Shown: piece after piece, positions 1 to 64,000 of the stretch | How positions within the stretch are numbered: the first letter of the stretch is position 1 | Layout: each line of letters starts with the position of its first letter | Origin: Pontiellaceae bacterium B12227 | Lineage (GTDB): Bacteria > Verrucomicrobiota > Kiritimatiellia > Kiritimatiellales > Pontiellaceae | Length of the DNA stretch: 64,000 bases | Direction: 5' to 3' | Assembly: GCA_029432775.1 (NCBI GenBank) | Contig: JAROAZ010000013.1 | Coordinates: forward strand, 62,001 to 126,000 | Notes under the pieces: generated by a model | Told to the model about the DNA's origin: nothing | Seen by the model: the letters and a program-made list of their open reading frames with translations, nothing else | The model's database searches: none | Program-made: the position numbers and the translations under genes

Positions 1-408
1 TGCAAAGTTATGGTGTTTGTAGCCCGAGATGCGGACATTGCTGAACGACACCGCTTTCTTCCAATCCAGCTGCAGCACATATTCTTTGCCATGATCCTGA
101 TCGTCCCAATACGTATCCGGATTTCCATCGTTCGCACCGCCGGGATTATGCCCCTGTGCCGGAATGCCGTCCGGACTCGAAGCCGTTGCGGAAAGCGCCA
201 GGTTTTTCCGTTTCTCCGGCTGCTCCAGGGCAATGCCCAACGACTTGAAATAGTCCAGCTCCGGCCCAAAACGATATGCCAGCGTCCGGTCCATATTACC
301 GAACTCCTCATCCTTGAAGGGGCCGATCACATGCCAGTCGCCGAGCTTCGGCTCGGCCGCACCAGCCGAAAAAGCCGCCAATAGTATAAAAACAAAAACG
401 TTCTTCAT
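1..408 (-). CDS. Secreted F5/8 type C (discoidin)-domain protein, N-terminal part
   Basis: The reading frame starts at 408 and runs off the left edge, so only 136 residues are visible. Residues 1-18 form a signal peptide (MKNVFVFILLAAFSAGAA). A segment beginning GDWHVIGPF resembles the N-terminal part of secreted PVC enzymes. From about residue 75 comes the start of an F5/8 type C carbohydrate-binding fold, with an NLALSATASS stretch, the GGANDGNPDTYWDD loop and the VSFSNVRISGY strand. The ATG overlaps the TGA of the upstream IclR gene (ATGA at 405-408), which suggests one transcript with translational coupling. The catalytic part, if there is one, lies outside the window, so the function stays open; a sugar-binding exported enzyme is my inference. 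Confidence 0.8.
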   Translation of the reverse strand, partial: MKNVFVFILLAAFSAGAAEPKLGDWHVIGPFKDEEFGNMDRTLAYRFGPELDYFKSLGIALEQPEKRKNLALSATASSPDGIPAQGHNPGGANDGNPDTYWDDQDHGKEYVLQLDWKKAVSFSNVRISGYKHHNFA

Positions 409-1196
409 TCTGCTCCCCCCAGCCGGGTTGAAATCATTGCTGCCGTTTGTTTGAGCAGTTCTCCATGTTCCTTAAAAACCGATACAGGAAAGCGGCTGCT
501 CGGGCCCGTGACAACTAGGGCCGCAACCGGCGTTCCCTTTTCGCCGAATACCGGTGCGGACAGGCAATGGATGCCCTCAAGCTCCTCTCCGAGGTCGGAG
601 GCAAATCCCGTCTTGCGCGCGGTTTCCAAGGCCTGGAAAAATCCCTTTTTGGTGGTGATGGTCCGGTTCGTGAATTTTTTAAATGAAAGCCTGGAAATCA
701 TATCGTCAAGATCCTCCTTCTCCATGAAGGCCATCATCGCCTTACCGGGAGCCGATGAGTGCAGCTGAAAATGGGCACCCGTTTCCACGACCAGCCGCAA
801 AGAGTGCGGACTGGGAACATAGTCGAGCACAATACCCTGGGCGCCCTCTATTGCACAAAGGGTAATGGTTTCCCGGATCTCATTGCGCAGTTTTTTCATG
901 AGCGGCATGGAAACCTCGATCAGGCTCGTGTGCTTGAGCACATGATAGCTCATCGATAGCAGCTTGCGGCTCACGCTGAATGTTTTGGAATCTTCGTTGC
1001 GTTCGAGATAGCCACGCAGATGCAGCACGCCGGTCGCCCGGTAAACAAAATTTTTCGGAAGCTCCAACAGCCGGGCAATCTCTGAAGTGCCCAATCCCGC
1101 CGGATGCTCGGTCAATAATTCAAGAATGGTCAATCCACGCTCCAGATTGGTCATCTTGAATTCCGATATTTCTTCCTGTTTCACTTTAGCAATCAT
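405..1196 (-). CDS. IclR-family transcriptional regulator
   Basis: The 263-residue product has an N-terminal winged helix-turn-helix (residues about 16-75, with the GLGTSEIARLLELPKNFVYRA recognition region) and an IclR effector-binding domain (about 90-260, with the SAPGKAMMAFM and GIHCLSAPVF motifs typical of the family). IclR proteins usually sense small organic acids or sugar breakdown products and often repress neighbouring catabolic genes. A GGAG ribosome site lies 7 nt before the ATG at 1196; Met15 is a possible alternative start. The gene overlaps the downstream discoidin-domain gene by ATGA and is divergent from a sulfatase, so control of these two is likely. A perfect palindrome 16-30 nt upstream of the start may be its own operator. 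FQALE (minus strand of 624-638) is encoded by one copy of the dispersed palindrome. Confidence 0.95.
   Translation of the reverse strand: MIAKVKQEEISEFKMTNLERGLTILELLTEHPAGLGTSEIARLLELPKNFVYRATGVLHLRGYLERNEDSKTFSVSRKLLSMSYHVLKHTSLIEVSMPLMKKLRNEIRETITLCAIEGAQGIVLDYVPSPHSLRLVVETGAHFQLHSSAPGKAMMAFMEKEDLDDMISRLSFKKFTNRTITTKKGFFQALETARKTGFASDLGEELEGIHCLSAPVFGEKGTPVAALVVTGPSSRFPVSVFKEHGELLKQTAAMISTRLGGAE
624..638. repeat. Dispersed palindrome TTCCA-N5-TGGAA, first copy
   Basis: This exact copy lies inside the IclR gene and encodes FQALE on the minus strand. It is the first of at least 28 exact copies of the same 15-nt palindrome in the window; the full list is given in the findings. Confidence 0.8.
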
Positions 1197-1211
1197 AAGG
1201 ACTCCAATATT

Positions 1212-1226
1212 TAGAACGACGTTCTA
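1212..1226. promoter_or_regulatory. Candidate IclR operator (perfect palindrome)
   Basis: TAGAACG-A-CGTTCTA is a perfect 15-nt palindrome with 7-nt arms. It lies in the 190-bp space between the divergent IclR and sulfatase genes, 16 nt upstream of the IclR start. Position and symmetry suit a regulator dimer site, probably autoregulatory. That IclR binds it is inference. Confidence 0.5.
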
Positions 1227-1386
1227 TATTTCAGATTTTGGATACCAATGACATCATAATTTTCAAAAAGAGTGAGCCGGCACGTTAATTTGACGCAATA
1301 ACATATGTCCTTTGCGGAACTATGTATTTCGAGCCTGCGGAGCTTCCGGTATAAATTATTCGTATTTGTAATGAAAAGGAGCCCGT

Positions 1387-2829
1387 ATGAGACCACTTGC
1401 CTGCATTGCTTTAGCGTTGCTTATGACCACCACTGCTTTCGCCATGGGAAAAACTCCCGTAAAACAGCCCAACATCATTCTGTTCGTTACAGACGACCAT
1501 GGTTTGGATGCACTGGGTTGCTATGGAAATCCGATCATCAAAACGCCCAACATGGATCAACTGGCCGCCGATGGCGTACGCTTTACCCGGGCTTACTGCA
1601 CCAGCGCCAGCTGCGCCGCCAGCCGCTCCGTGATCCTGACCGGACAGTTCGGGCATGCCACCGGCTCCTACGGCCACGTGCACGACTACCACCACTTCAG
1701 CACGTTCGACAACGTGAAATCGCTTCCGGTCATGCTCTCAGCAGCAGGCTACCATACGGCCCAGATCGGCAAATACCATGTCGCCCCCGAATCAGTTTAT
1801 AAATTTGACGTGCGCTACAAATGCGACCCGCGCTCGACCATCGAAATGGCCGAAACCTGCAAGCCGGTGATTGAAGGCGACAAGCCGTTCTTCCTTTACT
1901 TCTGCCCGGACGACCCGCACCGCGGACATCCGTTCACGCCGGATCCGTGGGATGCTCCGAACTCGTTCGGCAACAAAACCGAAGCCTATCCGGGTGAAGT
2001 CATCACCACCTATGACCCCAAGGATGTGATTGTCCCCTCGTTCCTGCCCGACACCAAAGAATGCCGAGAAGAAATGGCGCAGTACTATCAGTCTGTCTCC
2101 CGTATCGATCAGGGCCTCGGCAAGCTGCAGGAACTGTTGAAGGACGCCGGAAAAACCGACAACACCATCATCATCTATATCTCCGACAACGGCATCGCCT
2201 TCCCCGGCGCCAAAACCACGGTCTATGAGCCGGGCATCAAACTGCCCTGCATCGTCAAAGATCCGCGCAGCAACTTCAAAGGACAGGTGAATGAATCCAT
2301 GGTCTCCTGGGTCGACCTCACCCCGACCATTCTCGACTTTGCCGGCGTCGCTATTGACGGCTCTGACTTCCACGGCCGCTCTTTCCTTCCAATCCTTGGA
2401 AAGAAAGATTCCAAAGATTGGAACTCGGTTTATGCGGCACACAACTTCCACGAACTCACGATGTATTATCCGATGCGCGTGGTGCGCACCGGCAACATGA
2501 AGCTGATCTGGAACATCGCCTATGGCCTGAAATATCCGTTTGCATCCGACCTGTGGGCCGCTTCCACCTGGCAGAGCGTCTACCGTAACCAAGGTGAATA
2601 CTTCGGCCACCGCAAGGTGCAGGACTATCTCTACCGCGCCGAGTTCGAGCTCTACGATCTCGATAAAGACCCGGAAGAAAGTGAGAACCTCGCTGATAAT
2701 CAAAAATACGCCGAGCAGCTGGCTGAAATGAAAAAAGAAATGCAGCGGTTCCAGACCGACACCAACGATCCGTGGCAGATCATCTGGGGCAACAAGAGTA
2801 AAATGCAGGGCACCGGCGTTAATCTATAG
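1387..2829 (+). CDS. Exported sulfatase (arylsulfatase/sulfohydrolase family S1)
   Basis: This is a 480-residue type I sulfatase that removes sulfate esters from sugars or polysaccharides. It has a Sec signal peptide (residues 1-19), the metal-binding VTDDHG near residues 34-39, and the formylglycine signature C-A-A-S-R at 76-80, with Cys76 as the residue converted to formylglycine. Further sulfatase motifs include GKYH near 126 and IIYISDNG. It needs a formylglycine-generating enzyme, which is not in this window. An AAGGAG ribosome site lies about 6 nt before the ATG. It is divergent from the IclR gene, and a hairpin terminator lies 35 nt after the stop. The substrate cannot be read from the sequence. 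Two copies of the dispersed palindrome lie in the coding region (2387-2401 and 2409-2423). Confidence 0.93.
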   Translation: MRPLACIALALLMTTTAFAMGKTPVKQPNIILFVTDDHGLDALGCYGNPIIKTPNMDQLAADGVRFTRAYCTSASCAASRSVILTGQFGHATGSYGHVHDYHHFSTFDNVKSLPVMLSAAGYHTAQIGKYHVAPESVYKFDVRYKCDPRSTIEMAETCKPVIEGDKPFFLYFCPDDPHRGHPFTPDPWDAPNSFGNKTEAYPGEVITTYDPKDVIVPSFLPDTKECREEMAQYYQSVSRIDQGLGKLQELLKDAGKTDNTIIIYISDNGIAFPGAKTTVYEPGIKLPCIVKDPRSNFKGQVNESMVSWVDLTPTILDFAGVAIDGSDFHGRSFLPILGKKDSKDWNSVYAAHNFHELTMYYPMRVVRTGNMKLIWNIAYGLKYPFASDLWAASTWQSVYRNQGEYFGHRKVQDYLYRAEFELYDLDKDPEESENLADNQKYAEQLAEMKKEMQRFQTDTNDPWQIIWGNKSKMQGTGVNL

Positions 2830-2861
2830 TTCCAACCTCTGGAACATTCCAGACTTTGGAA
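2830..2861. repeat. Two intergenic copies of the TTCCA-N5-TGGAA palindrome
   Basis: TTCCAACCTCTGGAA (2830-2844) and TTCCAGACTTTGGAA (2847-2861) stand 2 nt apart directly after the sulfatase stop codon and just before a terminator hairpin. No coding constraint applies here, yet both arms are intact. Confidence 0.8.
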
Positions 2862-2863
2862 AG

Positions 2864-2886
2864 GCTCCGGATTCCGGAGCATTTTT
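2864..2886 (+). terminator. Rho-independent terminator after the sulfatase gene
   Basis: GCTCCGGA-T-TCCGGAGC is a perfect 8-bp-arm hairpin followed by ATTTTT. It sits between convergent genes and its T-run touches the stop codon of the aldo/keto reductase gene. Confidence 0.8.
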
Positions 2887-2888
2887 CT

Positions 2889-4052
2889 TTAAACAGAACC
2901 CAGTTTAACTTTTCTACCCACCACCTGGAGATTATCTTCCAACTCATTCAGGTTTTCCATCTGGGAGACACAACAGGATAGATTCGGGTTCTGCAGCGCC
3001 CAGAGATAGGACTTTGCAAAAACAGATAAATCATCTCCGGGGATAGCTGTATGCATTTTGGCAGCCCGCCACGGCGGCTGATTCTTCATGCTGAACAGCT
3101 TGGCCACCTTCATGGCAATCAGCCCCATTCCAGACTGGTTCGCCTTATAGATCGCCGCTTCCAACGCCGCATGATTGGCAATATTATAGGCAAACATGGC
3201 GGCATCGTAATATCCAACCTCAGCCGCATTCAGCAGATTGTTCGTCACATCATTATGAAATGAGGTAGCTGACGCCCGAATCAAACCCTTCTGCTTAAAC
3301 TCAGCAAAAAGTTCTCCGAGAAATTCATCCATCATTTCCGGCATGGCACACCCATGCGGACAAAACAGAACGTCCAGATAATCGGTCTGCATTCTTTTCA
3401 ACGAACCTTCGAGCAATTTATAGGCATTCGCCTTTATCTGCCCCTTCCACTGCTTTTTCATCCCGTGTTCTTTGAGCACCACATAGCGAAGGTAGGTTGT
3501 GTCAAATTGCTGCTCCTGACTCCCGAAATAGTTTATGTGGTAGCCGGGTCGCTTCACCGACCGCTCAGCCAGCATATCCTGCGCCTTTTTACGTAATGCC
3601 TCCTGCTTATCAGACGGCAGGCTTTTCATAATCTCATTCACAAACCCCTGAATAATTCCGTAGTAGGCGCTCATCTTAGAGGCAAGAAAAACGTGCTCTC
3701 GATTACCTGACTGATGGAAATAGCGTCCGAGGTTTTTCTCTACCTCGCCCTGACTGTATGCAAATGCACAGTCAAAATAGTTCACACCCCGTTCAATGCT
3801 CTGGTCAAACAGCGCGTGGCTCTCATCGTCTGTAAACGGGAACGTGCCCAGCACAATTTCGGACACCATAAAGCCAGTCCGCCCAAGAGGTCGGTAGACC
3901 ATTTCACTTTGTTTATTTCGCCATTCCGGTGTGGGACGAGCCCTGGAGACTAACGGATTGGCACGGACAGGTCCTGAGGCTGAAAGGACCAGCGGAGTAC
4001 TGACTACGGTTTTCTGGAAAAATGAACGACGGGTTTCAGATAGCTGCTTCAT
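2889..4052 (-). CDS. Exported aldo/keto reductase (Tat-type leader)
   Basis: The 387-residue protein has a twin-arginine leader (TRRSFFQK at residues 7-14) followed by a hydrophobic stretch, then an aldo/keto reductase TIM barrel from about residue 54 (YRPLGRTGFMVSEIVLG). Candidate catalytic residues are visible: Asp and Tyr in NYFDCAFAY, Lys in FLASKMS and His in LFCPHGC. Such proteins reduce sugar aldehydes or ketones with NAD(P)H; Tat export implies folding with cofactor before transport. It follows the GH2 gene on the same strand with a 24-nt gap, so the two are probably cotranscribed. The substrate is unknown. Confidence 0.88.
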   Translation of the reverse strand: MKQLSETRRSFFQKTVVSTPLVLSASGPVRANPLVSRARPTPEWRNKQSEMVYRPLGRTGFMVSEIVLGTFPFTDDESHALFDQSIERGVNYFDCAFAYSQGEVEKNLGRYFHQSGNREHVFLASKMSAYYGIIQGFVNEIMKSLPSDKQEALRKKAQDMLAERSVKRPGYHINYFGSQEQQFDTTYLRYVVLKEHGMKKQWKGQIKANAYKLLEGSLKRMQTDYLDVLFCPHGCAMPEMMDEFLGELFAEFKQKGLIRASATSFHNDVTNNLLNAAEVGYYDAAMFAYNIANHAALEAAIYKANQSGMGLIAMKVAKLFSMKNQPPWRAAKMHTAIPGDDLSVFAKSYLWALQNPNLSCCVSQMENLNELEDNLQVVGRKVKLGSV

Positions 4053-4076
4053 TAATATAAGCTAGATGATCATCTA

Positions 4077-6557
4077 TTAGGTGGCAACTGATCTTACGGC
4101 CAGTTTCACGTGGTCGGCCTCTAAACCAACGGATTCGGCTGTCACACTTATTTTTCCCGCCTTTCTCCCTGCTTTTACAATCAGCATGCACATACCGCTG
4201 AAGGCATCACGATGATCGGCAATAAACGGTGCGGTGGTTGATGCGTTGCCATTGCCGACTGCCGCAATAGAGCCGGCACCTTCCACCTTGAATTTCACGG
4301 TGTTATCGGCCATCGGGCAGAGATTCCCTTCTGAATCCTCAATACGGACGGTGACGTAGGACAGATCATTCACGCCGGCCTGCAGCCTGGAACGGTCGGC
4401 AGAGAGTTTAACCTGCGCCGGTACACCGGCGGTTCTAACCTCTTTATCTACAACCGCCTTTCCACCGATGTAGCCGACCACCTTGATCGAGCCCGGCGCA
4501 TACGGCACGTCCCACGAGAGACGGTACGGCGACATGAACGTATCGCCTTCGTAGCGGTTAAACTTGACCAGCAGTTCCGTAAGATCTTTGCCCTTCATCT
4601 TTTTTCCGGCCGAGCTTCCATTTACAAACAGTTCCACCTCTTCGCAGTTGGTATAGGCATAAATCGAAATATCAGTATGACCGGTGCCCTCCCAGTTCCA
4701 ATGCGGCAACACATGCACCATCGGCTCCTTCGTCCACTGACTCTGATAGAGATAGAAGCGGTCCTTCGGTAGACCGCAGAGATCAACGGCACCGAAATAG
4801 GACGAGCGCGCCGGCCAGTCGGCATTCCAGTAGCCGTTCGTACTGTTATCCTTTCCGCCATACGGCGTCGGCTCGCCCAGATAGTCGAAACCGGTCCAGA
4901 TGTATTCGCCGTAAACTTCCGGATTCTTTTCCAATGCCTGGAACTCGACATCCGGCGGATAGGCCCACGGCGGGCCGATCAGGTCATAGCTGGTCACCTG
5001 ATTCGATTCGTGGGTCTTATATTTTTCGATCGGCAGATGATAGACCCCGCGGCTGCTGGTGCAGGATGAGGTTTCGGATCCGATCACCGGATTATTCGGC
5101 AGAAATTCATTCACCGGATCGCCGTACGCCAACGGCTTATAGTTCATGCCCGCAATATCAATCTGCGCCGCCATCCCCGTTTTGTATGGACCATCCCACC
5201 AGTTAAACCCGCAGGTGGTCGGACGGGAAGGATCCATTTCCTTCACATAATCATGCAGCTGCCGGGCCATCTTCGGCCCCTCAACCTTTTCGCGCTGTTC
5301 CAGAATTTCGTTTCCGATGCTCCACATAAATACGGAAGGATGGTTGCGGTCGCGTCGAACCATATCCTTGATATCGCGCTCGCCCCACTCCTCGAAGAAC
5401 TTGTTATAGCCGTTCTCCACCTTGGCAATTTTCCAAACATCGAACGCTTCGTCCTGCACCAGAATGCCCAGTTCATCGCAGAGTTCCAGCAGCTCATTCG
5501 ACGGCGGATTATGGCTGGTACGTATAGAGTTCACGCCCATCCGTTTCATGATCTGCAATTTTCGTTCGTCTGCGCGGCGATAAACAGCAGCCCCAAGCGG
5601 TCCGTTGTCGTGATGCAGACAAACACCCTGAATGCGCACAGGACGACCATTCAGCTTAAATTCCTTCTTCGTGAATTCCAGTGTTCGAATGCCGAAGCGG
5701 GTACTGGTCTGATCCAGCTCCCCCTGCTCATTCGAGACGGTGGAGATCAGCGTATAAAGGTTGGGCGTTTCCAAATCCCAACGCTCCGGATTCATGACCT
5801 TCAACACAGCATTCAATTTGGCCGACGCCGCTTGTATGGCCGTTGCAACCGTCCTGCCGGAAGGACTTAAGATTTCATAGCTCACCGACATCGTTTCGGA
5901 ATCAGGATTTCCGGCCAGATTTGTGACTACAGACACTGAAGCTTCAGCATCAGTGATTTCCGGCGTTGTGATATAGGTCCCATACTGCGCAACGCGTACC
6001 GGATTGCGGAAATCGATCCAGACGTTCCGGTAGATGCCGGCTCCCGGATACCAGCGTGACGAGAGATCTTCCGGAGTCAGGCGGACCGCAATGGTATTTT
6101 CCCCACCGAAATTCAGGAAGTCGGTCAGGTCGTACTGGAATTCGATGTAGCCATACGGACGGTTGCCGACAAATTGGCCATTCACCCACACGTGTGCGTT
6201 ATACATAGCCCCATCGAACGTAATCAGCGCCCGTTTTCCTTCAGCTTCAGCCGGAACAGCGAATGACTTACGATACCATCCGGTTCCATGGAAAGGAAGG
6301 CCGCCGCAACGGGCGTTGTATTTAACGTCGAACGGGCCTTCAATGGCCCAGTCGTGCGGAAGATCCAGCGAGCGCCAGGAGGAATCATTGTAAGAAGTCG
6401 CCTCAGCCCCGTCGACCGCTCCCTTATGAAACTTCCATCCTTCGTTAAAGGAGGTTCTGAATGCTCCGTTCTGCACGGAAAGTTTTCGTGATGACATGGC
6501 CCATCCTGTAGTGGCCGTTGCGGCCGTCGCGGCTCCGACAAAATTCCTTCTATTCAT
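4077..6557 (-). CDS. Glycoside hydrolase family 2 (beta-galactosidase-like), exported
   Basis: The 826-residue enzyme begins with a Tat-like leader (MNRRNFVG, then an Ala/Thr-rich hydrophobic run). The GH2 sugar-binding domain covers about 35-195 (WKFHKG, LPHDWAIEGPF, GTGWYRKSF), an immunoglobulin-like domain about 200-290 and the TIM barrel about 295-600. The acid/base is Glu417 in SIGNE and the probable nucleophile is Glu495 in VIGSETSS. C-terminal Ig-like domains follow (about 640-826). GH2 enzymes of this shape cleave beta-galactosides or related sugars from exported oligosaccharides. Exact specificity cannot be read. One dispersed palindrome lies at 4929-4943 (FQALE). Confidence 0.93.
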   Translation of the reverse strand: MNRRNFVGAATAATATTGWAMSSRKLSVQNGAFRTSFNEGWKFHKGAVDGAEATSYNDSSWRSLDLPHDWAIEGPFDVKYNARCGGLPFHGTGWYRKSFAVPAEAEGKRALITFDGAMYNAHVWVNGQFVGNRPYGYIEFQYDLTDFLNFGGENTIAVRLTPEDLSSRWYPGAGIYRNVWIDFRNPVRVAQYGTYITTPEITDAEASVSVVTNLAGNPDSETMSVSYEILSPSGRTVATAIQAASAKLNAVLKVMNPERWDLETPNLYTLISTVSNEQGELDQTSTRFGIRTLEFTKKEFKLNGRPVRIQGVCLHHDNGPLGAAVYRRADERKLQIMKRMGVNSIRTSHNPPSNELLELCDELGILVQDEAFDVWKIAKVENGYNKFFEEWGERDIKDMVRRDRNHPSVFMWSIGNEILEQREKVEGPKMARQLHDYVKEMDPSRPTTCGFNWWDGPYKTGMAAQIDIAGMNYKPLAYGDPVNEFLPNNPVIGSETSSCTSSRGVYHLPIEKYKTHESNQVTSYDLIGPPWAYPPDVEFQALEKNPEVYGEYIWTGFDYLGEPTPYGGKDNSTNGYWNADWPARSSYFGAVDLCGLPKDRFYLYQSQWTKEPMVHVLPHWNWEGTGHTDISIYAYTNCEEVELFVNGSSAGKKMKGKDLTELLVKFNRYEGDTFMSPYRLSWDVPYAPGSIKVVGYIGGKAVVDKEVRTAGVPAQVKLSADRSRLQAGVNDLSYVTVRIEDSEGNLCPMADNTVKFKVEGAGSIAAVGNGNASTTAPFIADHRDAFSGMCMLIVKAGRKAGKISVTAESVGLEADHVKLAVRSVAT

Positions 6558-6666
6558 TCAGCGCTCTCCTTTGCGTTCCATAGATACTGAATACAATGGA
6601 AAGGTTCTCATAAAACACAAAAACAGTAACCAACAGATGCATAGATCTTTTGATCTAGTACCAACG

Positions 6667-6694
6667 AAAAAAGCCACCACATAGTGGCGGCTTT
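6667..6694 (-). terminator. Terminator after the phosphohexomutase gene
   Basis: Read on the minus strand, a GCC-rich hairpin (arms 6673-6680 and 6684-6691, one mismatch) is followed by six T. It lies 36 nt beyond the stop codon of the gene at 6730. The hairpin is also one member of the AGCC hairpin pair described separately. Confidence 0.7.
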
Positions 6695-6723
6695 ACCCGT
6701 ACAGCCTGCACTACGTGCCGGCT
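6672..6723. repeat. Pair of 21-nt AGCC hairpins, copy 1
   Basis: Two 21-nt imperfect palindromes, 6672-6692 and 6703-6723, each begin AGCC and end GGCT, with a 3-nt loop and one mismatch at position 5. The same paired arrangement recurs at 9689-9739. Both pairs follow the stop codon of a minus-strand gene. Confidence 0.65.
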
Positions 6724-6729
6724 TCTACG

Positions 6730-8208
6730 CTACAGCTTCAGCCCGTCGAATCCCGAGAGGAACTCAACCATGGCCGCCTTCAACGGCTCCACACCGCCAA
6801 CGGCATCACTTTCAATATTGATTGGCATTTGCGGATCGTGCAGCGATTTACGGATCAGGATCCACCCGCCGTTACAGGTCACATGAACACCTTCGTAGCT
6901 GTTAGGCGTGCAGGACCAGCCATCCTGACTATCCACGAACGCTTTGAAGCCTTCGAGCACCGTGTCGGCATAGGCGGAGAAATCATCCACCAAAATCTGC
7001 GGACGGAACTCAATGGCTTCGGCCGGCTCCGGCAGTTCGGCAATCAGTTCATCCACCGTTCCTTCGCCCGCCGCTTTCAGCTGCGCAATCTTGATGAGGA
7101 TTTTGGCAACCTGATACGCGCCGTCATCGAGGAAATAGTTTTCCTTCAGCGCACCGTGGCCGGACGTTTCCAATGCCAGGAAGCTCGGAGTACCGGCTTC
7201 GTTCAGACGAATGGCTTCGTTGATTACATTTTTATAACCGCGCTGGAAGCGGTGGTGAACGCCGCCCAGTTTTTCTTCGATGTACCATTTCAGGCCGCTC
7301 GAAGTTACCGAGTCGGTGACGATGGTGGAGCCCGGCTGCTCACCAAGAACGATGGTGGCCATCAGGGCAATAAAGCGGTTGCGGTTGATCGGCTTGCCGT
7401 TTTTATCCACGGCTCCGGCGCGATCCACATCGGTATCGAAAATAATGCCGAAGTCGGCGTTGTTTTCGGTCACGGCAGCAATGATGGCATCCATTGCATC
7501 TTTATCTTCCGGATTCGGAATATGGTTCGGGAACGACCCGTCCGGGTCGAGGAACTGGCTACCGGCCGTATCTGCGCCCAGCGGGTTGAGTACTTTGTCG
7601 ACAAAGAACCCTCCGGCGCCGTTGCCGGCATCAACAACAATCTTCAGCCCGGCCAGAGGAGTTTCGCTGCCGGCACCCTCGCGAATAATTTTTACGAGAT
7701 GCGCAGCATAGTCCCCCATCAGGTCGATCTTCCGAACATTGGAAGTTTCCAGTGGTTGGAACTCACCGGCTTCGGTGGCCAGCGTCAGAATTTCTTTGAT
7801 ATCCTGTTTGCCAAGCCCGCCTTCGCGAACGAAAAATTTGAGGCCGTTGCGGTTGAACGGCAGATGACTGGCGGTCAGCATAATCGAGCCGTCGTAGGCG
7901 TGGTTTGCGAAGACGGTCGACATGAACATCGCCGGCGTGGAAGAAAGGCCGCTATCGAATACCGCACAGCCGCCTTTTTCCAATCCCTGGAAAACCGCGG
8001 CTTTAATGGAATCGGCCGAGAGACGGGAGTCGGTCCCCACCGCCACCTTCAGGTCCGCCTTACCGAGCTTTTTTTCCAACCATTGGAAAAAGGCATAGCC
8101 GATCGTTCGCGCAATTTCCGGCGTCAGATTGACCGGTTCGCCTTCAACGCCCTCGAGTGCAACACCGCGCACATCGCTTCCATTCTGTAATTTGAAATAT
8201 TTATCCAT
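6730..8208 (-). CDS. Phosphomannomutase/phosphoglucomutase (alpha-D-phosphohexomutase)
   Basis: This cytoplasmic enzyme, 492 residues from the ATG at 8208, moves phosphate between C1 and C6 of hexose phosphates. Visible motifs are the N-terminal GSDVRG, the phosphoserine loop TASHLPFNRNG (the usual form is TASHNP, so Leu replaces Asn), the metal-binding DTDVDRAG and the sugar-binding ETSGHGA. I prefer the ATG at 8208 over an upstream in-frame GTG at 8220 because the GTGGAG there reads as the ribosome site of the ATG. It would feed sugars into glycolysis or exopolysaccharide synthesis. Three dispersed palindromes fall in the gene (7747, 7978, 8074), encoding FQPLE, FQGLE and FQWLE. Confidence 0.92.
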   Translation of the reverse strand: MDKYFKLQNGSDVRGVALEGVEGEPVNLTPEIARTIGYAFFQWLEKKLGKADLKVAVGTDSRLSADSIKAAVFQGLEKGGCAVFDSGLSSTPAMFMSTVFANHAYDGSIMLTASHLPFNRNGLKFFVREGGLGKQDIKEILTLATEAGEFQPLETSNVRKIDLMGDYAAHLVKIIREGAGSETPLAGLKIVVDAGNGAGGFFVDKVLNPLGADTAGSQFLDPDGSFPNHIPNPEDKDAMDAIIAAVTENNADFGIIFDTDVDRAGAVDKNGKPINRNRFIALMATIVLGEQPGSTIVTDSVTSSGLKWYIEEKLGGVHHRFQRGYKNVINEAIRLNEAGTPSFLALETSGHGALKENYFLDDGAYQVAKILIKIAQLKAAGEGTVDELIAELPEPAEAIEFRPQILVDDFSAYADTVLEGFKAFVDSQDGWSCTPNSYEGVHVTCNGGWILIRKSLHDPQMPINIESDAVGGVEPLKAAMVEFLSGFDGLKL

Positions 8209-8827
8209 TTTGATCTCCACAGTTAAAATTTAAAAGGTCCACCTTTGAGAGCATCATCCCACAGGCATACAACCCGCACCATCCCTCTAATACAGGATGA
8301 CCATTCAATCTGTTCTCAGAAAGGCATGCACCGCCATTCCCTCCGGCATCCCGGATCTCCGGAATGGACGGCAAGAACATCGTCCATAGAAGGTCCGTTT
8401 TATTCCTCTTGAGTTCAGATTATTTACAAAAGAGCGCGCAGAATCCCATAAATGGGCCTGCGCCGCCATAAAGATATTCTCAAAAATAGGGTCCATCATC
8501 CTTCTTTTTGCATGAGACAGAACACAATTTCGGCCCCGTTCACTCAGTCGTTCCGAATTCTGAACATTTTTCCTGATGCGTACGCTGGAATCCTGCGCAG
8601 AGACACACCGAAAACCGCCTCAGACAACCCATTCGTGAAAAATAGGCTTCATTATCAACAAACATACGGACTCGCATAAAAAAATCAGTGATTCATACAA
8701 GAGCGGTGAAATGTGAAAAAATATCCGATTAACTAATAATCCGACCTATAGCACTATGTAAATAAGTCGATGTTTACGTTCTCCTTCGACAGATGGAGAA
8801 ACGCATTGGATCAATAAAGGAGAAAAA
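8209..8827. other. 619-bp intergenic stretch with no recognised gene
   Basis: Between the start of the hexomutase gene and the PEP-CTERM gene I see no open frame with family motifs, no tRNA and no clear hairpin except a CCGGATCTCCGG inverted repeat near 8350. The last 100 bp are A/T-rich and should hold the promoter of the PEP-CTERM gene. A decayed gene is possible but not supported. Confidence 0.5.
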
Positions 8828-9625
8828 ATGAAGAAAATTATAGCAATAGCTGTACTTGCAGCAACCGCGTCAACAGGTCTTGCCGAGGTTATTGTGACCG
8901 ATAGCATGGATGACTTGACCGGATGGTCTGCGAATGCCAATTGGTCAGCCAGCGCAGGAGTCGCGGAAACCGCATTAGCAACCCAATTTATGACAATGCA
9001 GACCGGCGTTGCTGCTCCTGTAAACATAGGCGACTATGTTTCGGCCTCAGTCAAGCAGAGAATTTCGGTTGGATCCGTGGGCCTTACCAATGCAAACCAA
9101 TACGCAACCCGGATTGCCATTGTGGGCGATGCAACGGGAGGCTCAGGTCTTGCCAAAGCAATGTGGACGCGCAGAGATCTTGATGCCGTTCCTGGACAAA
9201 TCTGGGGAGTTGGTCAATCAATCGTGAACGATCCCAACGATTGGAAGTTTGGTGGATGGAATAACATATCTACAATCGGATTGAGTGCAACCACCGATGC
9301 TACAAGTGATTGGTTTACCGCTGAAGTGACGATCACAAAAACGGGAGCAAGTGCCTACGATTTCACGGCCAGCTATTATAACAGCTCAGATGCTCTTATC
9401 TTTTCCGATACCATCATTGGATCAGACATGGGTAGCCTTGCAGGTCAAAGTACCTGGTATCTCAACATGGGTACAGAATACCAGTTCACCACAGCGGCTG
9501 ATCTCACCAAAATGGAAGTGGATTCTGCCACCCTGACCTCCTCCATCCCGGAACCGGCCTCGCTGGGTTTGGTTGCGGTGTTTGGTGGAGCCGTGCTCTT
9601 CCTCCGTCGCCGCTTAATGATCTAG
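8828..9625 (+). CDS. PEP-CTERM exported protein
   Basis: The 265-residue protein has an N-terminal signal peptide (MKKIIAIAVLAATASTGLA) and a C-terminal PEP-CTERM signal: the motif PEPASLG, a hydrophobic segment and the basic tail FLRRRLMI. The middle (about 20-235) is an Ala/Thr/Ser-rich beta domain of LamG-like appearance with no catalytic motif I recognise. PEP-CTERM proteins are recognised and cleaved by exosortase, and one is encoded at 53931-54905. AGGAG lies 6 nt before the ATG. The gene stands alone, with a strong terminator after it. Confidence 0.9.
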   Translation: MKKIIAIAVLAATASTGLAEVIVTDSMDDLTGWSANANWSASAGVAETALATQFMTMQTGVAAPVNIGDYVSASVKQRISVGSVGLTNANQYATRIAIVGDATGGSGLAKAMWTRRDLDAVPGQIWGVGQSIVNDPNDWKFGGWNNISTIGLSATTDATSDWFTAEVTITKTGASAYDFTASYYNSSDALIFSDTIIGSDMGSLAGQSTWYLNMGTEYQFTTAADLTKMEVDSATLTSSIPEPASLGLVAVFGGAVLFLRRRLMI

Positions 9626-9627
9626 AC

Positions 9628-9642
9628 TTCCAATCATTGGAA
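9628..9642. repeat. Intergenic TTCCAATCATTGGAA palindrome
   Basis: This exact copy sits 2 nt after the stop of the PEP-CTERM gene and 5 nt before its terminator stem, the same arrangement as at 2830-2880. Confidence 0.8.
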
Positions 9643-9647
9643 ATGAT

Positions 9648-9676
9648 AAAGCCCTCGCTTCCGCGGGGGCTTTATT
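9648..9676 (+). terminator. Rho-independent terminator after the PEP-CTERM gene
   Basis: An 11-bp stem (AAAGCCCTCGC with GCGGGGGCTTT, one G-T pair) with loop TTCC is followed by ATT and a short T-rich run. Confidence 0.8.
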
Positions 9677-9688
9677 GTTTCAAAGTAG

Positions 9689-9739
9689 AGCCGCCGCTAT
9701 GCGGTGGCTAACAGGTGAAGCCAGCGCATAGCGCAGGCT
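9689..9739. repeat. Pair of 21-nt AGCC hairpins, copy 2
   Basis: Hairpins at 9689-9709 and 9719-9739 have the same AGCC...GGCT form, length, loop size and position-5 mismatch as the pair at 6672-6723. They lie at the 3' end of the minus-strand SGNH hydrolase gene and may end its transcript. Confidence 0.65.
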
Positions 9740-10960
9740 TTACAGCAAAGGGCTAAGTACCGAATAGTCCTGCTTGGCAAGCTGCTCTGAGCCATAGGCG
9801 GTAAAATGGACATGGACATTGTGCGGGATTTGTAGTTCCTTGAGCTGAGGTTTTGCAAATGCATAGAGATCGTTCACTGGAATCCCCTGCTCTTTCATGA
9901 GTTTTCGAGCCGGTGCGTTATAGGCTTCCTGATCCAGATAAACGATGGATCCCGGGCAATCTTCCGGAATCGGCGTGGTGGTGGCAAAAACGAGCTGTGC
10001 GCCGGTGCGTTTCAGTTCCTTCACAAAAAGTTCCAAGTGCTGGAGATATTTCTCCGGCGGGAATTGTACGCGCGCGCCGGGCTGATCGGCATCGAGCGTC
10101 TTGTTGTCTTCATCCACATGCTTCATGGCATGCAGGCCCCAGTTAAACTGAATGATGTCCCATCCGCGCTCACCGCCCTTCTCCATATATTCATCAACGA
10201 TCTTCTTCCAGTCCGGTTTGGCCTCGTTATAGGTCGTGCCGCCGGAATAGACGATCGCCTCGCCGGCAAACAGGTTGCGCGTTGCGCCGTAGTAACCGCC
10301 GACGATCGAGTCGCCCACGATCAGGATACGCGGGCGGTTTGGATCGGAACCTTCGTTGAACGCCTCAAAAACGGCATTCGCCACCTGCTCGGCCATCAAC
10401 TGCGCGCCGACTTTGGTCGGCAAATTGGAGTTGTTCTGCACCATTTCGCTCAGGCGCGTGCGGGTGTAGTCGCCAAGGTCGTTCACTTTTACGCCGTTCG
10501 GGCCCAGCTGCTGCTTAAACTTCGAACCATAGGCCCAGTCGACGCCGCTCGCATAGCCTGCCATTTTCCCACGAACCGGCGTGGTGGTGCAGCCCACCAG
10601 AAAGGCGCCCGATTTTTCCAATGCCTGGATGAGCCCCGAATAGATGCCCCAGATTTCATTCTGCGCGGCCCGCGGTTTTCCGCTTTCGTGAAACATGATC
10701 TCCCGGCCATAGGAAAAGTGGATCACTTCATAGCCCTTGCCATAGATGTGCGTACTGCAGAAGGCCGCCCAGTCGGGTTTTCCAACCTTTGGAAACTCAA
10801 CAAAGGTGCACTCCGCCTTATCGCCAATGAGCTTGAGCAGCCCGGGCTTATAGGCCAGCATGACCTCATCGCCCAGCAGCAGGACGTTGTGGTTTCCGCG
10901 GGCCAGAACGGGCAGCGCAGAGGCTGCGACCGCAGAAGAAATAAACATACGGCGCTGCAT
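9740..10960 (-). CDS. Exported SGNH/GDSL-type hydrolase, two-lobed
   Basis: The 406-residue protein starts MQRRMFISS (Tat-like leader, hydrophobic to about 20). The second half is a clear SGNH fold: ILIVGDSIVGGYY at 212-224 with nucleophile Ser218, and IIQFNWGLHAMK as the block III region. The first half shows a weaker echo (VLLLGDEVM at 26-34, VIHFSYGRE near 79), in which Asp-Glu replaces the catalytic Asp-Ser; it looks like a degenerate duplicate. Such enzymes remove acyl groups from sugars. The start codon shares one base with the stop of the upstream sulfatase (TAATG), so the two proteins are translationally coupled and probably act on the same polymer. Palindromes lie at 10616 (one change) and 10780. 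Confidence 0.83.
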   Translation of the reverse strand: MQRRMFISSAVAASALPVLARGNHNVLLLGDEVMLAYKPGLLKLIGDKAECTFVEFPKVGKPDWAAFCSTHIYGKGYEVIHFSYGREIMFHESGKPRAAQNEIWGIYSGLIQALEKSGAFLVGCTTTPVRGKMAGYASGVDWAYGSKFKQQLGPNGVKVNDLGDYTRTRLSEMVQNNSNLPTKVGAQLMAEQVANAVFEAFNEGSDPNRPRILIVGDSIVGGYYGATRNLFAGEAIVYSGGTTYNEAKPDWKKIVDEYMEKGGERGWDIIQFNWGLHAMKHVDEDNKTLDADQPGARVQFPPEKYLQHLELFVKELKRTGAQLVFATTTPIPEDCPGSIVYLDQEAYNAPARKLMKEQGIPVNDLYAFAKPQLKELQIPHNVHVHFTAYGSEQLAKQDYSVLSPLL

Positions 10961-12777
10961 TATACCTCTGGAATCAGACTGATCGGTATCTCCAGTTTTT
11001 TGTCATCGGCTCCGAGCGCGAAGTCGGTCACGACAAAGTCGTTTTCCTGCGACCAATTGATTTCCGCACGGCGGTCACCCAGCACGATTGTACCGAGCTT
11101 GTTGCGGAACCAGTTCGCCAGTTTTACATACTGCGGATCATCGGCCACGTTCCAGCGTTCACCGGGATCGGTCCGCAGATCGTAAAGACACATCTGAACG
11201 TCATCACGCGGACATTCCAGAGCCCATTTAATATGGGCACCCGGCTTTTCGCCCCACTTGTCGCCGGGCTTTCCATCTTTGTTGCGGGTTTTCATGGAGA
11301 ATGCAAAGTCGCGCGACCGCATATAGGCGCGGGGCCCGACGACATGATTCATCTCGCCGACAATATATTCACGCTGCCCGCTCTTTACCGATTTCCAAAG
11401 GCTGGAACCATCCAGGTATTGGAAATCCTTCGAGCTGATATCCACCCCCGCCGCTTCGTAGAAGGTCGGAGCGAGATCGACAAACTCGACCAGGTTTTCG
11501 GAGTGCTTCCCTTTCGGGAACAACCCCTTAATCGAGGACGCGGCCACCATGGCATTGTGCGTGGACTGATCCCACGGGCCGAACTTGGCCTCGATCCCCT
11601 GCTCGCCCAGATGCCAGCTGTGGTCACCGCAGACATAGACAATGATCCAGTCGCGACCGGTCTTCTTGTTGTGCTTGATGAACGATTCAACGGCGCGCCC
11701 GATCTGGGAATCGCCGTGCGCGCAGAAGGCATAGTAGTCGCGAATAGCCTGCAGCTTCTCCTCTTTCCGAAGGTTGGAAAAATTCATTTTGGCGTGAAGT
11801 TTTTTAAGCTGCGCCGGCATCTTCTCCACTTCGGTCGGATCGAACTCCGGAATGATATAGGGAATCTCCCGCTCCTTCGTTTTGAAGAGCTCGCGGAACT
11901 CTTTCGAGGGCAATACCGGCGAGTGCGGGAAATGGAAACCCAGATAGGTAAACAGCGGTTCGTCCGGTTTTGCTTCGTTTTCCAGATAGTGGATAAATGC
12001 GGAAGCGATTTCGCCATCGAGTGTCTTTTCGGTGGGTTGGGAGCTTTCACCCCCGATAATCATGCCGCTCTGGTCGCGGGTGTAGGCGCGCAGAATGTCG
12101 CGCTCAGCATCAATCGCATCGCGGTTGGCACCGTCCTCCGGAAGCAGCTCTTTGTTTTTACCGCGGGAGGTAAAATATTCCTTTGTCGAGCCGTCGGGAT
12201 AGTAGAAGCGCTCCACCCGCTGCGAGCCTTCCGGGCTCCATTTGGTTTCCGGAAAGAAATCAGTGCGCCCGCTCTTCTGCAGATCGTTTTTCTTTTCAAC
12301 GACCACGTCATATTGATCGACCGTGTTCCAGGTCAAGCCGGGGCCCCAATCGAAAATATAATAGCCGTGTTTACCGAACTGCGCGGTGGTATAGCCCGCC
12401 GAGCGCATCACCTGCGGGATCGTCTTTTTACACGGATCGGCCGCCTGATGATTCTGCTCAAAACCATAGACACCATTCCGGAAAGGATACTGCCCCGTAT
12501 GCATGGAAGCGCGCGATGGTGCGCAGGCCGGTGCATTGCAGTAGGCCTGCGAAAAAATGGTTCCCTGCCTGGCCAGTCGGTCCACGTGCGGCGACATCAC
12601 ATAACCGAGCGGGCTCAGCTTTGAACCACTCACCGCTTCATTATAGCACGCCAGCGAATCGGGCCGCTGATCGTCGGTTACAATCCAAAGAATGTTCGGC
12701 TGTTTTTTCTTTGCCGCAAGACTGCGGGCCGCCACACCGGCCACCAGTGCCGTTCCCATAAAATGTCTTCTGTTCAT
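10960..12777 (-). CDS. Exported sulfatase (Tat leader)
   Basis: This 605-residue type I sulfatase has the leader [14 protein letters not shown], the metal-binding [11 protein letters not shown] (31-41) and the formylglycine signature C-A-P-S-R at 85-89. Later motifs include [10 protein letters not shown] and [15 protein letters not shown]. It lies 2 nt after the GH16 gene and overlaps the SGNH gene by one base, giving an operon GH16, sulfatase, SGNH. That context suggests it desulfates the polymer or oligosaccharides made by the GH16 enzyme. Palindrome copies at 11393, 11410 and 11765 encode SSLWK, FQYLD and SNLRK. Confidence 0.94.
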
Positions 12778-12779
12778 TT

Positions 12780-15695
12780 CTACTCCAATTCAACCGTGGT
12801 TCGATAAAAGCGGTTGGAGCTGAGCGGATCCAAGATTTCAATCAGACTTCCAGTCCCTGGAACTCCGTTGGTAAGAGCCGTCCAATCTCCCGCCAGATCT
12901 TCCGTGTATTCAACTGAGTAAAGACGATTCAGCACCGATGGCATATACACCTTATAGATACCTTCTTCGGTTGCCCCGGCAGCATGGAATGAATCAGCAG
13001 AATCATTCGGACCCGTTCCGGCAATATATTCCGAGAAGGCATCCAGACCATCGCCGTCCACATCCAGACCGGCATCCTTACCGGGCACAGTCATTCCATT
13101 CATCAATTCCCACCAGTCCGGCACAAGGTCGCCATCGCTGTCCGTCGCGTCCGGCAGGAGCGTAGACGGATCTCCGACCACGTTGCCGGAGGCCTGCGCC
13201 AGGCCATTGATAGCCGACTCGGTGCTCTTGTCTCCATTACGGTTTACGTGTCCACCGGGATTATCGAAGAAGAGATTATTCTGCAGCAAAAAATTATCAT
13301 GGTTAGCCCAGAACCCTTCTCCGCCGCCTGCCATCAGGATGCTGTCTTCAATGATGGTGGATGGAGAACCGTACGCGTCCGACTCGATGCCGTCGGAGCT
13401 ATTGCTGATCACCGTGCAGCTGACCAGCTCAACCGTTCCATAGTTGTGGCGGATAACACCGCGGCCGAGTTGATTGGTATTCGCGGCAATCAGGCAGTTG
13501 GTCATGCGAACCGTCGTGTTTTCAGATCCCCACTGCATGGTAAAGGCACCGGCATCACCGGAGGTGTAGTTGTTGATCATCTGCGAATCGACCATCTCCA
13601 CCAGCGCACCGTCGCGGGCTCCGAAGGCAGCACCACCGGCATATTTTCCGAAAGAGCGATTGTTGGAGAACTCGCAGTTTTCAAAACGCACTTCAGCCAG
13701 CCCCTGTCCATCCACGCCGTCCACATAGGCTCCGCTGCCACCGCCGTTGGCCGGATTGTGATCAACCATACGGCAGTTGGCGATGACGACATTGGAGCAG
13801 ACCCCGAGGATTTCGATTCCGTGGTCGTAGCTGGCTGTGGTGCCCCTGACTGTAAACCCGTCAAACCGGAATCCGTCGCACCCTTTGATATTGACGGTGG
13901 AATAACCATCCGGCGGCGATTGAATAAGTGTCGGATTAGCGATCGGATCACGATCATCCAACGATGTATCGCCGGCGGCAAAACCTCCGTAGACCTTGAG
14001 ATTGTTGATTCCGAAAAAAGTCAGATACTCGGGATAGATTCCACCAGCCACCCAGATCGAGTCGCCATCGTAGGTTTCGTTGATGGCTGCGGGAATCGAT
14101 TTCTTCGCACTGTTCCAGCTCAGGCCGTCGTTGTCATCATCACCATTGGACGCATCGACATACCAGGTGGTGTCGCTCTCGGGCTTGATCCATGCGCGAA
14201 CATAATCAACATCATACGAATTTCCGAGCTTATGAAGGTTGGCATTGATATCACTGAGCTTGCTCAGATAGTCATTGAATTCATTCCCTACCATCAGACG
14301 CTGCCCAACCTTAAAAGAGCCCGTGGCGCGCGTACGATACAACTGCCCGTCGATATAGATTTTGCAGGTATCTTTGTCCCACTCGAACCCGTAGACATGG
14401 AAGTCATCAATCATATTAAACGGTAACGTGTAGTGCTCGGGATCGGGGATCGAGTTACCGCCATTATCATCCACTCCCGCAGCCGATGGCGTTTTCCAGA
14501 TGTGGAAGTTACAGGAATAGTAATCTTCATATCCGGGACGGCCGGAAGGACATTCCAGCATGTCGATTTCCCGATTGTACGAAGAACTGCCGCCGGTGAG
14601 CCACCAAGTGGTCATAATCGGGAAATCGAGCGCGCGGCAGCGGATTTCAAAATAGCCGTACCGTCGGGATGTGGTGCTTTGAAAATAGCCGGCATCATAC
14701 AGGTAAACCTCGTCGTATTTATTTGTGTATGGAGCCGCACGCAGATCAGTTGTTAGGATGGCATGGCCTCCCACCAACGCCACGTTGTTATATTCATGAT
14801 ACACCGGGTCGCGCCCCTCCCAGTTGACGGCCTCCCACTTCCGCGGATCGAGCGCGGTGCCGTCGAACTCATCGGTCATGGGTTCATAGGGAACCCAACC
14901 TGCTGAGTTGCCGGGGTCGGTTAAGGGCCAGGCCTCGCCCACCACCTTCACCTCAAAGTTATCCATGTGCACTTCAGAAATTTTTCCGAACGCTTCGATG
15001 CTCAGTCCGGTGCTGTTTCCGCCGGTTGAATAGCCGGCAAAGAGCTCTGTGCCGGTTGAAATGCCCAGATCCACTTCCGAGGAGGTGTAGTTCACAGAAA
15101 CGCCGTCCGTCAGAACCGCCTTCGCGAAGAGCGATCCGCTTACATCACGGATGGTCCATTCCACCCTGAACCAGTTGCTGGTATCCGCATTGGCGGTATT
15201 GACCCCGAGAGAACTGTGCGCAACCCAGCCTTCCACCCAGGGGGCTTCAGGAAGGCGATTTCCTATTGCGCCGCCGCGTTGGGCAATGTAAAACCCGTTA
15301 TTCGTTCCACTCTCCCAATCCGGCGAGGTGGACACCAGCAGCCCGAAGACGTTCTTGTTCATGTTGTTCGTGATCTGCCCACCCCCGACATACACGTACC
15401 GGAAGTCGGAACAAACCACAGCCACCTGGCCACTCGAAATCGTGAACCCGGTCTGATGCGGAATGTGATAGTTGCTCTCGGCCGCCCCGTCCAGAGCGCC
15501 AAAGGCGTTATCGCGCCCGCTGAACAATTCCTGCTGGGAGCCGCCATTATCCTTGGCATCCCACAGAGTTCCAATGATTGGAACCCCGGAAATATAGGAA
15601 CTGAAATCCTCCGAGACTACAACGCCTGCCCCGACCGGATTCGCACCCAGCCAAACACTTGCCGCTAACAAAACAAACGTGCTCTTTTTCATCAT
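12780..15695 (-). CDS. Secreted GH16 glycosidase fused to a beta-helix domain
   Basis: From the ATG at 15695 the product has 971 residues: a signal peptide (to about 24), an N-terminal module of about 230 residues shared with the two upstream paralogues, a GH16 domain (about 270-510; catalytic EIDMLE, with [17 protein letters not shown]), a right-handed beta-helix region (about 515-840; starts [18 protein letters not shown]), a Ca-binding [16 protein letters not shown] segment and a C-terminal beta domain. GH16 members with EIDxxE cut beta-1,4- or 1,3-linked galactans and glucans; with sulfatases next door, agar, porphyran or carrageenan is likely but unproven. An in-frame start at 15752 is rejected because it reads through a terminator hairpin. 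Palindromes lie at 12848 and 15569. Confidence 0.9.
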
Positions 15696-15737
15696 TCCAA
15701 CCTGCCGGCGCTGAAGGCCGGTTTGCTCTGGATGCTG

Positions 15738-15764
15738 AAAAACCCCGCGCAAGGCGGGGTTTTT
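15738..15764 (-). terminator. Terminator between the 865-residue gene and the GH16 gene
   Basis: AAAAACCCCGC and GCGGGGTTTTT form a strong hairpin with T-runs on both strands. It lies 27 nt beyond the stop of the gene at 15791 and only 43 nt before the GH16 start, leaving little room for a separate GH16 promoter; read-through may set expression of the GH16-sulfatase-SGNH genes. Confidence 0.85.
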
Positions 15765-15790
15765 CTTACTTTCAGATTAAAAAATCTGAA

Positions 15791-18388
15791 TTACTGATAT
15801 TTCTCAACAATCACCTTATTGAATTTTTGAGCCGCATCTTCTGCGGGAATGGAAACTTGTTCCATTGGCGGAACGGCTTCGGTGCTTCCAGTGATGTTAA
15901 CCCAGGTTCCGGTAGTCCATGGACCGGTTACCAGATTTTCGGTAGAGACCAGAGCATAACGGCCGGTACCATCCTGACGAAGCAGAATGCTGACTTCCAT
16001 TCCATCGATGCTTGCGCTTTCGCCCAGATCACTACCATCTTTCGGATTACCGTCCAGCATCCACTCGCCCCAGTTCAGCAGGCCGTCGAAATCGTCATCG
16101 CCATTTTCGCCGCCTGAGAGGTCATATCCTTCAGCCCAAAGTTCGTAGCCAACCAGGTCCGGCACGATGTGTTTCACCAACAGATTATCGATCGAGATGC
16201 CGTTGGTGTTGCCGTAATTGGATGCACCGTAGAATCCGAAGAACAACTCGCTGGCGTTGTAGGTATTGGAGGCAACCACATCGACACCCACCAGGGAATC
16301 GGACCATCCGCTGACCATGTTCGATACCGTCAGGTCAACGATCCATGTATCTGCAGTCGCTGATTTTTCCAGCGAGTAAGTTACACGATGCCATTCGGTC
16401 GTCGTCGAACCATCAACAGCAACCGCTCCCAGATTGGTGAACGACGTGGAGAAGTCGTCCGCTCCGGGACTTCCGGCATATGTATCGATTCGATAGTCGC
16501 CGGTCGCCTTTTTGGCCACACGGATACCGACTGCATTGTCGTTATCGTAGGACGTACCCGCATTCGTGTAGACTGAAGAAAGGATCACATCCAGCATGGT
16601 CGAGTTATCTACATTCCGGCCATAGATCTTTTCGTCGAAGGCTATCTCGATCGTGTCGCCCACTTCAACATCCGTGATGGAGCTGAAGGTATTCATTTCG
16701 CCGCGCCAGTTGAGGCCAAGACCTTCCGACGGCCAACAGGTGGCCACCCCGTTGTCAGCGACGAAATGCTGCCCGCCATTCAGGACATCCCAGTCACGAT
16801 CGGCATCAAGGTTCGCACCATCAGCCATATCATTGAAGTCCTCAACAATGATCACGCCTTCCGGCAGCATATCATCCGGATCCAGCGCACGGATCGTGCC
16901 GACAAAGTTATCATACTCACTGCCTTCTGTGCCTACGGCGAAATTATTAAACGCAGCAAACATGGCATAGAAACTTGCCTGACTGTACAGGTCGGCATTG
17001 TCCACCTTGACTTCAGCATTGAATGCTGCACCACTGTTCTGATTCAGCAAGGAGAGCCCGACAAACAACACATCGTCCTTAGTTGACCGTTCGATTGAAT
17101 AGGTCACCCGCACAGTATCGCCGGTATGCACTCCGAGATCCGGATCAACACCAATAACGGAATCATCGAAATCAGCCACAGTGACTACGTTGGTTGTCTC
17201 TGCATAGTAGAGGCGCCATCCGCCACCGGATTTCTGATAGAGCCGGAAGCCCATGGCTGTATTGCTGCTGTCGTAGTAAGCCTGCGGACGATCATCCCAA
17301 ACGCCATTGGTCCAAACTTCACCCATCATGGCAATATCAAGGTAGGCGTTATTATTCGCCTCGGCGGTAAATGCGCGCCAGTCAAACTCGATGGTCGCAG
17401 TTTCGCCGACCTGCGGTTCCATGGCGTTTTCGCTCATTACGCCGCCCCAGGTTCCACCGGTTTTATTGGTCGAGAAATTAGGACGTTGCATGGCATATCC
17501 ATTATAACCGGCCCATTTATTATTGTTGTTGATCAGGTTCCATCCCTCCCGATACTGAACGCTCGCTTCGTCGGCCAGATCGTTAAAATCATCCTGCCAG
17601 ATAATGGTCTCGAGCGGCGGGGTTCCCACATAGAAGTTGTCAAAATGGACTTCGCTGACCTGAGTGATTTCTTCAACGGTATTGGAGTTGGAACCATTAT
17701 ATCCAGAAGTAACACCCGCATAAATCGTAGTTCCTTCTGCAATCCCTGTATCTCGCGGGGTGCCATCAACAAGCACCACGAAAGTCTCGGAATTATATAC
17801 ATCCATATCCATCCAGACCGTACCATTGGATACTGAAAGGTCAGACTGCACAATAACCCAGTCACTGGTTCCGCCTGTGTCCGCGTTTACACCGAGATCA
17901 CTGACATTAACCCAACCCTCAACCCAGAGGCCGTCGGTTCCGTCGTGGGCAAGGCCTATCGCCTTATTGCGCATTACGACAGCCTTGTCTTTTTTGGTTC
18001 CATTAAACCAATTCGTGGTGGTCCCAATATTCAAAGAAAAGAACGACTTGTTCTTAATATCCGGAGCTCCTCCTGAAGCATGTACAAACCGCATGTCGGT
18101 TTTGATGATGAATTCATCATCGCCAGCAAGCGAAAAACCATGGGTTGTCGGCGCATGGTAGTTCTGTATTGCTTTACTAGTATCAAGAACAGCATACGTT
18201 CCATCCGATGTCAGCAGATCCTGCTGCAGGTATGGGGGAGCTGTGTTCGTGTCAAACTTAGGTCTCCAATCATCTCCAAATATCGTACCACCCGTATACG
18301 AACTGAAGTCTTCTTCAAAGACGATCGTTTCCGCATGTGCGGCACCTGCTGTCAGTGCAAGTAATAGCATTAACGCTAATTTTTTCAT
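15791..18388 (-). CDS. Large secreted multi-module protein of unknown function
   Basis: The 865-residue protein has a signal peptide (MKKLALMLLLALTAGAAHA). Three similar beta-rich modules follow, each opening with an acidic D-F motif: EEDFSSYTGG (about 25), QDDFNDLADE (about 265) and VEDFNDMADG (about 515). They look like LamG or other jelly-roll folds. A Ca-binding-type segment, GDDDFDGLLNWGEWMLDGNP, near 755 and a final beta domain close the protein. No catalytic motif is recognised. The first module matches the N-termini of the proteins at 18777 and 12780. A role in binding the same polysaccharide is inference. No dispersed palindrome occurs in the gene, unlike most neighbours. Confidence 0.85.
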   Translation of the reverse strand: MKKLALMLLLALTAGAAHAETIVFEEDFSSYTGGTIFGDDWRPKFDTNTAPPYLQQDLLTSDGTYAVLDTSKAIQNYHAPTTHGFSLAGDDEFIIKTDMRFVHASGGAPDIKNKSFFSLNIGTTTNWFNGTKKDKAVVMRNKAIGLAHDGTDGLWVEGWVNVSDLGVNADTGGTSDWVIVQSDLSVSNGTVWMDMDVYNSETFVVLVDGTPRDTGIAEGTTIYAGVTSGYNGSNSNTVEEITQVSEVHFDNFYVGTPPLETIIWQDDFNDLADEASVQYREGWNLINNNNKWAGYNGYAMQRPNFSTNKTGGTWGGVMSENAMEPQVGETATIEFDWRAFTAEANNNAYLDIAMMGEVWTNGVWDDRPQAYYDSSNTAMGFRLYQKSGGGWRLYYAETTNVVTVADFDDSVIGVDPDLGVHTGDTVRVTYSIERSTKDDVLFVGLSLLNQNSGAAFNAEVKVDNADLYSQASFYAMFAAFNNFAVGTEGSEYDNFVGTIRALDPDDMLPEGVIIVEDFNDMADGANLDADRDWDVLNGGQHFVADNGVATCWPSEGLGLNWRGEMNTFSSITDVEVGDTIEIAFDEKIYGRNVDNSTMLDVILSSVYTNAGTSYDNDNAVGIRVAKKATGDYRIDTYAGSPGADDFSTSFTNLGAVAVDGSTTTEWHRVTYSLEKSATADTWIVDLTVSNMVSGWSDSLVGVDVVASNTYNASELFFGFYGASNYGNTNGISIDNLLVKHIVPDLVGYELWAEGYDLSGGENGDDDFDGLLNWGEWMLDGNPKDGSDLGESASIDGMEVSILLRQDGTGRYALVSTENLVTGPWTTGTWVNITGSTEAVPPMEQVSIPAEDAAQKFNKVIVEKYQ

Positions 18389-18482
18389 CTCGTGTTCTCC
18401 TCATCAACGGGCCGCCCACCTCGGACATGTCATGCGGCTCTACCTCAGGTATCAGCCACGGCCTATTTGTGAACGTACACAA
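18384..18482 (-). promoter_or_regulatory. Duplicated leader with operator-like palindrome, copy 1
   Basis: The about 100 bp upstream of the 865-residue gene closely match the leader of its paralogue at 20749-20846. Conserved blocks are CGGCCTATTTG and GCCGCCCACCTCGGACA, the latter next to the ribosome site. TTGTGAACGTACACAA at 18467-18482 is a palindrome with central ACGT, of the shape bound by LacI- or GntR-type regulators (AraR sites look similar). The remaining bases to 18717 are A/T-rich without a gene. Confidence 0.6.
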
Positions 18483-18717
18483 GGTATATTTGTTCACTGT
18501 AACATTCAATAGAAAACTTCCATCAGTTTTTATTAAAAATTCTCCTCCAAGGTCATTGGTTATGCGTTTTATTAAATTCAGCACCTCCAACTTACCGTCA
18601 AAAAGATAGCCATTATCTGTCAATTGCTATTTGAAAGCGTCAGTTTTTTGACTCAGGTTGTGACAAGAATCCTGTGTCGGCTTTAAAATGGGCACCGAAC
18701 TGACGCAGCCCATACAC

Positions 18718-18745
18718 AAAAAACCCCGCACGAGGCGGGGTTTTC
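18718..18745 (-). terminator. Terminator after the 658-residue secreted protein gene
   Basis: AAAACCCCGC and GCGGGGTTTT form a hairpin with T-runs, 31 nt after the stop codon; it resembles the one at 15738-15764. Confidence 0.85.
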
Positions 18746-18776
18746 CTATAATTAACCAGAGCCAGGGGCTCAGGAA

Positions 18777-20753
18777 TTATTCAAGCTCCAACTTAATAAA
18801 CACCGTATCTGCGGAAGCAGGAACCATATTTGAATAGGCGCTCAGCACACCATCCGTCGCACTGACATTGAACGTGGTGCTCGTGCCCCACGATCCCACT
18901 GTCAGATTCACATTAGTCAGGATGTGAGCAACAACGGAGTCATCGCCAATCAGGGAATAGCTGTAATACCCCGCCCCCATATCAATCGAGGGCTGCATTC
19001 CCTGATCGCTACTATTTGCCGGGTTTCCACCAAATACATATTCCCCGTAATCCAGGAGTCCATCTGAATCGAAGTCAGCGGTTTTCTCTCCGGTCAGACC
19101 CAGATCATCTGCCCACAGCGCAAACCCGCTCAGGATCGAATCTTCCGAGTAGAGGATCTTGCCCACCAGGTTATCGAGTTCGTATCCTGCGGTATTGACA
19201 CCCAGTCCGGACTGGCCATTGCTGAGATCTGCAGCCGTATAAAAGCCGAGCCACAATCTCGATGCCGCATAAGCCGCGGCATTCGTAACCAGCATGTTCG
19301 ACACTTCGTAGACACTCGCTGAAACTCCATTGGAGATCGAGATACCGCATTCAAATACATCGGCGGTAGTCGTTCTTTTCGCCGTATAGGTCAGGAACAA
19401 CGGATCACCTGTAAGGTCATTTGTCGTCGCCAGATCCATACCGATATCACTATCTGCCAAAGTAAGGTCGATGTCGTTCACAGCAGCACCAGAATTCAGC
19501 CCGAAATTGAACGAGTTGTTCCAAAGCGTTTGCCTAACCCGGAATCCCAGCGTACCGGCCGTTGCCATGGTTTTTCCTGCGGTCGTTCCATCCTCAGAGA
19601 AAAAGCAATCAAGGAAGATCGCATTTTCCGAGCCGTTCGCAAACAGCTGAATATCGAACGTCACTTCATAGGATTCCTTGACATCCAGCTGGCGGACTCC
19701 GTCGGTTGTATTCTCCGTCATGTTAGTCGTAATGTACTGACCGCGCCAAGAAGTGCCACCATCTTTATCGTCGGGTCCGGGCCCCGCCCAAGGCATATTT
19801 GTAACGCCAGGCCTGTGCTGCGCAAAATGGTCGTTCGGATCAGCATAGGCACCATTGGTGGTCATGAACCAATATCCGTTACCATTAAGTTGATCCGTTC
19901 CACCATGGGCGTACAAGGTGTGTGGAACCCAGAATGATTCGAGTGTCCAATTGTAGAACGTCTCGAATATCGGCTTCGGCTTCGTGCCCACATAAAAGTT
20001 ATCGTATTGGATTGCTGAGAATCGGCTGAATGACGAAATATTCGTGTTACCCACATCATTCCAGCCCGGCGAGTAACCTGCATAAATCGTCGTACTGTCC
20101 GCTACACCTGAATTCACAAGTATTCCGGATGCGAGTGGAGAATCCAGATACTGATCATCCACAGGGAAATATTGTGCCTGAATCCAGATTGTAGAGTTTG
20201 AGGAAACCAGCCTGTTAACTACCTTGAACCAGTTGCTGGTTTCATTATTAGCCGTATTGACGCCTAGTGAAGAATGGGTCAACCATCCCTCAACCCAAGG
20301 TGCAGCACCAATCACATTTCCGATGGCTCCACCACGGTTACCAACGGCAGCCCCCTTGGCAACTCCATCCCACCAGTTGGGTGTGTCTGTAAAAAAGAGG
20401 CCGAAAGCCGCTTTATTAAAGTTGTTGGTAATATTACCGCCACCCTCGTAAACATAACGGACATCCGTAACGACATAGATATCGGCGTTTGTGCTGACGG
20501 TGAACCCCGTTTGACTCGGGGTGTGGTAATTACGATAAGCCTTAGACGTATCAAACGTGCAGATTCCATTCGTTGCAGTCATCAAGTCCTGCTGAAGGTG
20601 AACGAGATTCGTATTCGAATCCCATTTCGGCTTCCAGTCATCACCCCAGATTGTACCTCCGGAATACGACTCAAAGTCGTCCTCAAAGACAACCAGAGCA
20701 TTTGCGGCACCTGCCGTCAGCACAAGCAGTAGCAATATAGCTAGTTTTTTCAT
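18777..20753 (-). CDS. Secreted paralogue of the 865-residue protein, unknown function
   Basis: The 658-residue protein has a signal peptide (MKKLAILLLLVLTAGAANA). An N-terminal module (about 20-255) shares long blocks with the proteins at 15791 and 12780, including FEDDFESYSGGTIWGDDW, GGAIGN, APWVEGW and SSLGVNTA. A second beta module covers about 260-545. A Ca-binding-like DFDSDGLLDYGEYVFGGNP near 570 and a C-terminal beta domain end it. There is no enzyme motif. It has its own leader with an operator-like palindrome and its own terminator. A carbohydrate-binding function is inferred from secretion, beta-rich modules and the neighbouring GH16 and sulfatase. Confidence 0.85.
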   Translation of the reverse strand: MKKLAILLLLVLTAGAANALVVFEDDFESYSGGTIWGDDWKPKWDSNTNLVHLQQDLMTATNGICTFDTSKAYRNYHTPSQTGFTVSTNADIYVVTDVRYVYEGGGNITNNFNKAAFGLFFTDTPNWWDGVAKGAAVGNRGGAIGNVIGAAPWVEGWLTHSSLGVNTANNETSNWFKVVNRLVSSNSTIWIQAQYFPVDDQYLDSPLASGILVNSGVADSTTIYAGYSPGWNDVGNTNISSFSRFSAIQYDNFYVGTKPKPIFETFYNWTLESFWVPHTLYAHGGTDQLNGNGYWFMTTNGAYADPNDHFAQHRPGVTNMPWAGPGPDDKDGGTSWRGQYITTNMTENTTDGVRQLDVKESYEVTFDIQLFANGSENAIFLDCFFSEDGTTAGKTMATAGTLGFRVRQTLWNNSFNFGLNSGAAVNDIDLTLADSDIGMDLATTNDLTGDPLFLTYTAKRTTTADVFECGISISNGVSASVYEVSNMLVTNAAAYAASRLWLGFYTAADLSNGQSGLGVNTAGYELDNLVGKILYSEDSILSGFALWADDLGLTGEKTADFDSDGLLDYGEYVFGGNPANSSDQGMQPSIDMGAGYYSYSLIGDDSVVAHILTNVNLTVGSWGTSTTFNVSATDGVLSAYSNMVPASADTVFIKLELE

Positions 20754-20846
20754 CTCATGTTCTCCTCATACAGGCCGCCCACCTCGGACACCTTGTGCAG
20801 CTATGCCATCAGTACACAGCCACGGCCTATTTGCGAACGTACACAA
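20749..20846 (-). promoter_or_regulatory. Duplicated leader with operator-like palindrome, copy 2
   Basis: This is the second copy of the leader described at 18384-18482. The palindrome TTGCGAACGTACACAA at 20831-20846 differs by one base from copy 1 and stands at the same distance from the start codon. The rest of the stretch to 21134 is A/T-rich with no gene I can support. Confidence 0.6.
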
Positions 20847-21134
20847 CATAATTTTGTTTACGGTCTCATGCAAGTTGAATTTTTATCTATTTGGACTGCT
20901 TACCCTCAAAACGCTGTTTTTATTGGGGTTTACTAATAATCCCCACCTAACCTTTTGGCCAGATAGGGGAAGTACAACCCTATCCAAAAGGTTTAAATAT
21001 CGCCTTGAAATAAGTTTAGTTATGTTTTCTATAACATTTCTGTGATTCAGCATAGATCACGGTTGAGCAAGGACGTGCAAAGCATGCCGGCAGGCAGAAA
21101 ACTTAGAAATTATAGGGAGGAATCAGGTCAACTT

Positions 21135-21677
21135 TTACTTCACATCGATGACGACGTTGTCAAAACGCCACCATTCAGCCGCTTTCGCAGCCGGCTTTTT
21201 AACCTCGACCATCAGCATCAGATAGGTTTCTGCGGTGCCCGAAGGAACAATCACCTCAGGAATAGAGAGTTTTTGGAACTTGGTAGAGGGAGCAGAAAGC
21301 ACCTTTTCTTTTTCCTGAAGAATGTTACCGGCCGCATCTATACAGATCACAGAGACCTTTGCTTTTGAACTCTGGGACTTTGCTTTGCCCGCAATATCCA
21401 GGTCTACCTTTACAACCCAACCGGGCTCAGCTTTGGAAATCAACTTTGCACAGGCCTTTAAACCGGCCGGTTCGCCTTTGGAAACGCTGCACATAGCCGA
21501 CTTTTCACCATCCGAAGCAGCACGACTGTATACGGTCCACCCTTTACCCTGCGCATTCCATCCCGAAAAGTCACCGCTCTCAAAGCTGCTTTTCACCTGG
21601 GCGGCTCCAACAGAAGCAACTCCAACAGCAATCAGAGCCAACACAGTCCCTAATTGAGTTCTATTATTTCTGCGCAT
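21135..21677 (-). CDS. Small secreted beta-domain protein
   Basis: The 180-residue protein has a signal peptide (to about Ala26) and one domain of about 150 residues that opens KSSFESGDFSGWN and ends EWWRFDNVVIDVK, the usual frame of carbohydrate-binding jelly-roll domains of the CBM4/9 type. No catalytic residues are evident. It is transcribed alone between A/T-rich spacers. Binding of a polysaccharide is inferred from the fold only. Confidence 0.75.
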   Translation of the reverse strand: MRRNNRTQLGTVLALIAVGVASVGAAQVKSSFESGDFSGWNAQGKGWTVYSRAASDGEKSAMCSVSKGEPAGLKACAKLISKAEPGWVVKVDLDIAGKAKSQSSKAKVSVICIDAAGNILQEKEKVLSAPSTKFQKLSIPEVIVPSGTAETYLMLMVEVKKPAAKAAEWWRFDNVVIDVK

Positions 21678-21925
21678 TATCGGATTCCAAAATTGTGAAT
21701 TTCATAAACGGTTGCCAGTAATGACCTATATGCATGAAATATACCAGAAAACATTACACCATTCTTTACTTATGCACCTCTAAATTTGCGATCAGATTTA
21801 TTACTCTGCCGAGTAAAGAATACCTTACCTTAATTGTTAAAATTCAGCAAATCCCCTGTCAGCTAAGTCAGTCGAAAGACGTTCTCTATCTACAACCTCG
21901 GAAGTAATTACTCGATATTGGCCCG

Positions 21926-23734
21926 ATGCCCCCTATGACAGCTATTAAAAAAACCCTTATCCTTTTTGCCGCAGCTACCTCCATTTCGGCTCAAACATAT
22001 CTTTCACCGTGCGATATTGATCTCTCCCCGGATGCATCTTCGCTCTACATCACGGCCCATACCGGCCGAAAGATCCTTGTGATGGACGTAAAAACCCGCG
22101 CAATCAAACAGCAGGTTCCCCTGCCGGGCGAACCATCCGGACTTATCCAGACCGCCGATGGCTCCACCCTATACGTGACGGGCGGAAGCGCCCAGGGTCA
22201 GGTCTGGAAAATCCAGAACGGAGAAATCACCCAAACGATCGACGCAGGTCACACGCCGATGTCGCCACGTCTCTCCCCCGATGAACAAACACTCTACGTC
22301 TGCAACCGCTTTAATGACACGATCTCGTTTATTGACCTGAACTCGGGAGAAACCACAGCAAAGGTTCCGGTCGTGCGCGAACCGGTTGCGGCGGACATCA
22401 GCCCGGATGGCCGGCATTTATTTGTTGCCAACCTCGTTCCGGCCGGACGCGCAGATGTCGATTATGTTGCCTCGGTCATTTCGGTTATCGATACCCAAAC
22501 GAAACAGGTTAAAAATATTCCGTTGGTTAATGGGGCCGAAGGGGTTCGCGACATCCGAATCTCGCCCGACGGGAAAAAGATCTTCTCTACGCACCTGATG
22601 GCCCGCTTTCTGGTGCCCACCACACAGCTGGAACGTGGCTGGGTATCCACCGATGCACTGAGCGTGATCGATGTTGCCGAACAGAAACTGGAATACACTG
22701 TATTGCTTGATGATGTCGCTCAGGGCTTTCCGAACCCGTGGGCCATAGATTTTTCAAAGGATGGCAAGACGCTGGTGATCTCATCCGCCGGAAATCATGA
22801 AATCAGCCTGATCGACCTGCCGGCGCTTACAAAAAAAGTGGAGTCCGAATCCGCCCATATAGAGGGCGAAGCGCATCTTAATGCCCACAATAATCTTTCT
22901 TTCCTTTCAGGGATTCGTAAACGAATAAAGCTGAAAGGTAACGGCCCCCGCTCGCTGGTAGTAAACGGCAACCACATCTATATCGGCCACTATTTCACAG
23001 ACGATGTGGAAGTCCTTGAGTTTTCCACCGACTGGAACACCCGAAGCGGACTAATCCCCCTCGGAGACGAGTACCCGGTTACTCCGGAGCGTCAGGGCGA
23101 AATTTACTTCAACGATGCCGCCCTATGCTTCCAGAACTGGCTCAGCTGCGCCACCTGCCATCCCGATGCGCGCACCGATGCCATGAACTGGGATCTGCTC
23201 AATGACGGCATGGGAAACCCGAAAAATGTAAAGTCGATGCTGCTGGCCCACGAAACACCCCGCGCGATGTGGCTCGGCGTTCGCGACAGCGCCTATGTCG
23301 GTGTCAGAGCCGGCATCCGGCACATCCAGTTCGCCGTCCGGCCGGAAAAGGACGCGGAGGATATCGACGCCTATCTTAAAAGTCTAAAACCGGTCCCCAG
23401 CCCTTATCTGGACAACGGCGAGCTGAGCAACTCAGCCCAACGGGGAAAAACAGTTTTCGAAACCATCGGATGTGCCAACTGCCACCCTGCCCCGCTCTTT
23501 TCCGATCTCCAGATGTATGATATGGGAACCACAACCGGACAGGATGAAGGCCTGCCTGTCGATGTGCCTCATCTCGTCGAATGCTGGAGAACCGCTCCTT
23601 ACCTGCACGATGGCCGGGCCGCAACCATGCGCGATGTTTTCGCTGAGTTTAAACACGGCGACAAACATGGCGGAATATCGGGACTCTCTGAAAAAGAACT
23701 TAATGATTTAGTTGAGTACGTGCTCTCGCTCTAG
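21926..23734 (+). CDS. Periplasmic beta-propeller/di-heme cytochrome c protein
   Basis: The 602-residue protein has a signal peptide ending near SISA, then YVTN-type beta-propeller repeats (about 25-370: LYITAHTGRKILVMD, LYVTGGS, LYVCNRFNDTISFID, LFVANLVP). A C-terminal cytochrome c part carries two c-type heme motifs, CATCH near 412 and CANCH near 515, with a DMGT/PHLVECWRTAPYLHDGRA region that recalls MauG/di-heme peroxidase partners. It probably transfers electrons in the periplasm; the partner is unknown. Met4 is an equally good start. Its last 4 bases overlap the end of the convergent aldo/keto reductase gene. Confidence 0.85.
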   Translation: MPPMTAIKKTLILFAAATSISAQTYLSPCDIDLSPDASSLYITAHTGRKILVMDVKTRAIKQQVPLPGEPSGLIQTADGSTLYVTGGSAQGQVWKIQNGEITQTIDAGHTPMSPRLSPDEQTLYVCNRFNDTISFIDLNSGETTAKVPVVREPVAADISPDGRHLFVANLVPAGRADVDYVASVISVIDTQTKQVKNIPLVNGAEGVRDIRISPDGKKIFSTHLMARFLVPTTQLERGWVSTDALSVIDVAEQKLEYTVLLDDVAQGFPNPWAIDFSKDGKTLVISSAGNHEISLIDLPALTKKVESESAHIEGEAHLNAHNNLSFLSGIRKRIKLKGNGPRSLVVNGNHIYIGHYFTDDVEVLEFSTDWNTRSGLIPLGDEYPVTPERQGEIYFNDAALCFQNWLSCATCHPDARTDAMNWDLLNDGMGNPKNVKSMLLAHETPRAMWLGVRDSAYVGVRAGIRHIQFAVRPEKDAEDIDAYLKSLKPVPSPYLDNGELSNSAQRGKTVFETIGCANCHPAPLFSDLQMYDMGTTTGQDEGLPVDVPHLVECWRTAPYLHDGRAATMRDVFAEFKHGDKHGGISGLSEKELNDLVEYVLSL

Positions 23735-24918
23735 GATTCACTCAAACGCTTCGCGCCTTTATCCTCAAAATAAAGCGCATGCGCCTCTTTCAGAATGCCG
23801 GGAATCCGGTCGGCAAAACGGCTTTCCGACAAACAGGACCAATCGTACGAATCCACCCTGGCGGCCTGCTGTCCGGGAAACCAATGTTCGGCATTGCCCA
23901 ACAGGTTGTAGCGCATTTTCGCAAATTCGCGCAGGCCGAGTCCTTTGTCGAACGTCCACAGACGCAACACTTCGCGTACATTGATTTCACCTGGTGCCTG
24001 AGCATAAAAAGGAAGCCCTTCATGCCAGTGCTTCATCCACTCTGCGCCGAGATCATTTTCCAATGATTGGAAAATACGTTCTTCAATTTTTCCAATGATT
24101 GGAGAATTCCAATGATTGGAAACAGCATCCACATGTTCGTCAAAATCCGTCGGACACGCCGCCCCAAGACTCAGCGTATGAACCTCTGGACGGGCCAGGC
24201 AGTATAAATCATTCCACTGCATCGGCGTAAGCGGATCGCAGAGGGCCGACATTTTTTCGGTCGGGTTGTACAACATACCGCCCTTGTCGTTCGGACTGAT
24301 AATGAAGACACCCATATCCTGCCGGCTCGCGGCTTCCACCATCGACCAGTGCAGCTGATCATAAATATAATACCAATGAAGATTTACATAATCGAACTCA
24401 CCAGTCTCGCAGGCGGGAATCACCGTCTCCGGCCCGGCATGGGTGGAAAACCCGCAGAACCGAACGCGGCCCTCTTTCTGCAACTGGCGAACGGCATCCA
24501 GACAACCGCCCTTCCGTGTGACGGTTTCGATATGCTCCGGCAGGTTGATTCCGTGAATGGAGAGAAAATCAACATGATCCACCTTCAGATAGTTCATCGA
24601 CGTCTCAAACACCTTCAGAAACTCTTCTGCGGTCTCCTTCACACCGATCTTGGTCTGGAGCATATATTTATCCCGCTCAATCGTCGGAAGCACCATGCCC
24701 AGCTGCATTTCTGAAGGCCCGTAGCCGCGGGCGGTTTCAATGTGGGTGATGCCCAGCTCCAGCGCACGATGAATCGTTGCTTCCAGATTTGCCTGAATCT
24801 TCGGTTCAATCTTTTCCGGCTCCAGATCGTCCCAGCCCTGCTGGTAACGCATGCCGCCGCAGGTCAGCACCGGCATCTGAATTTCCGTTCTTCCAAATCG
24901 TTTAGTAGGTATGCCCAT
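23731..24918 (-). CDS. Aldo/keto reductase family protein
   Basis: This 395-residue cytoplasmic protein has no export signal. TIM-barrel motifs are GRTEIQMPVLTCGGMRY, THIETARGYGPSE (Tyr present, but Glu where Asp is usual), LQTKIG (Lys) and FLSIHGIN (His). A C-terminal extension of about 100 residues (from QSLENDLGAEW) contains several Trp and one Cys but no ferredoxin-type cluster. It starts 8 nt after the uvrC stop, so it is probably on the uvrC transcript. Three copies of the dispersed palindrome within 64 bp (24058-24121) are read in three frames. Confidence 0.88.
   Translation of the reverse strand: MGIPTKRFGRTEIQMPVLTCGGMRYQQGWDDLEPEKIEPKIQANLEATIHRALELGITHIETARGYGPSEMQLGMVLPTIERDKYMLQTKIGVKETAEEFLKVFETSMNYLKVDHVDFLSIHGINLPEHIETVTRKGGCLDAVRQLQKEGRVRFCGFSTHAGPETVIPACETGEFDYVNLHWYYIYDQLHWSMVEAASRQDMGVFIISPNDKGGMLYNPTEKMSALCDPLTPMQWNDLYCLARPEVHTLSLGAACPTDFDEHVDAVSNHWNSPIIGKIEERIFQSLENDLGAEWMKHWHEGLPFYAQAPGEINVREVLRLWTFDKGLGLREFAKMRYNLLGNAEHWFPGQQAARVDSYDWSCLSESRFADRIPGILKEAHALYFEDKGAKRLSES
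24058..24121. repeat. Cluster of three TTCCA-N5-TGGAA palindromes
   Basis: Copies at 24058-24072 and 24107-24121 are exact; 24090-24104 has a terminal G instead of A. All share the core CCAATGATTGG. On the minus strand they encode FQSLE, SPIIGK and SNHWN, one in each frame. Confidence 0.85.
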
Positions 24919-24926
24919 TGAAGATC

Positions 24927-26399
24927 CTATTTTTTATCCAGTTCGCTGCGGATGAGTTCCGCTGTCTTTTTTCCAATGCCTGGCGCTTCAGCGATCTGTT
25001 CCACCGTTGCTCGGCCCAGGCGGGTAATGGAGCCGAAGTGTTTCAGAAGCAGTTCCTTCTTAGAAGTTCCAATGCCTGGAATTTCATCGAGCCGTGATTC
25101 CATAATCCGCTGGCGGCGCAGGTCGCGGTGATAGGTGATGGCAAAGCGGTGCGCTTCGTCGCGCAGGCGCGTGACCACGGTGAGCCCGGCGGAATGACGC
25201 GGCAGGACCAGATTTCCGGCGTTATCCGTATAGTCCCAGACGACCTCTTCATACCGTTTGGCTAATCCAACAATGGGCAGTTCATCCAGCCCAAGCAGAA
25301 CCAGCTCGGCCTTGGCCGCCCGCAACTGAGTAATTCCGCCGTCCACCATCACCAGCCCCGGCATAGCTTTTCCCTCGCGCAGCAGGCGGGAATAGCGCCG
25401 GCGCACCACCTCAGCCATGGAGCGCGGATCGTCGGCCCCCTCGACCGTCTTAATGCGAAAACGGCGGTAACGATTCGGATACGGTACCCCATCGACCGAG
25501 CAGACCATACTGGCCACCGAATTGGTTCCCGAAATGTTTGAAATATCGAAGCATTCAATCACCCGCGGCTCTTTTTCGAGCTTCAGCTGCTTCTGCAGTT
25601 CCTTCAGCCCAAGCCGCGCTTCGTCCTGCTTCATCTTCGGCGTTTTGCGCACTTTGGCCTTTTCCCGTACAGCATTATTCAAATGCAGTAACATGTCGCG
25701 CAGTGCGGCGGCCTCTTCAAACTTCAGCTCGGCGGCCATCCGCTCCATTTCGGCGCGCAGCTCTTTGAACATCTCCATCCGCTCGCCACGCAGAAAAGCG
25801 CAGGCCTCTTCCACCCGCTCGCGGTATTGCCCCGGCGTCACCTTTCCAATGCAGGGGGCCGAGCAGTTGGCGATTATGTCGTCGTTACAGTGCGTGTAGG
25901 TCTCTTCGTCCGGCTCGCGCGGCCGGCAGCGCCGCAACCCGAAGCGGCGCTCCAGAAATTCGACCGCCACCTTTGCGGCCATGCCCGAGGTGTAGGGCCC
26001 GAAATAGGCCGCGCCGTCTTTTTTGCGGATCCGACATTTTCCAATGGTTGGAAACGGATGCTGGACATCCACCCGAATCATCTGGAAGCGCTTATCATCT
26101 TTCCAAAGCGTATTGTAGTGCGGGCGGTATTCTTTGATCAGCTTGCCTTCGGTCAGGATAGCCTCGGCCTCGGTTTTGAGCACCACCACATCGAAATCCT
26201 CAATCGAGCTGATCAGGCTGCGGATCTTCGGCTGCGCGGTCCGGCGCGTATGAGAACGAAAATAACTTTTCACCCGATTGCGCAAAGAGGCCGCCTTGCC
26301 GATGTAGATAATCTTGCCGTCTCGATCACGCATGAGATAGCACCCCGGCTTATCCGGCAGGGATTTCAACTTTTCTTTGATGGCCTTCGAAAATTCCAT
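24927..26399 (-). CDS. uvrC: Excinuclease ABC subunit C (UvrC)
   Basis: This nucleotide-excision repair nuclease makes both incisions around DNA lesions loaded by UvrAB. From the ATG at 26399 it has 490 residues: a GIY-YIG domain (about 15-95; PGCYLMRDRDGKIIYIGKA), a UVR motif (about 200-235, KFEEAAALRDML), the RNase H-like nuclease region (ECFDISNISGT and VMVDGG) and a C-terminal helix-hairpin-helix pair (IPGIGTSKK and APGIGKKTAEL). It is shorter than the usual 600 or so residues. An upstream extension to 26591 is rejected because it lacks similarity and overlaps the divergent gene. Palindromes lie at 25067 and 26039. Confidence 0.95.
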   Translation of the reverse strand: MEFSKAIKEKLKSLPDKPGCYLMRDRDGKIIYIGKAASLRNRVKSYFRSHTRRTAQPKIRSLISSIEDFDVVVLKTEAEAILTEGKLIKEYRPHYNTLWKDDKRFQMIRVDVQHPFPTIGKCRIRKKDGAAYFGPYTSGMAAKVAVEFLERRFGLRRCRPREPDEETYTHCNDDIIANCSAPCIGKVTPGQYRERVEEACAFLRGERMEMFKELRAEMERMAAELKFEEAAALRDMLLHLNNAVREKAKVRKTPKMKQDEARLGLKELQKQLKLEKEPRVIECFDISNISGTNSVASMVCSVDGVPYPNRYRRFRIKTVEGADDPRSMAEVVRRRYSRLLREGKAMPGLVMVDGGITQLRAAKAELVLLGLDELPIVGLAKRYEEVVWDYTDNAGNLVLPRHSAGLTVVTRLRDEAHRFAITYHRDLRRQRIMESRLDEIPGIGTSKKELLLKHFGSITRLGRATVEQIAEAPGIGKKTAELIRSELDKK

Positions 26400-26463
26400 G
26401 GTCCGGAATATAGCAGTGAACAATGCATTGGCAAAACACTTCAATTCACACAACTCAACCCCT

Positions 26464-27162
26464 ATGCTTGTTTTCATGAAAATCCGCATTACAGCTAAAG
26501 CAGTCAGGATCCTACTTCTACTGCTCATTCTTTCTGCCGTCATTTCAATCCCGCTTGCCGACCTGTGGATCAAAAAAGACTCGGATGCCACTGTGTTTTT
26601 CGATACGGAATCAATTCCTGCAGAAAAGGTCGGGCTGGTTCTGGGATGCGGCCCGAATATTTATTTTCATTACCGCGTTGATGCTGCGGCCAAACTGTTC
26701 AAAGCCGGAAAGATCCAGCACATCCTCGTCAGCGGGGATAATCATACATCAACCTACGATGAAGCCGGCGCCATGAAAAAATCGTTGATCCTGCGCGGTA
26801 TTCCGGCCGCTCGAATCAGCTGCGATTACGCAGGATTCAGCACACTGGATTCGATTATCAGGGCTAAAAAAGTTTTCGGACAAGACCAGCTCACTATCAT
26901 CTCTCAGGAATTTCACGTTCGACGCGCTCTGTTCATTGCAAAGCGCAGAAACCTGAAAGCAATCGGCTATTGCGCTCAGGATGTGGAAACCTCCATCGGA
27001 GCACCGACCCTCATGCGCGAAGCATTGGCCCGGGTGAAAACTATTCTCGACCTCTATATCCTGCATCGCACCCCGCGCTTTCTTGGCGAACCGGTCCCCA
27101 TCCAGCTGAATCAGCCCCCAACCAACAGGAACCGCCCCACAATTTCTCCTGATAAGGCTTGA
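26464..27162 (+). CDS. SanA/YdcF-like membrane protein (DUF218)
   Basis: The product has an N-terminal membrane segment (ILLLLLILSAVISIPLA) and a DUF218 domain with GLVLGCGP, RVDAAAKLFKAGKIQHILVSGDN, the DYAGFSTLDSI motif and ISQEFHVRRALFIA. This pattern matches SanA, which affects envelope barrier function in enterobacteria; the biochemical activity is not established. I start at 26464; the ATG at 26476 (MKIRI) is equally possible, and no strong ribosome site decides. The gene is divergent from uvrC with a spacer of 64 bp. Confidence 0.85.
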   Translation: MLVFMKIRITAKAVRILLLLLILSAVISIPLADLWIKKDSDATVFFDTESIPAEKVGLVLGCGPNIYFHYRVDAAAKLFKAGKIQHILVSGDNHTSTYDEAGAMKKSLILRGIPAARISCDYAGFSTLDSIIRAKKVFGQDQLTIISQEFHVRRALFIAKRRNLKAIGYCAQDVETSIGAPTLMREALARVKTILDLYILHRTPRFLGEPVPIQLNQPPTNRNRPTISPDKA

Positions 27163-27204
27163 GAGTATTGAGACAAAATATAAGCATGCCACCAGGTTTC
27201 AAAT

Positions 27205-28221
27205 ATGGATCTACTGCTGAATATTTTAAAAGAAATCTGGCTCGTTACCGTTGAAATGGCCCCTTACCTCCTTTTCGGCTTCCTGATGGCCGGCATTCTT
27301 TCTGTGCTGATTTCGCGCGACTATGTGCGCCGCCATCTGGGAGCCCGGAGCTGGACAGGAGCTTTCAAGGCTGCTCTCGTCGGCGTTCCCATGCCGATCT
27401 GCTCCTGCGGAGTCATCCCCCTGGCCGCCTCCTTGCGTAAACAAGGTGCGAGCCGAAGCGCAACAGCCTCCTTCCTTGCTTCCACCCCGCAAACCGGCAT
27501 TGACTCACTCATGATCACCTACGCCCTGCTGGGCTGGGTCTTCGCCGTATTCCGCGCAGCGGTCGCGTTCATTTCAGGCATCCTATGCGGAGCCGCTGTT
27601 GCGGCCGTACCCGAACCGGAAGATAAACAGCACCCGACAGAACCTCTGCCTCCGGCGGCCACTGAAGAAATGCCTCTGCTCCTGCGGATGCTGAAGTATG
27701 GATTTATCACCTTACCCAAAGATATTTCCAAGGCTATGGCCGGCGGCATCATTATTTCAGGCATTATCAGCGGCCTGATTCCGGAAAACTTTTTTGCAGA
27801 CTATCTGGGCGGATCCCCCTGGGCCATGATGCTTATGCTGATCATCGGAATTCCATTGTACGTCTGCTCTTCAGCATCGGTTCCAATTGCGTTGGCTTTC
27901 ATCAAAGCCGGCCTTTCCCCCGGGGCTGCACTGGTGTTTCTCATTACCGGCCCCGCCACCAATGCAGCAACACTCACTACGCTCTGGCAAATTATCGGGA
28001 AAAAACAGCTCGTCGTATTTCTGATCACTTTGGCAACCTGCGCGTTGATTGCAGGTTTAATAATGAACCAGCTTTCTCCCTCGCTCGGGGTTCAGGAACA
28101 GATCTGCCATGGTCACGAAACAACCGGCTGGCACCACCTGCTATATGCCATCGGGCTTATTGCCGTACTGCTGAACGGGATACTTCCGACCCCAAAGAAA
28201 AAGACTTCCTGCTGTTCATAA
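27205..28221 (+). CDS. Permease of the ArsP/SO_0444 metal-efflux type
   Basis: The 338-residue integral membrane protein has about eight hydrophobic segments. The conserved loop PMPICSCGVIPLAASLRKQGASRSATASFLASTPQTG (starting near residue 69) is the hallmark of the DUF318/ArsP_1 permease family; the Cys pair CSC probably binds the metal. A second signature, GIPLYVCSSASVPIALAFIKAGLSPGAALVF, lies near 215. Relatives export organoarsenicals or Cu/Zn. A Cys-Cys near the C-terminus may also bind metal. The gene lies 42 nt after the SanA-like gene. The substrate is uncertain. Confidence 0.86.
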   Translation: MDLLLNILKEIWLVTVEMAPYLLFGFLMAGILSVLISRDYVRRHLGARSWTGAFKAALVGVPMPICSCGVIPLAASLRKQGASRSATASFLASTPQTGIDSLMITYALLGWVFAVFRAAVAFISGILCGAAVAAVPEPEDKQHPTEPLPPAATEEMPLLLRMLKYGFITLPKDISKAMAGGIIISGIISGLIPENFFADYLGGSPWAMMLMLIIGIPLYVCSSASVPIALAFIKAGLSPGAALVFLITGPATNAATLTTLWQIIGKKQLVVFLITLATCALIAGLIMNQLSPSLGVQEQICHGHETTGWHHLLYAIGLIAVLLNGILPTPKKKTSCCS

Positions 28222-28314
28222 TAAATATTTCTTTTTTGCGGTTTTGTCAAAAAGGCCTTCATCTATCGCTCAAACTTTTGTAAAGTGGTCCCATCGTAGA
28301 GTTGGGGTAGTATT

Positions 28315-28977
28315 ATGAGTAGCGACAGACATAAAATCATGATAATCGATGATCATCCAATTATTCATGACGGACTGAAAACATTACTTACATCTGAGGC
28401 CGATCTGGAAATATCGTCCACGGCCTCATCTTCAGAAGAAGCCCTTCAAACCATTCAGAAATCCATTCCGGACATTGCCATCATCGACTTGTCTTTGGGC
28501 GCCACGGATGGAACCATCCTGATCATGCAGCTTAAAAAGTCATATCCAGAACTTCGCATTCTGGTCTATACGATGTCAGAAGAAAAACTGTTTGCGGATC
28601 GGACTGCCGCGGCCGGTGCGGACGGATACGTCATGAAAACATCTCCGCCCGTTGTCCTTAAAAAAGCCATTCGAACCATCCTTTCCGGCGATATCTACTT
28701 CTCTCCGGAAACAAAAAGACGAATTCTGAAAAAGAAATCCGGCCAAAATGAATCCCCCCGTACTCCGCTGGACATCCTATCCAACCGCGAAATGGATATT
28801 TTCAAACTGATCGGCCAAGGTCTCGACACAATAAGCATCAGTTCGCGACTCGCGATTAGCCGAAATACCGTCGATACCCACCGCATCAACATCAAAAATA
28901 AAATGGAACTACCCAACGGAAAGGCGCTGGATCGTCTGGCTTACGAGGTGATTCAGAAAGGAAAACTTCCCAAGTAA
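28315..28977 (+). CDS. NarL/FixJ-type response regulator
   Basis: The 220-residue cytoplasmic regulator has a receiver domain (about 7-125: acidic pair IIDDH at 10-14, phospho-acceptor Asp58 in IIDLS, Thr in YTMSEEK, Lys in YVMKTS) and a LuxR-type DNA-binding domain (about 150-215: LSNREMDIFKLIGQGLDTISISSRLAISRNTVDTHRINIKNKM). No partner histidine kinase lies nearby, so it is an orphan within the window. Targets cannot be read. Confidence 0.93.
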   Translation: MSSDRHKIMIIDDHPIIHDGLKTLLTSEADLEISSTASSSEEALQTIQKSIPDIAIIDLSLGATDGTILIMQLKKSYPELRILVYTMSEEKLFADRTAAAGADGYVMKTSPPVVLKKAIRTILSGDIYFSPETKRRILKKKSGQNESPRTPLDILSNREMDIFKLIGQGLDTISISSRLAISRNTVDTHRINIKNKMELPNGKALDRLAYEVIQKGKLPK

Positions 28978-29035
28978 AACTCCGAGGCACTTTGCCCCCT
29001 CTCCCGGCACGAACGGCCCGGGGAATACGAAAAAA

Positions 29036-29382
29036 ACAGGCAGGGCGGTAAGCCGGATTCTGTTCTCCTTTCGGAGTCAGTCATTTATCTAGTGCGCTCA
29101 ACCCGCGACTGTTAGCGATGCGAGCAGCATCATCGTCGCCTATTTGATCTTGCTCCGGACGGGGTTTACCATGCGACCATCGTTACCTTTGGTCCGGTGG
29201 GCTCTTACCCCACCATTTCACCCTTACCCCGGCGAACCGAGGCGGTATATTTTCTGCGGCACTTTCCATCCCATGCGATCTGGCACATGGGTTCCCGCGT
29301 TAACCACGGGACGTCCTGCCCTGCGGAGTCCGGACTTTCCTCCCTCCGCCGAAACGGAGAGCGACCGATACACCCTGCCTGT
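29036..29382 (-). ncRNA. rnpB: RNase P RNA (bacterial type A)
   Basis: On the minus strand the 347-nt RNA starts ACAGGCAGGG and ends CCCTGCCTGT, giving a perfect 10-bp P1 stem. Universal blocks are present: GAGGAAAGTCCGGACTCC near the 5' side (about 29328-29345), AAAGTGCCGCAGAAAA-like CR region, GGTAAGGGTGAAA and the closing ACAGAATCCGGCTTA. It is the catalytic part of RNase P, which trims tRNA 5' leaders. A T-run right after P1 (29030-29036) makes P1 a plausible terminator. It lies downstream of the zinc-ribbon gene on the same strand. Confidence 0.95.
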
Positions 29383-29391
29383 CAAAAAATT

Positions 29392-29470
29392 GTTAGGTTT
29401 TAAGTGTTAAGTTTTAAGCACCTATCGAAACCGCAATTTCTTAAGACCTAAACCTTAACCACTTAAAACT
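29392..29470. repeat. Heptamer-period array in inverted arrangement
   Basis: 29392-29419 reads as four consecutive 7-mers of type GTTAAGT, and 29440-29470 reads in the complementary sense (CTTAAGA, CCTAAAC, CTTAACC, ACTTAAA). The halves can pair around about 20 nt. The element fills the space between rnpB and the 3' end of the zinc-ribbon gene. Confidence 0.6.
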
Positions 29471-29473
29471 GAA

Positions 29474-30190
29474 TTATCCACGTTCCGGCGGATTGTAGAC
29501 GATACGTCCACAGAAGTTACACGCCACGATCTTGGCCGGATTACGCGCATCGTTGGTGACCTGAGGAGGCAGTTTCATGTGGCATCCACCGCAATGTCCT
29601 CCGGGCTCAACCATTACAACTGCAAAATCCTTCTTATTGTTCAGAATACGGGTGTATTTCTGCAGGAGATCTTTATCACATCCGGCAGCGGCGCGCATGC
29701 GATCAGCTTTCATACCTTCAATTTTTTCCTGAAGATAGGCGGCGCGTTCGTCGAGTTCTTCCAGCTCGTCGGCAATGCCTTCACGCTCTCCACTCAACTT
29801 TTCTTCGCACTCGGCAACGATGGCTTTACCGGACTCCAGGTCTTCCATCAGCTTGATTTCTTTTTCCTCAAGCGCTTTGATTTCGTCCTCAACGGCACCG
29901 ATTTCTTTAACAAAAGCCCGATATTGCTCATTGGTCTGAGCTTCCATCTGCTGGTTTTTGTATTTGGTGACCTTTTCCTTGAGGGATTCCACCTCAAGCT
30001 CCTGCTCTTTCAGCGTGGCCTCGGTGTGCTTTCTGCTATCAAGCGCCATATCGAGCTTTTTCTTTGACCCGCTCAGTTGCGCTTCAATATCGCTCTTCCG
30101 CTGCGGGATATCGCGGATTTCCCGCATGAGCTTAATCAGTTTACGATCCTTCTTCTGCAAGGCATAAATCGGTTCCAACGGATGCGACAC
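29474..30190 (-). CDS. Coiled-coil zinc-ribbon protein
   Basis: The 238-residue cytoplasmic protein has a long charged coiled coil (about 10-180) followed by a C4-type zinc ribbon (CGGCHMK and CNFCGRIVY). This matches the widespread C4-type zinc-ribbon family whose members have been tied to RNA polymerase or nucleic-acid binding; no defined activity is known. I place the start at the GTG at 30190 because AGGAGG stands 6 nt upstream; the TTG at 30196 would abut that site directly. Confidence 0.85.
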   Translation of the reverse strand: MSHPLEPIYALQKKDRKLIKLMREIRDIPQRKSDIEAQLSGSKKKLDMALDSRKHTEATLKEQELEVESLKEKVTKYKNQQMEAQTNEQYRAFVKEIGAVEDEIKALEEKEIKLMEDLESGKAIVAECEEKLSGEREGIADELEELDERAAYLQEKIEGMKADRMRAAAGCDKDLLQKYTRILNNKKDFAVVMVEPGGHCGGCHMKLPPQVTNDARNPAKIVACNFCGRIVYNPPERG

Positions 30191-30274
30191 AGGCAACCTC
30201 CTATATTCAATTTCTAAAAAACAAGCTTCGTAACGTACTCGTTCGATTTGAACAAGTCAAAGCGATCGAGAGAC

Positions 30275-30850
30275 TTATTTACTGCCGGGATGCACCAGCT
30301 CAAGGCCTTCTTTACAGAGCGGGCATTCGGCCGGATCATATGTTACCGGTTCAATATTCAGCAGGCTCACCAACGGTGCTTCAAACTCGGCTTTTCCGCC
30401 ACTGCGATTGACCAGAATGCCGATCGCCGCCACCTCACCACCATTTTCTTCAACAATATCGATGGTCTCCTGAACGCGCCCTCCACGGGTGACCACGTCC
30501 TCGGCAATAACAAACCGTTCTCCCTTACTGATCTTAAACCGGCGAAGCACCAGTTTATTATCTTCTTTTTCCACGAAAATGAAGCGAACCCCGAGCGCAC
30601 GGGCCACATCATGACCGATCGTGATGCCCCCCATTGCCGGTGCTATTACGGTATCCACCTGCAGGTCTTTCAGCTCTTCCTTCATTTTCTCAACCAACGC
30701 TTCGCAGAGCTGTCCAGCAATACGCGGATACTGCAATACCAACGCACATTGGAAAAACTGGTTACTGTGCAGGCCGGAACGCAATTCGAAATGCCCATTG
30801 AGCAGTGCACTGGTTTCTTCAAAGAGTTTAAGTACTTCTTCCTGTTTCAT
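30275..30850 (-). CDS. pyrE: Orotate phosphoribosyltransferase
   Basis: The 191-residue enzyme joins orotate to PRPP in pyrimidine synthesis. Visible are HFELRSGLHSNQFFQ at the N-terminus, APAMGGITIGHDVARAL and the PRPP-binding loop FVIAEDVVTRGGRVQET. The C-terminal CPLCKEG tail is typical of the archaeal and anaerobe-type long form. It precedes the zinc-ribbon gene on the same strand with an 84-bp gap and probably starts that transcript. Confidence 0.95.
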   Translation of the reverse strand: MKQEEVLKLFEETSALLNGHFELRSGLHSNQFFQCALVLQYPRIAGQLCEALVEKMKEELKDLQVDTVIAPAMGGITIGHDVARALGVRFIFVEKEDNKLVLRRFKISKGERFVIAEDVVTRGGRVQETIDIVEENGGEVAAIGILVNRSGGKAEFEAPLVSLLNIEPVTYDPAECPLCKEGLELVHPGSK

Positions 30851-30953
30851 TTCATCTCCCGTTTAAAAAAATGGTTAATCAACTACCGAAGCAGTCTTCC
30901 ACAATCGGCCCGATTCCGTCCATTGGAATCTCACAAATCCCCCATTTTTATAT

Positions 30954-30999
30954 AAAAAAGAGGCACCCTGGCAGACAGGGGACCTCTCAATATTTTTTT
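30954..30999 (-). terminator. Terminator after nrfHA
   Basis: A hairpin with arms GAGGCACCCTG and CAGGGGACCTC, flanked by A and T runs on both sides, lies 16 nt beyond the nrfA stop. Confidence 0.8.
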
Positions 31000-31014
31000 C
31001 CGGGGGATGGAAAA

Positions 31015-32451
31015 TTATTTATTCAGCAACTTCAGTGCTTCAACCTGACCCTGTCGGGCATAGTCCGCAGCTTCAGCCAGAATACGGGCCGCTTCCTGCG
31101 GTGCATGGAAGCCCATGGAATTTTCTGCGGCAATGTAGTCCAGACGCCACTGCGCTTTGCGCTGCATTTCGAGCGCTCCATTCAGCTGCTCAGCTGTAGC
31201 TCCGGCCTTCTTGGCCTCCATAATCGCATCCATCAAGTCATTCAGGGCCTCACCACCTCGCAGCAACAGCTTGTAGTTGGTTTGTTGAATATTATCAACC
31301 AGGTCCAGAATTTCCTGCTCCGATTTGCGATGGCAGGTCTGACAGGCGCGGTTAACATTCAACAGCGGACTGCGCACCCAGTGATCAGAAACTTTTGACG
31401 CTCCGTCACGCATGTAAGGCATATGGCAGTCAGAACAGGAAACGCCGCTCCGGGCATGAACACCCTGACTCCAAAGCTCAAACTCCGGATGCTGCGTTTT
31501 CAGAATCGGAGCACCGGTTTCCTTATGCTTATAGTCATAGAAACGTTCGCCATTGCTCAGCTTGGTTTCATCCCATTCCTTTTCGAGATCTTCCATTTTC
31601 AAACCGTTGCTCCACGGGAACGTAAGCGGGAAATCGGAAGAGCAGTAGTATTCCACATGGCACTGACCGCAGACAAAGGAGCGCATTTCATTGCGGGTAG
31701 AGTCTTCGTTCGGATCGTATGGCTCGGAACGGGAACCCTGTCGCCAGATTTCAATGGAAGGAATGGCCGGAACAGGCGCATCGGAGTTGGCCAGCTTTTG
31801 GATACCTTCTATGAATCCGGGACGGGTCACGCGAATGGCCATTGAATCCGGATCATGACAATCCACACAGGAAACCGGATGACCGTGCCCCATATCGTGC
31901 GCCATTTTGTTCAATTCCTGATACGACATCTTGTTCGTTTTCTTCATTCCGGCCATCGCGTCGCCGTCACCCAGCTTACGATATACCGGCATGATCGAGG
32001 CGTGACAGTGAATGCAGGAACCGGACTGCTTCACATTATGACGCTTCGTTTCCTCCTGATCGCTCAGCATATAGGCGTGTCCGCGGCGATCGCGGTAGTC
32101 GATGGAAAAGGCATAACCCAGGAACATGCGCTTCAGCCAGTGCAGCTCCGGACGGTTGATCTTCTGCTCCGGAAGCGCTTCGCTTCCGCCATGGCCGCCG
32201 AAGGTGGTTTTTGTTGCCAGAGCCGTACGCTTGTAACCATCGTACTGCTTCGGCCAGTTTTTGCCCCACTCTGCCGGATCAGTCGTATCTTCGGTTACTT
32301 CGACCACACGCACATAGCGGTTCTTCGCCTCTGATTTGCGTTCGAAAATATTTGTCAATAACGCCGTCACCAACGCCGCCGCAATGGCAACAACAATGAT
32401 GAGTCCGATAAATATTCCGGCACTTCCCTGCTTATTTTTCAGCTTACTCAT
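31015..32451 (-). CDS. nrfA: Ammonia-forming cytochrome c nitrite reductase, catalytic subunit
   Basis: The 478-residue periplasmic enzyme reduces nitrite to ammonium with six electrons. One N-terminal membrane anchor or uncleaved signal (residues 12-33) is followed by five c-type heme motifs: CIHCH (146-150), CVDCH (195-199), CGQCH, CSDCH and CQTCH. The first, which holds the active-site heme, is CXXCH rather than the CXXCK of E. coli NrfA; a CXXCH subgroup is known. [15 protein letters not shown] and the [26 protein letters not shown] block are characteristic. It overlaps nrfH by 8 nt, so it is translated with its electron donor. Confidence 0.95.
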
Positions 32452-32953
32452 GATTTTCCCTTTCCCTTTTCACTCCTAAATCCGCTCCGCCGATACTGGT
32501 CGGCAACGCCCCGTGACCCACCGATGCATGACAATGCACACAACTGATGGCATCTGGATCTGACTCATCCCGCTTAAACATTTCATGAACCATGTCATCA
32601 TGACACTCAACGCAGTTATGTTGCAGAATACGGTGGTTCTTGCCCTTAATCATGATGGGCTCGTGAAAATCCTGCGTGGTAAATGCTTTGGAGTGATGCC
32701 AGCCGTTTTCCGCCTTCGCGATGTATTTCCCGACAAAGTCATGAGGAAGATGACAATCAACGCATCCAGCCACAGCATGATGACTCGATTTCTGCCAGGA
32801 ATCATACTGCACATTCATAATATGGCAGTTGGCACAGGCGGCCGGATCCGTACTGAAATAGGACAGCCCTTCCGCATATCGAAAGGTAAATGCCCCGGAA
32901 CCCACCAGTATACCCAGCAGTACGCCCAGTATGATCGCCTTTTTCTTCAACAT
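32444..32953 (-). CDS. nrfH: Cytochrome c nitrite reductase small subunit (quinol dehydrogenase)
   Basis: This membrane-anchored tetraheme protein passes electrons from menaquinol to NrfA. From the ATG at 32953 it has 169 residues: a membrane helix ([19 protein letters not shown]) and four heme motifs (CANCHIM, CVDCH, CVECH, CVHCH), as expected of the NapC/NirT family. The upstream extension to 33007 adds an unlikely [11 protein letters not shown] leader; AAGGGG 8 nt before 32953 supports the shorter form. Order nrfH-nrfA is the usual one. Confidence 0.94.
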
Positions 32954-33123
32954 CCTCTTAACCCCTTGTGTTGGATCCCATAAAAAGCGGACAGATATAC
33001 CCGACAATTATGCTCACCTTACATACATTTAAGAAGATGACGGATCATCTCCGGTATGTGAAGAATTAAATCCGCATCAACCTTATTGGCATACCGTTTC
33101 AATAAGCATAGAAAACAACTTGC

Positions 33124-33138
33124 TTCCACTCCTTGGAA
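33124..33138. repeat. Intergenic TTCCACTCCTTGGAA palindrome
   Basis: This exact-arm copy lies in the 225-bp space between the divergent nrfH and mtaB genes, 40 nt upstream of the mtaB start. Confidence 0.75.
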
Positions 33139-33178
33139 AACGTAAGAGAGTCAGCCCTTTCGAACAAAGGTTTTTATC

Positions 33179-34468
33179 ATGACCACCAACAACCTGCAAA
33201 CATATCTCGTCAATGTATTAGGCTGCAAAGTCAACCAATACGATGCCCAGCAAATCGAACAGCTGCTCGAGCGCTATGGATTAAACAAAACGGAACAATC
33301 CGACCATGCGGATATCATCGTCGTTCACACCTGCGGTGTAACTGCAGCAGCGGCCCAGAAATCGCGCCAGACCATTCGGAAAATGCAGCGCAACAACCCG
33401 TTGGCGCACGTGATTGTAACCGGTTGTGCGGCCACAGATGAACTGACGCATATTGATCAGGACCCCGTATTCCGCGTTCCGGCCGGCTCCGACTGGCTAC
33501 AGCGGCTAGCGGAGCAGCTCGACTCGTTGGCTATGCCGAAACAACACGGCGTCGACGGCATCGAAACCGACACGTTTACCATTTCCCGCTTCGGCGACCA
33601 CACCCGTGCCTTCCTGAAGGTGCAGGACGGTTGCGATATCGGCTGTTCTTTCTGCATCATTCCTCAGCTGAGAAAAGAACCGCGCGACAAAGCCATCGAA
33701 GATGCCGTCCGCGAAGCCACGGCTCTCACCGAAGCCGGCTACCGCGAGATCGTCGTCACCGGCGTCAGCGTCGGGCTCTACGGCCGGGGTCGCGGCTCTT
33801 CGCTCGCTGAGATGCTCCGCAACCTCGTGGAAATTCCAGACATTGGAAGAATCCGGCTTTCAAGCCTGCACCCCGGCGAACTGACCGACGAACTGCTCGA
33901 AGTCTGGTCCGGCTCGCCCCGCATTATGCCGCATCTGCACCTCTCCCTGCAGTCCGGATCCGATGCCGTTCTGCACGCCATGCGCCGCGGCTACACCGCC
34001 GCAGAATATTACGATGCCGTCGAACGCGCCCGCACCGCGCTGGACAATCCCGCTTTCACCACCGATGTCATTGTCGGCTTCCCCGGCGAAACCGACACCT
34101 ATTTTGATGAATCCTATGCCTTCTGCAAAAAGGTCGGGTTCTCGCAAATGCACGTCTTCACCTATTCCCCCCGCCCAAAAACCATGGCCGCAAAAATGGC
34201 TAACCAGATCAATGGCGCGCTCGCCATGGAACGTAGCGAACGGCTGCGAGAGCTCGGGGAACAGATGGCGCTCGAATACCACAACCAGTTCCTCAACAGC
34301 GAAGTTGATGTGCTCGTGGAACGAATTAAAGAGGGAAAAGCCACCGGTTATTCCCGGCACTACATCCCCGCAGAGTTCCAATGTTCGGAAGATCAGCAAG
34401 GTAAAGTGGTCCCGATTCACGTCACGGAAACAACCGCCACAGGCATTTCGGGGATGAATAGACTTTAA
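33179..34468 (+). CDS. mtaB: tRNA t6A37 methylthiotransferase MtaB
   Basis: This 429-residue radical-SAM enzyme adds a methylthio group to t6A at position 37 of tRNAs that read ANN codons. The N-terminal UPF0004 domain (residues 7-100) has cluster cysteines in LGCKVNQYD, HTCGVT and TGCAA. The radical-SAM core has CDIGCSFCIIP (about 155-165), then a TRAM-like C-terminus. It is followed by a methyltransferase and rnc on the same strand, a plausible RNA-processing operon. A palindrome at 33834 encodes IPDIG and a variant at 34376 encodes FQCSE. Confidence 0.93.
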   Translation: MTTNNLQTYLVNVLGCKVNQYDAQQIEQLLERYGLNKTEQSDHADIIVVHTCGVTAAAAQKSRQTIRKMQRNNPLAHVIVTGCAATDELTHIDQDPVFRVPAGSDWLQRLAEQLDSLAMPKQHGVDGIETDTFTISRFGDHTRAFLKVQDGCDIGCSFCIIPQLRKEPRDKAIEDAVREATALTEAGYREIVVTGVSVGLYGRGRGSSLAEMLRNLVEIPDIGRIRLSSLHPGELTDELLEVWSGSPRIMPHLHLSLQSGSDAVLHAMRRGYTAAEYYDAVERARTALDNPAFTTDVIVGFPGETDTYFDESYAFCKKVGFSQMHVFTYSPRPKTMAAKMANQINGALAMERSERLRELGEQMALEYHNQFLNSEVDVLVERIKEGKATGYSRHYIPAEFQCSEDQQGKVVPIHVTETTATGISGMNRL

Positions 34469-34502
34469 CCTTTCACCCTGCTTTACCTATATTCCTCCAC
34501 CT

Positions 34503-35387
34503 ATGAGGGAAACGAACAATAACAGAGACACCGGAGTTCGCGTTTGGCAGGAAAAACTGCTCGACCGCTCCATCCGCCGCAGCCGCAAATTAAAGCGACT
34601 CAAGGAGGCGGTCGGCTCATCGCTGAACCTCCAATGCCTGGAAATCAGCGAAGGCGATGGAACCATCAGTGCCCAGTTGCGCACACTGGGCGGTAGCTGG
34701 AAAACGGCACCGGTCTCCAAAGAAGCGGCCGACTCCATCAGCTACAGCCTCAGCGAAACCCTCGTCCCGCTGGAAAATGAAAAACTGCCGTTCGAGGATC
34801 ATACCTTCGACCGGCTCATCATTGTGGATGCGCTCAAACGCTTTGATGACGACTATGAATTTCTCCACGAATGCCACCGGGTGCTCAAAAACGACGGATG
34901 GCTGATCATCGCGGAAGCCCGCCGTGTGCCGATCAGCCTGACATCACTCCTACAGCACCTGTTCCGGCTCACTCCCGCCAATCAGGGCGCCTGGCGCAAC
35001 GGATATAAACAACAGGAACTCTTCGATAAACTCAAAGATGGATATGATGTTCCGGAAATCGGGGTCTATTCCAACGGGTTGCTGGAATCCACGGCCACCT
35101 TTGGCGAAGCCATCCAGAAGATGTTCACCCCGCTTCCCTACTGGCTGATGCAGGAACAGCTGCCTCAAAGTGAATTCAAACGCTTTCAGCGTCTGCAGGC
35201 ACTTGGAAGTGCCGCATACCCCCTGCTCTGGCTGCTCGCTCAGTTCGAATTTATTCCCGGCCATAAACTGCTCGTCCGCAGCCGGCGGCGCCACTGGCGC
35301 CCGCGTCTTCAGCCCAAACTGATCGACGGCCGCTCCATTGCCGAAGCCGCCATCAACACCAAAATCGGAACGGCGGCTCCCTTTTGA
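34503..35387 (+). CDS. Class I SAM-dependent methyltransferase domain protein
   Basis: The 294-residue protein has a degenerate Rossmann-type methyltransferase core (about 38-145): CLEISEGDGTISAQL as motif I, KLPFEDHTFDRLIIVDAL and HECHRVLKNDGWLIIAEA as the post-II region, typical of Methyltransf_11. The C-terminal third (about 190-294) is basic and unlike known families. Its stop overlaps the rnc start (TTGA), so they are coupled. The substrate is unknown; RNA or quinone would both fit. Confidence 0.75.
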   Translation: MRETNNNRDTGVRVWQEKLLDRSIRRSRKLKRLKEAVGSSLNLQCLEISEGDGTISAQLRTLGGSWKTAPVSKEAADSISYSLSETLVPLENEKLPFEDHTFDRLIIVDALKRFDDDYEFLHECHRVLKNDGWLIIAEARRVPISLTSLLQHLFRLTPANQGAWRNGYKQQELFDKLKDGYDVPEIGVYSNGLLESTATFGEAIQKMFTPLPYWLMQEQLPQSEFKRFQRLQALGSAAYPLLWLLAQFEFIPGHKLLVRSRRRHWRPRLQPKLIDGRSIAEAAINTKIGTAAPF

Positions 35388-36091
35388 TCGTATCCCCCTA
35401 TAAAAAACTGGAAAGCGCCATCGGCTACCGCTTTAAAAAGAAAGCGCTGCTCGAACTGGCTGTAACCCATCCATCCTACCGCTACGAAAACGAAAACATC
35501 GATGACGACAATCAGCGCCTCGAATATCTGGGCGATGCGGTGCTCAGCCTGATGGCCGCGGAGCACCTGTTTAAAAACCACCCCGATTCCCGTGAAGGCG
35601 ATATGTCCAAACTGCGCAGCCGGCTCACGCAGGACCGCAAGCTGGCGCAGATCGGCGCCACCATCGGCATCAGCGAGTTTCTGCTGCTCGGCGTCGGTGA
35701 GCGTAAAAACGGCGGAGCCGAACGCGCCTCCAATCTGGCCGATGCCGTCGAAGCCATTATTGGAGCCGCCTGGACCGACGGCGGAGCCCGCGCCGCCAAC
35801 AAAATTTTCAAGAAGGTCTTTCTTCCGGAGCTTGGAGAAATCCAGGAAGCGCCCGTCAAAAAGAGCAATCCCAAAGGGGCTTTGCAGGAACTGGCCCAGA
35901 GCCAGGGCCACGGTATTCCGGAATACGAAACCATTGAAACCACCGGCCCCGAACACGACCGCTGCTTCACCGTTGAAGTATCCGCCTGCGGAAGAAAATG
36001 GAAGGCCCAGGCCGGAAGTAAACGCGAAGGCGAGCGCCTCGCCGCCTTCCAGGCATTGGAAGAATTATCTGCTCAGGAAAAGCAGGACTGA
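35384..36091 (+). CDS. rnc: Ribonuclease III
   Basis: The 235-residue enzyme cuts double-stranded RNA in rRNA and mRNA processing. The nuclease domain (1-150) carries the signature NQRLEYLGDAVLSL with the catalytic acidic residues and a second acidic site in DAVEAIIGAAW. The double-stranded RNA-binding domain (about 160-230) has NPKGALQELAQSQG and KREGERLAAFQALEEL. The only start consistent with full length is TTG at 35384, which shares bases with the TGA of the methyltransferase gene; low initiation through coupling is likely. FQALE comes from a dispersed palindrome at 36047. Confidence 0.94.
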   Translation: MIVSPYKKLESAIGYRFKKKALLELAVTHPSYRYENENIDDDNQRLEYLGDAVLSLMAAEHLFKNHPDSREGDMSKLRSRLTQDRKLAQIGATIGISEFLLLGVGERKNGGAERASNLADAVEAIIGAAWTDGGARAANKIFKKVFLPELGEIQEAPVKKSNPKGALQELAQSQGHGIPEYETIETTGPEHDRCFTVEVSACGRKWKAQAGSKREGERLAAFQALEELSAQEKQD

Positions 36092-36412
36092 TTAAAGCGC
36101 ATACGTTTCGAGTTCCACGTCTTCGGCCTCGCCGGTTCCATAGTAATCGCGATCTTCGCACATCGGGCAGCTTCCTGCCTGTGTTTTTTCAACCAGGGTT
36201 TCTTCCAGCGGAGCCGCACAGTCCGGGCAGGATTTACCCTTAACATGTTCGTCTACTGACTGCCCTTTCGGCAGTGAAAAGATGGCGGTACAATCCTCGC
36301 ACTCATAGAGCGTCACGGAGTCCTTTTCCGACTCCGTATAGCCATAGAATTCAGTTTCACAGGTGCGGCAGGTAAGCGATTTTTTCTTAACGAATACGTT
36401 TTTCAGTTCCAT
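36092..36412 (-). CDS. Small zinc-ribbon protein with four CXXC motifs
   Basis: The 106-residue cytoplasmic protein has CRTC, CEDC, CPDC and CPMC, enough for two zinc ribbons, within an acidic background. It abuts the end of rnc (convergent) and lies 22 nt after oppF on the same strand. I do not recognise a family with known function; protein or nucleic-acid binding is a guess. Confidence 0.65.
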   Translation of the reverse strand: MELKNVFVKKKSLTCRTCETEFYGYTESEKDSVTLYECEDCTAIFSLPKGQSVDEHVKGKSCPDCAAPLEETLVEKTQAGSCPMCEDRDYYGTGEAEDVELETYAL

Positions 36413-36434
36413 GGAAGTACTCCGGACTTACAGT

Positions 36435-37232
36435 TTAAAAGGCGGGCACAGCGGAGAGCAGCTTACGGGTATAGTCATGCTGAGGATGATCAATGACATC
36501 CTCTACATCGCCCATTTCAACGATTTCGCCGTTATACATGACGGCCACACGGTCGCACACATTCCGGACCACGGCAAGGTCGTGACTTACAAACAGGAAG
36601 GCGAGATTGCGTTTGGCGCGCAATTCTTCCAACAGCTGGAGAATTTCCGCCTGTACCGAAACATCCAGCGCCGAGACCGGCTCATCAGCAACCACCAGAT
36701 CGGGGTTCAAGGCCAGAGCCCGGGCAATACAGATCCGCTGCCGCTGGCCGCCGGAAAATTCGTGCGGATAGCGCCAGGCCCAATCGGCCTTCAGGCCGAC
36801 CGCTTCAAACAGCTCAACCACACGCTCTTTGCGCTCGGCTTTATTTGCTTCGATTTTATGAACATTCAGCACATCAACAATCGCGCTGCCGACCTTCATG
36901 CGCGGGTTCAGCGATCCATAGGGATCCTGAAAAATCATCTGCACTTCCTGACGATAGGTTTTCAGTGCCCGCCCTTTGAGCGATGCGACATCAACGCCAT
37001 TAAAATCAATCGTACCCGACGTCGGGTCGGTCAGCCGGATAATCGCCTTGCCCAGCGAACTTTTACCGCAGCCGCTTTCACCCACGAGGCCGAATATTTC
37101 GCCCGGCTTGATATGAAACGAAACATCATTTACGGCGTGAACAGAATCCTTGCCGTGCCCGTAGATCACGTTCAGCTTCTTAACATCGAGCAGTGTATTG
37201 CCCCGCGCCCGGCCGGCGTACTTTGAGCTCAT
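36435..37232 (-). CDS. oppF: Oligopeptide ABC transporter ATPase
   Basis: The ATPase has Walker A GESGCGKSS, Q-loop FQDPYGSLNPRM, signature FSGGQRQR, Walker B VVADEPVSALD and H-loop FVSHD. It energises peptide uptake with OppD. It ends without the C-terminal oligo_HPY extension usual in OppF (about 265 residues against 310-330). Two in-frame ATGs compete (37244 and 37232); the GGTGG at 8 nt before 37232 favours the shorter form. It overlaps oppD by a few bases and is last in oppABCDF. Confidence 0.92.
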   Translation of the reverse strand: MSSKYAGRARGNTLLDVKKLNVIYGHGKDSVHAVNDVSFHIKPGEIFGLVGESGCGKSSLGKAIIRLTDPTSGTIDFNGVDVASLKGRALKTYRQEVQMIFQDPYGSLNPRMKVGSAIVDVLNVHKIEANKAERKERVVELFEAVGLKADWAWRYPHEFSGGQRQRICIARALALNPDLVVADEPVSALDVSVQAEILQLLEELRAKRNLAFLFVSHDLAVVRNVCDRVAVMYNGEIVEMGDVEDVIDHPQHDYTRKLLSAVPAF

Positions 37233-38080
37233 CGTGGCATCCACCTTTTCATTTCGTCGTCGATCTCTTCCGGCGATGTTTTTTTCGCAGCAGAAGGCTT
37301 CAAACGCGGCACGGCGGCCATCAGGTGTTTGGTGTATTTATGCTGCGGGTCATCCAGCACCTGACGCGTTGCACCCTCTTCAACAATCCTGCCTTTTCTC
37401 ATTACGCAGACGCGGTCCGCCAGGTCAGAAACAATTCCTAGGTTGTGGGTGATCATCAGCGTGGAGAGCCCGACCTTTTCGCTGAGCTCTTTCAGCAGAT
37501 TCAGGATTTCCCGCTGCACCGTGACGTCCAGCGCGGTGGTCGGCTCGTCTGCCACCAACAGTTCCGGCGAGCAGGCCAGCGCCATCGCAATCATACAGCG
37601 CTGCAACTGACCGCCACTCATCTGGTGCGGATAGGCTGCTGCAAGACGGTCCGGAAGATGAACGAGATCTAGCAAACGTCCGATTTCCGCTTTGCGGTCG
37701 AGGTCCTTGCGATGCAGCTTCAGCGCTTCTTCGATCTGCCAGCCGATCGTGAAGACCGGATTGAAGGAAACCATCGGCTCCTGAAAAATGTATGAGATCT
37801 GGCTACCGCGAATCTTGCGGAGTTCGCGGTCCGAAAGCTTGAGCATGTTGGAATTATTAAAAAGGATCTGCCCGCCGGCATACGTGGCCTGACGCGGTGC
37901 CAGCTTGGTGAGCGACAAAGCACTGATACTTTTTCCACTGCCCGATTCCCCCACCAGCGCAAGCGTTTCCCCGTGCGCAATGGAAAATGAAATTCCATCC
38001 ACCGCCCGGACCCGGTCATCGCCGTGCCCGAAATGAACACGCAGATCCTTCACCTCTATAATGTTCTTGGAATCAATCAT
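37229..38080 (-). CDS. oppD: Oligopeptide ABC transporter ATPase
   Basis: The 283-residue cytoplasmic ATPase has Walker A GESGSGKSI, Q-loop FQEPMVSFNPVF, signature MSGGQLQR, Walker B LVADEPTTALD and H-loop MITHN. Like OppF here, it lacks most of the C-terminal extension. Its start overlaps the oppC stop by 8 nt, so translation is coupled. Confidence 0.93.
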   Translation of the reverse strand: MIDSKNIIEVKDLRVHFGHGDDRVRAVDGISFSIAHGETLALVGESGSGKSISALSLTKLAPRQATYAGGQILFNNSNMLKLSDRELRKIRGSQISYIFQEPMVSFNPVFTIGWQIEEALKLHRKDLDRKAEIGRLLDLVHLPDRLAAAYPHQMSGGQLQRCMIAMALACSPELLVADEPTTALDVTVQREILNLLKELSEKVGLSTLMITHNLGIVSDLADRVCVMRKGRIVEEGATRQVLDDPQHKYTKHLMAAVPRLKPSAAKKTSPEEIDDEMKRWMPR

Positions 38081-38954
38081 TCAAACGGGGATCCAGGGCG
38101 TCGCGCAAGGCATCGCCCAAAAGGTTAAAGGCCAGAACGAGCAGGAAGACGGCAAGCGTCACAAAGGTCATTTCCCACCACATGCCCTGCCAGAGGCGCA
38201 TGCGTGCGCTGTTGATCATTAAGCCCCAGGAGGGCTGATCCTGCACGCCGATGCCGAGGAAACTCAGGAAGACCTCGGTGCCGACCGCTGCAGGAAAGCG
38301 CAACGTGAAGGTCACGATGATGACATGGCTGATGTTGGGAAGAATGTGTTTAAAAATAATGCGTCCCGACCCCAGACCCAGCGCCTGAGCGGCCTGGACA
38401 TAGGTTTGGCTCTTATGCTTGATTACTTCGCCACGCACCAGACGGCAGATGCCCACCCAGGTCGTTAAACCGATGCCCAGGTAGATTCCCAGCAACCCCT
38501 TTCCGACAACCATCGCAATGGCCAGGATGAAGAGCAGACCGGGCATGGATGCAAACGTGGAATACAACCAGACCACAAAATCATCCACTTTTCCGCCGAA
38601 GAACCCGGCAATGCATCCGAAGAATACGCCGATGGGAATCGCAATCAGCGAAGTTATAATGCCGACTTTATACGCAATGGTTACCCCCTGAACCAAGCGC
38701 GACATGACATCCCGCCCCAGCCCGTCGGTTCCCATCCAATGTTTGGAACTCGGCGGCTGGAAAGCAAGATCCAGATGGGTTTTCTGATACGACGGGGTGA
38801 TGTCCTTGAAATCATGATAACGATAGACCAGCTCGCCATACACGGCCATCAGCGTAAAGAGCGCCACGAGCGCAAGACAGAGCATGGCCACACGGTTTTT
38901 CCTTAACCGCCTCCAGGCATCGCCCCACAAACTATGTCCTTTTTCAGTCGCCAT
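38073..38954 (-). CDS. oppC: Oligopeptide ABC transporter permease
   Basis: The 293-residue inner-membrane protein has an OppC_N segment (residues 18-40), the periplasmic SSKHWMGTDGLGRDV motif and the EAA-type cytoplasmic loop around QAAQALGLGSGRIIFKHILPNI. It pairs with OppB to form the channel and lies 4 nt after oppB. A near-palindrome at 38734 coincides with the family motif KHWMGTD and may be chance. Confidence 0.94.
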   Translation of the reverse strand: MATEKGHSLWGDAWRRLRKNRVAMLCLALVALFTLMAVYGELVYRYHDFKDITPSYQKTHLDLAFQPPSSKHWMGTDGLGRDVMSRLVQGVTIAYKVGIITSLIAIPIGVFFGCIAGFFGGKVDDFVVWLYSTFASMPGLLFILAIAMVVGKGLLGIYLGIGLTTWVGICRLVRGEVIKHKSQTYVQAAQALGLGSGRIIFKHILPNISHVIIVTFTLRFPAAVGTEVFLSFLGIGVQDQPSWGLMINSARMRLWQGMWWEMTFVTLAVFLLVLAFNLLGDALRDALDPRLND

Positions 38955-38958
38955 GATT

Positions 38959-40233
38959 TTATTTCAGTTTTACGCGCGGGTCGGCCGCAGCGTAGCAGAT
39001 ATCCGTTAGAAGGTTCGAAACCACAAACAGCATGGCGCCGATCAGCACCAGCGCGCGAACCACATCGATGTCGGAAGAAAGAATGGCATTGATCCCCAGG
39101 TATCCAAGCCCGGGAATTCCGAAGAAACTTTCGAGAAGAAGCGAACCCGTATAGAGGAAAGGAATGGCAATCACCACGTTTGTGATAATGGGAATCATCG
39201 CGTTTTTCAGCACATGCACAAACAGCACACGCGGCTTGGAAACCCCTTTCGCAAAAGCCGTACGAACATAGTCCTTGTACATTTCGTCGAGCATGATGGT
39301 TCGATAAAAGCGGATGTTTGAACCCAGCCCGCTGATGACACCGATGATTACAGGAAGTGCCAGATAGCGCATTGATTCATAACCCCAGACCGGGAACAGG
39401 CCGTTCTTATATGCCAGGAAATACTGCCCCGCCACGATGTAGACCAGATAGTTGATGCTCATGAGCGCCACGGAAAAAGTGACGAGAAAACGGTCGACAA
39501 AGGTATCGCGGAAAAAGGCGCAGACCAAGGACAGGCTGACCGAGAGGATGATCCCGATAAAAAAGATCGGGACCGTGAGCGACAGCGAAGGCAGAACGCC
39601 ATCCTTGAGGAGCTGGGCAACCGGTTGACGCTGGCTTTCAGAATAACCCATATCGCCGCGAGCCAGCTGCTTGACATAGAAGAGCAGCTGGGAATCGAAC
39701 GGATTCTTAACCACTCTGCGGAATTTTACACTGCGGATTTCAAGAGGAACATCTGCAGTGGAAAACCCGCCCTCTTCCGACCCCTGGAAAAGGATTTTTT
39801 CCGTTTTCCAATCGTTGGAAGAAAGAGCCTGCCCGGCCAGGGTTCCCGCTCCCTTATAGGTTACCGTCCAGACAAATTCATCCTCCGCCTTGAGCTCAAA
39901 GGCAAGCGGGTCAATTTCTGCGCCCGGCTGCAGGGTAAGAGTTCCAGCTTCGGCGGAATAGACCGCATTACTGTAGCCGCGCCAGCGCCCGGCTCCGTCA
40001 GAGAAGTCCTGATCCTCACAGGCCCGGCTTTTGGAACGCGTTCCGAAAAAGAGCGGTTTATTCAGACCGCGCTGCTCATCAAAAGTTTCCAGTGACTGGA
40101 GAGAAACCTTTTTGCCCATGGCAATCGCGGCCAGGTCGCCGCCGACCACATTAAAGAGCACAAACGTCAGCAGAATTACGCCGATGACGGTCGGGACCAT
40201 CTGAAAAGTACGTTTAAGGATATACTTAAACAC
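38959..40233 (-). CDS. oppB: Oligopeptide ABC transporter permease with a large periplasmic insert
   Basis: The 424-residue permease is about 100 residues longer than normal OppB. The usual parts are present: first helix (8-30), DEQRGLNKPLFF, LLFYVKQLARGDMGYS, further helices and the EAA loop TAFAKGVSKPRVLFVHVLKNAMIPI. Between residues about 63 and 178 lies an extra domain (from TRSKSRACEDQDFSDGAG to VKNPFDSQ) rich in beta-type sequence, placed in the periplasmic loop between helices 1 and 2. Two dispersed palindromes (39775 variant, 39806) lie within this insert. Confidence 0.9.
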   Translation of the reverse strand: MFKYILKRTFQMVPTVIGVILLTFVLFNVVGGDLAAIAMGKKVSLQSLETFDEQRGLNKPLFFGTRSKSRACEDQDFSDGAGRWRGYSNAVYSAEAGTLTLQPGAEIDPLAFELKAEDEFVWTVTYKGAGTLAGQALSSNDWKTEKILFQGSEEGGFSTADVPLEIRSVKFRRVVKNPFDSQLLFYVKQLARGDMGYSESQRQPVAQLLKDGVLPSLSLTVPIFFIGIILSVSLSLVCAFFRDTFVDRFLVTFSVALMSINYLVYIVAGQYFLAYKNGLFPVWGYESMRYLALPVIIGVISGLGSNIRFYRTIMLDEMYKDYVRTAFAKGVSKPRVLFVHVLKNAMIPIITNVVIAIPFLYTGSLLLESFFGIPGLGYLGINAILSSDIDVVRALVLIGAMLFVVSNLLTDICYAAADPRVKLK

Positions 40234-40235
40234 GC

Positions 40236-42116
40236 TTATTCCCCTCCCGACATTTTCATTTTCTTATCGCCGTACGATGCGTTCCATTCAGAGCGGACTT
40301 CCCGGTTTACCCGGCGGTATTTACCCATGCCGTAGGGGTAGTCGTGCGGAATATAGTTTTCAATCCAGCTATGCTTCAGGGAAAAACTCATTGGCTGATA
40401 CATGAAGACCCACGGCGCATCTTCGACAATAATTTTTGCCATTTCTTCATAGATGGCGGTCCGTTCCGGGGAGTCGGGCATCACGCGCACTTTTTCATAG
40501 AGCCGATCAATTTCCGGATTGCGGTAGTTCGAATGATTCGGACCCGGCGATGCATTCTGGCTGTAGAACAGCGCCAGAAAGTTTTCAGCATCGGGATAGT
40601 CAGCAACCCACGCCAAACGGAAAAGCTGTGCCTGACGGCGGTTCATTTTTTCGATAAACGCCGGCCATGTGTTGTAGTTGGTCTTAAGTACAATTCCGAT
40701 TTTCTGGAACATGTTGGCCATCAGCTCCATCGACTGCCGTGTATTGGAGTCGGCACTGCCCAGTTCCATATTGAGTTCCAGGCGGCGGCCGGTTTTACTG
40801 TCGATCCCTTCAGGATAGCCCGCTTCGATCAACAGCTGTTTGGCCTTTTCCAGATTAAAGCGATAAGGGGAAGGTTCTTCCAGCACACCGGCCAGCGGCG
40901 TCGGGATCGGGCCATCGATCGGATAGAGACGGTTATTCATGAACTGGTTCATCTGGGCAAACTCGTATGCACAGCTCAGTGCCTGGCGCAGTTTGCGATT
41001 CCGCATATCCTGTTCCGGATCATCGCTGGCACCGACCTGCGGATCATCCCAGTTAAAGCCCATGTAAAAGACGGCCGTGTATGGAGAGGAAATGAGTTCA
41101 ATGCCGCGTTTTTCCAGCGAGTCATTCAGGCTCTTGTCGGGCGTAATCACAGCGTCCCAGTTGTCGGGCGAAATCGCTGACGAATCCAGCTGTCCGGCGA
41201 GAAACATCATCCACGATGTACTGGTATCATCCACGACAAACTGGACCAGACGGTCAATAAACGGTATGGATTTCCCCGCGTCTTTGAGCAGTCCGGCCGC
41301 TTCCTGTTCCGGAGTTCCAGAGGCTGGATAGGTTTCAACCCGGCCCGTTTCCGCCCATTTCGGGTTGCGCTCAAATTCAATGCGCGAATTTCTGCGCCAT
41401 TCAACCAGTCGATACGGCCCGGTTCCGACGGGATGGTTGGTAAATTTCTTTCCGTATAACTCCACCGCCTCGCGGGGAACAGCATAAGCATAGTGCATGG
41501 TCAGCACATAGAGGAGCTGCGGATACGGTTCCGTGAGTTTAATCTGCAGTGTGTGAGAATCCACAACCTTGAGGCCCTCAACCGGCATATCATAGTCGGT
41601 CGGCTCGGGCAGTTTCGATTGATCGTGAAAAACATCGATTCCTTTGATCCGCCCGTTATAGGCCCAGAAACCGGATGAAATATTTTTTACATCCGCAACA
41701 CGCTTAATGGAATACTCAAAATCCCGGGCAGTCAGTTCGCGCCCTTTCCCGTCAGGAAAGCAGGGATCGTCCTGAAAGAAGATACCTTTGCGGAGCTTGA
41801 ATGTGTAGGTCAGCCCGTCTTCCGAAACTTCCGGCATCGACTCCGCCAATGCAGGAATCACCTTATAGGGCCGGGCCAGATAGTCATACTGCAACAGGCC
41901 TTCATAGATCCGCGAAATGGCCACCGAGGAGGAGACCTCTCCGGACGTGGCCGGGTCAAGCCCCCGGATGCGGGTCGTACTACTGAAAGAGACCAGTTCT
42001 GAACCGTCGTGTCCGGCGGTTAAATCGCCATTTCCGCAACCGGAAACGAAAAGACTCCCCACAAACACCGCAAAAGCAGCTGGGAGGAGTCTTAGCACTG
42101 AAGGTTTAAACCTCAT
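40236..42116 (-). CDS. oppA: Oligopeptide-binding lipoprotein
   Basis: The 626-residue periplasmic solute-binding protein is of the SBP_bac_5 family. It has a lipoprotein signal with lipobox VSGC (Cys27). Family motifs include LQYDYLARPYKVIPALAESMPEVSEDGLTYTFKLRKGIFFQDD and the C-terminal YQPMSFSLKHSWIENY. It delivers peptides to OppBC. It is first in the operon, and secG and tpiA lie upstream on the same strand. A near-palindrome at 41315 encodes YPASG. Confidence 0.93.
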   Translation of the reverse strand: MRFKPSVLRLLPAAFAVFVGSLFVSGCGNGDLTAGHDGSELVSFSSTTRIRGLDPATSGEVSSSVAISRIYEGLLQYDYLARPYKVIPALAESMPEVSEDGLTYTFKLRKGIFFQDDPCFPDGKGRELTARDFEYSIKRVADVKNISSGFWAYNGRIKGIDVFHDQSKLPEPTDYDMPVEGLKVVDSHTLQIKLTEPYPQLLYVLTMHYAYAVPREAVELYGKKFTNHPVGTGPYRLVEWRRNSRIEFERNPKWAETGRVETYPASGTPEQEAAGLLKDAGKSIPFIDRLVQFVVDDTSTSWMMFLAGQLDSSAISPDNWDAVITPDKSLNDSLEKRGIELISSPYTAVFYMGFNWDDPQVGASDDPEQDMRNRKLRQALSCAYEFAQMNQFMNNRLYPIDGPIPTPLAGVLEEPSPYRFNLEKAKQLLIEAGYPEGIDSKTGRRLELNMELGSADSNTRQSMELMANMFQKIGIVLKTNYNTWPAFIEKMNRRQAQLFRLAWVADYPDAENFLALFYSQNASPGPNHSNYRNPEIDRLYEKVRVMPDSPERTAIYEEMAKIIVEDAPWVFMYQPMSFSLKHSWIENYIPHDYPYGMGKYRRVNREVRSEWNASYGDKKMKMSGGE

Positions 42117-42139
42117 TCAGAAAATGCAGTTAACCTTTA

Positions 42140-42517
42140 TTATTCAGCAACAGAAATGGGCGCCTGTTCAGGAACAGGCTGCGTTTCCGGAGTTCCGAGG
42201 TCAAGACCGTCAATCGGGGCCGGCTGAACTGCGGCAGGTTGCGTAAGCTCGCTTTGCACAGTATCCATCAGGGTCTTATCCTGCTGAGCAAACAACACTC
42301 CCAGAATCAGTGCAGAGGCCATAAAGACCACACCGAGAACTACAGTCGCTCTGGAGAGTACGTTTCCGGCGCGCGCGCCGAACAGAGATTCACCTGCTCC
42401 GGCGCCAAACGCCAGGCCAAGCCCTTCGCTCTTCGACTTCTGCAACAGCACGAGGCCGATCAGCAGTAGACAGCAGAGAACCAGAACAACAATAAACAGT
42501 GCTTTAAGAAAAATCAT
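42140..42517 (-). CDS. secG: Protein-export membrane protein SecG
   Basis: From the ATG at 42517 (AAGGAA 6 nt upstream) the product has 125 residues: two membrane helices (about 5-25 and 55-75) separated by the SecG loop LLQKSKSEGLGLAFGAGAGESLFGARAGNVLSRAT, then a Pro/Gln-rich tail. SecG assists the SecYEG translocon. A longer frame to 42565 lacks similarity and is rejected. Confidence 0.93.
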   Translation of the reverse strand: MIFLKALFIVVLVLCCLLLIGLVLLQKSKSEGLGLAFGAGAGESLFGARAGNVLSRATVVLGVVFMASALILGVLFAQQDKTLMDTVQSELTQPAAVQPAPIDGLDLGTPETQPVPEQAPISVAE

Positions 42518-42537
42518 AACAGTTCCTTTATTTCTTT

Positions 42538-42612
42538 GGTCTAAGGTCTTCCAGTCGAAAGTCAAATGTCGCAGTGCGGAACGTACGACTTTGGACTTTC
42601 AGACCTTCGACC
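42538..42612. repeat. Heptamer-period array in inverted arrangement
   Basis: 42538-42572 reads as five 7-mers with GTC in a fixed register (GGTCTAA, GGTCTTC, CAGTCGA, AAGTCAA, ATGTCGC); 42583-42612 reads GAC at 7-8-nt spacing on the other side. The halves can pair. It fills the secG-tpiA gap. Confidence 0.6.
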
Positions 42613-42630
42613 ACGCGGCCGGGCCGCATC

Positions 42631-43386
42631 TTACATGCCGGCTTTAACGATGCCCGCGAACGAAGTCGCGTCCAGAGCAGCGCCGCCAATCAGGCCGCCG
42701 TCGATGTCGGGCATAGCCAGCAGTTCCGGAGCGTTGTCCGGCTTCATGGATCCGCCATACTGAATGCGAACCGCGTCCGCAGCTTCAGCGCCAACCATAT
42801 CCTTCACAATTCCACGAATGAACGCGTGTACGTCCTGCGCCTGCTGAGCCGTTGCCACTTTACCGGTTCCGATCGCCCATACCGGCTCGTATGCAATAAC
42901 GAGTTCAGTGTATGCATCAGCCGCAACGTCTTTCAGACCTTCACGAACCTGTACTTCAACCACTTTTTCCGTGTTGCCGGATTCGCGGTCTTCGAGGGTT
43001 TCACCAACACAGAGAATCGGACGCAGGTTCTTTTCGAGCGCCTTGATGACCTTCTTGTTGATCCAGAAATCGTTTTCTTTGTAGTACTCACGACGTTCGC
43101 TGTGACCGAGGATCACGTAACGGACGAAGAGTTCTTTCAGCATGGTATGGCAGATTTCGCCGGTGTAGGCGCCTTCGTCTTCAGAAGACATGTTCTGGGA
43201 GCCAACCGCAACCTGTGTTTCTGAAACGATATCGCTGACCGATTTCAGGGCTGTGAACGGAGGACACAGAACCACATCAACCTCAGTGCATTCGCCGAGT
43301 TCCAGCTTCACCGCGTTGGCCAGTTCAACCGCTTCTTCGACGGTTTTGTTCATTTTCCAGTTGCCGGCAATAATTTTCTTTCTCAT
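42631..43386 (-). CDS. tpiA: Triosephosphate isomerase
   Basis: This 251-residue glycolytic enzyme interconverts dihydroxyacetone phosphate and glyceraldehyde 3-phosphate. It shows GNWKMNK at the N-terminus (Lys and Asn of the active site), GHSERR (catalytic His), the YEPVWAIGTGKVAT block (catalytic Glu and flexible loop) and GGSMKPDNA. It shares strand with secG, with the heptamer array between; tpiA-secG adjacency is common in bacteria. Confidence 0.97.
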   Translation of the reverse strand: MRKKIIAGNWKMNKTVEEAVELANAVKLELGECTEVDVVLCPPFTALKSVSDIVSETQVAVGSQNMSSEDEGAYTGEICHTMLKELFVRYVILGHSERREYYKENDFWINKKVIKALEKNLRPILCVGETLEDRESGNTEKVVEVQVREGLKDVAADAYTELVIAYEPVWAIGTGKVATAQQAQDVHAFIRGIVKDMVGAEAADAVRIQYGGSMKPDNAPELLAMPDIDGGLIGGAALDATSFAGIVKAGM

Positions 43387-43540
43387 CTAAAAATCTCCGT
43401 TTCGTTGAAATTATAAGGTTTACACCTACATTTGTTTAAAAAATGAAGGGGGAATCTAGCGAAACCCGACCCAATAGGCAAAGGCGAAAACACAAAAAAG
43501 GCAGGGAAAAACCGCCCCGTTTTTCAGACACACGAACAGG

Positions 43541-43966
43541 CTACAGGCAGATTATTTGATAGCCCTTTTTCACCCACGTCACAATACTCGGATGCCCTTT
43601 ATAAGCGCCTGAAAGTAATAGCTTCTGCGCCGGCGGGAGTTTTTCCTTCACATGCAGGTCTTCGGCACAGTCATCGCACACCACCTCCACAAGGTCCATT
43701 TTCTTTAATTTCATATATTTTTCATAAAGAGAACTCTCCGGTTGCGCAAATTCATTGGCCCAGCCGGTGCCCGCACCATCAAAGATCAACGCCACCGCAT
43801 ACCCCGCCTCCAGCAACTCAGCCGCATAGAGCAACGCATGCTGGGCCCGGGCCGCCCCTTCATTGGTTTCGTTGCCGGATTGCAGAATAATGGCAAACTT
43901 CCCGTCTGTTTCTGCCCCGAAACACACCGCCGCCCACATCAGAACAATACAAATCACCCGCTTCAT
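43541..43966 (-). CDS. Exported DsrE-like protein
   Basis: From the ATG at 43966, with GAGGAGG 5 nt upstream, the product has 141 residues. A signal peptide (MKRVICIVLMWAAVCFGA) precedes a DsrE/DsrF-type Rossmann domain (FAIILQSGNETNEGAARAQHALLYAAELLEAGYAVALIFDGAGTGW). A CDDC motif lies near residue 102. DsrE proteins handle sulfur relay or thiol transfer; an exported version with unknown partner is unusual. A longer frame to 44050 is not supported. Confidence 0.78.
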   Translation of the reverse strand: MKRVICIVLMWAAVCFGAETDGKFAIILQSGNETNEGAARAQHALLYAAELLEAGYAVALIFDGAGTGWANEFAQPESSLYEKYMKLKKMDLVEVVCDDCAEDLHVKEKLPPAQKLLLSGAYKGHPSIVTWVKKGYQIICL

Positions 43967-44007
43967 ACGGACCTCCTCTGGAATTAGGACGATTTTGATA
44001 CAGGATT

Positions 44008-44022
44008 TTCCAGACATTGGAA
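44008..44022. repeat. Intergenic TTCCAGACATTGGAA palindrome
   Basis: This exact copy lies in the 113-bp space between the divergent DsrE-like and polA genes, where promoters should sit. Confidence 0.8.
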
Positions 44023-44079
44023 AGCGGAGCCTGTAGCATTCGCGATTCACACTTGAAAAGCATCACGAAGGAATCCCCT

Positions 44080-46869
44080 ATGGAAAAGAAACTCTTTCTC
44101 ATCGATGGCATGGCCATCATCTATCGCGCCTATTTCGGTTTCATCCGCAACCCCCGCATCAACTCTAAAGGGGAGAACACCTCGGCGGTCTATGGATTTG
44201 TAAATACCTTGCTCAATCTCATCCATACCTATGAACCCACTCACCTCGCCGTGGCGCTCGACACCTCCGATCCTACCTTCCGCCACATCGAATATCCCGA
44301 ATACAAAGCCACCCGCGATGAAACGCCCGAAGGCATCCGCACCGGCATCCCCCACATCAAAAACCTGCTCAAAGCCTTTAATATTCCCATTCTCGAATAT
44401 CCCGGTTTCGAAGCCGACGACGTCATCGGCACCCTGGCCCGCCAGGCCGAGAAAGACGGATTTGAAACCTACATGGTCACGCCCGACAAAGATTATGCCC
44501 AGCTCGTGGACGAAAACACCTTCATGCTCAAACCCGGACGCGGCGGCGAAGAAGGCGAACTGCTCAAGGTGAAAAACATCCTCGAACAGTGGAATATTGA
44601 AAAAATCGAACAGGTCATCGACATCCTCGGCCTGGCCGGCGACACCGCCGATAACATTCCCGGCGTTCCCGGCATTGGCCCCAAAACTGCCCAGAAACTG
44701 ATTGCCCAGTTCGGCTCCGTGGAAAACCTGCTCGAAAACACCGACCAACTGAAGGGTAAGCAGAAGGAAAAGGTGGAAGCCAATAAAAACCAGGCGCTGC
44801 TTTCTAAAAAACTGGTAACCATCAAATGCGATGTGCCCGTCAAAGAAAAGCCGGCCGAACTGGTGATGGGCGTACACAACGACGATGCGCTGAAACTGCT
44901 GTTCACGGAACTCGAGTTCAAAAGTATGATCACCCGCCTCTTCGGTGAATCCCCCACTCCCGCCTCCGTGGCGGTGGCCGCCGCCAGCTCCGGCCAGGGC
45001 GACCTGTTTGAATTTGCCGCTTCCACCCATCCGGAAATGACCGAACCCGCTCCCGGATTTAAAACCATTAAGGATGTAAAACACACCTATCACCTCGTTA
45101 CCACCGCTGCCGAACGCGCCGAACTGGCCGCAAAACTCGCCGGCATTTTTGAAATCTGCTTCGACACCGAAACCACCGGCCTCGATGTCCGAACCGCCGA
45201 GCTGATCGGCATCTCCTTCTGCGTGGAGCCCGGCGAGGCGTGGTACGTCACCCTGCCGCCCGACCGGGAACAGGCCCTGCTGGCCCTCGAACCCTTTCTT
45301 CCAATCCTTGGGAACTCCGACATCCGGAAAGTCGGCCAGAACCTGAAATACGACGTCAGCGTCCTGAAATGGCACGGCATCGAAGTCAAAGGCGAACTGC
45401 TCGACACCATGCTCGCGCACTATCTGATCGACCCCGACCAAAGCCATAAGATGGATCGTATGGCCGAGATTGAACTCAACTATTCGCCGGTTCCGATTGA
45501 AGCCCTCATCGGCGAAAAGAAGAGCTCGCAGAAATCCATGCGCGACGTCGACCTCGACGAACTCTGCGAATATGCCGCCGAAGATGCCGACATCACCATG
45601 CAGCTTTGGCGCAAACTCAAACCCATGCTCAAGGAACGCGGTCAGGAACGCGTCTTCTACGAAATTGAAACGCCGCTTATGCCGGTGCTCTCCACCATGG
45701 AATACAACGGCATTAATCTGGATGTCGCCAATCTCGAAACCTACTCGATCGAGCTCGGAAAAAAGATCCAGACCCTGGAAAGCGGCATCTACACCAAAGC
45801 CGGAATGGAATTCAACCTTAACTCGCCCAAGCAGCTCGGCGAAGTCCTTTTCGATCTGCTTCAGCTCGTCGACAAACCCAAAAAAACCAAAACCGGCCAA
45901 TACAAAACCAACGAGGAAGTGCTGTCCGGCCTGGCCCACGAACACGCTATTGTTCGCGAAATCCTCGACTACCGCGGCCTGACCAAACTCAAGAGCACCT
46001 ATGTGGATGCGCTGCCCAAAGAAGTTTTTCCAGACACGGGAAGACTCCACACCACTTTCAGTCAGGCCATCACCACCACCGGCCGTCTGTCATCGGTGAA
46101 TCCCAACCTGCAGAACATTCCGATCCGCACCGCAGAAGGCCGCGAAATCCGCCGCGCCTTTATTCCCCGCGAAGGCTTTACCCTGCTCGCCTCCGACTAT
46201 TCCCAGATCGAGCTGCGCATTATGGCCGAACTCTCAGGCGACGAAGGCCTCCGCGAAGCCTTCATCCACGGCGAAGACATCCACACCGCCACCGCCGCCC
46301 GCGTATTCGGCGTTGAAAAGGACGACGTCACCCGCGAAATGAGAAGCAAAGCCAAGATGGTCAACTTCGGCATCATCTACGGCATCTCGGCCTTCGGCCT
46401 CTCGCAGCGACTCGGCATTCCGCGCAAAGAAGCGCAGGAAATTATCGAGCAATACCGCGCCAACTATCCCCGCGTGCAGGACTATCTCGACTCCACCATC
46501 GAATTTGCGCAGAAAAATGAATATGTTCAGACCATCGCCGGACGCCGCCGATATATTCGCGACATCAACGCCAAAAACCAGATGGTCCGTTCCGGCGCCG
46601 AGCGCAACGCCATCAACGCCCCGATTCAGGGCACCGCCGCCGACATGATCAAAATCGCCATGATCAGCATCCAGAAGATGCTCGAAGAGAAGCAGACCAA
46701 AACCAAGCTCCTGCTGCAGGTCCACGACGAACTCGTCTTCGACCTCGCCCTCGACGAAGCCGACGAGCTGATTCCGCTCATCGAAGAAAAAATGAAATCC
46801 GCCATCCCCATGGAAATCCCGATTTTGGTTGAGAGCGGAACCGGAACCAACTGGTTGGAAGCTCATTAG
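44080..46869 (+). CDS. polA: DNA polymerase I
   Basis: The 929-residue enzyme has a 5'-3' exonuclease domain (1-290, LFLIDGMAIIYRAYFGF, the EADDVIGTLA metal cluster), an intact 3'-5' proofreading domain (about 340-530, FDTETTGLDV as ExoI) and a polymerase domain (about 550-929: motif A ASDYSQIELRIMAE near 703, motif B RSKAKMVNFGIIYGIS, motif C VHDELVF near 882). It fills gaps and removes RNA primers. AAGGAA lies 7 nt before the ATG at 44080; a longer frame from 44017 is not supported. Imperfect palindromes lie at 45299 and 46028. Confidence 0.96.
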   Translation: MEKKLFLIDGMAIIYRAYFGFIRNPRINSKGENTSAVYGFVNTLLNLIHTYEPTHLAVALDTSDPTFRHIEYPEYKATRDETPEGIRTGIPHIKNLLKAFNIPILEYPGFEADDVIGTLARQAEKDGFETYMVTPDKDYAQLVDENTFMLKPGRGGEEGELLKVKNILEQWNIEKIEQVIDILGLAGDTADNIPGVPGIGPKTAQKLIAQFGSVENLLENTDQLKGKQKEKVEANKNQALLSKKLVTIKCDVPVKEKPAELVMGVHNDDALKLLFTELEFKSMITRLFGESPTPASVAVAAASSGQGDLFEFAASTHPEMTEPAPGFKTIKDVKHTYHLVTTAAERAELAAKLAGIFEICFDTETTGLDVRTAELIGISFCVEPGEAWYVTLPPDREQALLALEPFLPILGNSDIRKVGQNLKYDVSVLKWHGIEVKGELLDTMLAHYLIDPDQSHKMDRMAEIELNYSPVPIEALIGEKKSSQKSMRDVDLDELCEYAAEDADITMQLWRKLKPMLKERGQERVFYEIETPLMPVLSTMEYNGINLDVANLETYSIELGKKIQTLESGIYTKAGMEFNLNSPKQLGEVLFDLLQLVDKPKKTKTGQYKTNEEVLSGLAHEHAIVREILDYRGLTKLKSTYVDALPKEVFPDTGRLHTTFSQAITTTGRLSSVNPNLQNIPIRTAEGREIRRAFIPREGFTLLASDYSQIELRIMAELSGDEGLREAFIHGEDIHTATAARVFGVEKDDVTREMRSKAKMVNFGIIYGISAFGLSQRLGIPRKEAQEIIEQYRANYPRVQDYLDSTIEFAQKNEYVQTIAGRRRYIRDINAKNQMVRSGAERNAINAPIQGTAADMIKIAMISIQKMLEEKQTKTKLLLQVHDELVFDLALDEADELIPLIEEKMKSAIPMEIPILVESGTGTNWLEAH

Positions 46870-46881
46870 GATAGAACAGGT

Positions 46882-47619
46882 ATGATTTATCGATATATAG
46901 GATTCGAGACAGATAAAGAGTCTAAACTTCAAACACTCTTCAACAATGAGCTTTGGTTTTCATCACCCCAGAAGTTTAACGACCCATTTGATTGTCACTT
47001 CCATGTACAGGACAAGTTCTCTAGAGAAACATTTGAAAAATTCGCAGGCAATACCTCTAAGCTCTCCGGCAAAGACGCATCTTCTGACATAGCTATGTTT
47101 AATTCACTAGCGGGACAAGATGAATCCGTCTCAATATCTGGTCTAATGGAGCAATTGCAGCATCATATCGATGCCCATGGCATCTGTTGTTTTTCAAAAT
47201 TATGGAATTCGATTCTTATGTGGTCACATTATGCCGATAAACATACGGGGATATGCATTGGCTATGATGACACAAGAGATAATGGCGAATTGTGTGAGGT
47301 GAAGTATTCTACTCATTATCCTGAGCTACATGTAAATGAGACTGATACTTGTGATGGTCTCCAGACTTTTAAGGAGAAGTATTTGCTCACTAAATCCGCG
47401 GATTGGATTTATGAAAATGAATACAGACTAATCGATCCAATAAAATGCAATTTTAGAGATCCATCTCCATTTCCTATCGTAAATATCACTTTTGGAATAA
47501 AAATGGGGTCAAAGCTTAAACAAGATATTCTCAATCATTTTGGCGATGATGTGATGTTTTATAGCGCAATCCATAAAGCCACAGGAAGATATGGGCTCTC
47601 CAGGTTCCCTATAACCTAA
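46882..47619 (+). CDS. DUF2971-family protein
   Basis: The 245-residue protein carries the DUF2971 pattern: N-terminal YRYIGFETDKESKL, LWFSSPQKFNDPFDC, then CCFSKLWNSILMWSHYADKHTGICIGYD and KSADWIYENEYRLI. The function is unknown; such genes are common in defence and mobile regions. Base use is distinctly more A/T-rich than polA, which ends 12 nt upstream, so recent transfer is likely. No dispersed palindrome occurs in it. Confidence 0.83.
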   Translation: MIYRYIGFETDKESKLQTLFNNELWFSSPQKFNDPFDCHFHVQDKFSRETFEKFAGNTSKLSGKDASSDIAMFNSLAGQDESVSISGLMEQLQHHIDAHGICCFSKLWNSILMWSHYADKHTGICIGYDDTRDNGELCEVKYSTHYPELHVNETDTCDGLQTFKEKYLLTKSADWIYENEYRLIDPIKCNFRDPSPFPIVNITFGIKMGSKLKQDILNHFGDDVMFYSAIHKATGRYGLSRFPIT

Positions 47620-47708
47620 GGGCATGGATAGATAACTGAACAAATTTCAAATATCAGCGCCAAACGTGGCCCTCGACAAACCAATCCGCTTACCTCACAT
47701 ATACCAAT

Positions 47709-47892
47709 ATGAAAGTGACACTAAATATTGATGATCAGATCATAGCCGAAGCAGCGCGTTTGACGGGAATCAAAGAGAAAACCACCTTGGTGCGCAAAGG
47801 ACTTGAAGCTTTGATTGCGCAGGAGAGCAGCCCAGGACAACAAACAACTCGCCAAACTTCTGTACGACGGTGAAGTTACTAACCAAAGATAA
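47709..47892 (+). pseudogene. VapB-type antitoxin remnant (frameshifted)
   Basis: The start MKVTLNIDDQIIAEAARLTGIKEKTTLVRKGLEALIAQE matches DUF2191/VapB antitoxins. After about residue 40 the natural continuation (AAQDNKQLAKLLYDGEVTNQR, ending at 47892) is in another frame, and the original frame stops at 47873. No VapC toxin follows. The gene is a decayed orphan or lost its partner on insertion. It belongs with the A/T-rich transferred stretch from 46882. Confidence 0.75.
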
Positions 47893-47997
47893 ACGCCCAT
47901 TAACTGTAGCGAACCAACTGAAACTTGCTGTAGATTGAGATTGGCACCGTACAAGAAGCAGATCATCCATAATGAGAAGGAGCCCCGTTTCACGTGG

Positions 47998-48016
47998 CAT
48001 GGGCATTCTGCCCATG
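47998..48016. repeat. Perfect 19-nt palindrome
   Basis: CATGGGCA-TTC-TGCCCATG has perfect 8-bp arms. It lies in the 220-bp gap between the antitoxin remnant and the 40-residue gene, which otherwise holds only the promoter region of the latter. Similar GGGCAT hairpins recur, as far as I recall, in other PVC genomes. Confidence 0.6.
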
Positions 48017-48115
48017 ATCAGAAACCACCCCTCCAGATAAAACGATGAAGTTTCGGCATTAGAGAGTTCATCTGAATATGATATACAATACGTTGAACTT
48101 TATTTAGGAGACCTC

Positions 48116-48238
48116 ATGGCTAAACCGAACTATTCATACGAGAAGCGTCAAAAAGAACTGGCAAAGAAAAAGAAGCAGGAAGAAAAACGGAAGCGCAAAC
48201 AAGGAACCAAAGAAGGTTCTGCAGAAGAGCAAAAATAA
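48116..48238 (+). CDS. 40-residue lysine-rich basic protein
   Basis: The frame MAKPNYSYEKRQKELAKKKK followed by a Lys/Glu/Arg-rich tail is preceded by AGGAG at 6 nt. Similar short MAKPNY-type proteins occur in many proteobacteria; their function is unknown. The sequence is likely one charged helix, perhaps RNA-binding. It is followed after 14 nt by a membrane protein gene on the same strand. Confidence 0.75.
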   Translation: MAKPNYSYEKRQKELAKKKKQEEKRKRKQGTKEGSAEEQK

Positions 48239-48252
48239 AACGAGTCACCTTC

Positions 48253-48696
48253 ATGAAGAAAGAACAGGCGTCGCGCATTCCGATATTGCTCTCGGCCTTC
48301 GGATGCCCCGGTATGGGGCAGTTTTTTCAGAAACGATGGATTCCGGGCGTCATCTTTGCCGCAGGGTTTTTAGTCGGATTTGTCGGCGTGATGAAACTGG
48401 CAGTGCAGAATATCAGAGAACTGTATTCAATGGCTTTCAGTCCCGACTTCTCCTACGAACCCACACCTGTTCCGCTTGCAGCCTTTATTGCCCCGCTGAC
48501 GATTGCCGCCGTTTTCTGGCTCATCAGCCTTTTCGACGTTTTTTTTGCCCATCTGCGGAAGGGCCGCAGCATAAATGAAGAAATTTTTCTGAAGAATAAC
48601 CTACCAGCAACCGGATATCCCACCGCAGAGGACACGGAGCAGCACGGAGAGGAAAACTCCCAACCCTCGGATGTATCTGACGAAACGAGTGGTTAA
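48253..48696 (+). CDS. Small membrane protein of unknown function
   Basis: The 147-residue protein has two or three hydrophobic segments (about 10-25, 29-47, 74-95) with a CPGMGQFFQKRW turn between the first two, recalling TM2-type small membrane proteins, and a hydrophilic acidic C-terminal tail (110-147). It lies between the basic small protein and the endonuclease gene, the latter starting 1 nt after its stop. No function is assigned. Confidence 0.7.
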   Translation: MKKEQASRIPILLSAFGCPGMGQFFQKRWIPGVIFAAGFLVGFVGVMKLAVQNIRELYSMAFSPDFSYEPTPVPLAAFIAPLTIAAVFWLISLFDVFFAHLRKGRSINEEIFLKNNLPATGYPTAEDTEQHGEENSQPSDVSDETSG

Positions 48697-48697
48697 A

Positions 48698-49348
48698 ATG
48701 AACAGGGCTCCGGATATCCTGTTCGCCTACAAGGTGCTTTTTTCGCATTATGGAAAACAGCACTGGTGGCCGGCCGAGACCCGCCTGGAAATGATGGTCG
48801 GAGCAATCCTTACGCAGAACACGGCGTGGACGAATGTGGAAAAGGCCCTTTCCAATCTTCGGAAGGCTGATGCGCTGAACTTCCAGACATTGGAAAATGC
48901 ATCGCGGGAAGAAATCATCGAATGGATCAGGCCAGCCGGATTCTTCAATCAGAAGTCGGCTTACATTCAAGGCATGATTTCCAATGTTCGGAACAAATTC
49001 GGAGGCTCGCTCGACGAGCTGTTTGCTTTAGAAACTTCCAACCTTCGGAAAGAGCTGCTTTCATGGAAAGGAATCGGTCCGGAAACCGCCGACAGCATCA
49101 TCCTCTATGCAGCCCGGAAACCGGTATTTGTCGTCGATGCCTACACCAGACGCATCTGTACGCGCCATGGCTGGATCGGCGAAAAGACAAAGTATGACGA
49201 CGTGGCCAGACTGTTCAGCAACAACCTGCCGGAAGATGTTCAGCTGTTTAACGAATACCACGCACTGATCGTTCAGGTATGCAAAGAGCACTGCTCAGCA
49301 AGAAACCCGAAATGCGGAGACTGTCCGCTGGAATGTTTTTTATCGTAG
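48698..49348 (+). CDS. Endonuclease III-like HhH-GPD DNA glycosylase
   Basis: The 216-residue protein belongs to the HhH-GPD base-excision repair superfamily: MMVGAILTQNTAWTNVEKAL, the helix-hairpin-helix LLSWKGIGPETADSIILYA with the Lys position before GIG, the conserved VDAYTRRICTRHG (catalytic Asp), and a C-terminal [4Fe-4S] set CX6CX2CX3C (the last spacing is short). It excises damaged bases, with unproven specificity. Four dispersed palindromes or close variants fall within 200 bp and encode SNLRK, FQTLE, SNVRN and SNLRK. Confidence 0.88.
   Translation: MNRAPDILFAYKVLFSHYGKQHWWPAETRLEMMVGAILTQNTAWTNVEKALSNLRKADALNFQTLENASREEIIEWIRPAGFFNQKSAYIQGMISNVRNKFGGSLDELFALETSNLRKELLSWKGIGPETADSIILYAARKPVFVVDAYTRRICTRHGWIGEKTKYDDVARLFSNNLPEDVQLFNEYHALIVQVCKEHCSARNPKCGDCPLECFLS
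48850..49050. repeat. Cluster of four palindrome copies, three with TCGGAA arm
   Basis: 48850-48864, 48979-48993 and 49036-49050 read TTCCA-N4-TCGGAA; 48881-48895 is the exact form. The TTCGGAA variant also occurs at 11765 (opposite orientation) and 34376, so it is a subfamily rather than random decay. Confidence 0.75.
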
Positions 49349-49418
49349 ACGGAGCTTCCAGCTCCGTTGTCCCGGCATGAACCCGATCTAACGCAACGGA
49401 GCTGGAAGCTCCGTCTAC
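49345..49418. repeat. Perfect 25-bp inverted repeat, likely bidirectional terminator
   Basis: The arms 49345-49369 and 49394-49418 are perfectly complementary around a 24-nt loop. Each arm is itself a palindrome around GGAGCT-TCC-AGCTCC. It overlaps the stop of the endonuclease III-like gene and ends 6 nt before the gatB stop (convergent). Confidence 0.8.
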
Positions 49419-49423
49419 ATTTC

Positions 49424-50848
49424 TTACCCGTCAAGCTTCTGTTTAAGCATCTGCATGACGGCTCCGGGATTGGCTTTGCCGCGGCTGGCTTTCATGACCT
49501 GCCCCATGAGGAAGTTGATGGATGCCGGGTTGCCGGCTTTGTATTCTTCGACCGGCTTCGGGTTGTTGGCAATGGCTTCATCGGCCCAGCCTTCGAGCGC
49601 CGAATCGTCGGAAACCTGCGCGAGGCCTTTGGCTTCCATGATTGCTGCCGGCTCCCCGCCTTCGGTGAAGAGGATTTCAAAGATCTGCTTACCGCCACCA
49701 GTATTGATGGTCTTGGCATCGATCAACGAAATGATTTCCGCCAGCTTTTCCGGCGTCACTTTGGAATCGGAAATATTGAGATTCTGCTCAGACAACAGAC
49801 GGAGCATTTCTCCCATGATGAAGTTGGAAACCGCCTTGGCGTTTTTCGTATGCTTCATGGTTTCTTCAAAATAGTCCGCCATGGCTTTATCGGCGGTCAG
49901 TACGCCGGCGTCGTATTCCGGAAGGCCCAGATCGGACACATAGCGCTCGCGCCGCTGCGCCGGAAGCTCCGGCAGTTCCGAGCGCCACTGCTCAATCTGC
50001 TCCGTAGATACTTTAACGGGCATGAGGTCGGGCTCAGGAAAATAGCGATAGTCGTGCGCATTTTCTTTGGTGCGCTGCGAAAAGGTTTCGCCGCGGTCGG
50101 GGTTGTAGCCCCGCGTTTCCTGCACTACCGTTCCGCCGGATTCCAGCAAGTTGGTCTGACGGTCAATTTCATACTCGATGGCCTCTTTAATGAAGGCGAA
50201 CGAGTTCATATTTTTGATCTCGACCTTGGCGCCGAGTTCTTTCTGGCCGACCGGACGGACAGAGACATTCACATCGGAACGCATCTGCCCTTTTTCCTGA
50301 TCGCAGTTGGAGATCCCGCCATACTGCATGATCTGCTTCACATACGCCATGTAGGCCAGCGCGTCTTCGGCCGAGCTCATGCAGGGATCGGAAACAATTT
50401 CCATCAGCGCGGTTCCGGCACGGTTGTAGTCCACCAGACTGGCCCCGGCGACATGCGTATTTTTGGCCGCATTTTCTTCCTGGTGAATCCGCTCAAGGGT
50501 GAAGGTTTTCATTTCGCCTTCCACCTCAACCGTGACTTCCCCTCCCAGACAGATCGGCTCGTCGGCCTGCGTGATCTGATAGTTTTTTGCCATATCCGGA
50601 TAGAAATAGTTTTTGCGGTCCCACTTACTGTAGGGATTGATTTCGCAGCCGAGCAACAAGCCGGCTTTGCAGATCAGCTCAATCGCTTTTTCGTTCATCA
50701 CCGGCAGTGCACCGGGATAGCCCAGACACGTCGGGCAGACGTGGGTATTCGGCTCCGCGCCGTATTCATATTTGCACCCGCAGAACATCTTCGTGTTCGT
50801 TTTCTGCATAATGTGCGTTTCAAGACCGATGGTTGCTTCGTATTTCAT
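49424..50848 (-). CDS. gatB: Asp/Glu-tRNA amidotransferase subunit B
   Basis: The 474-residue GatB carries the kinase-like activity that activates Glu or Asp on mischarged tRNA. It shows YEATIGLETHIMQKTNTKMFCGC (zinc and active site), CPTCLGYPGALPVMN, YFYPDMAKNYQITQ and the C-terminal YqeY-like tail (VMKASRGKANPGAVMQMLKQKL). With GatA and GatC it makes Gln-tRNA and/or Asn-tRNA. Upstream, the 26-bp gap to gatA is a heptamer array. Confidence 0.96.
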   Translation of the reverse strand: MKYEATIGLETHIMQKTNTKMFCGCKYEYGAEPNTHVCPTCLGYPGALPVMNEKAIELICKAGLLLGCEINPYSKWDRKNYFYPDMAKNYQITQADEPICLGGEVTVEVEGEMKTFTLERIHQEENAAKNTHVAGASLVDYNRAGTALMEIVSDPCMSSAEDALAYMAYVKQIMQYGGISNCDQEKGQMRSDVNVSVRPVGQKELGAKVEIKNMNSFAFIKEAIEYEIDRQTNLLESGGTVVQETRGYNPDRGETFSQRTKENAHDYRYFPEPDLMPVKVSTEQIEQWRSELPELPAQRRERYVSDLGLPEYDAGVLTADKAMADYFEETMKHTKNAKAVSNFIMGEMLRLLSEQNLNISDSKVTPEKLAEIISLIDAKTINTGGGKQIFEILFTEGGEPAAIMEAKGLAQVSDDSALEGWADEAIANNPKPVEEYKAGNPASINFLMGQVMKASRGKANPGAVMQMLKQKLDG

Positions 50849-50872
50849 AATGCGTGATCCGTAATTCGTAAT
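50849..50872. repeat. Heptamer tandem array between gatA and gatB
   Basis: On the minus strand the gap reads ATTACGA, ATTACGG, ATCACGC, ATT: three and a half 7-mers immediately before the gatB start codon, leaving no clear ribosome site. Confidence 0.6.
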
Positions 50873-50874
50873 GA

Positions 50875-52338
50875 TTAAAGAGACGGGCGTTGTTTATGCC
50901 ATTCGGTGGACTGCTCGTACGCGTGACCGACTTTCAGGATGGTTTCCTCCTGAAAATCATCACCAATAATCTGCAGCCCGATCGGCATACCGTTGGATGC
51001 AAATCCGCACGGCAGCGACAGGGCGCAGTTTCCTGCCAGATTGATCGGCGTGGTAAGAATATCGTCGAGATACATCTTCAGCGGATCATCGGTTTTATCA
51101 CCCTTTTTATAAGCAGGCGTCGGGGTGACCGGAGCAAGAATCGCATCGCACTCTTTGAACGCTTCTTTGAAATCGTCACGGATCAGCGTACGGACTTTCT
51201 GCGCTTTTTTATAATAGGCATCATAGTAGCCGCTGCTGAGCACATAGGTCCCGAGAATGATCCGACGCTTCACTTCCTGACCGAATCCGGCCGAGCGGGT
51301 TTTAGCATAGAGCTCCGCCGGATCTTTACCGTCGAGGCGCATCCCATAGCGGATGCCATCAAACCGTGCCAGGTTTGCGGATGCTTCGGCCGTCGCAATA
51401 ATGTAATAAACAGCGATCGCATATTTGGCATTTGGCAGGCTCACATCGACAATCTCAGCACCGAGGCTTTTGCAATGCTCGACGGCATCACGAACAGATT
51501 TCTCAACTTCCGGGTCCATGCCTTCCACAAAATATTCCCTGGGCAGACCGAGTTTCATGCCCGCCAGCGAAGTATCGGACGGCAGATTTTTCCCAAAGGT
51601 TGGAACTTCCATTTCGATAGATGAAGAATCCATCGAATCATGTCCGCAGAGCGTTTCGAGCAGAATCGCGGAGTCTTTCACGGTTTTAGTCAGCGGCCCG
51701 ATCTGATCGAGCGACGAGGCAAAGGCCGTCAGACCATAGCGGGAAACCCGGCCATAGGTCGGCTTGACCCCGACGCACCCACAGAAGGCGGCAGGCTGGC
51801 GGATGGAACCGCCGGTATCCGAACCGAGCGAAGCAATCGCTTCGTCGGCCGCCACACAGGCAGCAGATCCGCCGGAGGAACCTCCGGGAACGTGATCGAG
51901 GTTCCAGGGATTGGAAGTTTTTCCCAGTGCCGCGTTCTCCGTACTGGAGCCCATGGCAAATTCATCCATATTCACGCGCCCGAGCAAAACAGCGCCGGCT
52001 TCGCGAAGCTTGGAGATAACCGTGGCGTCGTAGGGAGCAACATATCCTTCCAGAATTTTTGAAGAACAGGTGCAGGGTTGCCCTTTCACATTGAGCAGAT
52101 CTTTAATCGCAACCGGTATTCCAAGCATTGGAAGTTTTTCACCGGCGGCACGGCGCCCATCGGCAACCCTCGCCTGTTCGAGTGCGTCTTCACGGTCGAT
52201 GGTCAGATAGGCCCCGACGTTTCCGTCGTTCGCATCAATTGATGCCAGCACGTCGTTCACAATGTCGACCGACGTGCAATCGCCGGCGGCGAGCTTTTCG
52301 GAGAGTTCAGCAATAGTCAGTTTGTTCAGTTCAGCCAT
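50875..52338 (-). CDS. gatA: Asp/Glu-tRNA amidotransferase subunit A
   Basis: This 487-residue amidase from the ATG at 52338 releases ammonia from Gln for GatB. The Ser-cisSer-Lys triad is visible: Lys in VAIKDLLNVKG, and the GGSSGGSAA and GSDTGGSIRQPA blocks. The frame extends upstream to 52359, but those residues come from the inverted repeat of the neighbouring cassette. Palindromes at 51902 (SNPWN, a family motif) and 52119 (LPMLG) may be partly constrained by protein function. Confidence 0.96.
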   Translation of the reverse strand: MAELNKLTIAELSEKLAAGDCTSVDIVNDVLASIDANDGNVGAYLTIDREDALEQARVADGRRAAGEKLPMLGIPVAIKDLLNVKGQPCTCSSKILEGYVAPYDATVISKLREAGAVLLGRVNMDEFAMGSSTENAALGKTSNPWNLDHVPGGSSGGSAACVAADEAIASLGSDTGGSIRQPAAFCGCVGVKPTYGRVSRYGLTAFASSLDQIGPLTKTVKDSAILLETLCGHDSMDSSSIEMEVPTFGKNLPSDTSLAGMKLGLPREYFVEGMDPEVEKSVRDAVEHCKSLGAEIVDVSLPNAKYAIAVYYIIATAEASANLARFDGIRYGMRLDGKDPAELYAKTRSAGFGQEVKRRIILGTYVLSSGYYDAYYKKAQKVRTLIRDDFKEAFKECDAILAPVTPTPAYKKGDKTDDPLKMYLDDILTTPINLAGNCALSLPCGFASNGMPIGLQIIGDDFQEETILKVGHAYEQSTEWHKQRPSL

Positions 52339-52344
52339 ATTTAA

Positions 52345-52782
52345 ACCACTAATTTTCACTAATCTGCACTAATTCAGATTATGATCCTTTTCCATTCAAG
52401 TTCTTTTGTGTTCCCGAAGTTGACGAGATAACCAACCCGCTTTTTCGTTGCATGTAAATAATTAATCAATTGCGCTTCATGCTCTGCCAACAGTTTTTTC
52501 ACCGCCTTGATTTCCAGAACGATATCTTTGTTCACAAGGAAATCCGGGACATACCTCTTCTTTAACTTCTGTTCTTTGTAATAAAGGTTCAAATCGCACT
52601 GAGGAACAAAAGGAATCGATCTCATTTCCAACTCAATCTCAAGGCATTCCTGATATACCTCTTCAAGAAAACCGTGCCCCTGAACATTATAAACCTCAAA
52701 CACCGCACCCATCAGATCATAACCCTCCTGCTCTAACATCATATCCTCCATCAATTAGTGCTGATTAGTGACGATTAGTGGT
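52345..52782. mobile_element. Candidate GxxExxY cassette bounded by inverted ATTAGTG arrays
   Basis: Left end 52345-52374 and right end 52753-52782 are inverted copies matching at 27 of 30 positions; each holds three ATTAGTG heptamers at 10-nt spacing. Between them lies a single gene. The cassette sits 8 nt after the gatC stop and 6 nt before the gatA start, filling the whole gap. AAACC flanks both ends and may be a target duplication. Mobility is inference. Confidence 0.6.
52374..52739 (-). CDS. GxxExxY protein (PD-(D/E)XK-like nuclease fold)
   Basis: The 121-residue product is of the GxxExxY family (PDDEXK_3). The naming motif is GHGFLEEVYQECLEIEL, and a nuclease-type core VPDFLVNKDIVLEIKAV gives Asp plus Glu-x-Lys. 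The N-terminal helix and C-terminal GYLVNFGNTKELEWKRII are typical. The biochemical role is unproven; the fold suggests DNA cleavage. I start at the ATG at 52739 with GGAGG 5 nt upstream; starts at 52751 (ATG) and 52754 (TTG) are in frame. The stop lies in the left inverted array and the ribosome site just inside the right one. It interrupts gatCAB but keeps its direction. Confidence 0.85.
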   Translation of the reverse strand: MLEQEGYDLMGAVFEVYNVQGHGFLEEVYQECLEIELEMRSIPFVPQCDLNLYYKEQKLKKRYVPDFLVNKDIVLEIKAVKKLLAEHEAQLINYLHATKKRVGYLVNFGNTKELEWKRIII

Positions 52783-52790
52783 GCCCAAAC

Positions 52791-53087
52791 CTACTGGTCG
52801 ATAATTTTTGGGACGCGGACGTGGCCGTCGGCAGCGGACGGGGCATTGGCGATTACGTCGTCATGGTTGAGACTGGTTCCCAGCTCATCCTTACGCAGCA
52901 CATTAAATACGGGAATTGCATGAGCGGTTGGTTCAACCTCGGAGACGTCCAGTTCGTTGAGCTGTTCGACATAATGCAGCACCTGATCGAGCTGCCCCTG
53001 AAAGAGGGTCTTTTCTTCATCTGTCAGATCGATGCACGCAAGTTTCGCGACATAGCCGACATCCATTCCATCGTGTGTTTCGGACAT
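52791..53087 (-). CDS. gatC: Asp/Glu-tRNA amidotransferase subunit C
   Basis: The 98-residue subunit wraps around GatA and GatB. Typical features are VGYVAKLACIDLTDEEKTLFQGQLDQVLHYVEQLNELDVSEVEPTAHA and the C-terminal LRKDELGTSLNHDDVIANAPSAADGHVRVPKII. It is first of gatC-gatA-gatB, with the GxxExxY cassette between C and A. Confidence 0.95.
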   Translation of the reverse strand: MSETHDGMDVGYVAKLACIDLTDEEKTLFQGQLDQVLHYVEQLNELDVSEVEPTAHAIPVFNVLRKDELGTSLNHDDVIANAPSAADGHVRVPKIIDQ

Positions 53088-53105
53088 TTGTTTTCCTCAA
53101 TTTCC

Positions 53106-53140
53106 AAAAATAAAGCCCGCAGTATAAATAAACTGCGGGC
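53106..53140 (-). terminator. Terminator after the exosortase/EpsI pair
   Basis: On the minus strand GCCCGCAGT and ACTGCGGGC (9-bp stem, 53115-53140) are followed by TTTATTTTT. It separates the EpsI-like gene from gatC. Confidence 0.85.
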
Positions 53141-53149
53141 GCGCGCAAC

Positions 53150-53164
53150 TTCCAAGGCGTGGAA
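53150..53164. repeat. Intergenic TTCCAAGGCGTGGAA palindrome
   Basis: This exact-arm copy lies 2 nt beyond the stop of the EpsI-like gene and 10 nt before its terminator, the same stop-palindrome-terminator order as at 2830 and 9628. Confidence 0.75.
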
Positions 53165-53166
53165 GA

Positions 53167-53961
53167 TTACTCTCCGTAGGCCTTCGCTCGCATCGTATCC
53201 GTCAGCACATGCGGATAAACCTGCTGCACAAAATCGATGATTTCGGCTTCGTATTCGGTCCCTTCCGCCTCCCGCTGGCCCTGCACAGCGATGTAGGCCC
53301 AGCGATTAGCCTTACTGCGAACCACCCGGTCCCAGGCGAGCCAGAACATGCGGGAATAGTGCGAAGCAGTTTCGCGATCCTGCCCGACAAACCAATAGGC
53401 ATAGAAAGAATAGTACGGCACAGGCCCGTCCGCAGTTCGATAGGTTCGTGAGGTCTGAATGACCCGAACGGTAAGCGGGTCACGCCCTTCAAGCGGCACT
53501 TCAAGATCATATTCGCCGTCCATGTTATTCCCCTGCCCCTTCAGACAACGCTGCGGGCGGTGAATCGAATCACGGGCGGTTCCCGAAAGAACAATCGAGG
53601 TAAAAAGGCGTGTCCCGACATCATTGGTAAATGCGGATTTCACAAACTCCGTATCTTCAGGTAGCTGTTCTTTTTCGGCACGGGCCATATTAAACAGATG
53701 GTCGCCGCACTCCGGACAGATATCCGGGATTTCAAGCTCGCTAACATAAAACGAAGCATCTTTGTAGTCTTTGGCGCACAGTTCCGGGTTATGGCAGAAT
53801 TTCAGTTGATTTCCATGCCAGCCCTTCACATCTTCCGGCAGTTCCATTTTAACGCCCGGCACAAAGTCAAATTTCACATCCGTGGTGAAGGCCACGGCAA
53901 TGATCGCCAACCCCATCAGGATCACAATAGTTAAGAATGGCTTAAATAGGCTTTTTTCCAT
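53167..53961 (-). CDS. EpsI-like exosortase-associated protein (DUF3485 type)
   Basis: The 264-residue protein has an N-terminal membrane segment (ILMGLAIIAVAFTTDV) and an exported domain. The block DSIHRPQRCLKGQG matches the EpsI family that travels with exosortases. Two cysteine groups (CHNPELC and CPECG) could bind a metal or heme; CHNPELCAKDY is not a standard c-type heme motif. The gene overlaps the exosortase gene by 31 nt, so it is coupled to it. The role is probably in exopolysaccharide export or PEP-CTERM anchoring. Confidence 0.83.
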   Translation of the reverse strand: MEKSLFKPFLTIVILMGLAIIAVAFTTDVKFDFVPGVKMELPEDVKGWHGNQLKFCHNPELCAKDYKDASFYVSELEIPDICPECGDHLFNMARAEKEQLPEDTEFVKSAFTNDVGTRLFTSIVLSGTARDSIHRPQRCLKGQGNNMDGEYDLEVPLEGRDPLTVRVIQTSRTYRTADGPVPYYSFYAYWFVGQDRETASHYSRMFWLAWDRVVRSKANRWAYIAVQGQREAEGTEYEAEIIDFVQQVYPHVLTDTMRAKAYGE

Positions 53962-54905
53962 GTCTTGAAAAGCTCCCGATAGTTAACGTTAAGCAGTTTA
54001 CCGAATCCGACCATTAAGCTGATCGCAACCGTGAAGAGAACATAGCCGGACCAGTCATGGTGAAGACCGGTACCGAATTGCTGGCCAGCCGTGATAGACA
54101 CCATCGCAATGGAAATAATTCGACCAATATTTCCGGCTACCGCAATAGGAATAGAAAAGAGAAATAAGATCCACTTTTTGACAAAGGTCTTCTGCGTGAA
54201 ATAGGCATAGACCGCTGTCAATGCCGTCATCGCCAACAACGACCGCAGTCCTGAACACGGCGCCTCCACGTTCAACTGAAAATAGGGCGACATCAACTGC
54301 GTTCCCACCCGTTGACATTCAATCCCCATCCCCTCGAGCATGCCATGCGCCATGGTTGTTGCAATGCGCTGCAACGGCCCTGACAATGCATCAAGGAAGT
54401 TAAGCGGCACACAGAAAATCAGGTATGCACAAGGGAAAATGAGCAGTTTGGCCACCTTCCAACCGAAGAAATAAAATGGAATTCCCCAAATCAGAAGAAT
54501 CAGAGCCATAAGCGAAAAACGGGTCTGTTGCATCTTGGCTCCCAACCAGTGCATAGCCAGAGCCATTACAATGACCACCAAACCCCACTGGCAGATCTTT
54601 TTGGGTGCAGCAAAAAATTCTTCCCGCTTGTACCAAACCACCGCCAGGCTCACGAAGGGAATTAAGTAACCGTGTGAATAGTCGGCACCAAACGAAACTT
54701 TGTCTCCCCAACGGGAAATCATCCAGGTAAAGGCCGAACGACTATCGACATTATCAACCATATTCCCGAATAGATGAAACAGAATAAAAAGGAAACCGAT
54801 AATCACCGACACGAAGCCGATGTTCAGCAGTTCATTCTTATGTAACGCTCCGAGGCGCCATCGATCGCTCCAGATTAACGCATGATTGGTTTTGGTATCT
54901 TCCAT
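53931..54905 (-). CDS. Exosortase
   Basis: The 324-residue integral membrane transpeptidase has about eight hydrophobic segments. The catalytic set is visible: Cys217 in EAPCSGLRS, Arg262 in GNIGRI and His283 in HHDWSGY. Exosortases cut PEP-CTERM signals and attach or release the protein at the cell surface. A substrate candidate lies in this window at 8828-9625. The 253-bp space upstream holds the exosortase promoter and, on the other strand, the tRNA-Gly promoter. Confidence 0.94.
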   Translation of the reverse strand: MEDTKTNHALIWSDRWRLGALHKNELLNIGFVSVIIGFLFILFHLFGNMVDNVDSRSAFTWMISRWGDKVSFGADYSHGYLIPFVSLAVVWYKREEFFAAPKKICQWGLVVIVMALAMHWLGAKMQQTRFSLMALILLIWGIPFYFFGWKVAKLLIFPCAYLIFCVPLNFLDALSGPLQRIATTMAHGMLEGMGIECQRVGTQLMSPYFQLNVEAPCSGLRSLLAMTALTAVYAYFTQKTFVKKWILFLFSIPIAVAGNIGRIISIAMVSITAGQQFGTGLHHDWSGYVLFTVAISLMVGFGKLLNVNYRELFKTWKKAYLSHS

Positions 54906-55108
54906 AATCAGATAAGTCCATTTATTCCATCAAAAGGCCAAAACGATATCAAACGGGCACCCGAAATTCAAGTCCGCGTTCCTGCAAGAGTTATTCAAAG
55001 GTCCATTTTCACACAAACGCGCCTCCCGTTTATTTGCCCAACGAATTGTAAACAAACGGGTTCGACGCACCCCATATGCCGCACGTTCATTTTTTATTAA
55101 AAATCAAC

Positions 55109-55136
55109 TTGCAAAGAAACCGCCCGTGCATACTAT
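55109..55136 (+). promoter_or_regulatory. Promoter of the tRNA genes
   Basis: TTGCAA (55109-55114) and TACTAT (55131-55136), 16 nt apart, lie 23 nt before tRNA-Gly. Confidence 0.5.
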
Positions 55137-55158
55137 AGGCGCTCCTTTCGAGGAAAAA

Positions 55159-55233
55159 GCGAGCGTAGCTCAGTGGTAGAGCTCGACCTTGCCAAGGTCG
55201 TTGTCGAGAGTTCGAATCTCTTCGCTCGCTCCA
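55159..55233 (+). tRNA. tRNA-Gly (anticodon GCC)
   Basis: A cloverleaf is visible by eye: acceptor GCGAGCG with CGCTCGC, D-arm GCTC/GAGC, anticodon stem CGACC/GGTCG with loop TTGCCAA, T-arm GAGAG-TTCGAAT-CTCTT, discriminator T and encoded CCA. Confidence 0.97.
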
Positions 55234-55327
55234 CTTTAAACCCGGTCTGCTTAGCAGATCGGGTTTTATTTTTGGCTTCTGGATTGCAAATTAAGAAGCA
55301 ATTAAGGACTGTAATAGCTGATTTGGC

Positions 55328-55404
55328 ACCCCGGTAGCTCACCTGGACAGAGCGACAGATTCCTAATCTGTAGGTAGTGAGTTCGAGTCTCGCCCGGGGT
55401 ACCA
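55328..55404 (+). tRNA. tRNA-Arg (anticodon CCT)
   Basis: Acceptor ACCCCGG with CCGGGGT, D-arm GCTC/GAGC, anticodon stem ACAGA/TCTGT with loop TTCCTAA, T-arm GTGAG-TTCGAGT-CTCGC, discriminator A and encoded CCA. Confidence 0.96.
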
Positions 55405-55427
55405 CTCCCATCACTAACAATAATCAA

Positions 55428-55707
55428 GGCTCTCCACCAAATACGGGGGCGAGGGTGTAGCGGTTGCGCGCCTGCCTTTACATGGTTGCAATTTGTGCCG
55501 TTCAGCATTACCCCGTGATGAAAGAGTGTTATCCACGCCTGGCAGAAGAGAACCATCGTCCTAAAAAAGTGGCTTTAACCGCAGTGGTGAGGAAATTGAT
55601 CATTGCGGCGAACTCAGCCGTTAAGAATCCTGATTTTTTGGTTGTCGTTTAACACCGTTGCTCTGTGGTTAAAAAACCGCCCTCGCCCCCGTATCTGGTT
55701 GAGAGCC
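55428..55707. mobile_element. 280-bp relic with 30-bp inverted ends
   Basis: 55428-55457 and 55678-55707 are inverted copies matching at 27 of 30 positions (core CTCGCCCCCGTAT). Between them is a fragment of an IS110-type transposase. It starts 23 nt after tRNA-Arg. It is either an internally deleted insertion sequence or a small nonautonomous derivative. Confidence 0.6.
55485..55652 (+). pseudogene. C-terminal fragment of an IS110-family transposase
   Basis: The segment LYMVAICAVQHYPVMKECY... continuing RPKKVALTAVVRKLIIAANSAVK matches the C-terminal end of IS110/IS116/IS902 transposases (Transposase_20 side). The rest of the protein, including the N-terminal DEDD catalytic part, is absent. 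It cannot be active. Confidence 0.75.
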
Positions 55708-55728
55708 ATGTGGTGGAGAGCCGGGAAA

Positions 55729-55760
55729 TGGCGCACTCAGCAGGAGTCGAACCTGCAATC
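55729..55760 (-). pseudogene. 3' half of a tRNA, possible attachment-site remnant
   Basis: On the minus strand the segment reads a complete T-arm (GCAGG-TTCGACT-CCTGC), the 3' acceptor strand TGAGTGC, discriminator G and CCA. No D-arm or anticodon arm follows at 55761 and beyond. A lone 3' tRNA half is the usual scar of integration into a tRNA gene. The base pattern suits an Arg-type tRNA, but this is uncertain. Confidence 0.65.
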
Positions 55761-56419
55761 GAAACGTTTATTAAATACAAAAACCTATATTTACTGGTGT
55801 TTTACAATTTCAGATCAACTCACATCAGTCGAAATCAACCGTATAGGGTACACAATGGGTACACACTGTTTATATCGGGATCCGTAAATCCCGCAGCTAC
55901 GAAACCAACTTCCACAGCCTCTCTTAACAAGAAAACAGAAAACTACCCGAAGTGTCCAGTTTCGGTTGTTCGCCTTATGCTCAGTAGGTGCGAATGGAGG
56001 CCTCGCGATATTGATAAGGAAGCGATGAAACAGGATTTGACCAGAGAGGATATATCTCTCAGGCTCTCACGGAAGATCCAAGATCCATCAATTCCGATCC
56101 GAGAACAACTTTCAGCTGCACGGCCGCTTTCAATTCTTAACGGGTGAACTGATCCGAAGAACAAAAAGCCTGATAAAAAGTCGATACTCGCAGACATGAT
56201 GAAAACCATTAATGGGACAAGTACAGGTTTGCCATCTCATGCAACTTAACCCCGTAAGAAAGCTTAACAAATAAATATGATTGTCTACTCGGACAGAACC
56301 GGATTTAGAATTTAGGACCACGGCTGAAGCGTAAGGACATTTCGGACCTTCCGCTCCTGTTTTTCCCCATGTTTGCGGTTGTTTATTGAATATTTATTGT
56401 TGCGCCCTGCAGTGTAAGA
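55761..56419. other. 659-bp gene-poor stretch, probable mobile-element debris
   Basis: There is no intact gene. Near 55845-55868 the direct repeat GGGTACACA occurs twice, followed by a short frame MGTHCLYRDP that may be the ruined start of an integrase. The frame ending at 56147 has a helical-looking segment (RPRDIDKEAMKQDLTREDIS) without a recognised family. The rest is A/T-rich and empty to my eye. Confidence 0.4.
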
Positions 56420-58261
56420 TCAATATATCGACTTCAGACGAGTAGGCTGGCAACGGTTGCCGTCGTCATCAAAATATTTCCCAAGGGGGACTCTTCTCAG
56501 GTTATCCAGATTCTCGAATAAATTTTCACTGGAAGTTTTATACGCAATAATTTTTCCGCGCGAATCGGTAACTACGCCAAGGAAGCCCTTGTATTTTTCT
56601 CCACGGTGAAAACCCTGTATAAAATAATCCTCCAGCTCCACCGTATTGCCAGTCATTTCTACCATGCTGCGGCTACCTTCGGTTAAGTGAATAGATTTCT
56701 GCTGGTAGTCGAGTAAGATCCGTTTATCCCCATCGATTTCCTTTCCAATTGCAAAATATTCAGCCTTTAACTCATGAGAATAAAGCCGGGAGGATTTCTG
56801 TTTGATCATCAATTTAAAATCATAGGACAACACACCGGGAATCCCTTCGTCACCCACCCACAGAATATCGGGATAGATCCGCTGCTTCGATGTTTTCGCA
56901 AAATTTAAATCCAACTCAGGAGGAGTGTTCAGATCAATGTATTTCAGATCGGCCTCTGAAAATTCATTTCCAGGCAGTTTAACCTGTTTTCCCCGCTTTG
57001 TTTTAAGGACTACTTTTCCGCCAATCAGCGTCACATATTCTGCTTCGACTGTTTTGCCGTTAGTTAATGACCATACGCGCATTTTATTTTCAGGCATGCG
57101 CGGTTCGGGTTCGGTGACGGATTCCTTTTCGATTACATCAGCAGAGCCTTTTGCGCTTGCGAAATAATCTCTGAACACCGGGCCATTCGTAAGAGAGCAC
57201 TCTCCTTCAGGAAGGTATTTTCGAATCATCTCCAACTGATCGCGGGTGAACTCTTCCGTTTTAAACGCCGGAAGCAATGGACCACCCTGCCGGGTTTGCG
57301 GATAGTCCGCTCCATCGACCTCTACCAGCAGCATACCGGTCATTGATCCACCAGCGTACTCGCCGAACAAAACCTGCAGATCAAGTGGTTCGCCCGCCTT
57401 CAACTCGATCCAGTCGCCTATTCTCAACGGCTTATTTGCCAGGAAATATTTGTCATTATCCGCATCCGTACTTTGCCAGAAATCCAAAACTTCCAACCGT
57501 TGCCGAACTCCGTTAATCAGTACGTTTTCGCCATCAACGTTTACCACCAGAAATGCATCCCCGGCACCCCAGAAGCGAAACCTGATATCTTCAGGATAAA
57601 CCAGTTGTCCTTTATATTTTGCAAAGAACCAATAGCTCTCCATATCAGGCTGCCCGAATACATCCGCCGCCATCGTTGAATTGACAGGAGGAACCATGAT
57701 GCTTCTTGTATACAGTTTATCGGGCGTTCGGTAATATCTGTTCAGCCGAGATTCCCGCCAGCCTTTTGCACAGAATTCCCGTAGCAGATAGATAAATTTA
57801 TCGCTATCCATGACTGAATCGCCACCCTGGCGGTCATATTTAAAAAAGTAACAGCGCCCTTCGAAGTCATTGCCGATACTCTGCCCGCCCCCGAAAACAC
57901 TTAGCTCAGTCATGTCCGGCACTATGTCAAATCCAGCAAGCCCCCCGGCCAAGCCATCCCCCATCCCACTCATTTCCGGCAATTGGATATCTGGCATGTT
58001 CGCCTTTTGCACCTTGGTAACAATCCGGGTGGTGGATTTCGGCTTTGCTGATTTCTTCATCTTCACCTTCGGCTTTTTCAGCTTCATTTTCGGACGGTCT
58101 ACCGGCTTTGGCGGAACAAACTTTTTCTCCTCCTTCGTCACCACATTGAAGACCACCAGCATGCCTGCCAGCAAAAAAACAGCCGCGTGAATAGCTAGGC
58201 TGACCACAAACCCGCTGGGAGCTCCTTTCACGACCCCTTTGTCTTTTCGAATACGCTTCAT
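56420..58261 (-). CDS. TonB-like envelope protein with SHD1-type domain
   Basis: The 613-residue protein is anchored by one N-terminal helix (SGFVVSLAIHAAVFLLAGMLVVF, 17-39), followed by a Pro/Lys-rich stretch of TonB type (PPKPVDRPKMKLKKPKVKMKK). The large periplasmic part has a region with DIRFRFWGAGDAFLVVNVDGENVLING (PA14-like carbohydrate-binding appearance) and, near 400-445, an SLA1 homology domain 1 pattern (VWSLTNGKTVEAEYVTLIGGKVVLKTKRGK). The classical TonB C-terminal domain is not evident. No ExbBD genes are adjacent. The function is unknown. Confidence 0.75.
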   Translation of the reverse strand: MKRIRKDKGVVKGAPSGFVVSLAIHAAVFLLAGMLVVFNVVTKEEKKFVPPKPVDRPKMKLKKPKVKMKKSAKPKSTTRIVTKVQKANMPDIQLPEMSGMGDGLAGGLAGFDIVPDMTELSVFGGGQSIGNDFEGRCYFFKYDRQGGDSVMDSDKFIYLLREFCAKGWRESRLNRYYRTPDKLYTRSIMVPPVNSTMAADVFGQPDMESYWFFAKYKGQLVYPEDIRFRFWGAGDAFLVVNVDGENVLINGVRQRLEVLDFWQSTDADNDKYFLANKPLRIGDWIELKAGEPLDLQVLFGEYAGGSMTGMLLVEVDGADYPQTRQGGPLLPAFKTEEFTRDQLEMIRKYLPEGECSLTNGPVFRDYFASAKGSADVIEKESVTEPEPRMPENKMRVWSLTNGKTVEAEYVTLIGGKVVLKTKRGKQVKLPGNEFSEADLKYIDLNTPPELDLNFAKTSKQRIYPDILWVGDEGIPGVLSYDFKLMIKQKSSRLYSHELKAEYFAIGKEIDGDKRILLDYQQKSIHLTEGSRSMVEMTGNTVELEDYFIQGFHRGEKYKGFLGVVTDSRGKIIAYKTSSENLFENLDNLRRVPLGKYFDDDGNRCQPTRLKSIY

Positions 58262-58529
58262 TCTATCCTCCTCAAAATGAGTGCACGCAAACGTGTTCCC
58301 TTACGTACAAGTAGACAAAAAGTGCCGGAGCAGATTTCATCAGACAACTGGCTGTATCTCTAGGTGGCAGGAAGGAAGGGAAAGGCCTGATAACTCGTCA
58401 ACGGTTCACTAACTTGTCAGCAGCCCAATGTTTATAGCCATTGATTTATGGGCTTTGTTATATCAAAAGAATCTCTTATCACTGTAGAGACGACCACACT
58501 CCCGGTTCCGCTCTAACCGTCGTCGGGGC
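58262..58529. other. 268-bp intergenic stretch
   Basis: This is promoter territory for the TonB-like gene and the 3' side of the esterase gene. I see no terminator hairpin with a T-run and no gene. Confidence 0.4.
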
Positions 58530-59441
58530 CTAATCCTCGGCGATTTTATCGTCGCCATCCGTATCCGACACAGCAGCCAGCAGGTCGCAGAGGTCCGGAG
58601 TTTTTCCGCTAAGGTATCCAAGCGAAACCAGGAACCGGTCCGCCTCAAGCATCGTTCCGAAATACATCTCTTCACTGTGGTCCCGATTGAAGAAGGCATG
58701 CGGTTGCCCCTCGTAGATATGTAGATCACAACGAAGGCCCAACGCCTCCATCTTTTTCTTATACGCTTTTGCGCTAGCGACGCGAAACGCCGTATCTTCT
58801 GAGCCGGTCAGAATCAGCGTCGGCGGCGCATCTTTGTGGATATTGTGCAGCGGCGAAAATTCCTGCCAATAGTCCTTCACCCGATTATGCCCAAATCCCG
58901 CGGAACTGTTGTCCGCCACAGGATTAAGCAACACCAGAATGTTGGGAACGCAGCTTACCGACCGATCCTCGCCGACTTCATTGAATTCTTCCAGCATCGC
59001 GGTAGCCGCCGCCAGATGCCCGCCAGCCGAACCACCGCCCGCGGCCAGACGATTTGGATCAATCCCCAATTCAACCGCGTGTGTACGCACCCAGCGCATC
59101 GCGGATTTGGCGTCCATCACGCATTCCTTTGGGGTAGTTCCATACTGTTTCGCCGTTCGGTACTCCGCCGTAATCGCCACCATGCCGCGCGAGGCCAGAT
59201 AGTCGCATTGACCTGAAAAATGAGTAAATCCTCCGCCCTGCCATCCGCCACCGTGAAAGAACACAATGGCCGGTACGCGGCCGGACGGTTCATGGCTCGG
59301 CGGATTAAAGATATGCAGTTTCAGCGTCACATCGCCGATGGTTTTATACACCACGCTTTGGTCCGGCGCGGGCACTTCTTCGGCTAGCGCAACAAAAGTC
59401 AGACTCAGCATCATCAGCATATTCGTTATGAACTTTTTCAT
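58530..59441 (-). CDS. Secreted alpha/beta hydrolase (esterase/lipase type)
   Basis: From the ATG at 59441 (AAGGT 7 nt upstream) the product has 303 residues with a signal peptide (MKKFITNMLMMLSLTFVALA). Hydrolase family motifs are the oxyanion FFHGGGW, the nucleophile elbow GGGSAGGH (Ser), Asp in LTGSEDTAF and His in GQPHAFF, as in the BD-FAE/alpha-beta hydrolase 3 group that deacetylates polysaccharides. C-terminal residues contain a short Asp-rich DTDGDDKIAED tail, possibly Ca-binding. It lies 17 nt after a small coupled frame and probably shares the beta-helix transcript. Confidence 0.87.
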   Translation of the reverse strand: MKKFITNMLMMLSLTFVALAEEVPAPDQSVVYKTIGDVTLKLHIFNPPSHEPSGRVPAIVFFHGGGWQGGGFTHFSGQCDYLASRGMVAITAEYRTAKQYGTTPKECVMDAKSAMRWVRTHAVELGIDPNRLAAGGGSAGGHLAAATAMLEEFNEVGEDRSVSCVPNILVLLNPVADNSSAGFGHNRVKDYWQEFSPLHNIHKDAPPTLILTGSEDTAFRVASAKAYKKKMEALGLRCDLHIYEGQPHAFFNRDHSEEMYFGTMLEADRFLVSLGYLSGKTPDLCDLLAAVSDTDGDDKIAED

Positions 59442-59458
59442 ACTATTTACCTTCATAT

Positions 59459-59578
59459 TTAGAGCAACGATTCTCGCAGTGCGTTTTCCACTTCCGCCCA
59501 CCCCTTCTCTTCCAGACGTTGGAAACGGTCGCCTATAAAAAGGAAATGATCGGAGAACGGTGGGTTCTGGGTGTTCAT
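59459..59578 (-). CDS. 39-residue frame between beta-helix and esterase genes
   Basis: The frame starts MNTQNPPFSDHFLFIGDRFQ and ends with an acidic helix-like tail. Its ATG overlaps the TGA of the beta-helix gene (ATGA at 59575-59578), which favours translation. A dispersed palindrome (59510-59524) encodes its FQRLE. No homologue is recognised; it may be a real small protein or the stump of a lost gene. Confidence 0.4.
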   Translation of the reverse strand: MNTQNPPFSDHFLFIGDRFQRLEEKGWAEVENALRESLL

Positions 59579-61026
59579 CTTTCAGAGCCCCGCTGCTGAA
59601 TAAAGTTTTTCAAGGTCGCGAACCCCTTATCATCTTTGAACTGGGGAAGATGCTGGAATTCATTGAGAACCCGCAATGGATCGCGTTGTTTGTACATAAA
59701 ATTTCTTCCATCGTCATGGCCATGGACCTGCACCGCTTTACTCTCCGACCAATCCACCGTGGGCCTCTGAGGAGCCCTTACAATATTCTCAATGAACTCA
59801 ATCCCTTCAGGATAGGCGTTTCCCCAATCGCCCGCCACCAACAAGGCGTTCTCTATCTCGTCAAGCGGCTTGGATGGCATGATGATAATGTTGCGGTAAA
59901 TTTTTGTATTTTCCACGGGGCCCGTGATGTGAAACGTCGGCGAAAAGAAACCTTTATGCGTTTCATACGGACGCAACCCGTCATTGATGCTCAGGTTATA
60001 TTGGATGACCGTGTCTTTTGTTCCCCTATTGATCGGCGAGCCATACGACGCTCCGTTATTACAAATCAGTACAAAGCCGCCCCAGTTATCATAACTATAA
60101 TTATATTGAATCACCGTTCCGATACAGTTGAAGTCCGCGTCGTAGCCCTGCCCATCCCATTTAGCGCGATGATCACTCACTTCGTTAAACTGGATGAGTG
60201 TCCGATCGCTACTCCAAGGCCAGATGCCCGCCGCCGCATCTCCTTTGGGCAAGGAATCGACCCCCTTGCGAATGACATTGTATTCAACCAGCGCCCCTTC
60301 CGTGCCAATGGGAACAATGCCGTCTCCCGGAATATGCTCAATCAGGTTCCCGCGAATCACGACATCCAGACTCGGATGCCAGCGGTCGCGCCTCGAGTTG
60401 CCATGGGAATTGATCGCGTTGCGCTCACAATGGTGAATGTGGCAGTTCAAAATCTGTAGCCCGATAAACCGGGTTTTGACTTTATCCCCTCCGTTTTCCC
60501 ATAAGATCCCCGAACCACCACCCTCTTTTTTGGAAAGGCGTCCGTTCACATGGTGAATCTCCAGACCTTCTAAAATTATATGGTGACAATCTCCAAAATC
60601 GCGGGCGCGTACCATCACCCCCCGTCGTCCGGATTTTGCTTCGCCCCCGGCATTGGTTACTTCCAGATTACGAACTTCCCAGTACTCCACATTTTCCAGC
60701 AATACCGCGTAGAGTCTGCCTCCCTGACCATGAATAGCGGGATTCAGGCCTTCGCCATACCGATCCACACGAATGGGAGCCGCGGGAGAGCCGCTTCCTT
60801 TCAACTTAAGCTGGCCGAAGAAGGAATTTCCCGCGGCAAATAAGATTTCATCGCCCGCTTTGAAGACGTGTTCATTGACCCGTTGCAAACTCGCCCAGGC
60901 CTGATCCGAACCCGTGCCCTCGTTTGAATCTAATCCCGACACGGAATTCACATAGTAGGTCGAAGCCAACGTTGTGGAACACAACACCACACATCCCATA
61001 ACTACTTTAAACCAATCCAACTTCAT
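59575..61026 (-). CDS. Secreted right-handed beta-helix protein
   Basis: From the ATG at 61026 it has 483 residues: a signal peptide (MKLDWFKVVMGCVVLCSTTLAS), then TYYVNSVSGLDSNEGTGSDQAWASLQRVNEHVFKAGDEILFAAG, the classic opening of pectate-lyase-like beta-helices, and repeated helix rungs (VEYWEVRNLEVTN, HHIILEGLEIHHVNG, ILNCHIHHCERNAIN, VIRGNLIEHI). A lyase or hydrolase acting on polysaccharides is likely; the catalytic residues cannot be placed. An upstream extension to 61221 belongs to the adjacent pseudogene. Confidence 0.86.
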   Translation of the reverse strand: MKLDWFKVVMGCVVLCSTTLASTYYVNSVSGLDSNEGTGSDQAWASLQRVNEHVFKAGDEILFAAGNSFFGQLKLKGSGSPAAPIRVDRYGEGLNPAIHGQGGRLYAVLLENVEYWEVRNLEVTNAGGEAKSGRRGVMVRARDFGDCHHIILEGLEIHHVNGRLSKKEGGGSGILWENGGDKVKTRFIGLQILNCHIHHCERNAINSHGNSRRDRWHPSLDVVIRGNLIEHIPGDGIVPIGTEGALVEYNVIRKGVDSLPKGDAAAGIWPWSSDRTLIQFNEVSDHRAKWDGQGYDADFNCIGTVIQYNYSYDNWGGFVLICNNGASYGSPINRGTKDTVIQYNLSINDGLRPYETHKGFFSPTFHITGPVENTKIYRNIIIMPSKPLDEIENALLVAGDWGNAYPEGIEFIENIVRAPQRPTVDWSESKAVQVHGHDDGRNFMYKQRDPLRVLNEFQHLPQFKDDKGFATLKNFIQQRGSER

Positions 61027-61029
61027 CAA

Positions 61030-61563
61030 AAAATATCCTGTTAAAAGCTCGTCCGCGATCCCTGAAGTCGCCGTCTGGAGCGGACCCAACACTCCTGGAC
61101 CTTGCCCGCGGACCTTCGCCGTCAAAAAACGCATAGGGTTGCCAATGCTTGACATTCTGAACGCGCTCGGCCCTCGCTTCCGGAAGTTCGGCATAGACGA
61201 CCTTTCCGCCAGCCTTCTCATTCAGAAAAGAACCTGAGGGTTTTTCCCATTTCGCAACCGGCACACTGGCACTGAAGATTACATTTTTCCCGGACAGTGA
61301 ACGATAGCTGATCTTCTGTTTTCTGAGCCCGAATCGTCCAGCCCAAACACTTCGGTTTCGGTGAACGGATAAATCCCCTCATCAAACCAAACCGTGAACG
61401 CCTCAGCCGGATTCTGCTTCTTCAATTCCCGCACCGCTTAATGTGGCAAATGGGGATTGTCGACTTCCAACCGCCGCATCATCCCCGAAGGACTGACAAA
61501 TAACTCTCCTGCAGGTGACATACCTGCCAAACACAACAGGGTAAAAATCCAATATTTTTTCAT
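61030..61563 (-). pseudogene. Degenerate beta-helix enzyme gene
   Basis: Starting at 61563 the minus strand reads a signal peptide (MKKYWIFTLLCLAGMSPAG), then ELFVSPSG, DNPHLPH and a stop. Homology-like text resumes downstream in other frames (AVRELKKQNPAEAFTVWFDEGIYPFTE, then VPVAKWEKPSGSFLNEKAGGKVVYAELPEA and HWQPYAFFDGEGPRARSRS). Stops, frameshifts and the loss of the C-terminal two thirds show a dead gene. It probably descends from a beta-helix enzyme like the one downstream. Confidence 0.75.
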
Positions 61564-61578
61564 CTCGGCTTCAGTAAG

Positions 61579-64000
61579 TTAAAACTTTACTTCAAGCACT
61601 TCGTGCAGGCCGTCCGGGCCGGCGGCGGGGTTCGGGATGATCAGTTCGCCATGCTCGAAAGAGTAGTCGACCGTCTTTCCGGTGCGCAGCAATTTGACCG
61701 ATTTTACTTTCGGCACATCGCCCACACGGATCGGCTTTCCGGGTTCGGTGCCCGTGTAATAAATTTTCTTCCACTTACCCCATGACGCCGCGTCAAGCTG
61801 TGCTCCGGGACGGGCGTGCAAATACCACGTTTTCCCATCCTTGGACGTCGTGATCGGCACATTGGATTGTTCAGGAAAATGCGTGCCTTTGGTATCGAAC
61901 ATGGAAACAGCCCCCCACTCCATCCAATCAGCCATCTTTCCAAAGTTGCTGTAGACGGCGTCCGGCAGTGTACCATCGGCGCGCGGGGAAATATTCAGCA
62001 GCAGATTGCCCTGCCAGGAGCGCACCCGTGCGAGGGCATACATAATATCCTCCAGCGCCCCCGTCTGCTCCCCAAGCCCATTCGTATTGTGATAAAACCA
62101 TCCGCTGCGTTGAGACGTCATACAGATTTCCCAAGGCGTTCCGGCTTGAACCAACTGTTTGACGTGCTTCCATTCCAGCGAGGGAAATCCTTCCGGAGTT
62201 GCGTAATGCGTCACCGGATAGGTGCCCTTCATCGTGCCGCCGTGGTACCAGTTACCGCGGTTGTTGAAGAGCATGTCCGGATTATATTTCCCGGCCGTTT
62301 CCTCCACCGTCAAGGGCAGCCCGGAATCCCACCACCACAGATCTGGGCGGTAGCGTTCCATCACCTCAAAGACCATTTTTTTCTTCTGCTCTACGATCTC
62401 CATGGGCAGGGGTTTCACGACATCCTGACGCATTGGATTTCCCAGGAAGTCCCAGCCTTCTTCCCCTCTGCTGAAATAATAGTTCATATAGTCGCGGTCC
62501 AGATTCCAGTCCACCCCGGAAAAATAGAATCCGACCTTCATGTTGTTTTTGCGGACTGCATCCACGTAGGGCTGTAAAAGGTCGCGGCCACCCAGAAAGG
62601 TCTGGACTCCGAGATCGGTGTGCTTGCTGGGCCAGAGCGAATATCCGTCGTGATGTTTTGAGGTCAGTACCGCATAACGGAAGCCGGCCTTTTTCGCGGC
62701 CACCATCCATTTATCCGGATCGTAGTTTTCGGCCGTGAACCCTTTGGGGGCATTGTTGTAATAGAATTCAGGAGTGACCTTGGGGCGTAGCGGATCGCTG
62801 CCTTTCACCGGCTGGCGCATGCGCCAGACATCTTCGATATCGTCTACGGACGCAGGCCCCCAGTGAATGAACAGGCCGAGACCTGCTTTTTTAAACCACT
62901 CGCCGCCTTTCGGAAACGGCGCGGGCTTTGCCAGACGATACCGCGTGGGAAGCGAACCGGATTCATCCCCTCCGCTCATCGCAACGGCGGCGGCAGCAAC
63001 AGCGGCCAGATCGTCCTCGGTGTCGTCCCCGCCGTTCGTCAGCTTCAGGCCCCAGACATACTGTGCGATTTTCTGCTCCGGCAGTTCAACCACCAGATCA
63101 TCACCCGCTTTTGTAATGTTCAATGCCCCTTTTCCACCCAGCAGTCTGGCTGCAGAAGGGTTAAAGGAAGCGGCCTTCGGCAGGATAACCTTGCCATTTT
63201 CCGGCCAGGTTACAAACCAGGCATAGAGCGCGCCGTCTTTCTGCGTGTAGCGCACCGCATCCGGGTCGTTTTTATTTCCATCCGGTGATCCCGCCGCAAG
63301 ACTGTTCAGCTTGCCGGAACCATAGGTTGTCCAAGGTTTGGAACCCGTAATCCCTTCGCCATTGATTTGCAACCACTGACCGATTTCAAGCAATACGCGT
63401 TCCTGTCCTTCATCCAGAGTGCCATCGGGGCGCGGACCGATATTGAGCAGGAGATTTCCATTGCGGCTGACGATGTCGACAAATCCACGCAGCATTTTTC
63501 CGACCGGCCAGCCGGGTTTTTCCCCGGTGTATCCCCAGCTTCCATTCACGGTAAAATGAGCCTGCCAGGGGCGATCAGGAATACCGTCCTCAAGTGAACC
63601 TTCCGAGTCATAAACCGCCTCGCCCTTCTCCATCGCATCGCGTTTCCAGGAGAGCACAACCCCCTTCTCCAGTTCCACGCTTTGGTTGTAGTAGCGCGCT
63701 ACTACTCGATACATGGCGTCGCGGAAATATTCTTTTTTATATTCAGAGCGCCCGTCGCAGATACCGCCATCCACAAATATGTAATCCGGCTGATAGGTAT
63801 CGACGAGCTCGTTCATCACCCGTTCCCACTTGAGGGCATCTTCCGGACGCGGCGGATCCTTGTCGCCGCGGCGCTTACCATAAAGCCCCTCGTTGGCCGG
63901 ATCCCAGGTGTCGAATTCCGGGCGGAAGGTGTAATATTTCCAATGGCGGCCATAATGGGTGGAGACGCCGGTCTTGATCCCCTTACCGCGCATGGCTTCA
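61579..64000 (-). CDS. Tandem GH29 alpha-L-fucosidase, 5' end outside window
   Basis: The frame is open at the right edge; 807 codons are visible. The first, partial GH29 domain runs to about residue 230 of the visible part, with the probable nucleophile Asp in PDYIFVDGG and the block RNGNLLLNIGPRPDGTL. After a beta domain and an Ala-rich linker, a complete second GH29 domain starts at EWFKKAGLGLFIHWGP, with SKHHDGYSLWPSKHTD, nucleophile Asp in RPDLWWWDSG and QGNLLLNISPRADGTL. GH29 enzymes remove alpha-L-fucose with retention. Two intact-looking catalytic domains in one chain are unusual. With sulfatases nearby, fucoidan-type substrates are plausible. Confidence 0.9.
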   Translation of the reverse strand, partial: EAMRGKGIKTGVSTHYGRHWKYYTFRPEFDTWDPANEGLYGKRRGDKDPPRPEDALKWERVMNELVDTYQPDYIFVDGGICDGRSEYKKEYFRDAMYRVVARYYNQSVELEKGVVLSWKRDAMEKGEAVYDSEGSLEDGIPDRPWQAHFTVNGSWGYTGEKPGWPVGKMLRGFVDIVSRNGNLLLNIGPRPDGTLDEGQERVLLEIGQWLQINGEGITGSKPWTTYGSGKLNSLAAGSPDGNKNDPDAVRYTQKDGALYAWFVTWPENGKVILPKAASFNPSAARLLGGKGALNITKAGDDLVVELPEQKIAQYVWGLKLTNGGDDTEDDLAAVAAAAVAMSGGDESGSLPTRYRLAKPAPFPKGGEWFKKAGLGLFIHWGPASVDDIEDVWRMRQPVKGSDPLRPKVTPEFYYNNAPKGFTAENYDPDKWMVAAKKAGFRYAVLTSKHHDGYSLWPSKHTDLGVQTFLGGRDLLQPYVDAVRKNNMKVGFYFSGVDWNLDRDYMNYYFSRGEEGWDFLGNPMRQDVVKPLPMEIVEQKKKMVFEVMERYRPDLWWWDSGLPLTVEETAGKYNPDMLFNNRGNWYHGGTMKGTYPVTHYATPEGFPSLEWKHVKQLVQAGTPWEICMTSQRSGWFYHNTNGLGEQTGALEDIMYALARVRSWQGNLLLNISPRADGTLPDAVYSNFGKMADWMEWGAVSMFDTKGTHFPEQSNVPITTSKDGKTWYLHARPGAQLDAASWGKWKKIYYTGTEPGKPIRVGDVPKVKSVKLLRTGKTVDYSFEHGELIIPNPAAGPDGLHEVLEVKF

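Follow-up and report, generated by a model that had tools for sequence, protein, structure and literature searches.

REP and REPIN elements are dispersed palindromes. SeqA acts on genome-wide GATC palindromes and binds cooperatively to helically phased pairs of them, for which it requires Dam hemimethylation of the 4-mer. MatP (with its site matS), Noc and SlmA also involve palindromes bound by a chromosome-organising dimer, with tens of sites confined to parts of the chromosome; the matS palindrome is an odd one, centred on R-N-Y. NrdR boxes, of a sequence unrelated to the motif described below, come as one or two pairs ahead of ribonucleotide reductase operons, while HIP1 of cyanobacteria lies within genes and changes by substitution. 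To our knowledge, HIP1-type genome-wide short motifs are still without a proven function, and known DNA uptake sequences are neither palindromic nor helically phased. NrdR boxes 15-16 bp apart are bound by an oligomer in a helix-phase-dependent manner (PMC12051234), and cyanobacterial genomes in which palindromes are highly over-represented encode a putative cognate methylase (PMC4390886).

The motif reported here, TTCCA-N5-TGGAA, comes from a window of 64,000 nucleotides (the whole stretch of DNA that was analysed) in the genome of Pontiellaceae bacterium B12227, hereafter G000. The window holds 29 exact sites (Table 1), whereas 100 dinucleotide shuffles gave a mean of 0.11 and a maximum of 2. 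The original prediction listed 28 starts, all of which are indeed exact, but it overlooked the site at 23023, so that the site-free range it gave as 15584-24057 ends at 23022 instead. Fifteen of its 17 near matches do have a single mismatch; 24971 has two and 51590 three, the one-mismatch site beginning at 51591 instead, and the window contains 30 one-mismatch sites in total.

Table 1. Exact sites of the palindrome in the window, with their surroundings and their state in related genomes (G numbers)
Feature	Position	Strand	Location	State in relatives and neighbouring sites
Exact site TTCCAAGGCCTGGAA	624..638	.	genic	
Exact site	2387..2401	.	sulfatase gene	G002 1 mismatch; next site 22 bp away
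Exact site	2409..2423	.	sulfatase gene	G002 arms retained, spacer altered
Exact site	2830..2844	.	convergent intergenic, right behind stop codon	gapped in G012, G002
Exact site	2847..2861	.	convergent intergenic	gapped in G012, G002; 17 bp past site 2830
Exact site	4929..4943	.	glycoside hydrolase 2 gene	G012, G002 2 mismatches
Exact site	7747..7761	.	phosphoglucomutase gene	G002 intact; G020, G021 1 mismatch; one-mismatch partner 7730 (17 bp)
Exact site	7978..7992	.	phosphoglucomutase gene	G020, G021, G012, G002 intact
Exact site	8074..8088	.	phosphoglucomutase gene	G020, G021 intact
Exact site	9628..9642	.	convergent intergenic, close behind stop codon	
Exact site	10780..10794	.	genic	G012, G002 2 mismatches
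Exact site	11393..11407	.	sulfatase gene	G002 intact; one-mismatch partner 11410 (17 bp)
Exact site	12848..12862	.	close to gene 3' end	
Exact site	15569..15583	.	close to gene 5' end	
Exact site	23023..23037	.	genic	G002 intact
Exact site	24058..24072	.	aldo/keto reductase gene	G020, G021, G028 1 mismatch; one-mismatch partner 24090 (32 bp)
Exact site	24107..24121	.	aldo/keto reductase gene	G020, G021 intact
Exact site	25067..25081	.	uvrC-like gene	G020, G021, G028 intact
Exact site	26039..26053	.	uvrC-like gene	G020, G021, G002, G028 intact
Exact site	33124..33138	.	divergent intergenic	G020, G021, G002 intact
Exact site	33834..33848	.	radical-SAM gene	G020, G021 intact
Exact site	36047..36061	.	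close to gene 3' end	G020, G012, G002 intact
Exact site	39806..39820	.	ABC permease gene	G020, G021, G012, G002, G028 intact; one-mismatch partner 39775 (31 bp)
Exact site	44008..44022	.	divergent intergenic, upstream of polA	G020, G028 intact
Exact site	48881..48895	.	genic	G021, G002, G028 intact, spacer altered in G021, G002; one-mismatch partner 48850 (31 bp)
Exact site	51902..51916	.	amidase gene	G021 intact
Exact site	52119..52133	.	amidase gene	G020, G021 intact
Exact site	53150..53164	.	tandem intergenic	G020, G021, G012, G002 intact
Exact site	59510..59524	.	tandem intergenic	

The genome-wide count, suggested as a check at the outset, is far in excess of chance: 2297 sites in 6,294,789 bases (6.29 Mb) against 6 for the reversed control pattern, an enrichment of more than two-hundred-fold. 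The palindrome is thus a highly iterated one in the sense of strong genome-wide over-representation, genes included. Its fuller consensus is T-TTCCA-R-N-S-N-Y-TGGAA-A, 15-17 bp long. The spacer is strict (126 sites with a spacer of 5 in the G000 sample, 0-3 with any other spacer from 0 to 12) and its centre base is C or G in 117 of 125 sites, or in 247 of 257 when G000, G020 and G021 are taken together; past the first one or two bases the flank consensus is slight.

The likeness to HIP1 that had been proposed holds for abundance and genic location, but not for sequence. Like HIP1 (PMC4390886), it is a short palindrome of very high copy number and lineage-dependent abundance, but the eight bases of HIP1, GCGATCGC, are contiguous and linked to methylases, while the present motif is a spaced palindrome to which phased neighbours and intergenic arrays are added, and which comes without a shared beta-class methylase. 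Neither GCGATCGC nor a contiguous GC-rich relative of it is matched by the consensus T-TTCCA-RNSNY-TGGAA-A. With matS our motif shares the odd palindrome and the R-N-Y centre; however, it occurs hundreds of times per Mb, unlike the sites of MatP, Noc or SlmA. With SeqA sites it shares genome-wide palindromes and helically phased pairs, although it specifies 10-12 bases rather than four. The literature searched gave no match to the string TTCCANNNNNTGGAA and, among the titles listed, none of relevance to the motif, and term searches within three Pontiella papers (PMC7356697, PMC10880615, PMC6388578) found nothing relevant on palindromes, repeats or motifs. Judged solely from these searches, the motif is apparently undescribed.

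In our opinion, the palindrome is probably the recognition site of a putative dimeric protein of Kiritimatiellia that would bind cooperatively and organise the chromosome. That the putative protein is bound there and associates with itself is suggested by three properties of the sites taken together: the strict spacer, the helical phase and the conservation at synonymous positions.

Neighbouring sites favour distances of whole helical turns, namely about 21, 31, 42, 52, 63 and 73 bp, or about 2, 3, 4, 5, 6 and 7 turns. When one-mismatch sites are counted along with exact ones, 110 pairs spaced 19-72 bp in five genomes give R=0.67 at 10.5 bp, and the phasing is also seen inside genes (R=0.73 for 37 same-gene pairs from nine genomes). 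Pairs 19-49 bp apart exceed expectation in G000 (120 against 26), G021 (132 against 29) and G107 (85 against 7). The phasing is softer in G000 (R=0.36, p=0.0014, first 50 of 120 pairs) and in G021 R is 0.35 (p=0.04, 25 of 132 pairs), these nominal p-values being optimistic since pairs from the same array are not independent. For the same 50 pairs of G000 a period of 9-9.5 bp fits better (0.46, 0.44) than 10.5, and an off-phase spacing of 17 bp occurs nine times in Pontiellaceae. In the arrays of families f4, f10, f22 and f40 the spacing is mostly 30-32 bp, with 22 in f10 additionally.

The arms are conserved between relatives as nucleic acid. Of 15 aligned sites, 12 are intact in G020 and 12 in G021, compared with 13% of control combs; arm identity is 147/150 in each, while the spacer keeps 59/75 and 63/75, respectively. 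Synonymous third positions in the arms are identical at 33 of 35 (G020) and 37 of 37 (G021), and synonymous arm positions at 15 of 16 in G028 (829 sites in 7.4 Mb; matched to the cultured Pontiella sulfatireligans F21) and 37 of 50 in G002 (1146 sites in 4.4 Mb), where 55-57% are identical elsewhere; arm conservation does not rise strictly with site density, as the last two genomes illustrate. In two site-poorer relatives, G003 (14/33) and G012 (32/48), the conservation is not significant. In site-rich relatives this upholds the claim of selection on the nucleic acid rather than the peptide. The use of all three codon frames is confirmed as well (36/28/27 for 91 genic sites in 393 kb). We see next to no chance that the motif is an artefact of peptides or codons such as FQxLE. 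FQxLE is indeed the commonest peptide in the most used frame, which holds 128 of 301 genic sites, but the use of three frames, the synonymous conservation of arms around a varying spacer, the frequent intergenic copies and the lack of enrichment at other spacer lengths all speak against it, and conservation of a peptide as such is refuted by the synonymous-site test. An RNA hairpin is unsupported as well: on the coding strand of the 301 genic sites, positions 6/10 are A/C in 44 cases and G/T in 65 (p=0.055), and neither pairing kept on the transcribed strand nor the 3' U tract of an intrinsic terminator was found. Intergenic arrays are flanked mostly by T ahead of them and by A behind them.

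With respect to placement, gene boundaries come from a simple codon-usage caller, which put the array of locus L279 inside a gene although separate inspection finds three of its four sites intergenic; contig-edge sites were excluded (5/126 in G000, 39/57 in G402). On this basis 91 of 121 placed sites in G000 are genic and spread evenly along genes, and the others occupy convergent, divergent and tandem gaps. Pontiellaceae and the allied family f2 have most of their sites in coding sequence, while several other families keep them intergenic, often as 31/32-bp arrays. Replichore bias, which had been named as a check, was addressed in a sample of G107 (a single contig): 21 stretches of 20 kb (420 kb) hold 0-9 sites each without an origin or terminus trend, and the counts do not follow the switches of GC skew, which lie near 1.4 and 3.4 Mb. 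A macrodomain-type placement as for MatP, Noc or SlmA was not seen in G107, where these stretches reveal no restriction to origin or terminus. The claim of an uneven distribution within the window is weakly upheld, with 0 sites in 4.7 kb of unaligned and 18 in 35.2 kb of aligned DNA, counts too small for certainty that come from two window ranges searched against five relatives; an earlier figure for depletion in unshared DNA (2 sites in 15.1 kb, compared with 27 sites in 48.9 kb) was dropped after this recount on the searched ranges.

Could the sites be the operators of a classical transcription factor with an unusually large regulon? NrdR offers a precedent, with its box spacing of 15-16 bp and helix-phase-dependent oligomer (PMC12051234). 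Unlike NrdR boxes, however, the present sites number thousands and lie mostly in unrelated genes rather than in pairs upstream of ribonucleotide reductase operons. About 2300 sites, mostly genic and even along genes, are hard to reconcile with a regulon, and so are the sites in convergent gaps. In 18 genomes, each represented by a single array, the adjoining genes seem unrelated by inspection of their translations, with no self-regulated gene evident. We therefore regard a regulon as very improbable.

A further suggestion was that the palindrome is a short mobile unit, in the manner of REP/REPIN elements. Dispersed palindromes would fit, and nine alignments are gapped at a site, among them those of the intergenic sites 2830 and 2847, each gapped in two relatives. 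But only three of the nine are genic, and where orthologues without a site align ungapped, 40 of 50 differ from a site by 1-3 substitutions. Moreover, the Pontiella sites have no conserved flanks, little genic insertion polymorphism and a variable centre, while synonymous positions within their arms are conserved. A conserved whole unit with insertion/absence polymorphism was thus not found, except for repeated spacers in G402, and for this genus the suggestion is unsupported. Near-identical partners on a different contig exist for 19 of the 45 array spacers of G402 (for 0 in the shuffled control), so the phasing there may be partly copied; no spacer recurs in G040 (0/13), G107 (0/5) or the Pontiellaceae set (0/7). 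Overall, a miniature mobile or copied palindrome has in our view only a slight chance of being the explanation. Array copying seems to occur in one distant family, that of G402.

Among 387 genomes of the phylum surveyed, a strong excess is limited to the class Kiritimatiellia, where G040 (96% complete), for instance, has 1808 sites. Inside one genus the density spans about 4 to 414 per Mb, seven congeners having just 4-8, and the system is therefore dispensable. Viral contigs searched for the phased pair gave 14 stretches bearing sites of the same type. A viral search with an 804-aa protein of the window found no relative.

Three protein families were searched for as the shared factor (LysR HTH_1, ComEC and beta-class methylase), and none fits. 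The T-N11-A geometry had suggested a LysR-type factor, and a search for a DNA-binding protein had been proposed from the start, but 10 of 23 site-rich genomes lack any match to HTH_1 (G001, G338, G040, G091, G367, G175, G185, G402, G140, G229), of which G001 (79%), G402 (88%) and G367 (89%) are below 90% complete. A LysR regulator is accordingly ruled out as the shared factor. Competence genes, likewise proposed, are present in the form of ComEC, the DNA import channel, in all 23 site-rich genomes tested, as an uptake or self-marking sequence would require, and the spread of sites over the whole genome and mostly within genes, as seen in this genus, would suit it too. However, ComEC is also found in 14 of 15 site-poor genomes (37/38 overall) and is not discriminating, and palindromy, phased pairs and intergenic arrays do not fit known uptake sequences; we consider this function improbable. 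An explanation after HIP1, in which the motif is the target of a DNA methylase and its copies are made and preserved by methyl-directed repair or by marking, shares with our data abundance, palindromy, genic location and gain via point substitution. Yet methylation would not predict helical phasing. Further, a beta-class N6/N4 methylase has no match in 5 of the 23 site-rich genomes (G060, G175, G185, G074 and the 88% complete G402; in G020 it is below the cut-off) and is ruled out as the shared factor. Such an origin is unlikely, though less so than the other alternatives.

We thus favour a bound, self-associating protein. The original prediction had listed binding of an abundant protein among its options, and it is this one that strict spacing and helical phasing would favour, as far as sequence can tell. 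The two halves of a dimer would contact one arm each, using successive major grooves, and bound dimers may touch or bridge one another, which would make binding cooperative on one face of the helix. The putative protein would act as a nucleoid-associated factor rather than as a promoter-specific regulator. In Pontiellaceae and f2, coding-sequence sites probably arise and vanish mainly via point substitution, and they would be maintained by selection, conversion bias being less likely.

It is tempting to go further, although here we would not claim even odds: Kiritimatiellia may possess a chromatin-like addressing, in which an architectural protein reads thousands of phased, selection-maintained sites in coding and intergenic DNA and its dimers assemble on one face chromosome-wide. 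This addressing code would take two forms, intergenic arrays in some families and genome-wide sites in others. Relatives in culture are available, strains F1 and F21 having been sequenced with PacBio (PMC6388578), and site-poor congeners offer natural controls, which allows a direct search for the missing protein. Compared with HIP1-type motifs, the strict spacer, the helical phase and the synonymous conservation provide more information here. If confirmed, this would mean that a specific architectural protein constrains the coding sequence of a bacterial chromosome.

The palindrome TTCCA-N5-TGGAA occurs at 29 exact sites in the window, where shuffling leads one to expect 0.11. The 28 exact starts listed by hand in the original prediction are all right, position 23023 having been overlooked; of its 17 near matches, 15 do carry one mismatch, but one carries two and another three. 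The genome-wide count that it proposed as a check bears it out, giving 2297 sites in the 6.29 Mb of the window's own genome (G000) versus 6 for the pattern read backward. No earlier description of this palindrome was found in the open-access literature searched.

Its architecture is strict. Over 393 kb of G000, the arms are separated by five bases in 126 cases; every alternative spacer length between 0 and 12 bases turns up 0-3 times, and inside-out and reversed control patterns occur 0-4 times. Of 125 sites whose flanks were long enough to compare, 117 have C or G as the centre base. At position 6, A accounts for 73% and G for 23%, and the base before the left arm is T in 55%; beyond the immediate flank the consensus is slight. 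Sites with one mismatch number 132 in the same 393 kb (5 in the control); the change mostly affects the outermost T, in 54 sites, or the inner A, in 50 sites, where G replaces it in 38. In some other families (loci of genomes G355, G074 and G313) position 6 is C or T, which fits a drifted preference of a putative binding protein. With its two five-base arms set one turn of the helix apart, its strict spacing and a dyad passing through a C/G pair, the motif would suit binding by a symmetric dimer.

Pontiellaceae belong to the order Kiritimatiellales, class Kiritimatiellia; by relatives of DNA polymerase I, the kin of G000 include Pontiellaceae B12219 (G020), Pontiellaceae B1224 (G021) and Pontiella sulfatireligans F21 (G028). 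The 29 family genomes analysed contain from 5 to 2297 sites each, a continuum rather than two classes, and seven congeners have just 4-8 per Mb; the motif is dispensable at the genus level. When 387 genomes of the phylum are compared, the strong excess is limited to Kiritimatiellia, where 13 of 40 sampled families (f1, f2, f3, f4, f7, f8, f10, f16, f21, f22, f27, f33 and f40) include genomes with at least 50 sites; no genome of another class in the phylum sample exceeds 30, and distant bacteria yield one site in 58 loci (1.0 Mb). In the site-poorer congeners G003 and G012 the sites listed are clumped, e.g. many at 337-478 kb of G012:C1 with the next one listed at 680 kb, and these clumps are perhaps islands of different origin. 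One genome of another class, G087, contains the control pattern AAGGT-N5-ACCTT 55 times in 2.4 Mb, compared with 0-15 times in each of the other listed genomes, so that this lineage may have an over-represented spaced palindrome of its own.

The window was aligned with orthologous DNA from six congeners. The site-rich G020 and G021 (about 78% DNA identity) each keep 12 of 15 aligned sites intact, versus 13% of ten-base combs; arm identity is 147/150 in both, spacer identity 59/75 and 63/75 respectively. In codons for the same residue, third positions within arms match in 33/35 (G020), 37/37 (G021), 15/16 (G028) and 37/50 (G002) cases, whereas outside the arms 55-57% do (p between 1.4e-9 and 0.01). 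For G003 the count is 14/33 (p=0.22) and for G012 32/48 (p=0.08), with 54% outside the arms. Arm conservation thus broadly follows site richness, most clearly the density of the stretches fetched (0.01 per kb in G003, 0.09 in G012, 0.22-0.57 in the remaining congeners), although not strictly, G028 standing above G002. The proposed comparison of orthologues for gain or loss also shows how sites change: where a relative lacks the site in an ungapped alignment (50 positions), it is one to three substitutions away from it in 40, and nine further alignments, three of them in genes, have gaps at the site. As judged from these alignments, the arms would be kept at the DNA level by selection or, less probably, by conversion bias. 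In the two ranges of the window that were searched, the 4.7 kb aligning with none of five relatives carry 0 sites and the 35.2 kb that do align carry 18, counts too small to claim depletion.

Genic placement varies. In G000, 91 of 121 placed sites lie in genes (coding fraction 0.86), distributed across all three frames, as the original prediction noted; the share is similarly 62/84 in the single-contig G107 and 61/77 in G021, and falls to 0/28, 0/13, 1/12 and 1/18 in class members G040, G115, G185 and G402. Within genes, sites are evenly distributed. Intergenic sites occur in tandem, divergent and convergent gaps beside genes that look unrelated, and 21 stretches of G107 reveal no origin/terminus trend.

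Sites lie 19-49 bp apart more often than expected, with 120 such pairs versus 26 expected in G000, 132 versus 29 in G021 and 85 versus 7 in G107. Intergenic arrays have periods of mostly 31 and 32 bp, often alternating, which corresponds to three 10.5-bp turns. Up to 75 bp, the distances between exact or one-mismatch sites in G107 and G060 are confined to 21-22, 30-33, 39, 41-42, 52-53, 62-64 and 72-75 bp. For 110 pairs (19-72 bp) pooled from G107, G060, G000, G020 and G021, vector strength at 10.5 bp is 0.67, and for 37 same-gene pairs (15-110 bp, nine genomes) it is 0.73, their distances modulo 3 leaving 1, 0 and 2 in 17, 13 and 7 cases. Phasing is weaker in G000 (0.36, p=0.0014, first 50 of 120 pairs), where a 9-9.5 bp period fits better, and is 0.35 in G021 (p=0.04, 25 of 132 pairs), both p-values being nominal because an array contributes several pairs that depend on one another. 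Nine pairs in Pontiellaceae, and none in G107 and G060, are spaced by 17 bp. In G402, where 19 of 45 array spacers recur between contigs, copying of arrays can take place. That neighbours up to seven turns apart share one face of the helix suggests that bound dimers would interact, and the array spacers of G040, with A/T-rich ends and a G/C-rich middle (AT 0.85/0.19/0.87), would make it easier for DNA to curve around the putative protein or along it. Contigs filed as viral also contain phased pairs, in 14 stretches (L211-L224) that may represent phage genes or host flanks.

The original prediction also proposed looking for a DNA-binding protein or competence genes. The LysR HTH_1 domain does not qualify as a shared factor, since 10 of the 23 site-rich genomes lack a match to it; a beta-class N6/N4 methylase also fails as a shared factor, being absent in 5 of 23, with a sub-cut-off match only in one more. 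The competence protein ComEC is indeed present, in 23/23 site-rich and 14/15 site-poor genomes alike, and so is no specific factor; a role of the site in DNA uptake is an unlikely alternative that the ubiquity of ComEC still allows. More than one ComEC-domain match and a longer ComEC-like frame (about 930-1217 aa) were observed in 9/23 site-rich (G001, G094, G115, G129, G140, G229, G313, G367 and G391) and 0/15 site-poor genomes. A ComEC frame at G146:C1:1409676-1410500 has three in-frame TAG codons, which suggests TAG recoding or decay in that lineage.

Other features of the window are tabulated. The tail, which we take to be PEP-CTERM-like, has many similar copies in congeners, and a palindrome site starts 3 bases past the stop codon of its ORF. 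The long, near-perfect hairpin (TGTAGACGGAGCTTCCAGCTCCGT..., z-score -11) matches sequences scattered over either strand in congeners and, unlike the palindrome, looks like a REPIN.

Other features of the window, with positions and strand
Feature	Position	Strand
ORF with PEP-CTERM-like tail	9224-9625	
Tail-encoding 3' end of this ORF	9544-9625	
RNase P RNA class A	29033-29381	-
Near-perfect hairpin	49336-49426	
tRNA-Gly(gcc)	55159-55233	+
tRNA-Arg(cct)	55328-55404	+

SeqA, MatP, Noc and SlmA also served as comparison systems. NrdR boxes, unlike the palindrome, are few and promoter-bound. They do show a likeness, a 15-16 bp gap between boxes with helix-phase dependence (PMC12051234). HIP1 (PMC4390886) comes closest in abundance and behaviour, yet its type of sequence and its link to methylases set it apart. 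By the tests made, the palindrome belongs to none of the compared families and is predicted to behave like a cooperative architectural site. In our opinion, the putative protein may organise the chromosome rather than serve a regulon, because the sites lie in genes and in all intergenic orientations, without promoter preference and in thousands of copies.
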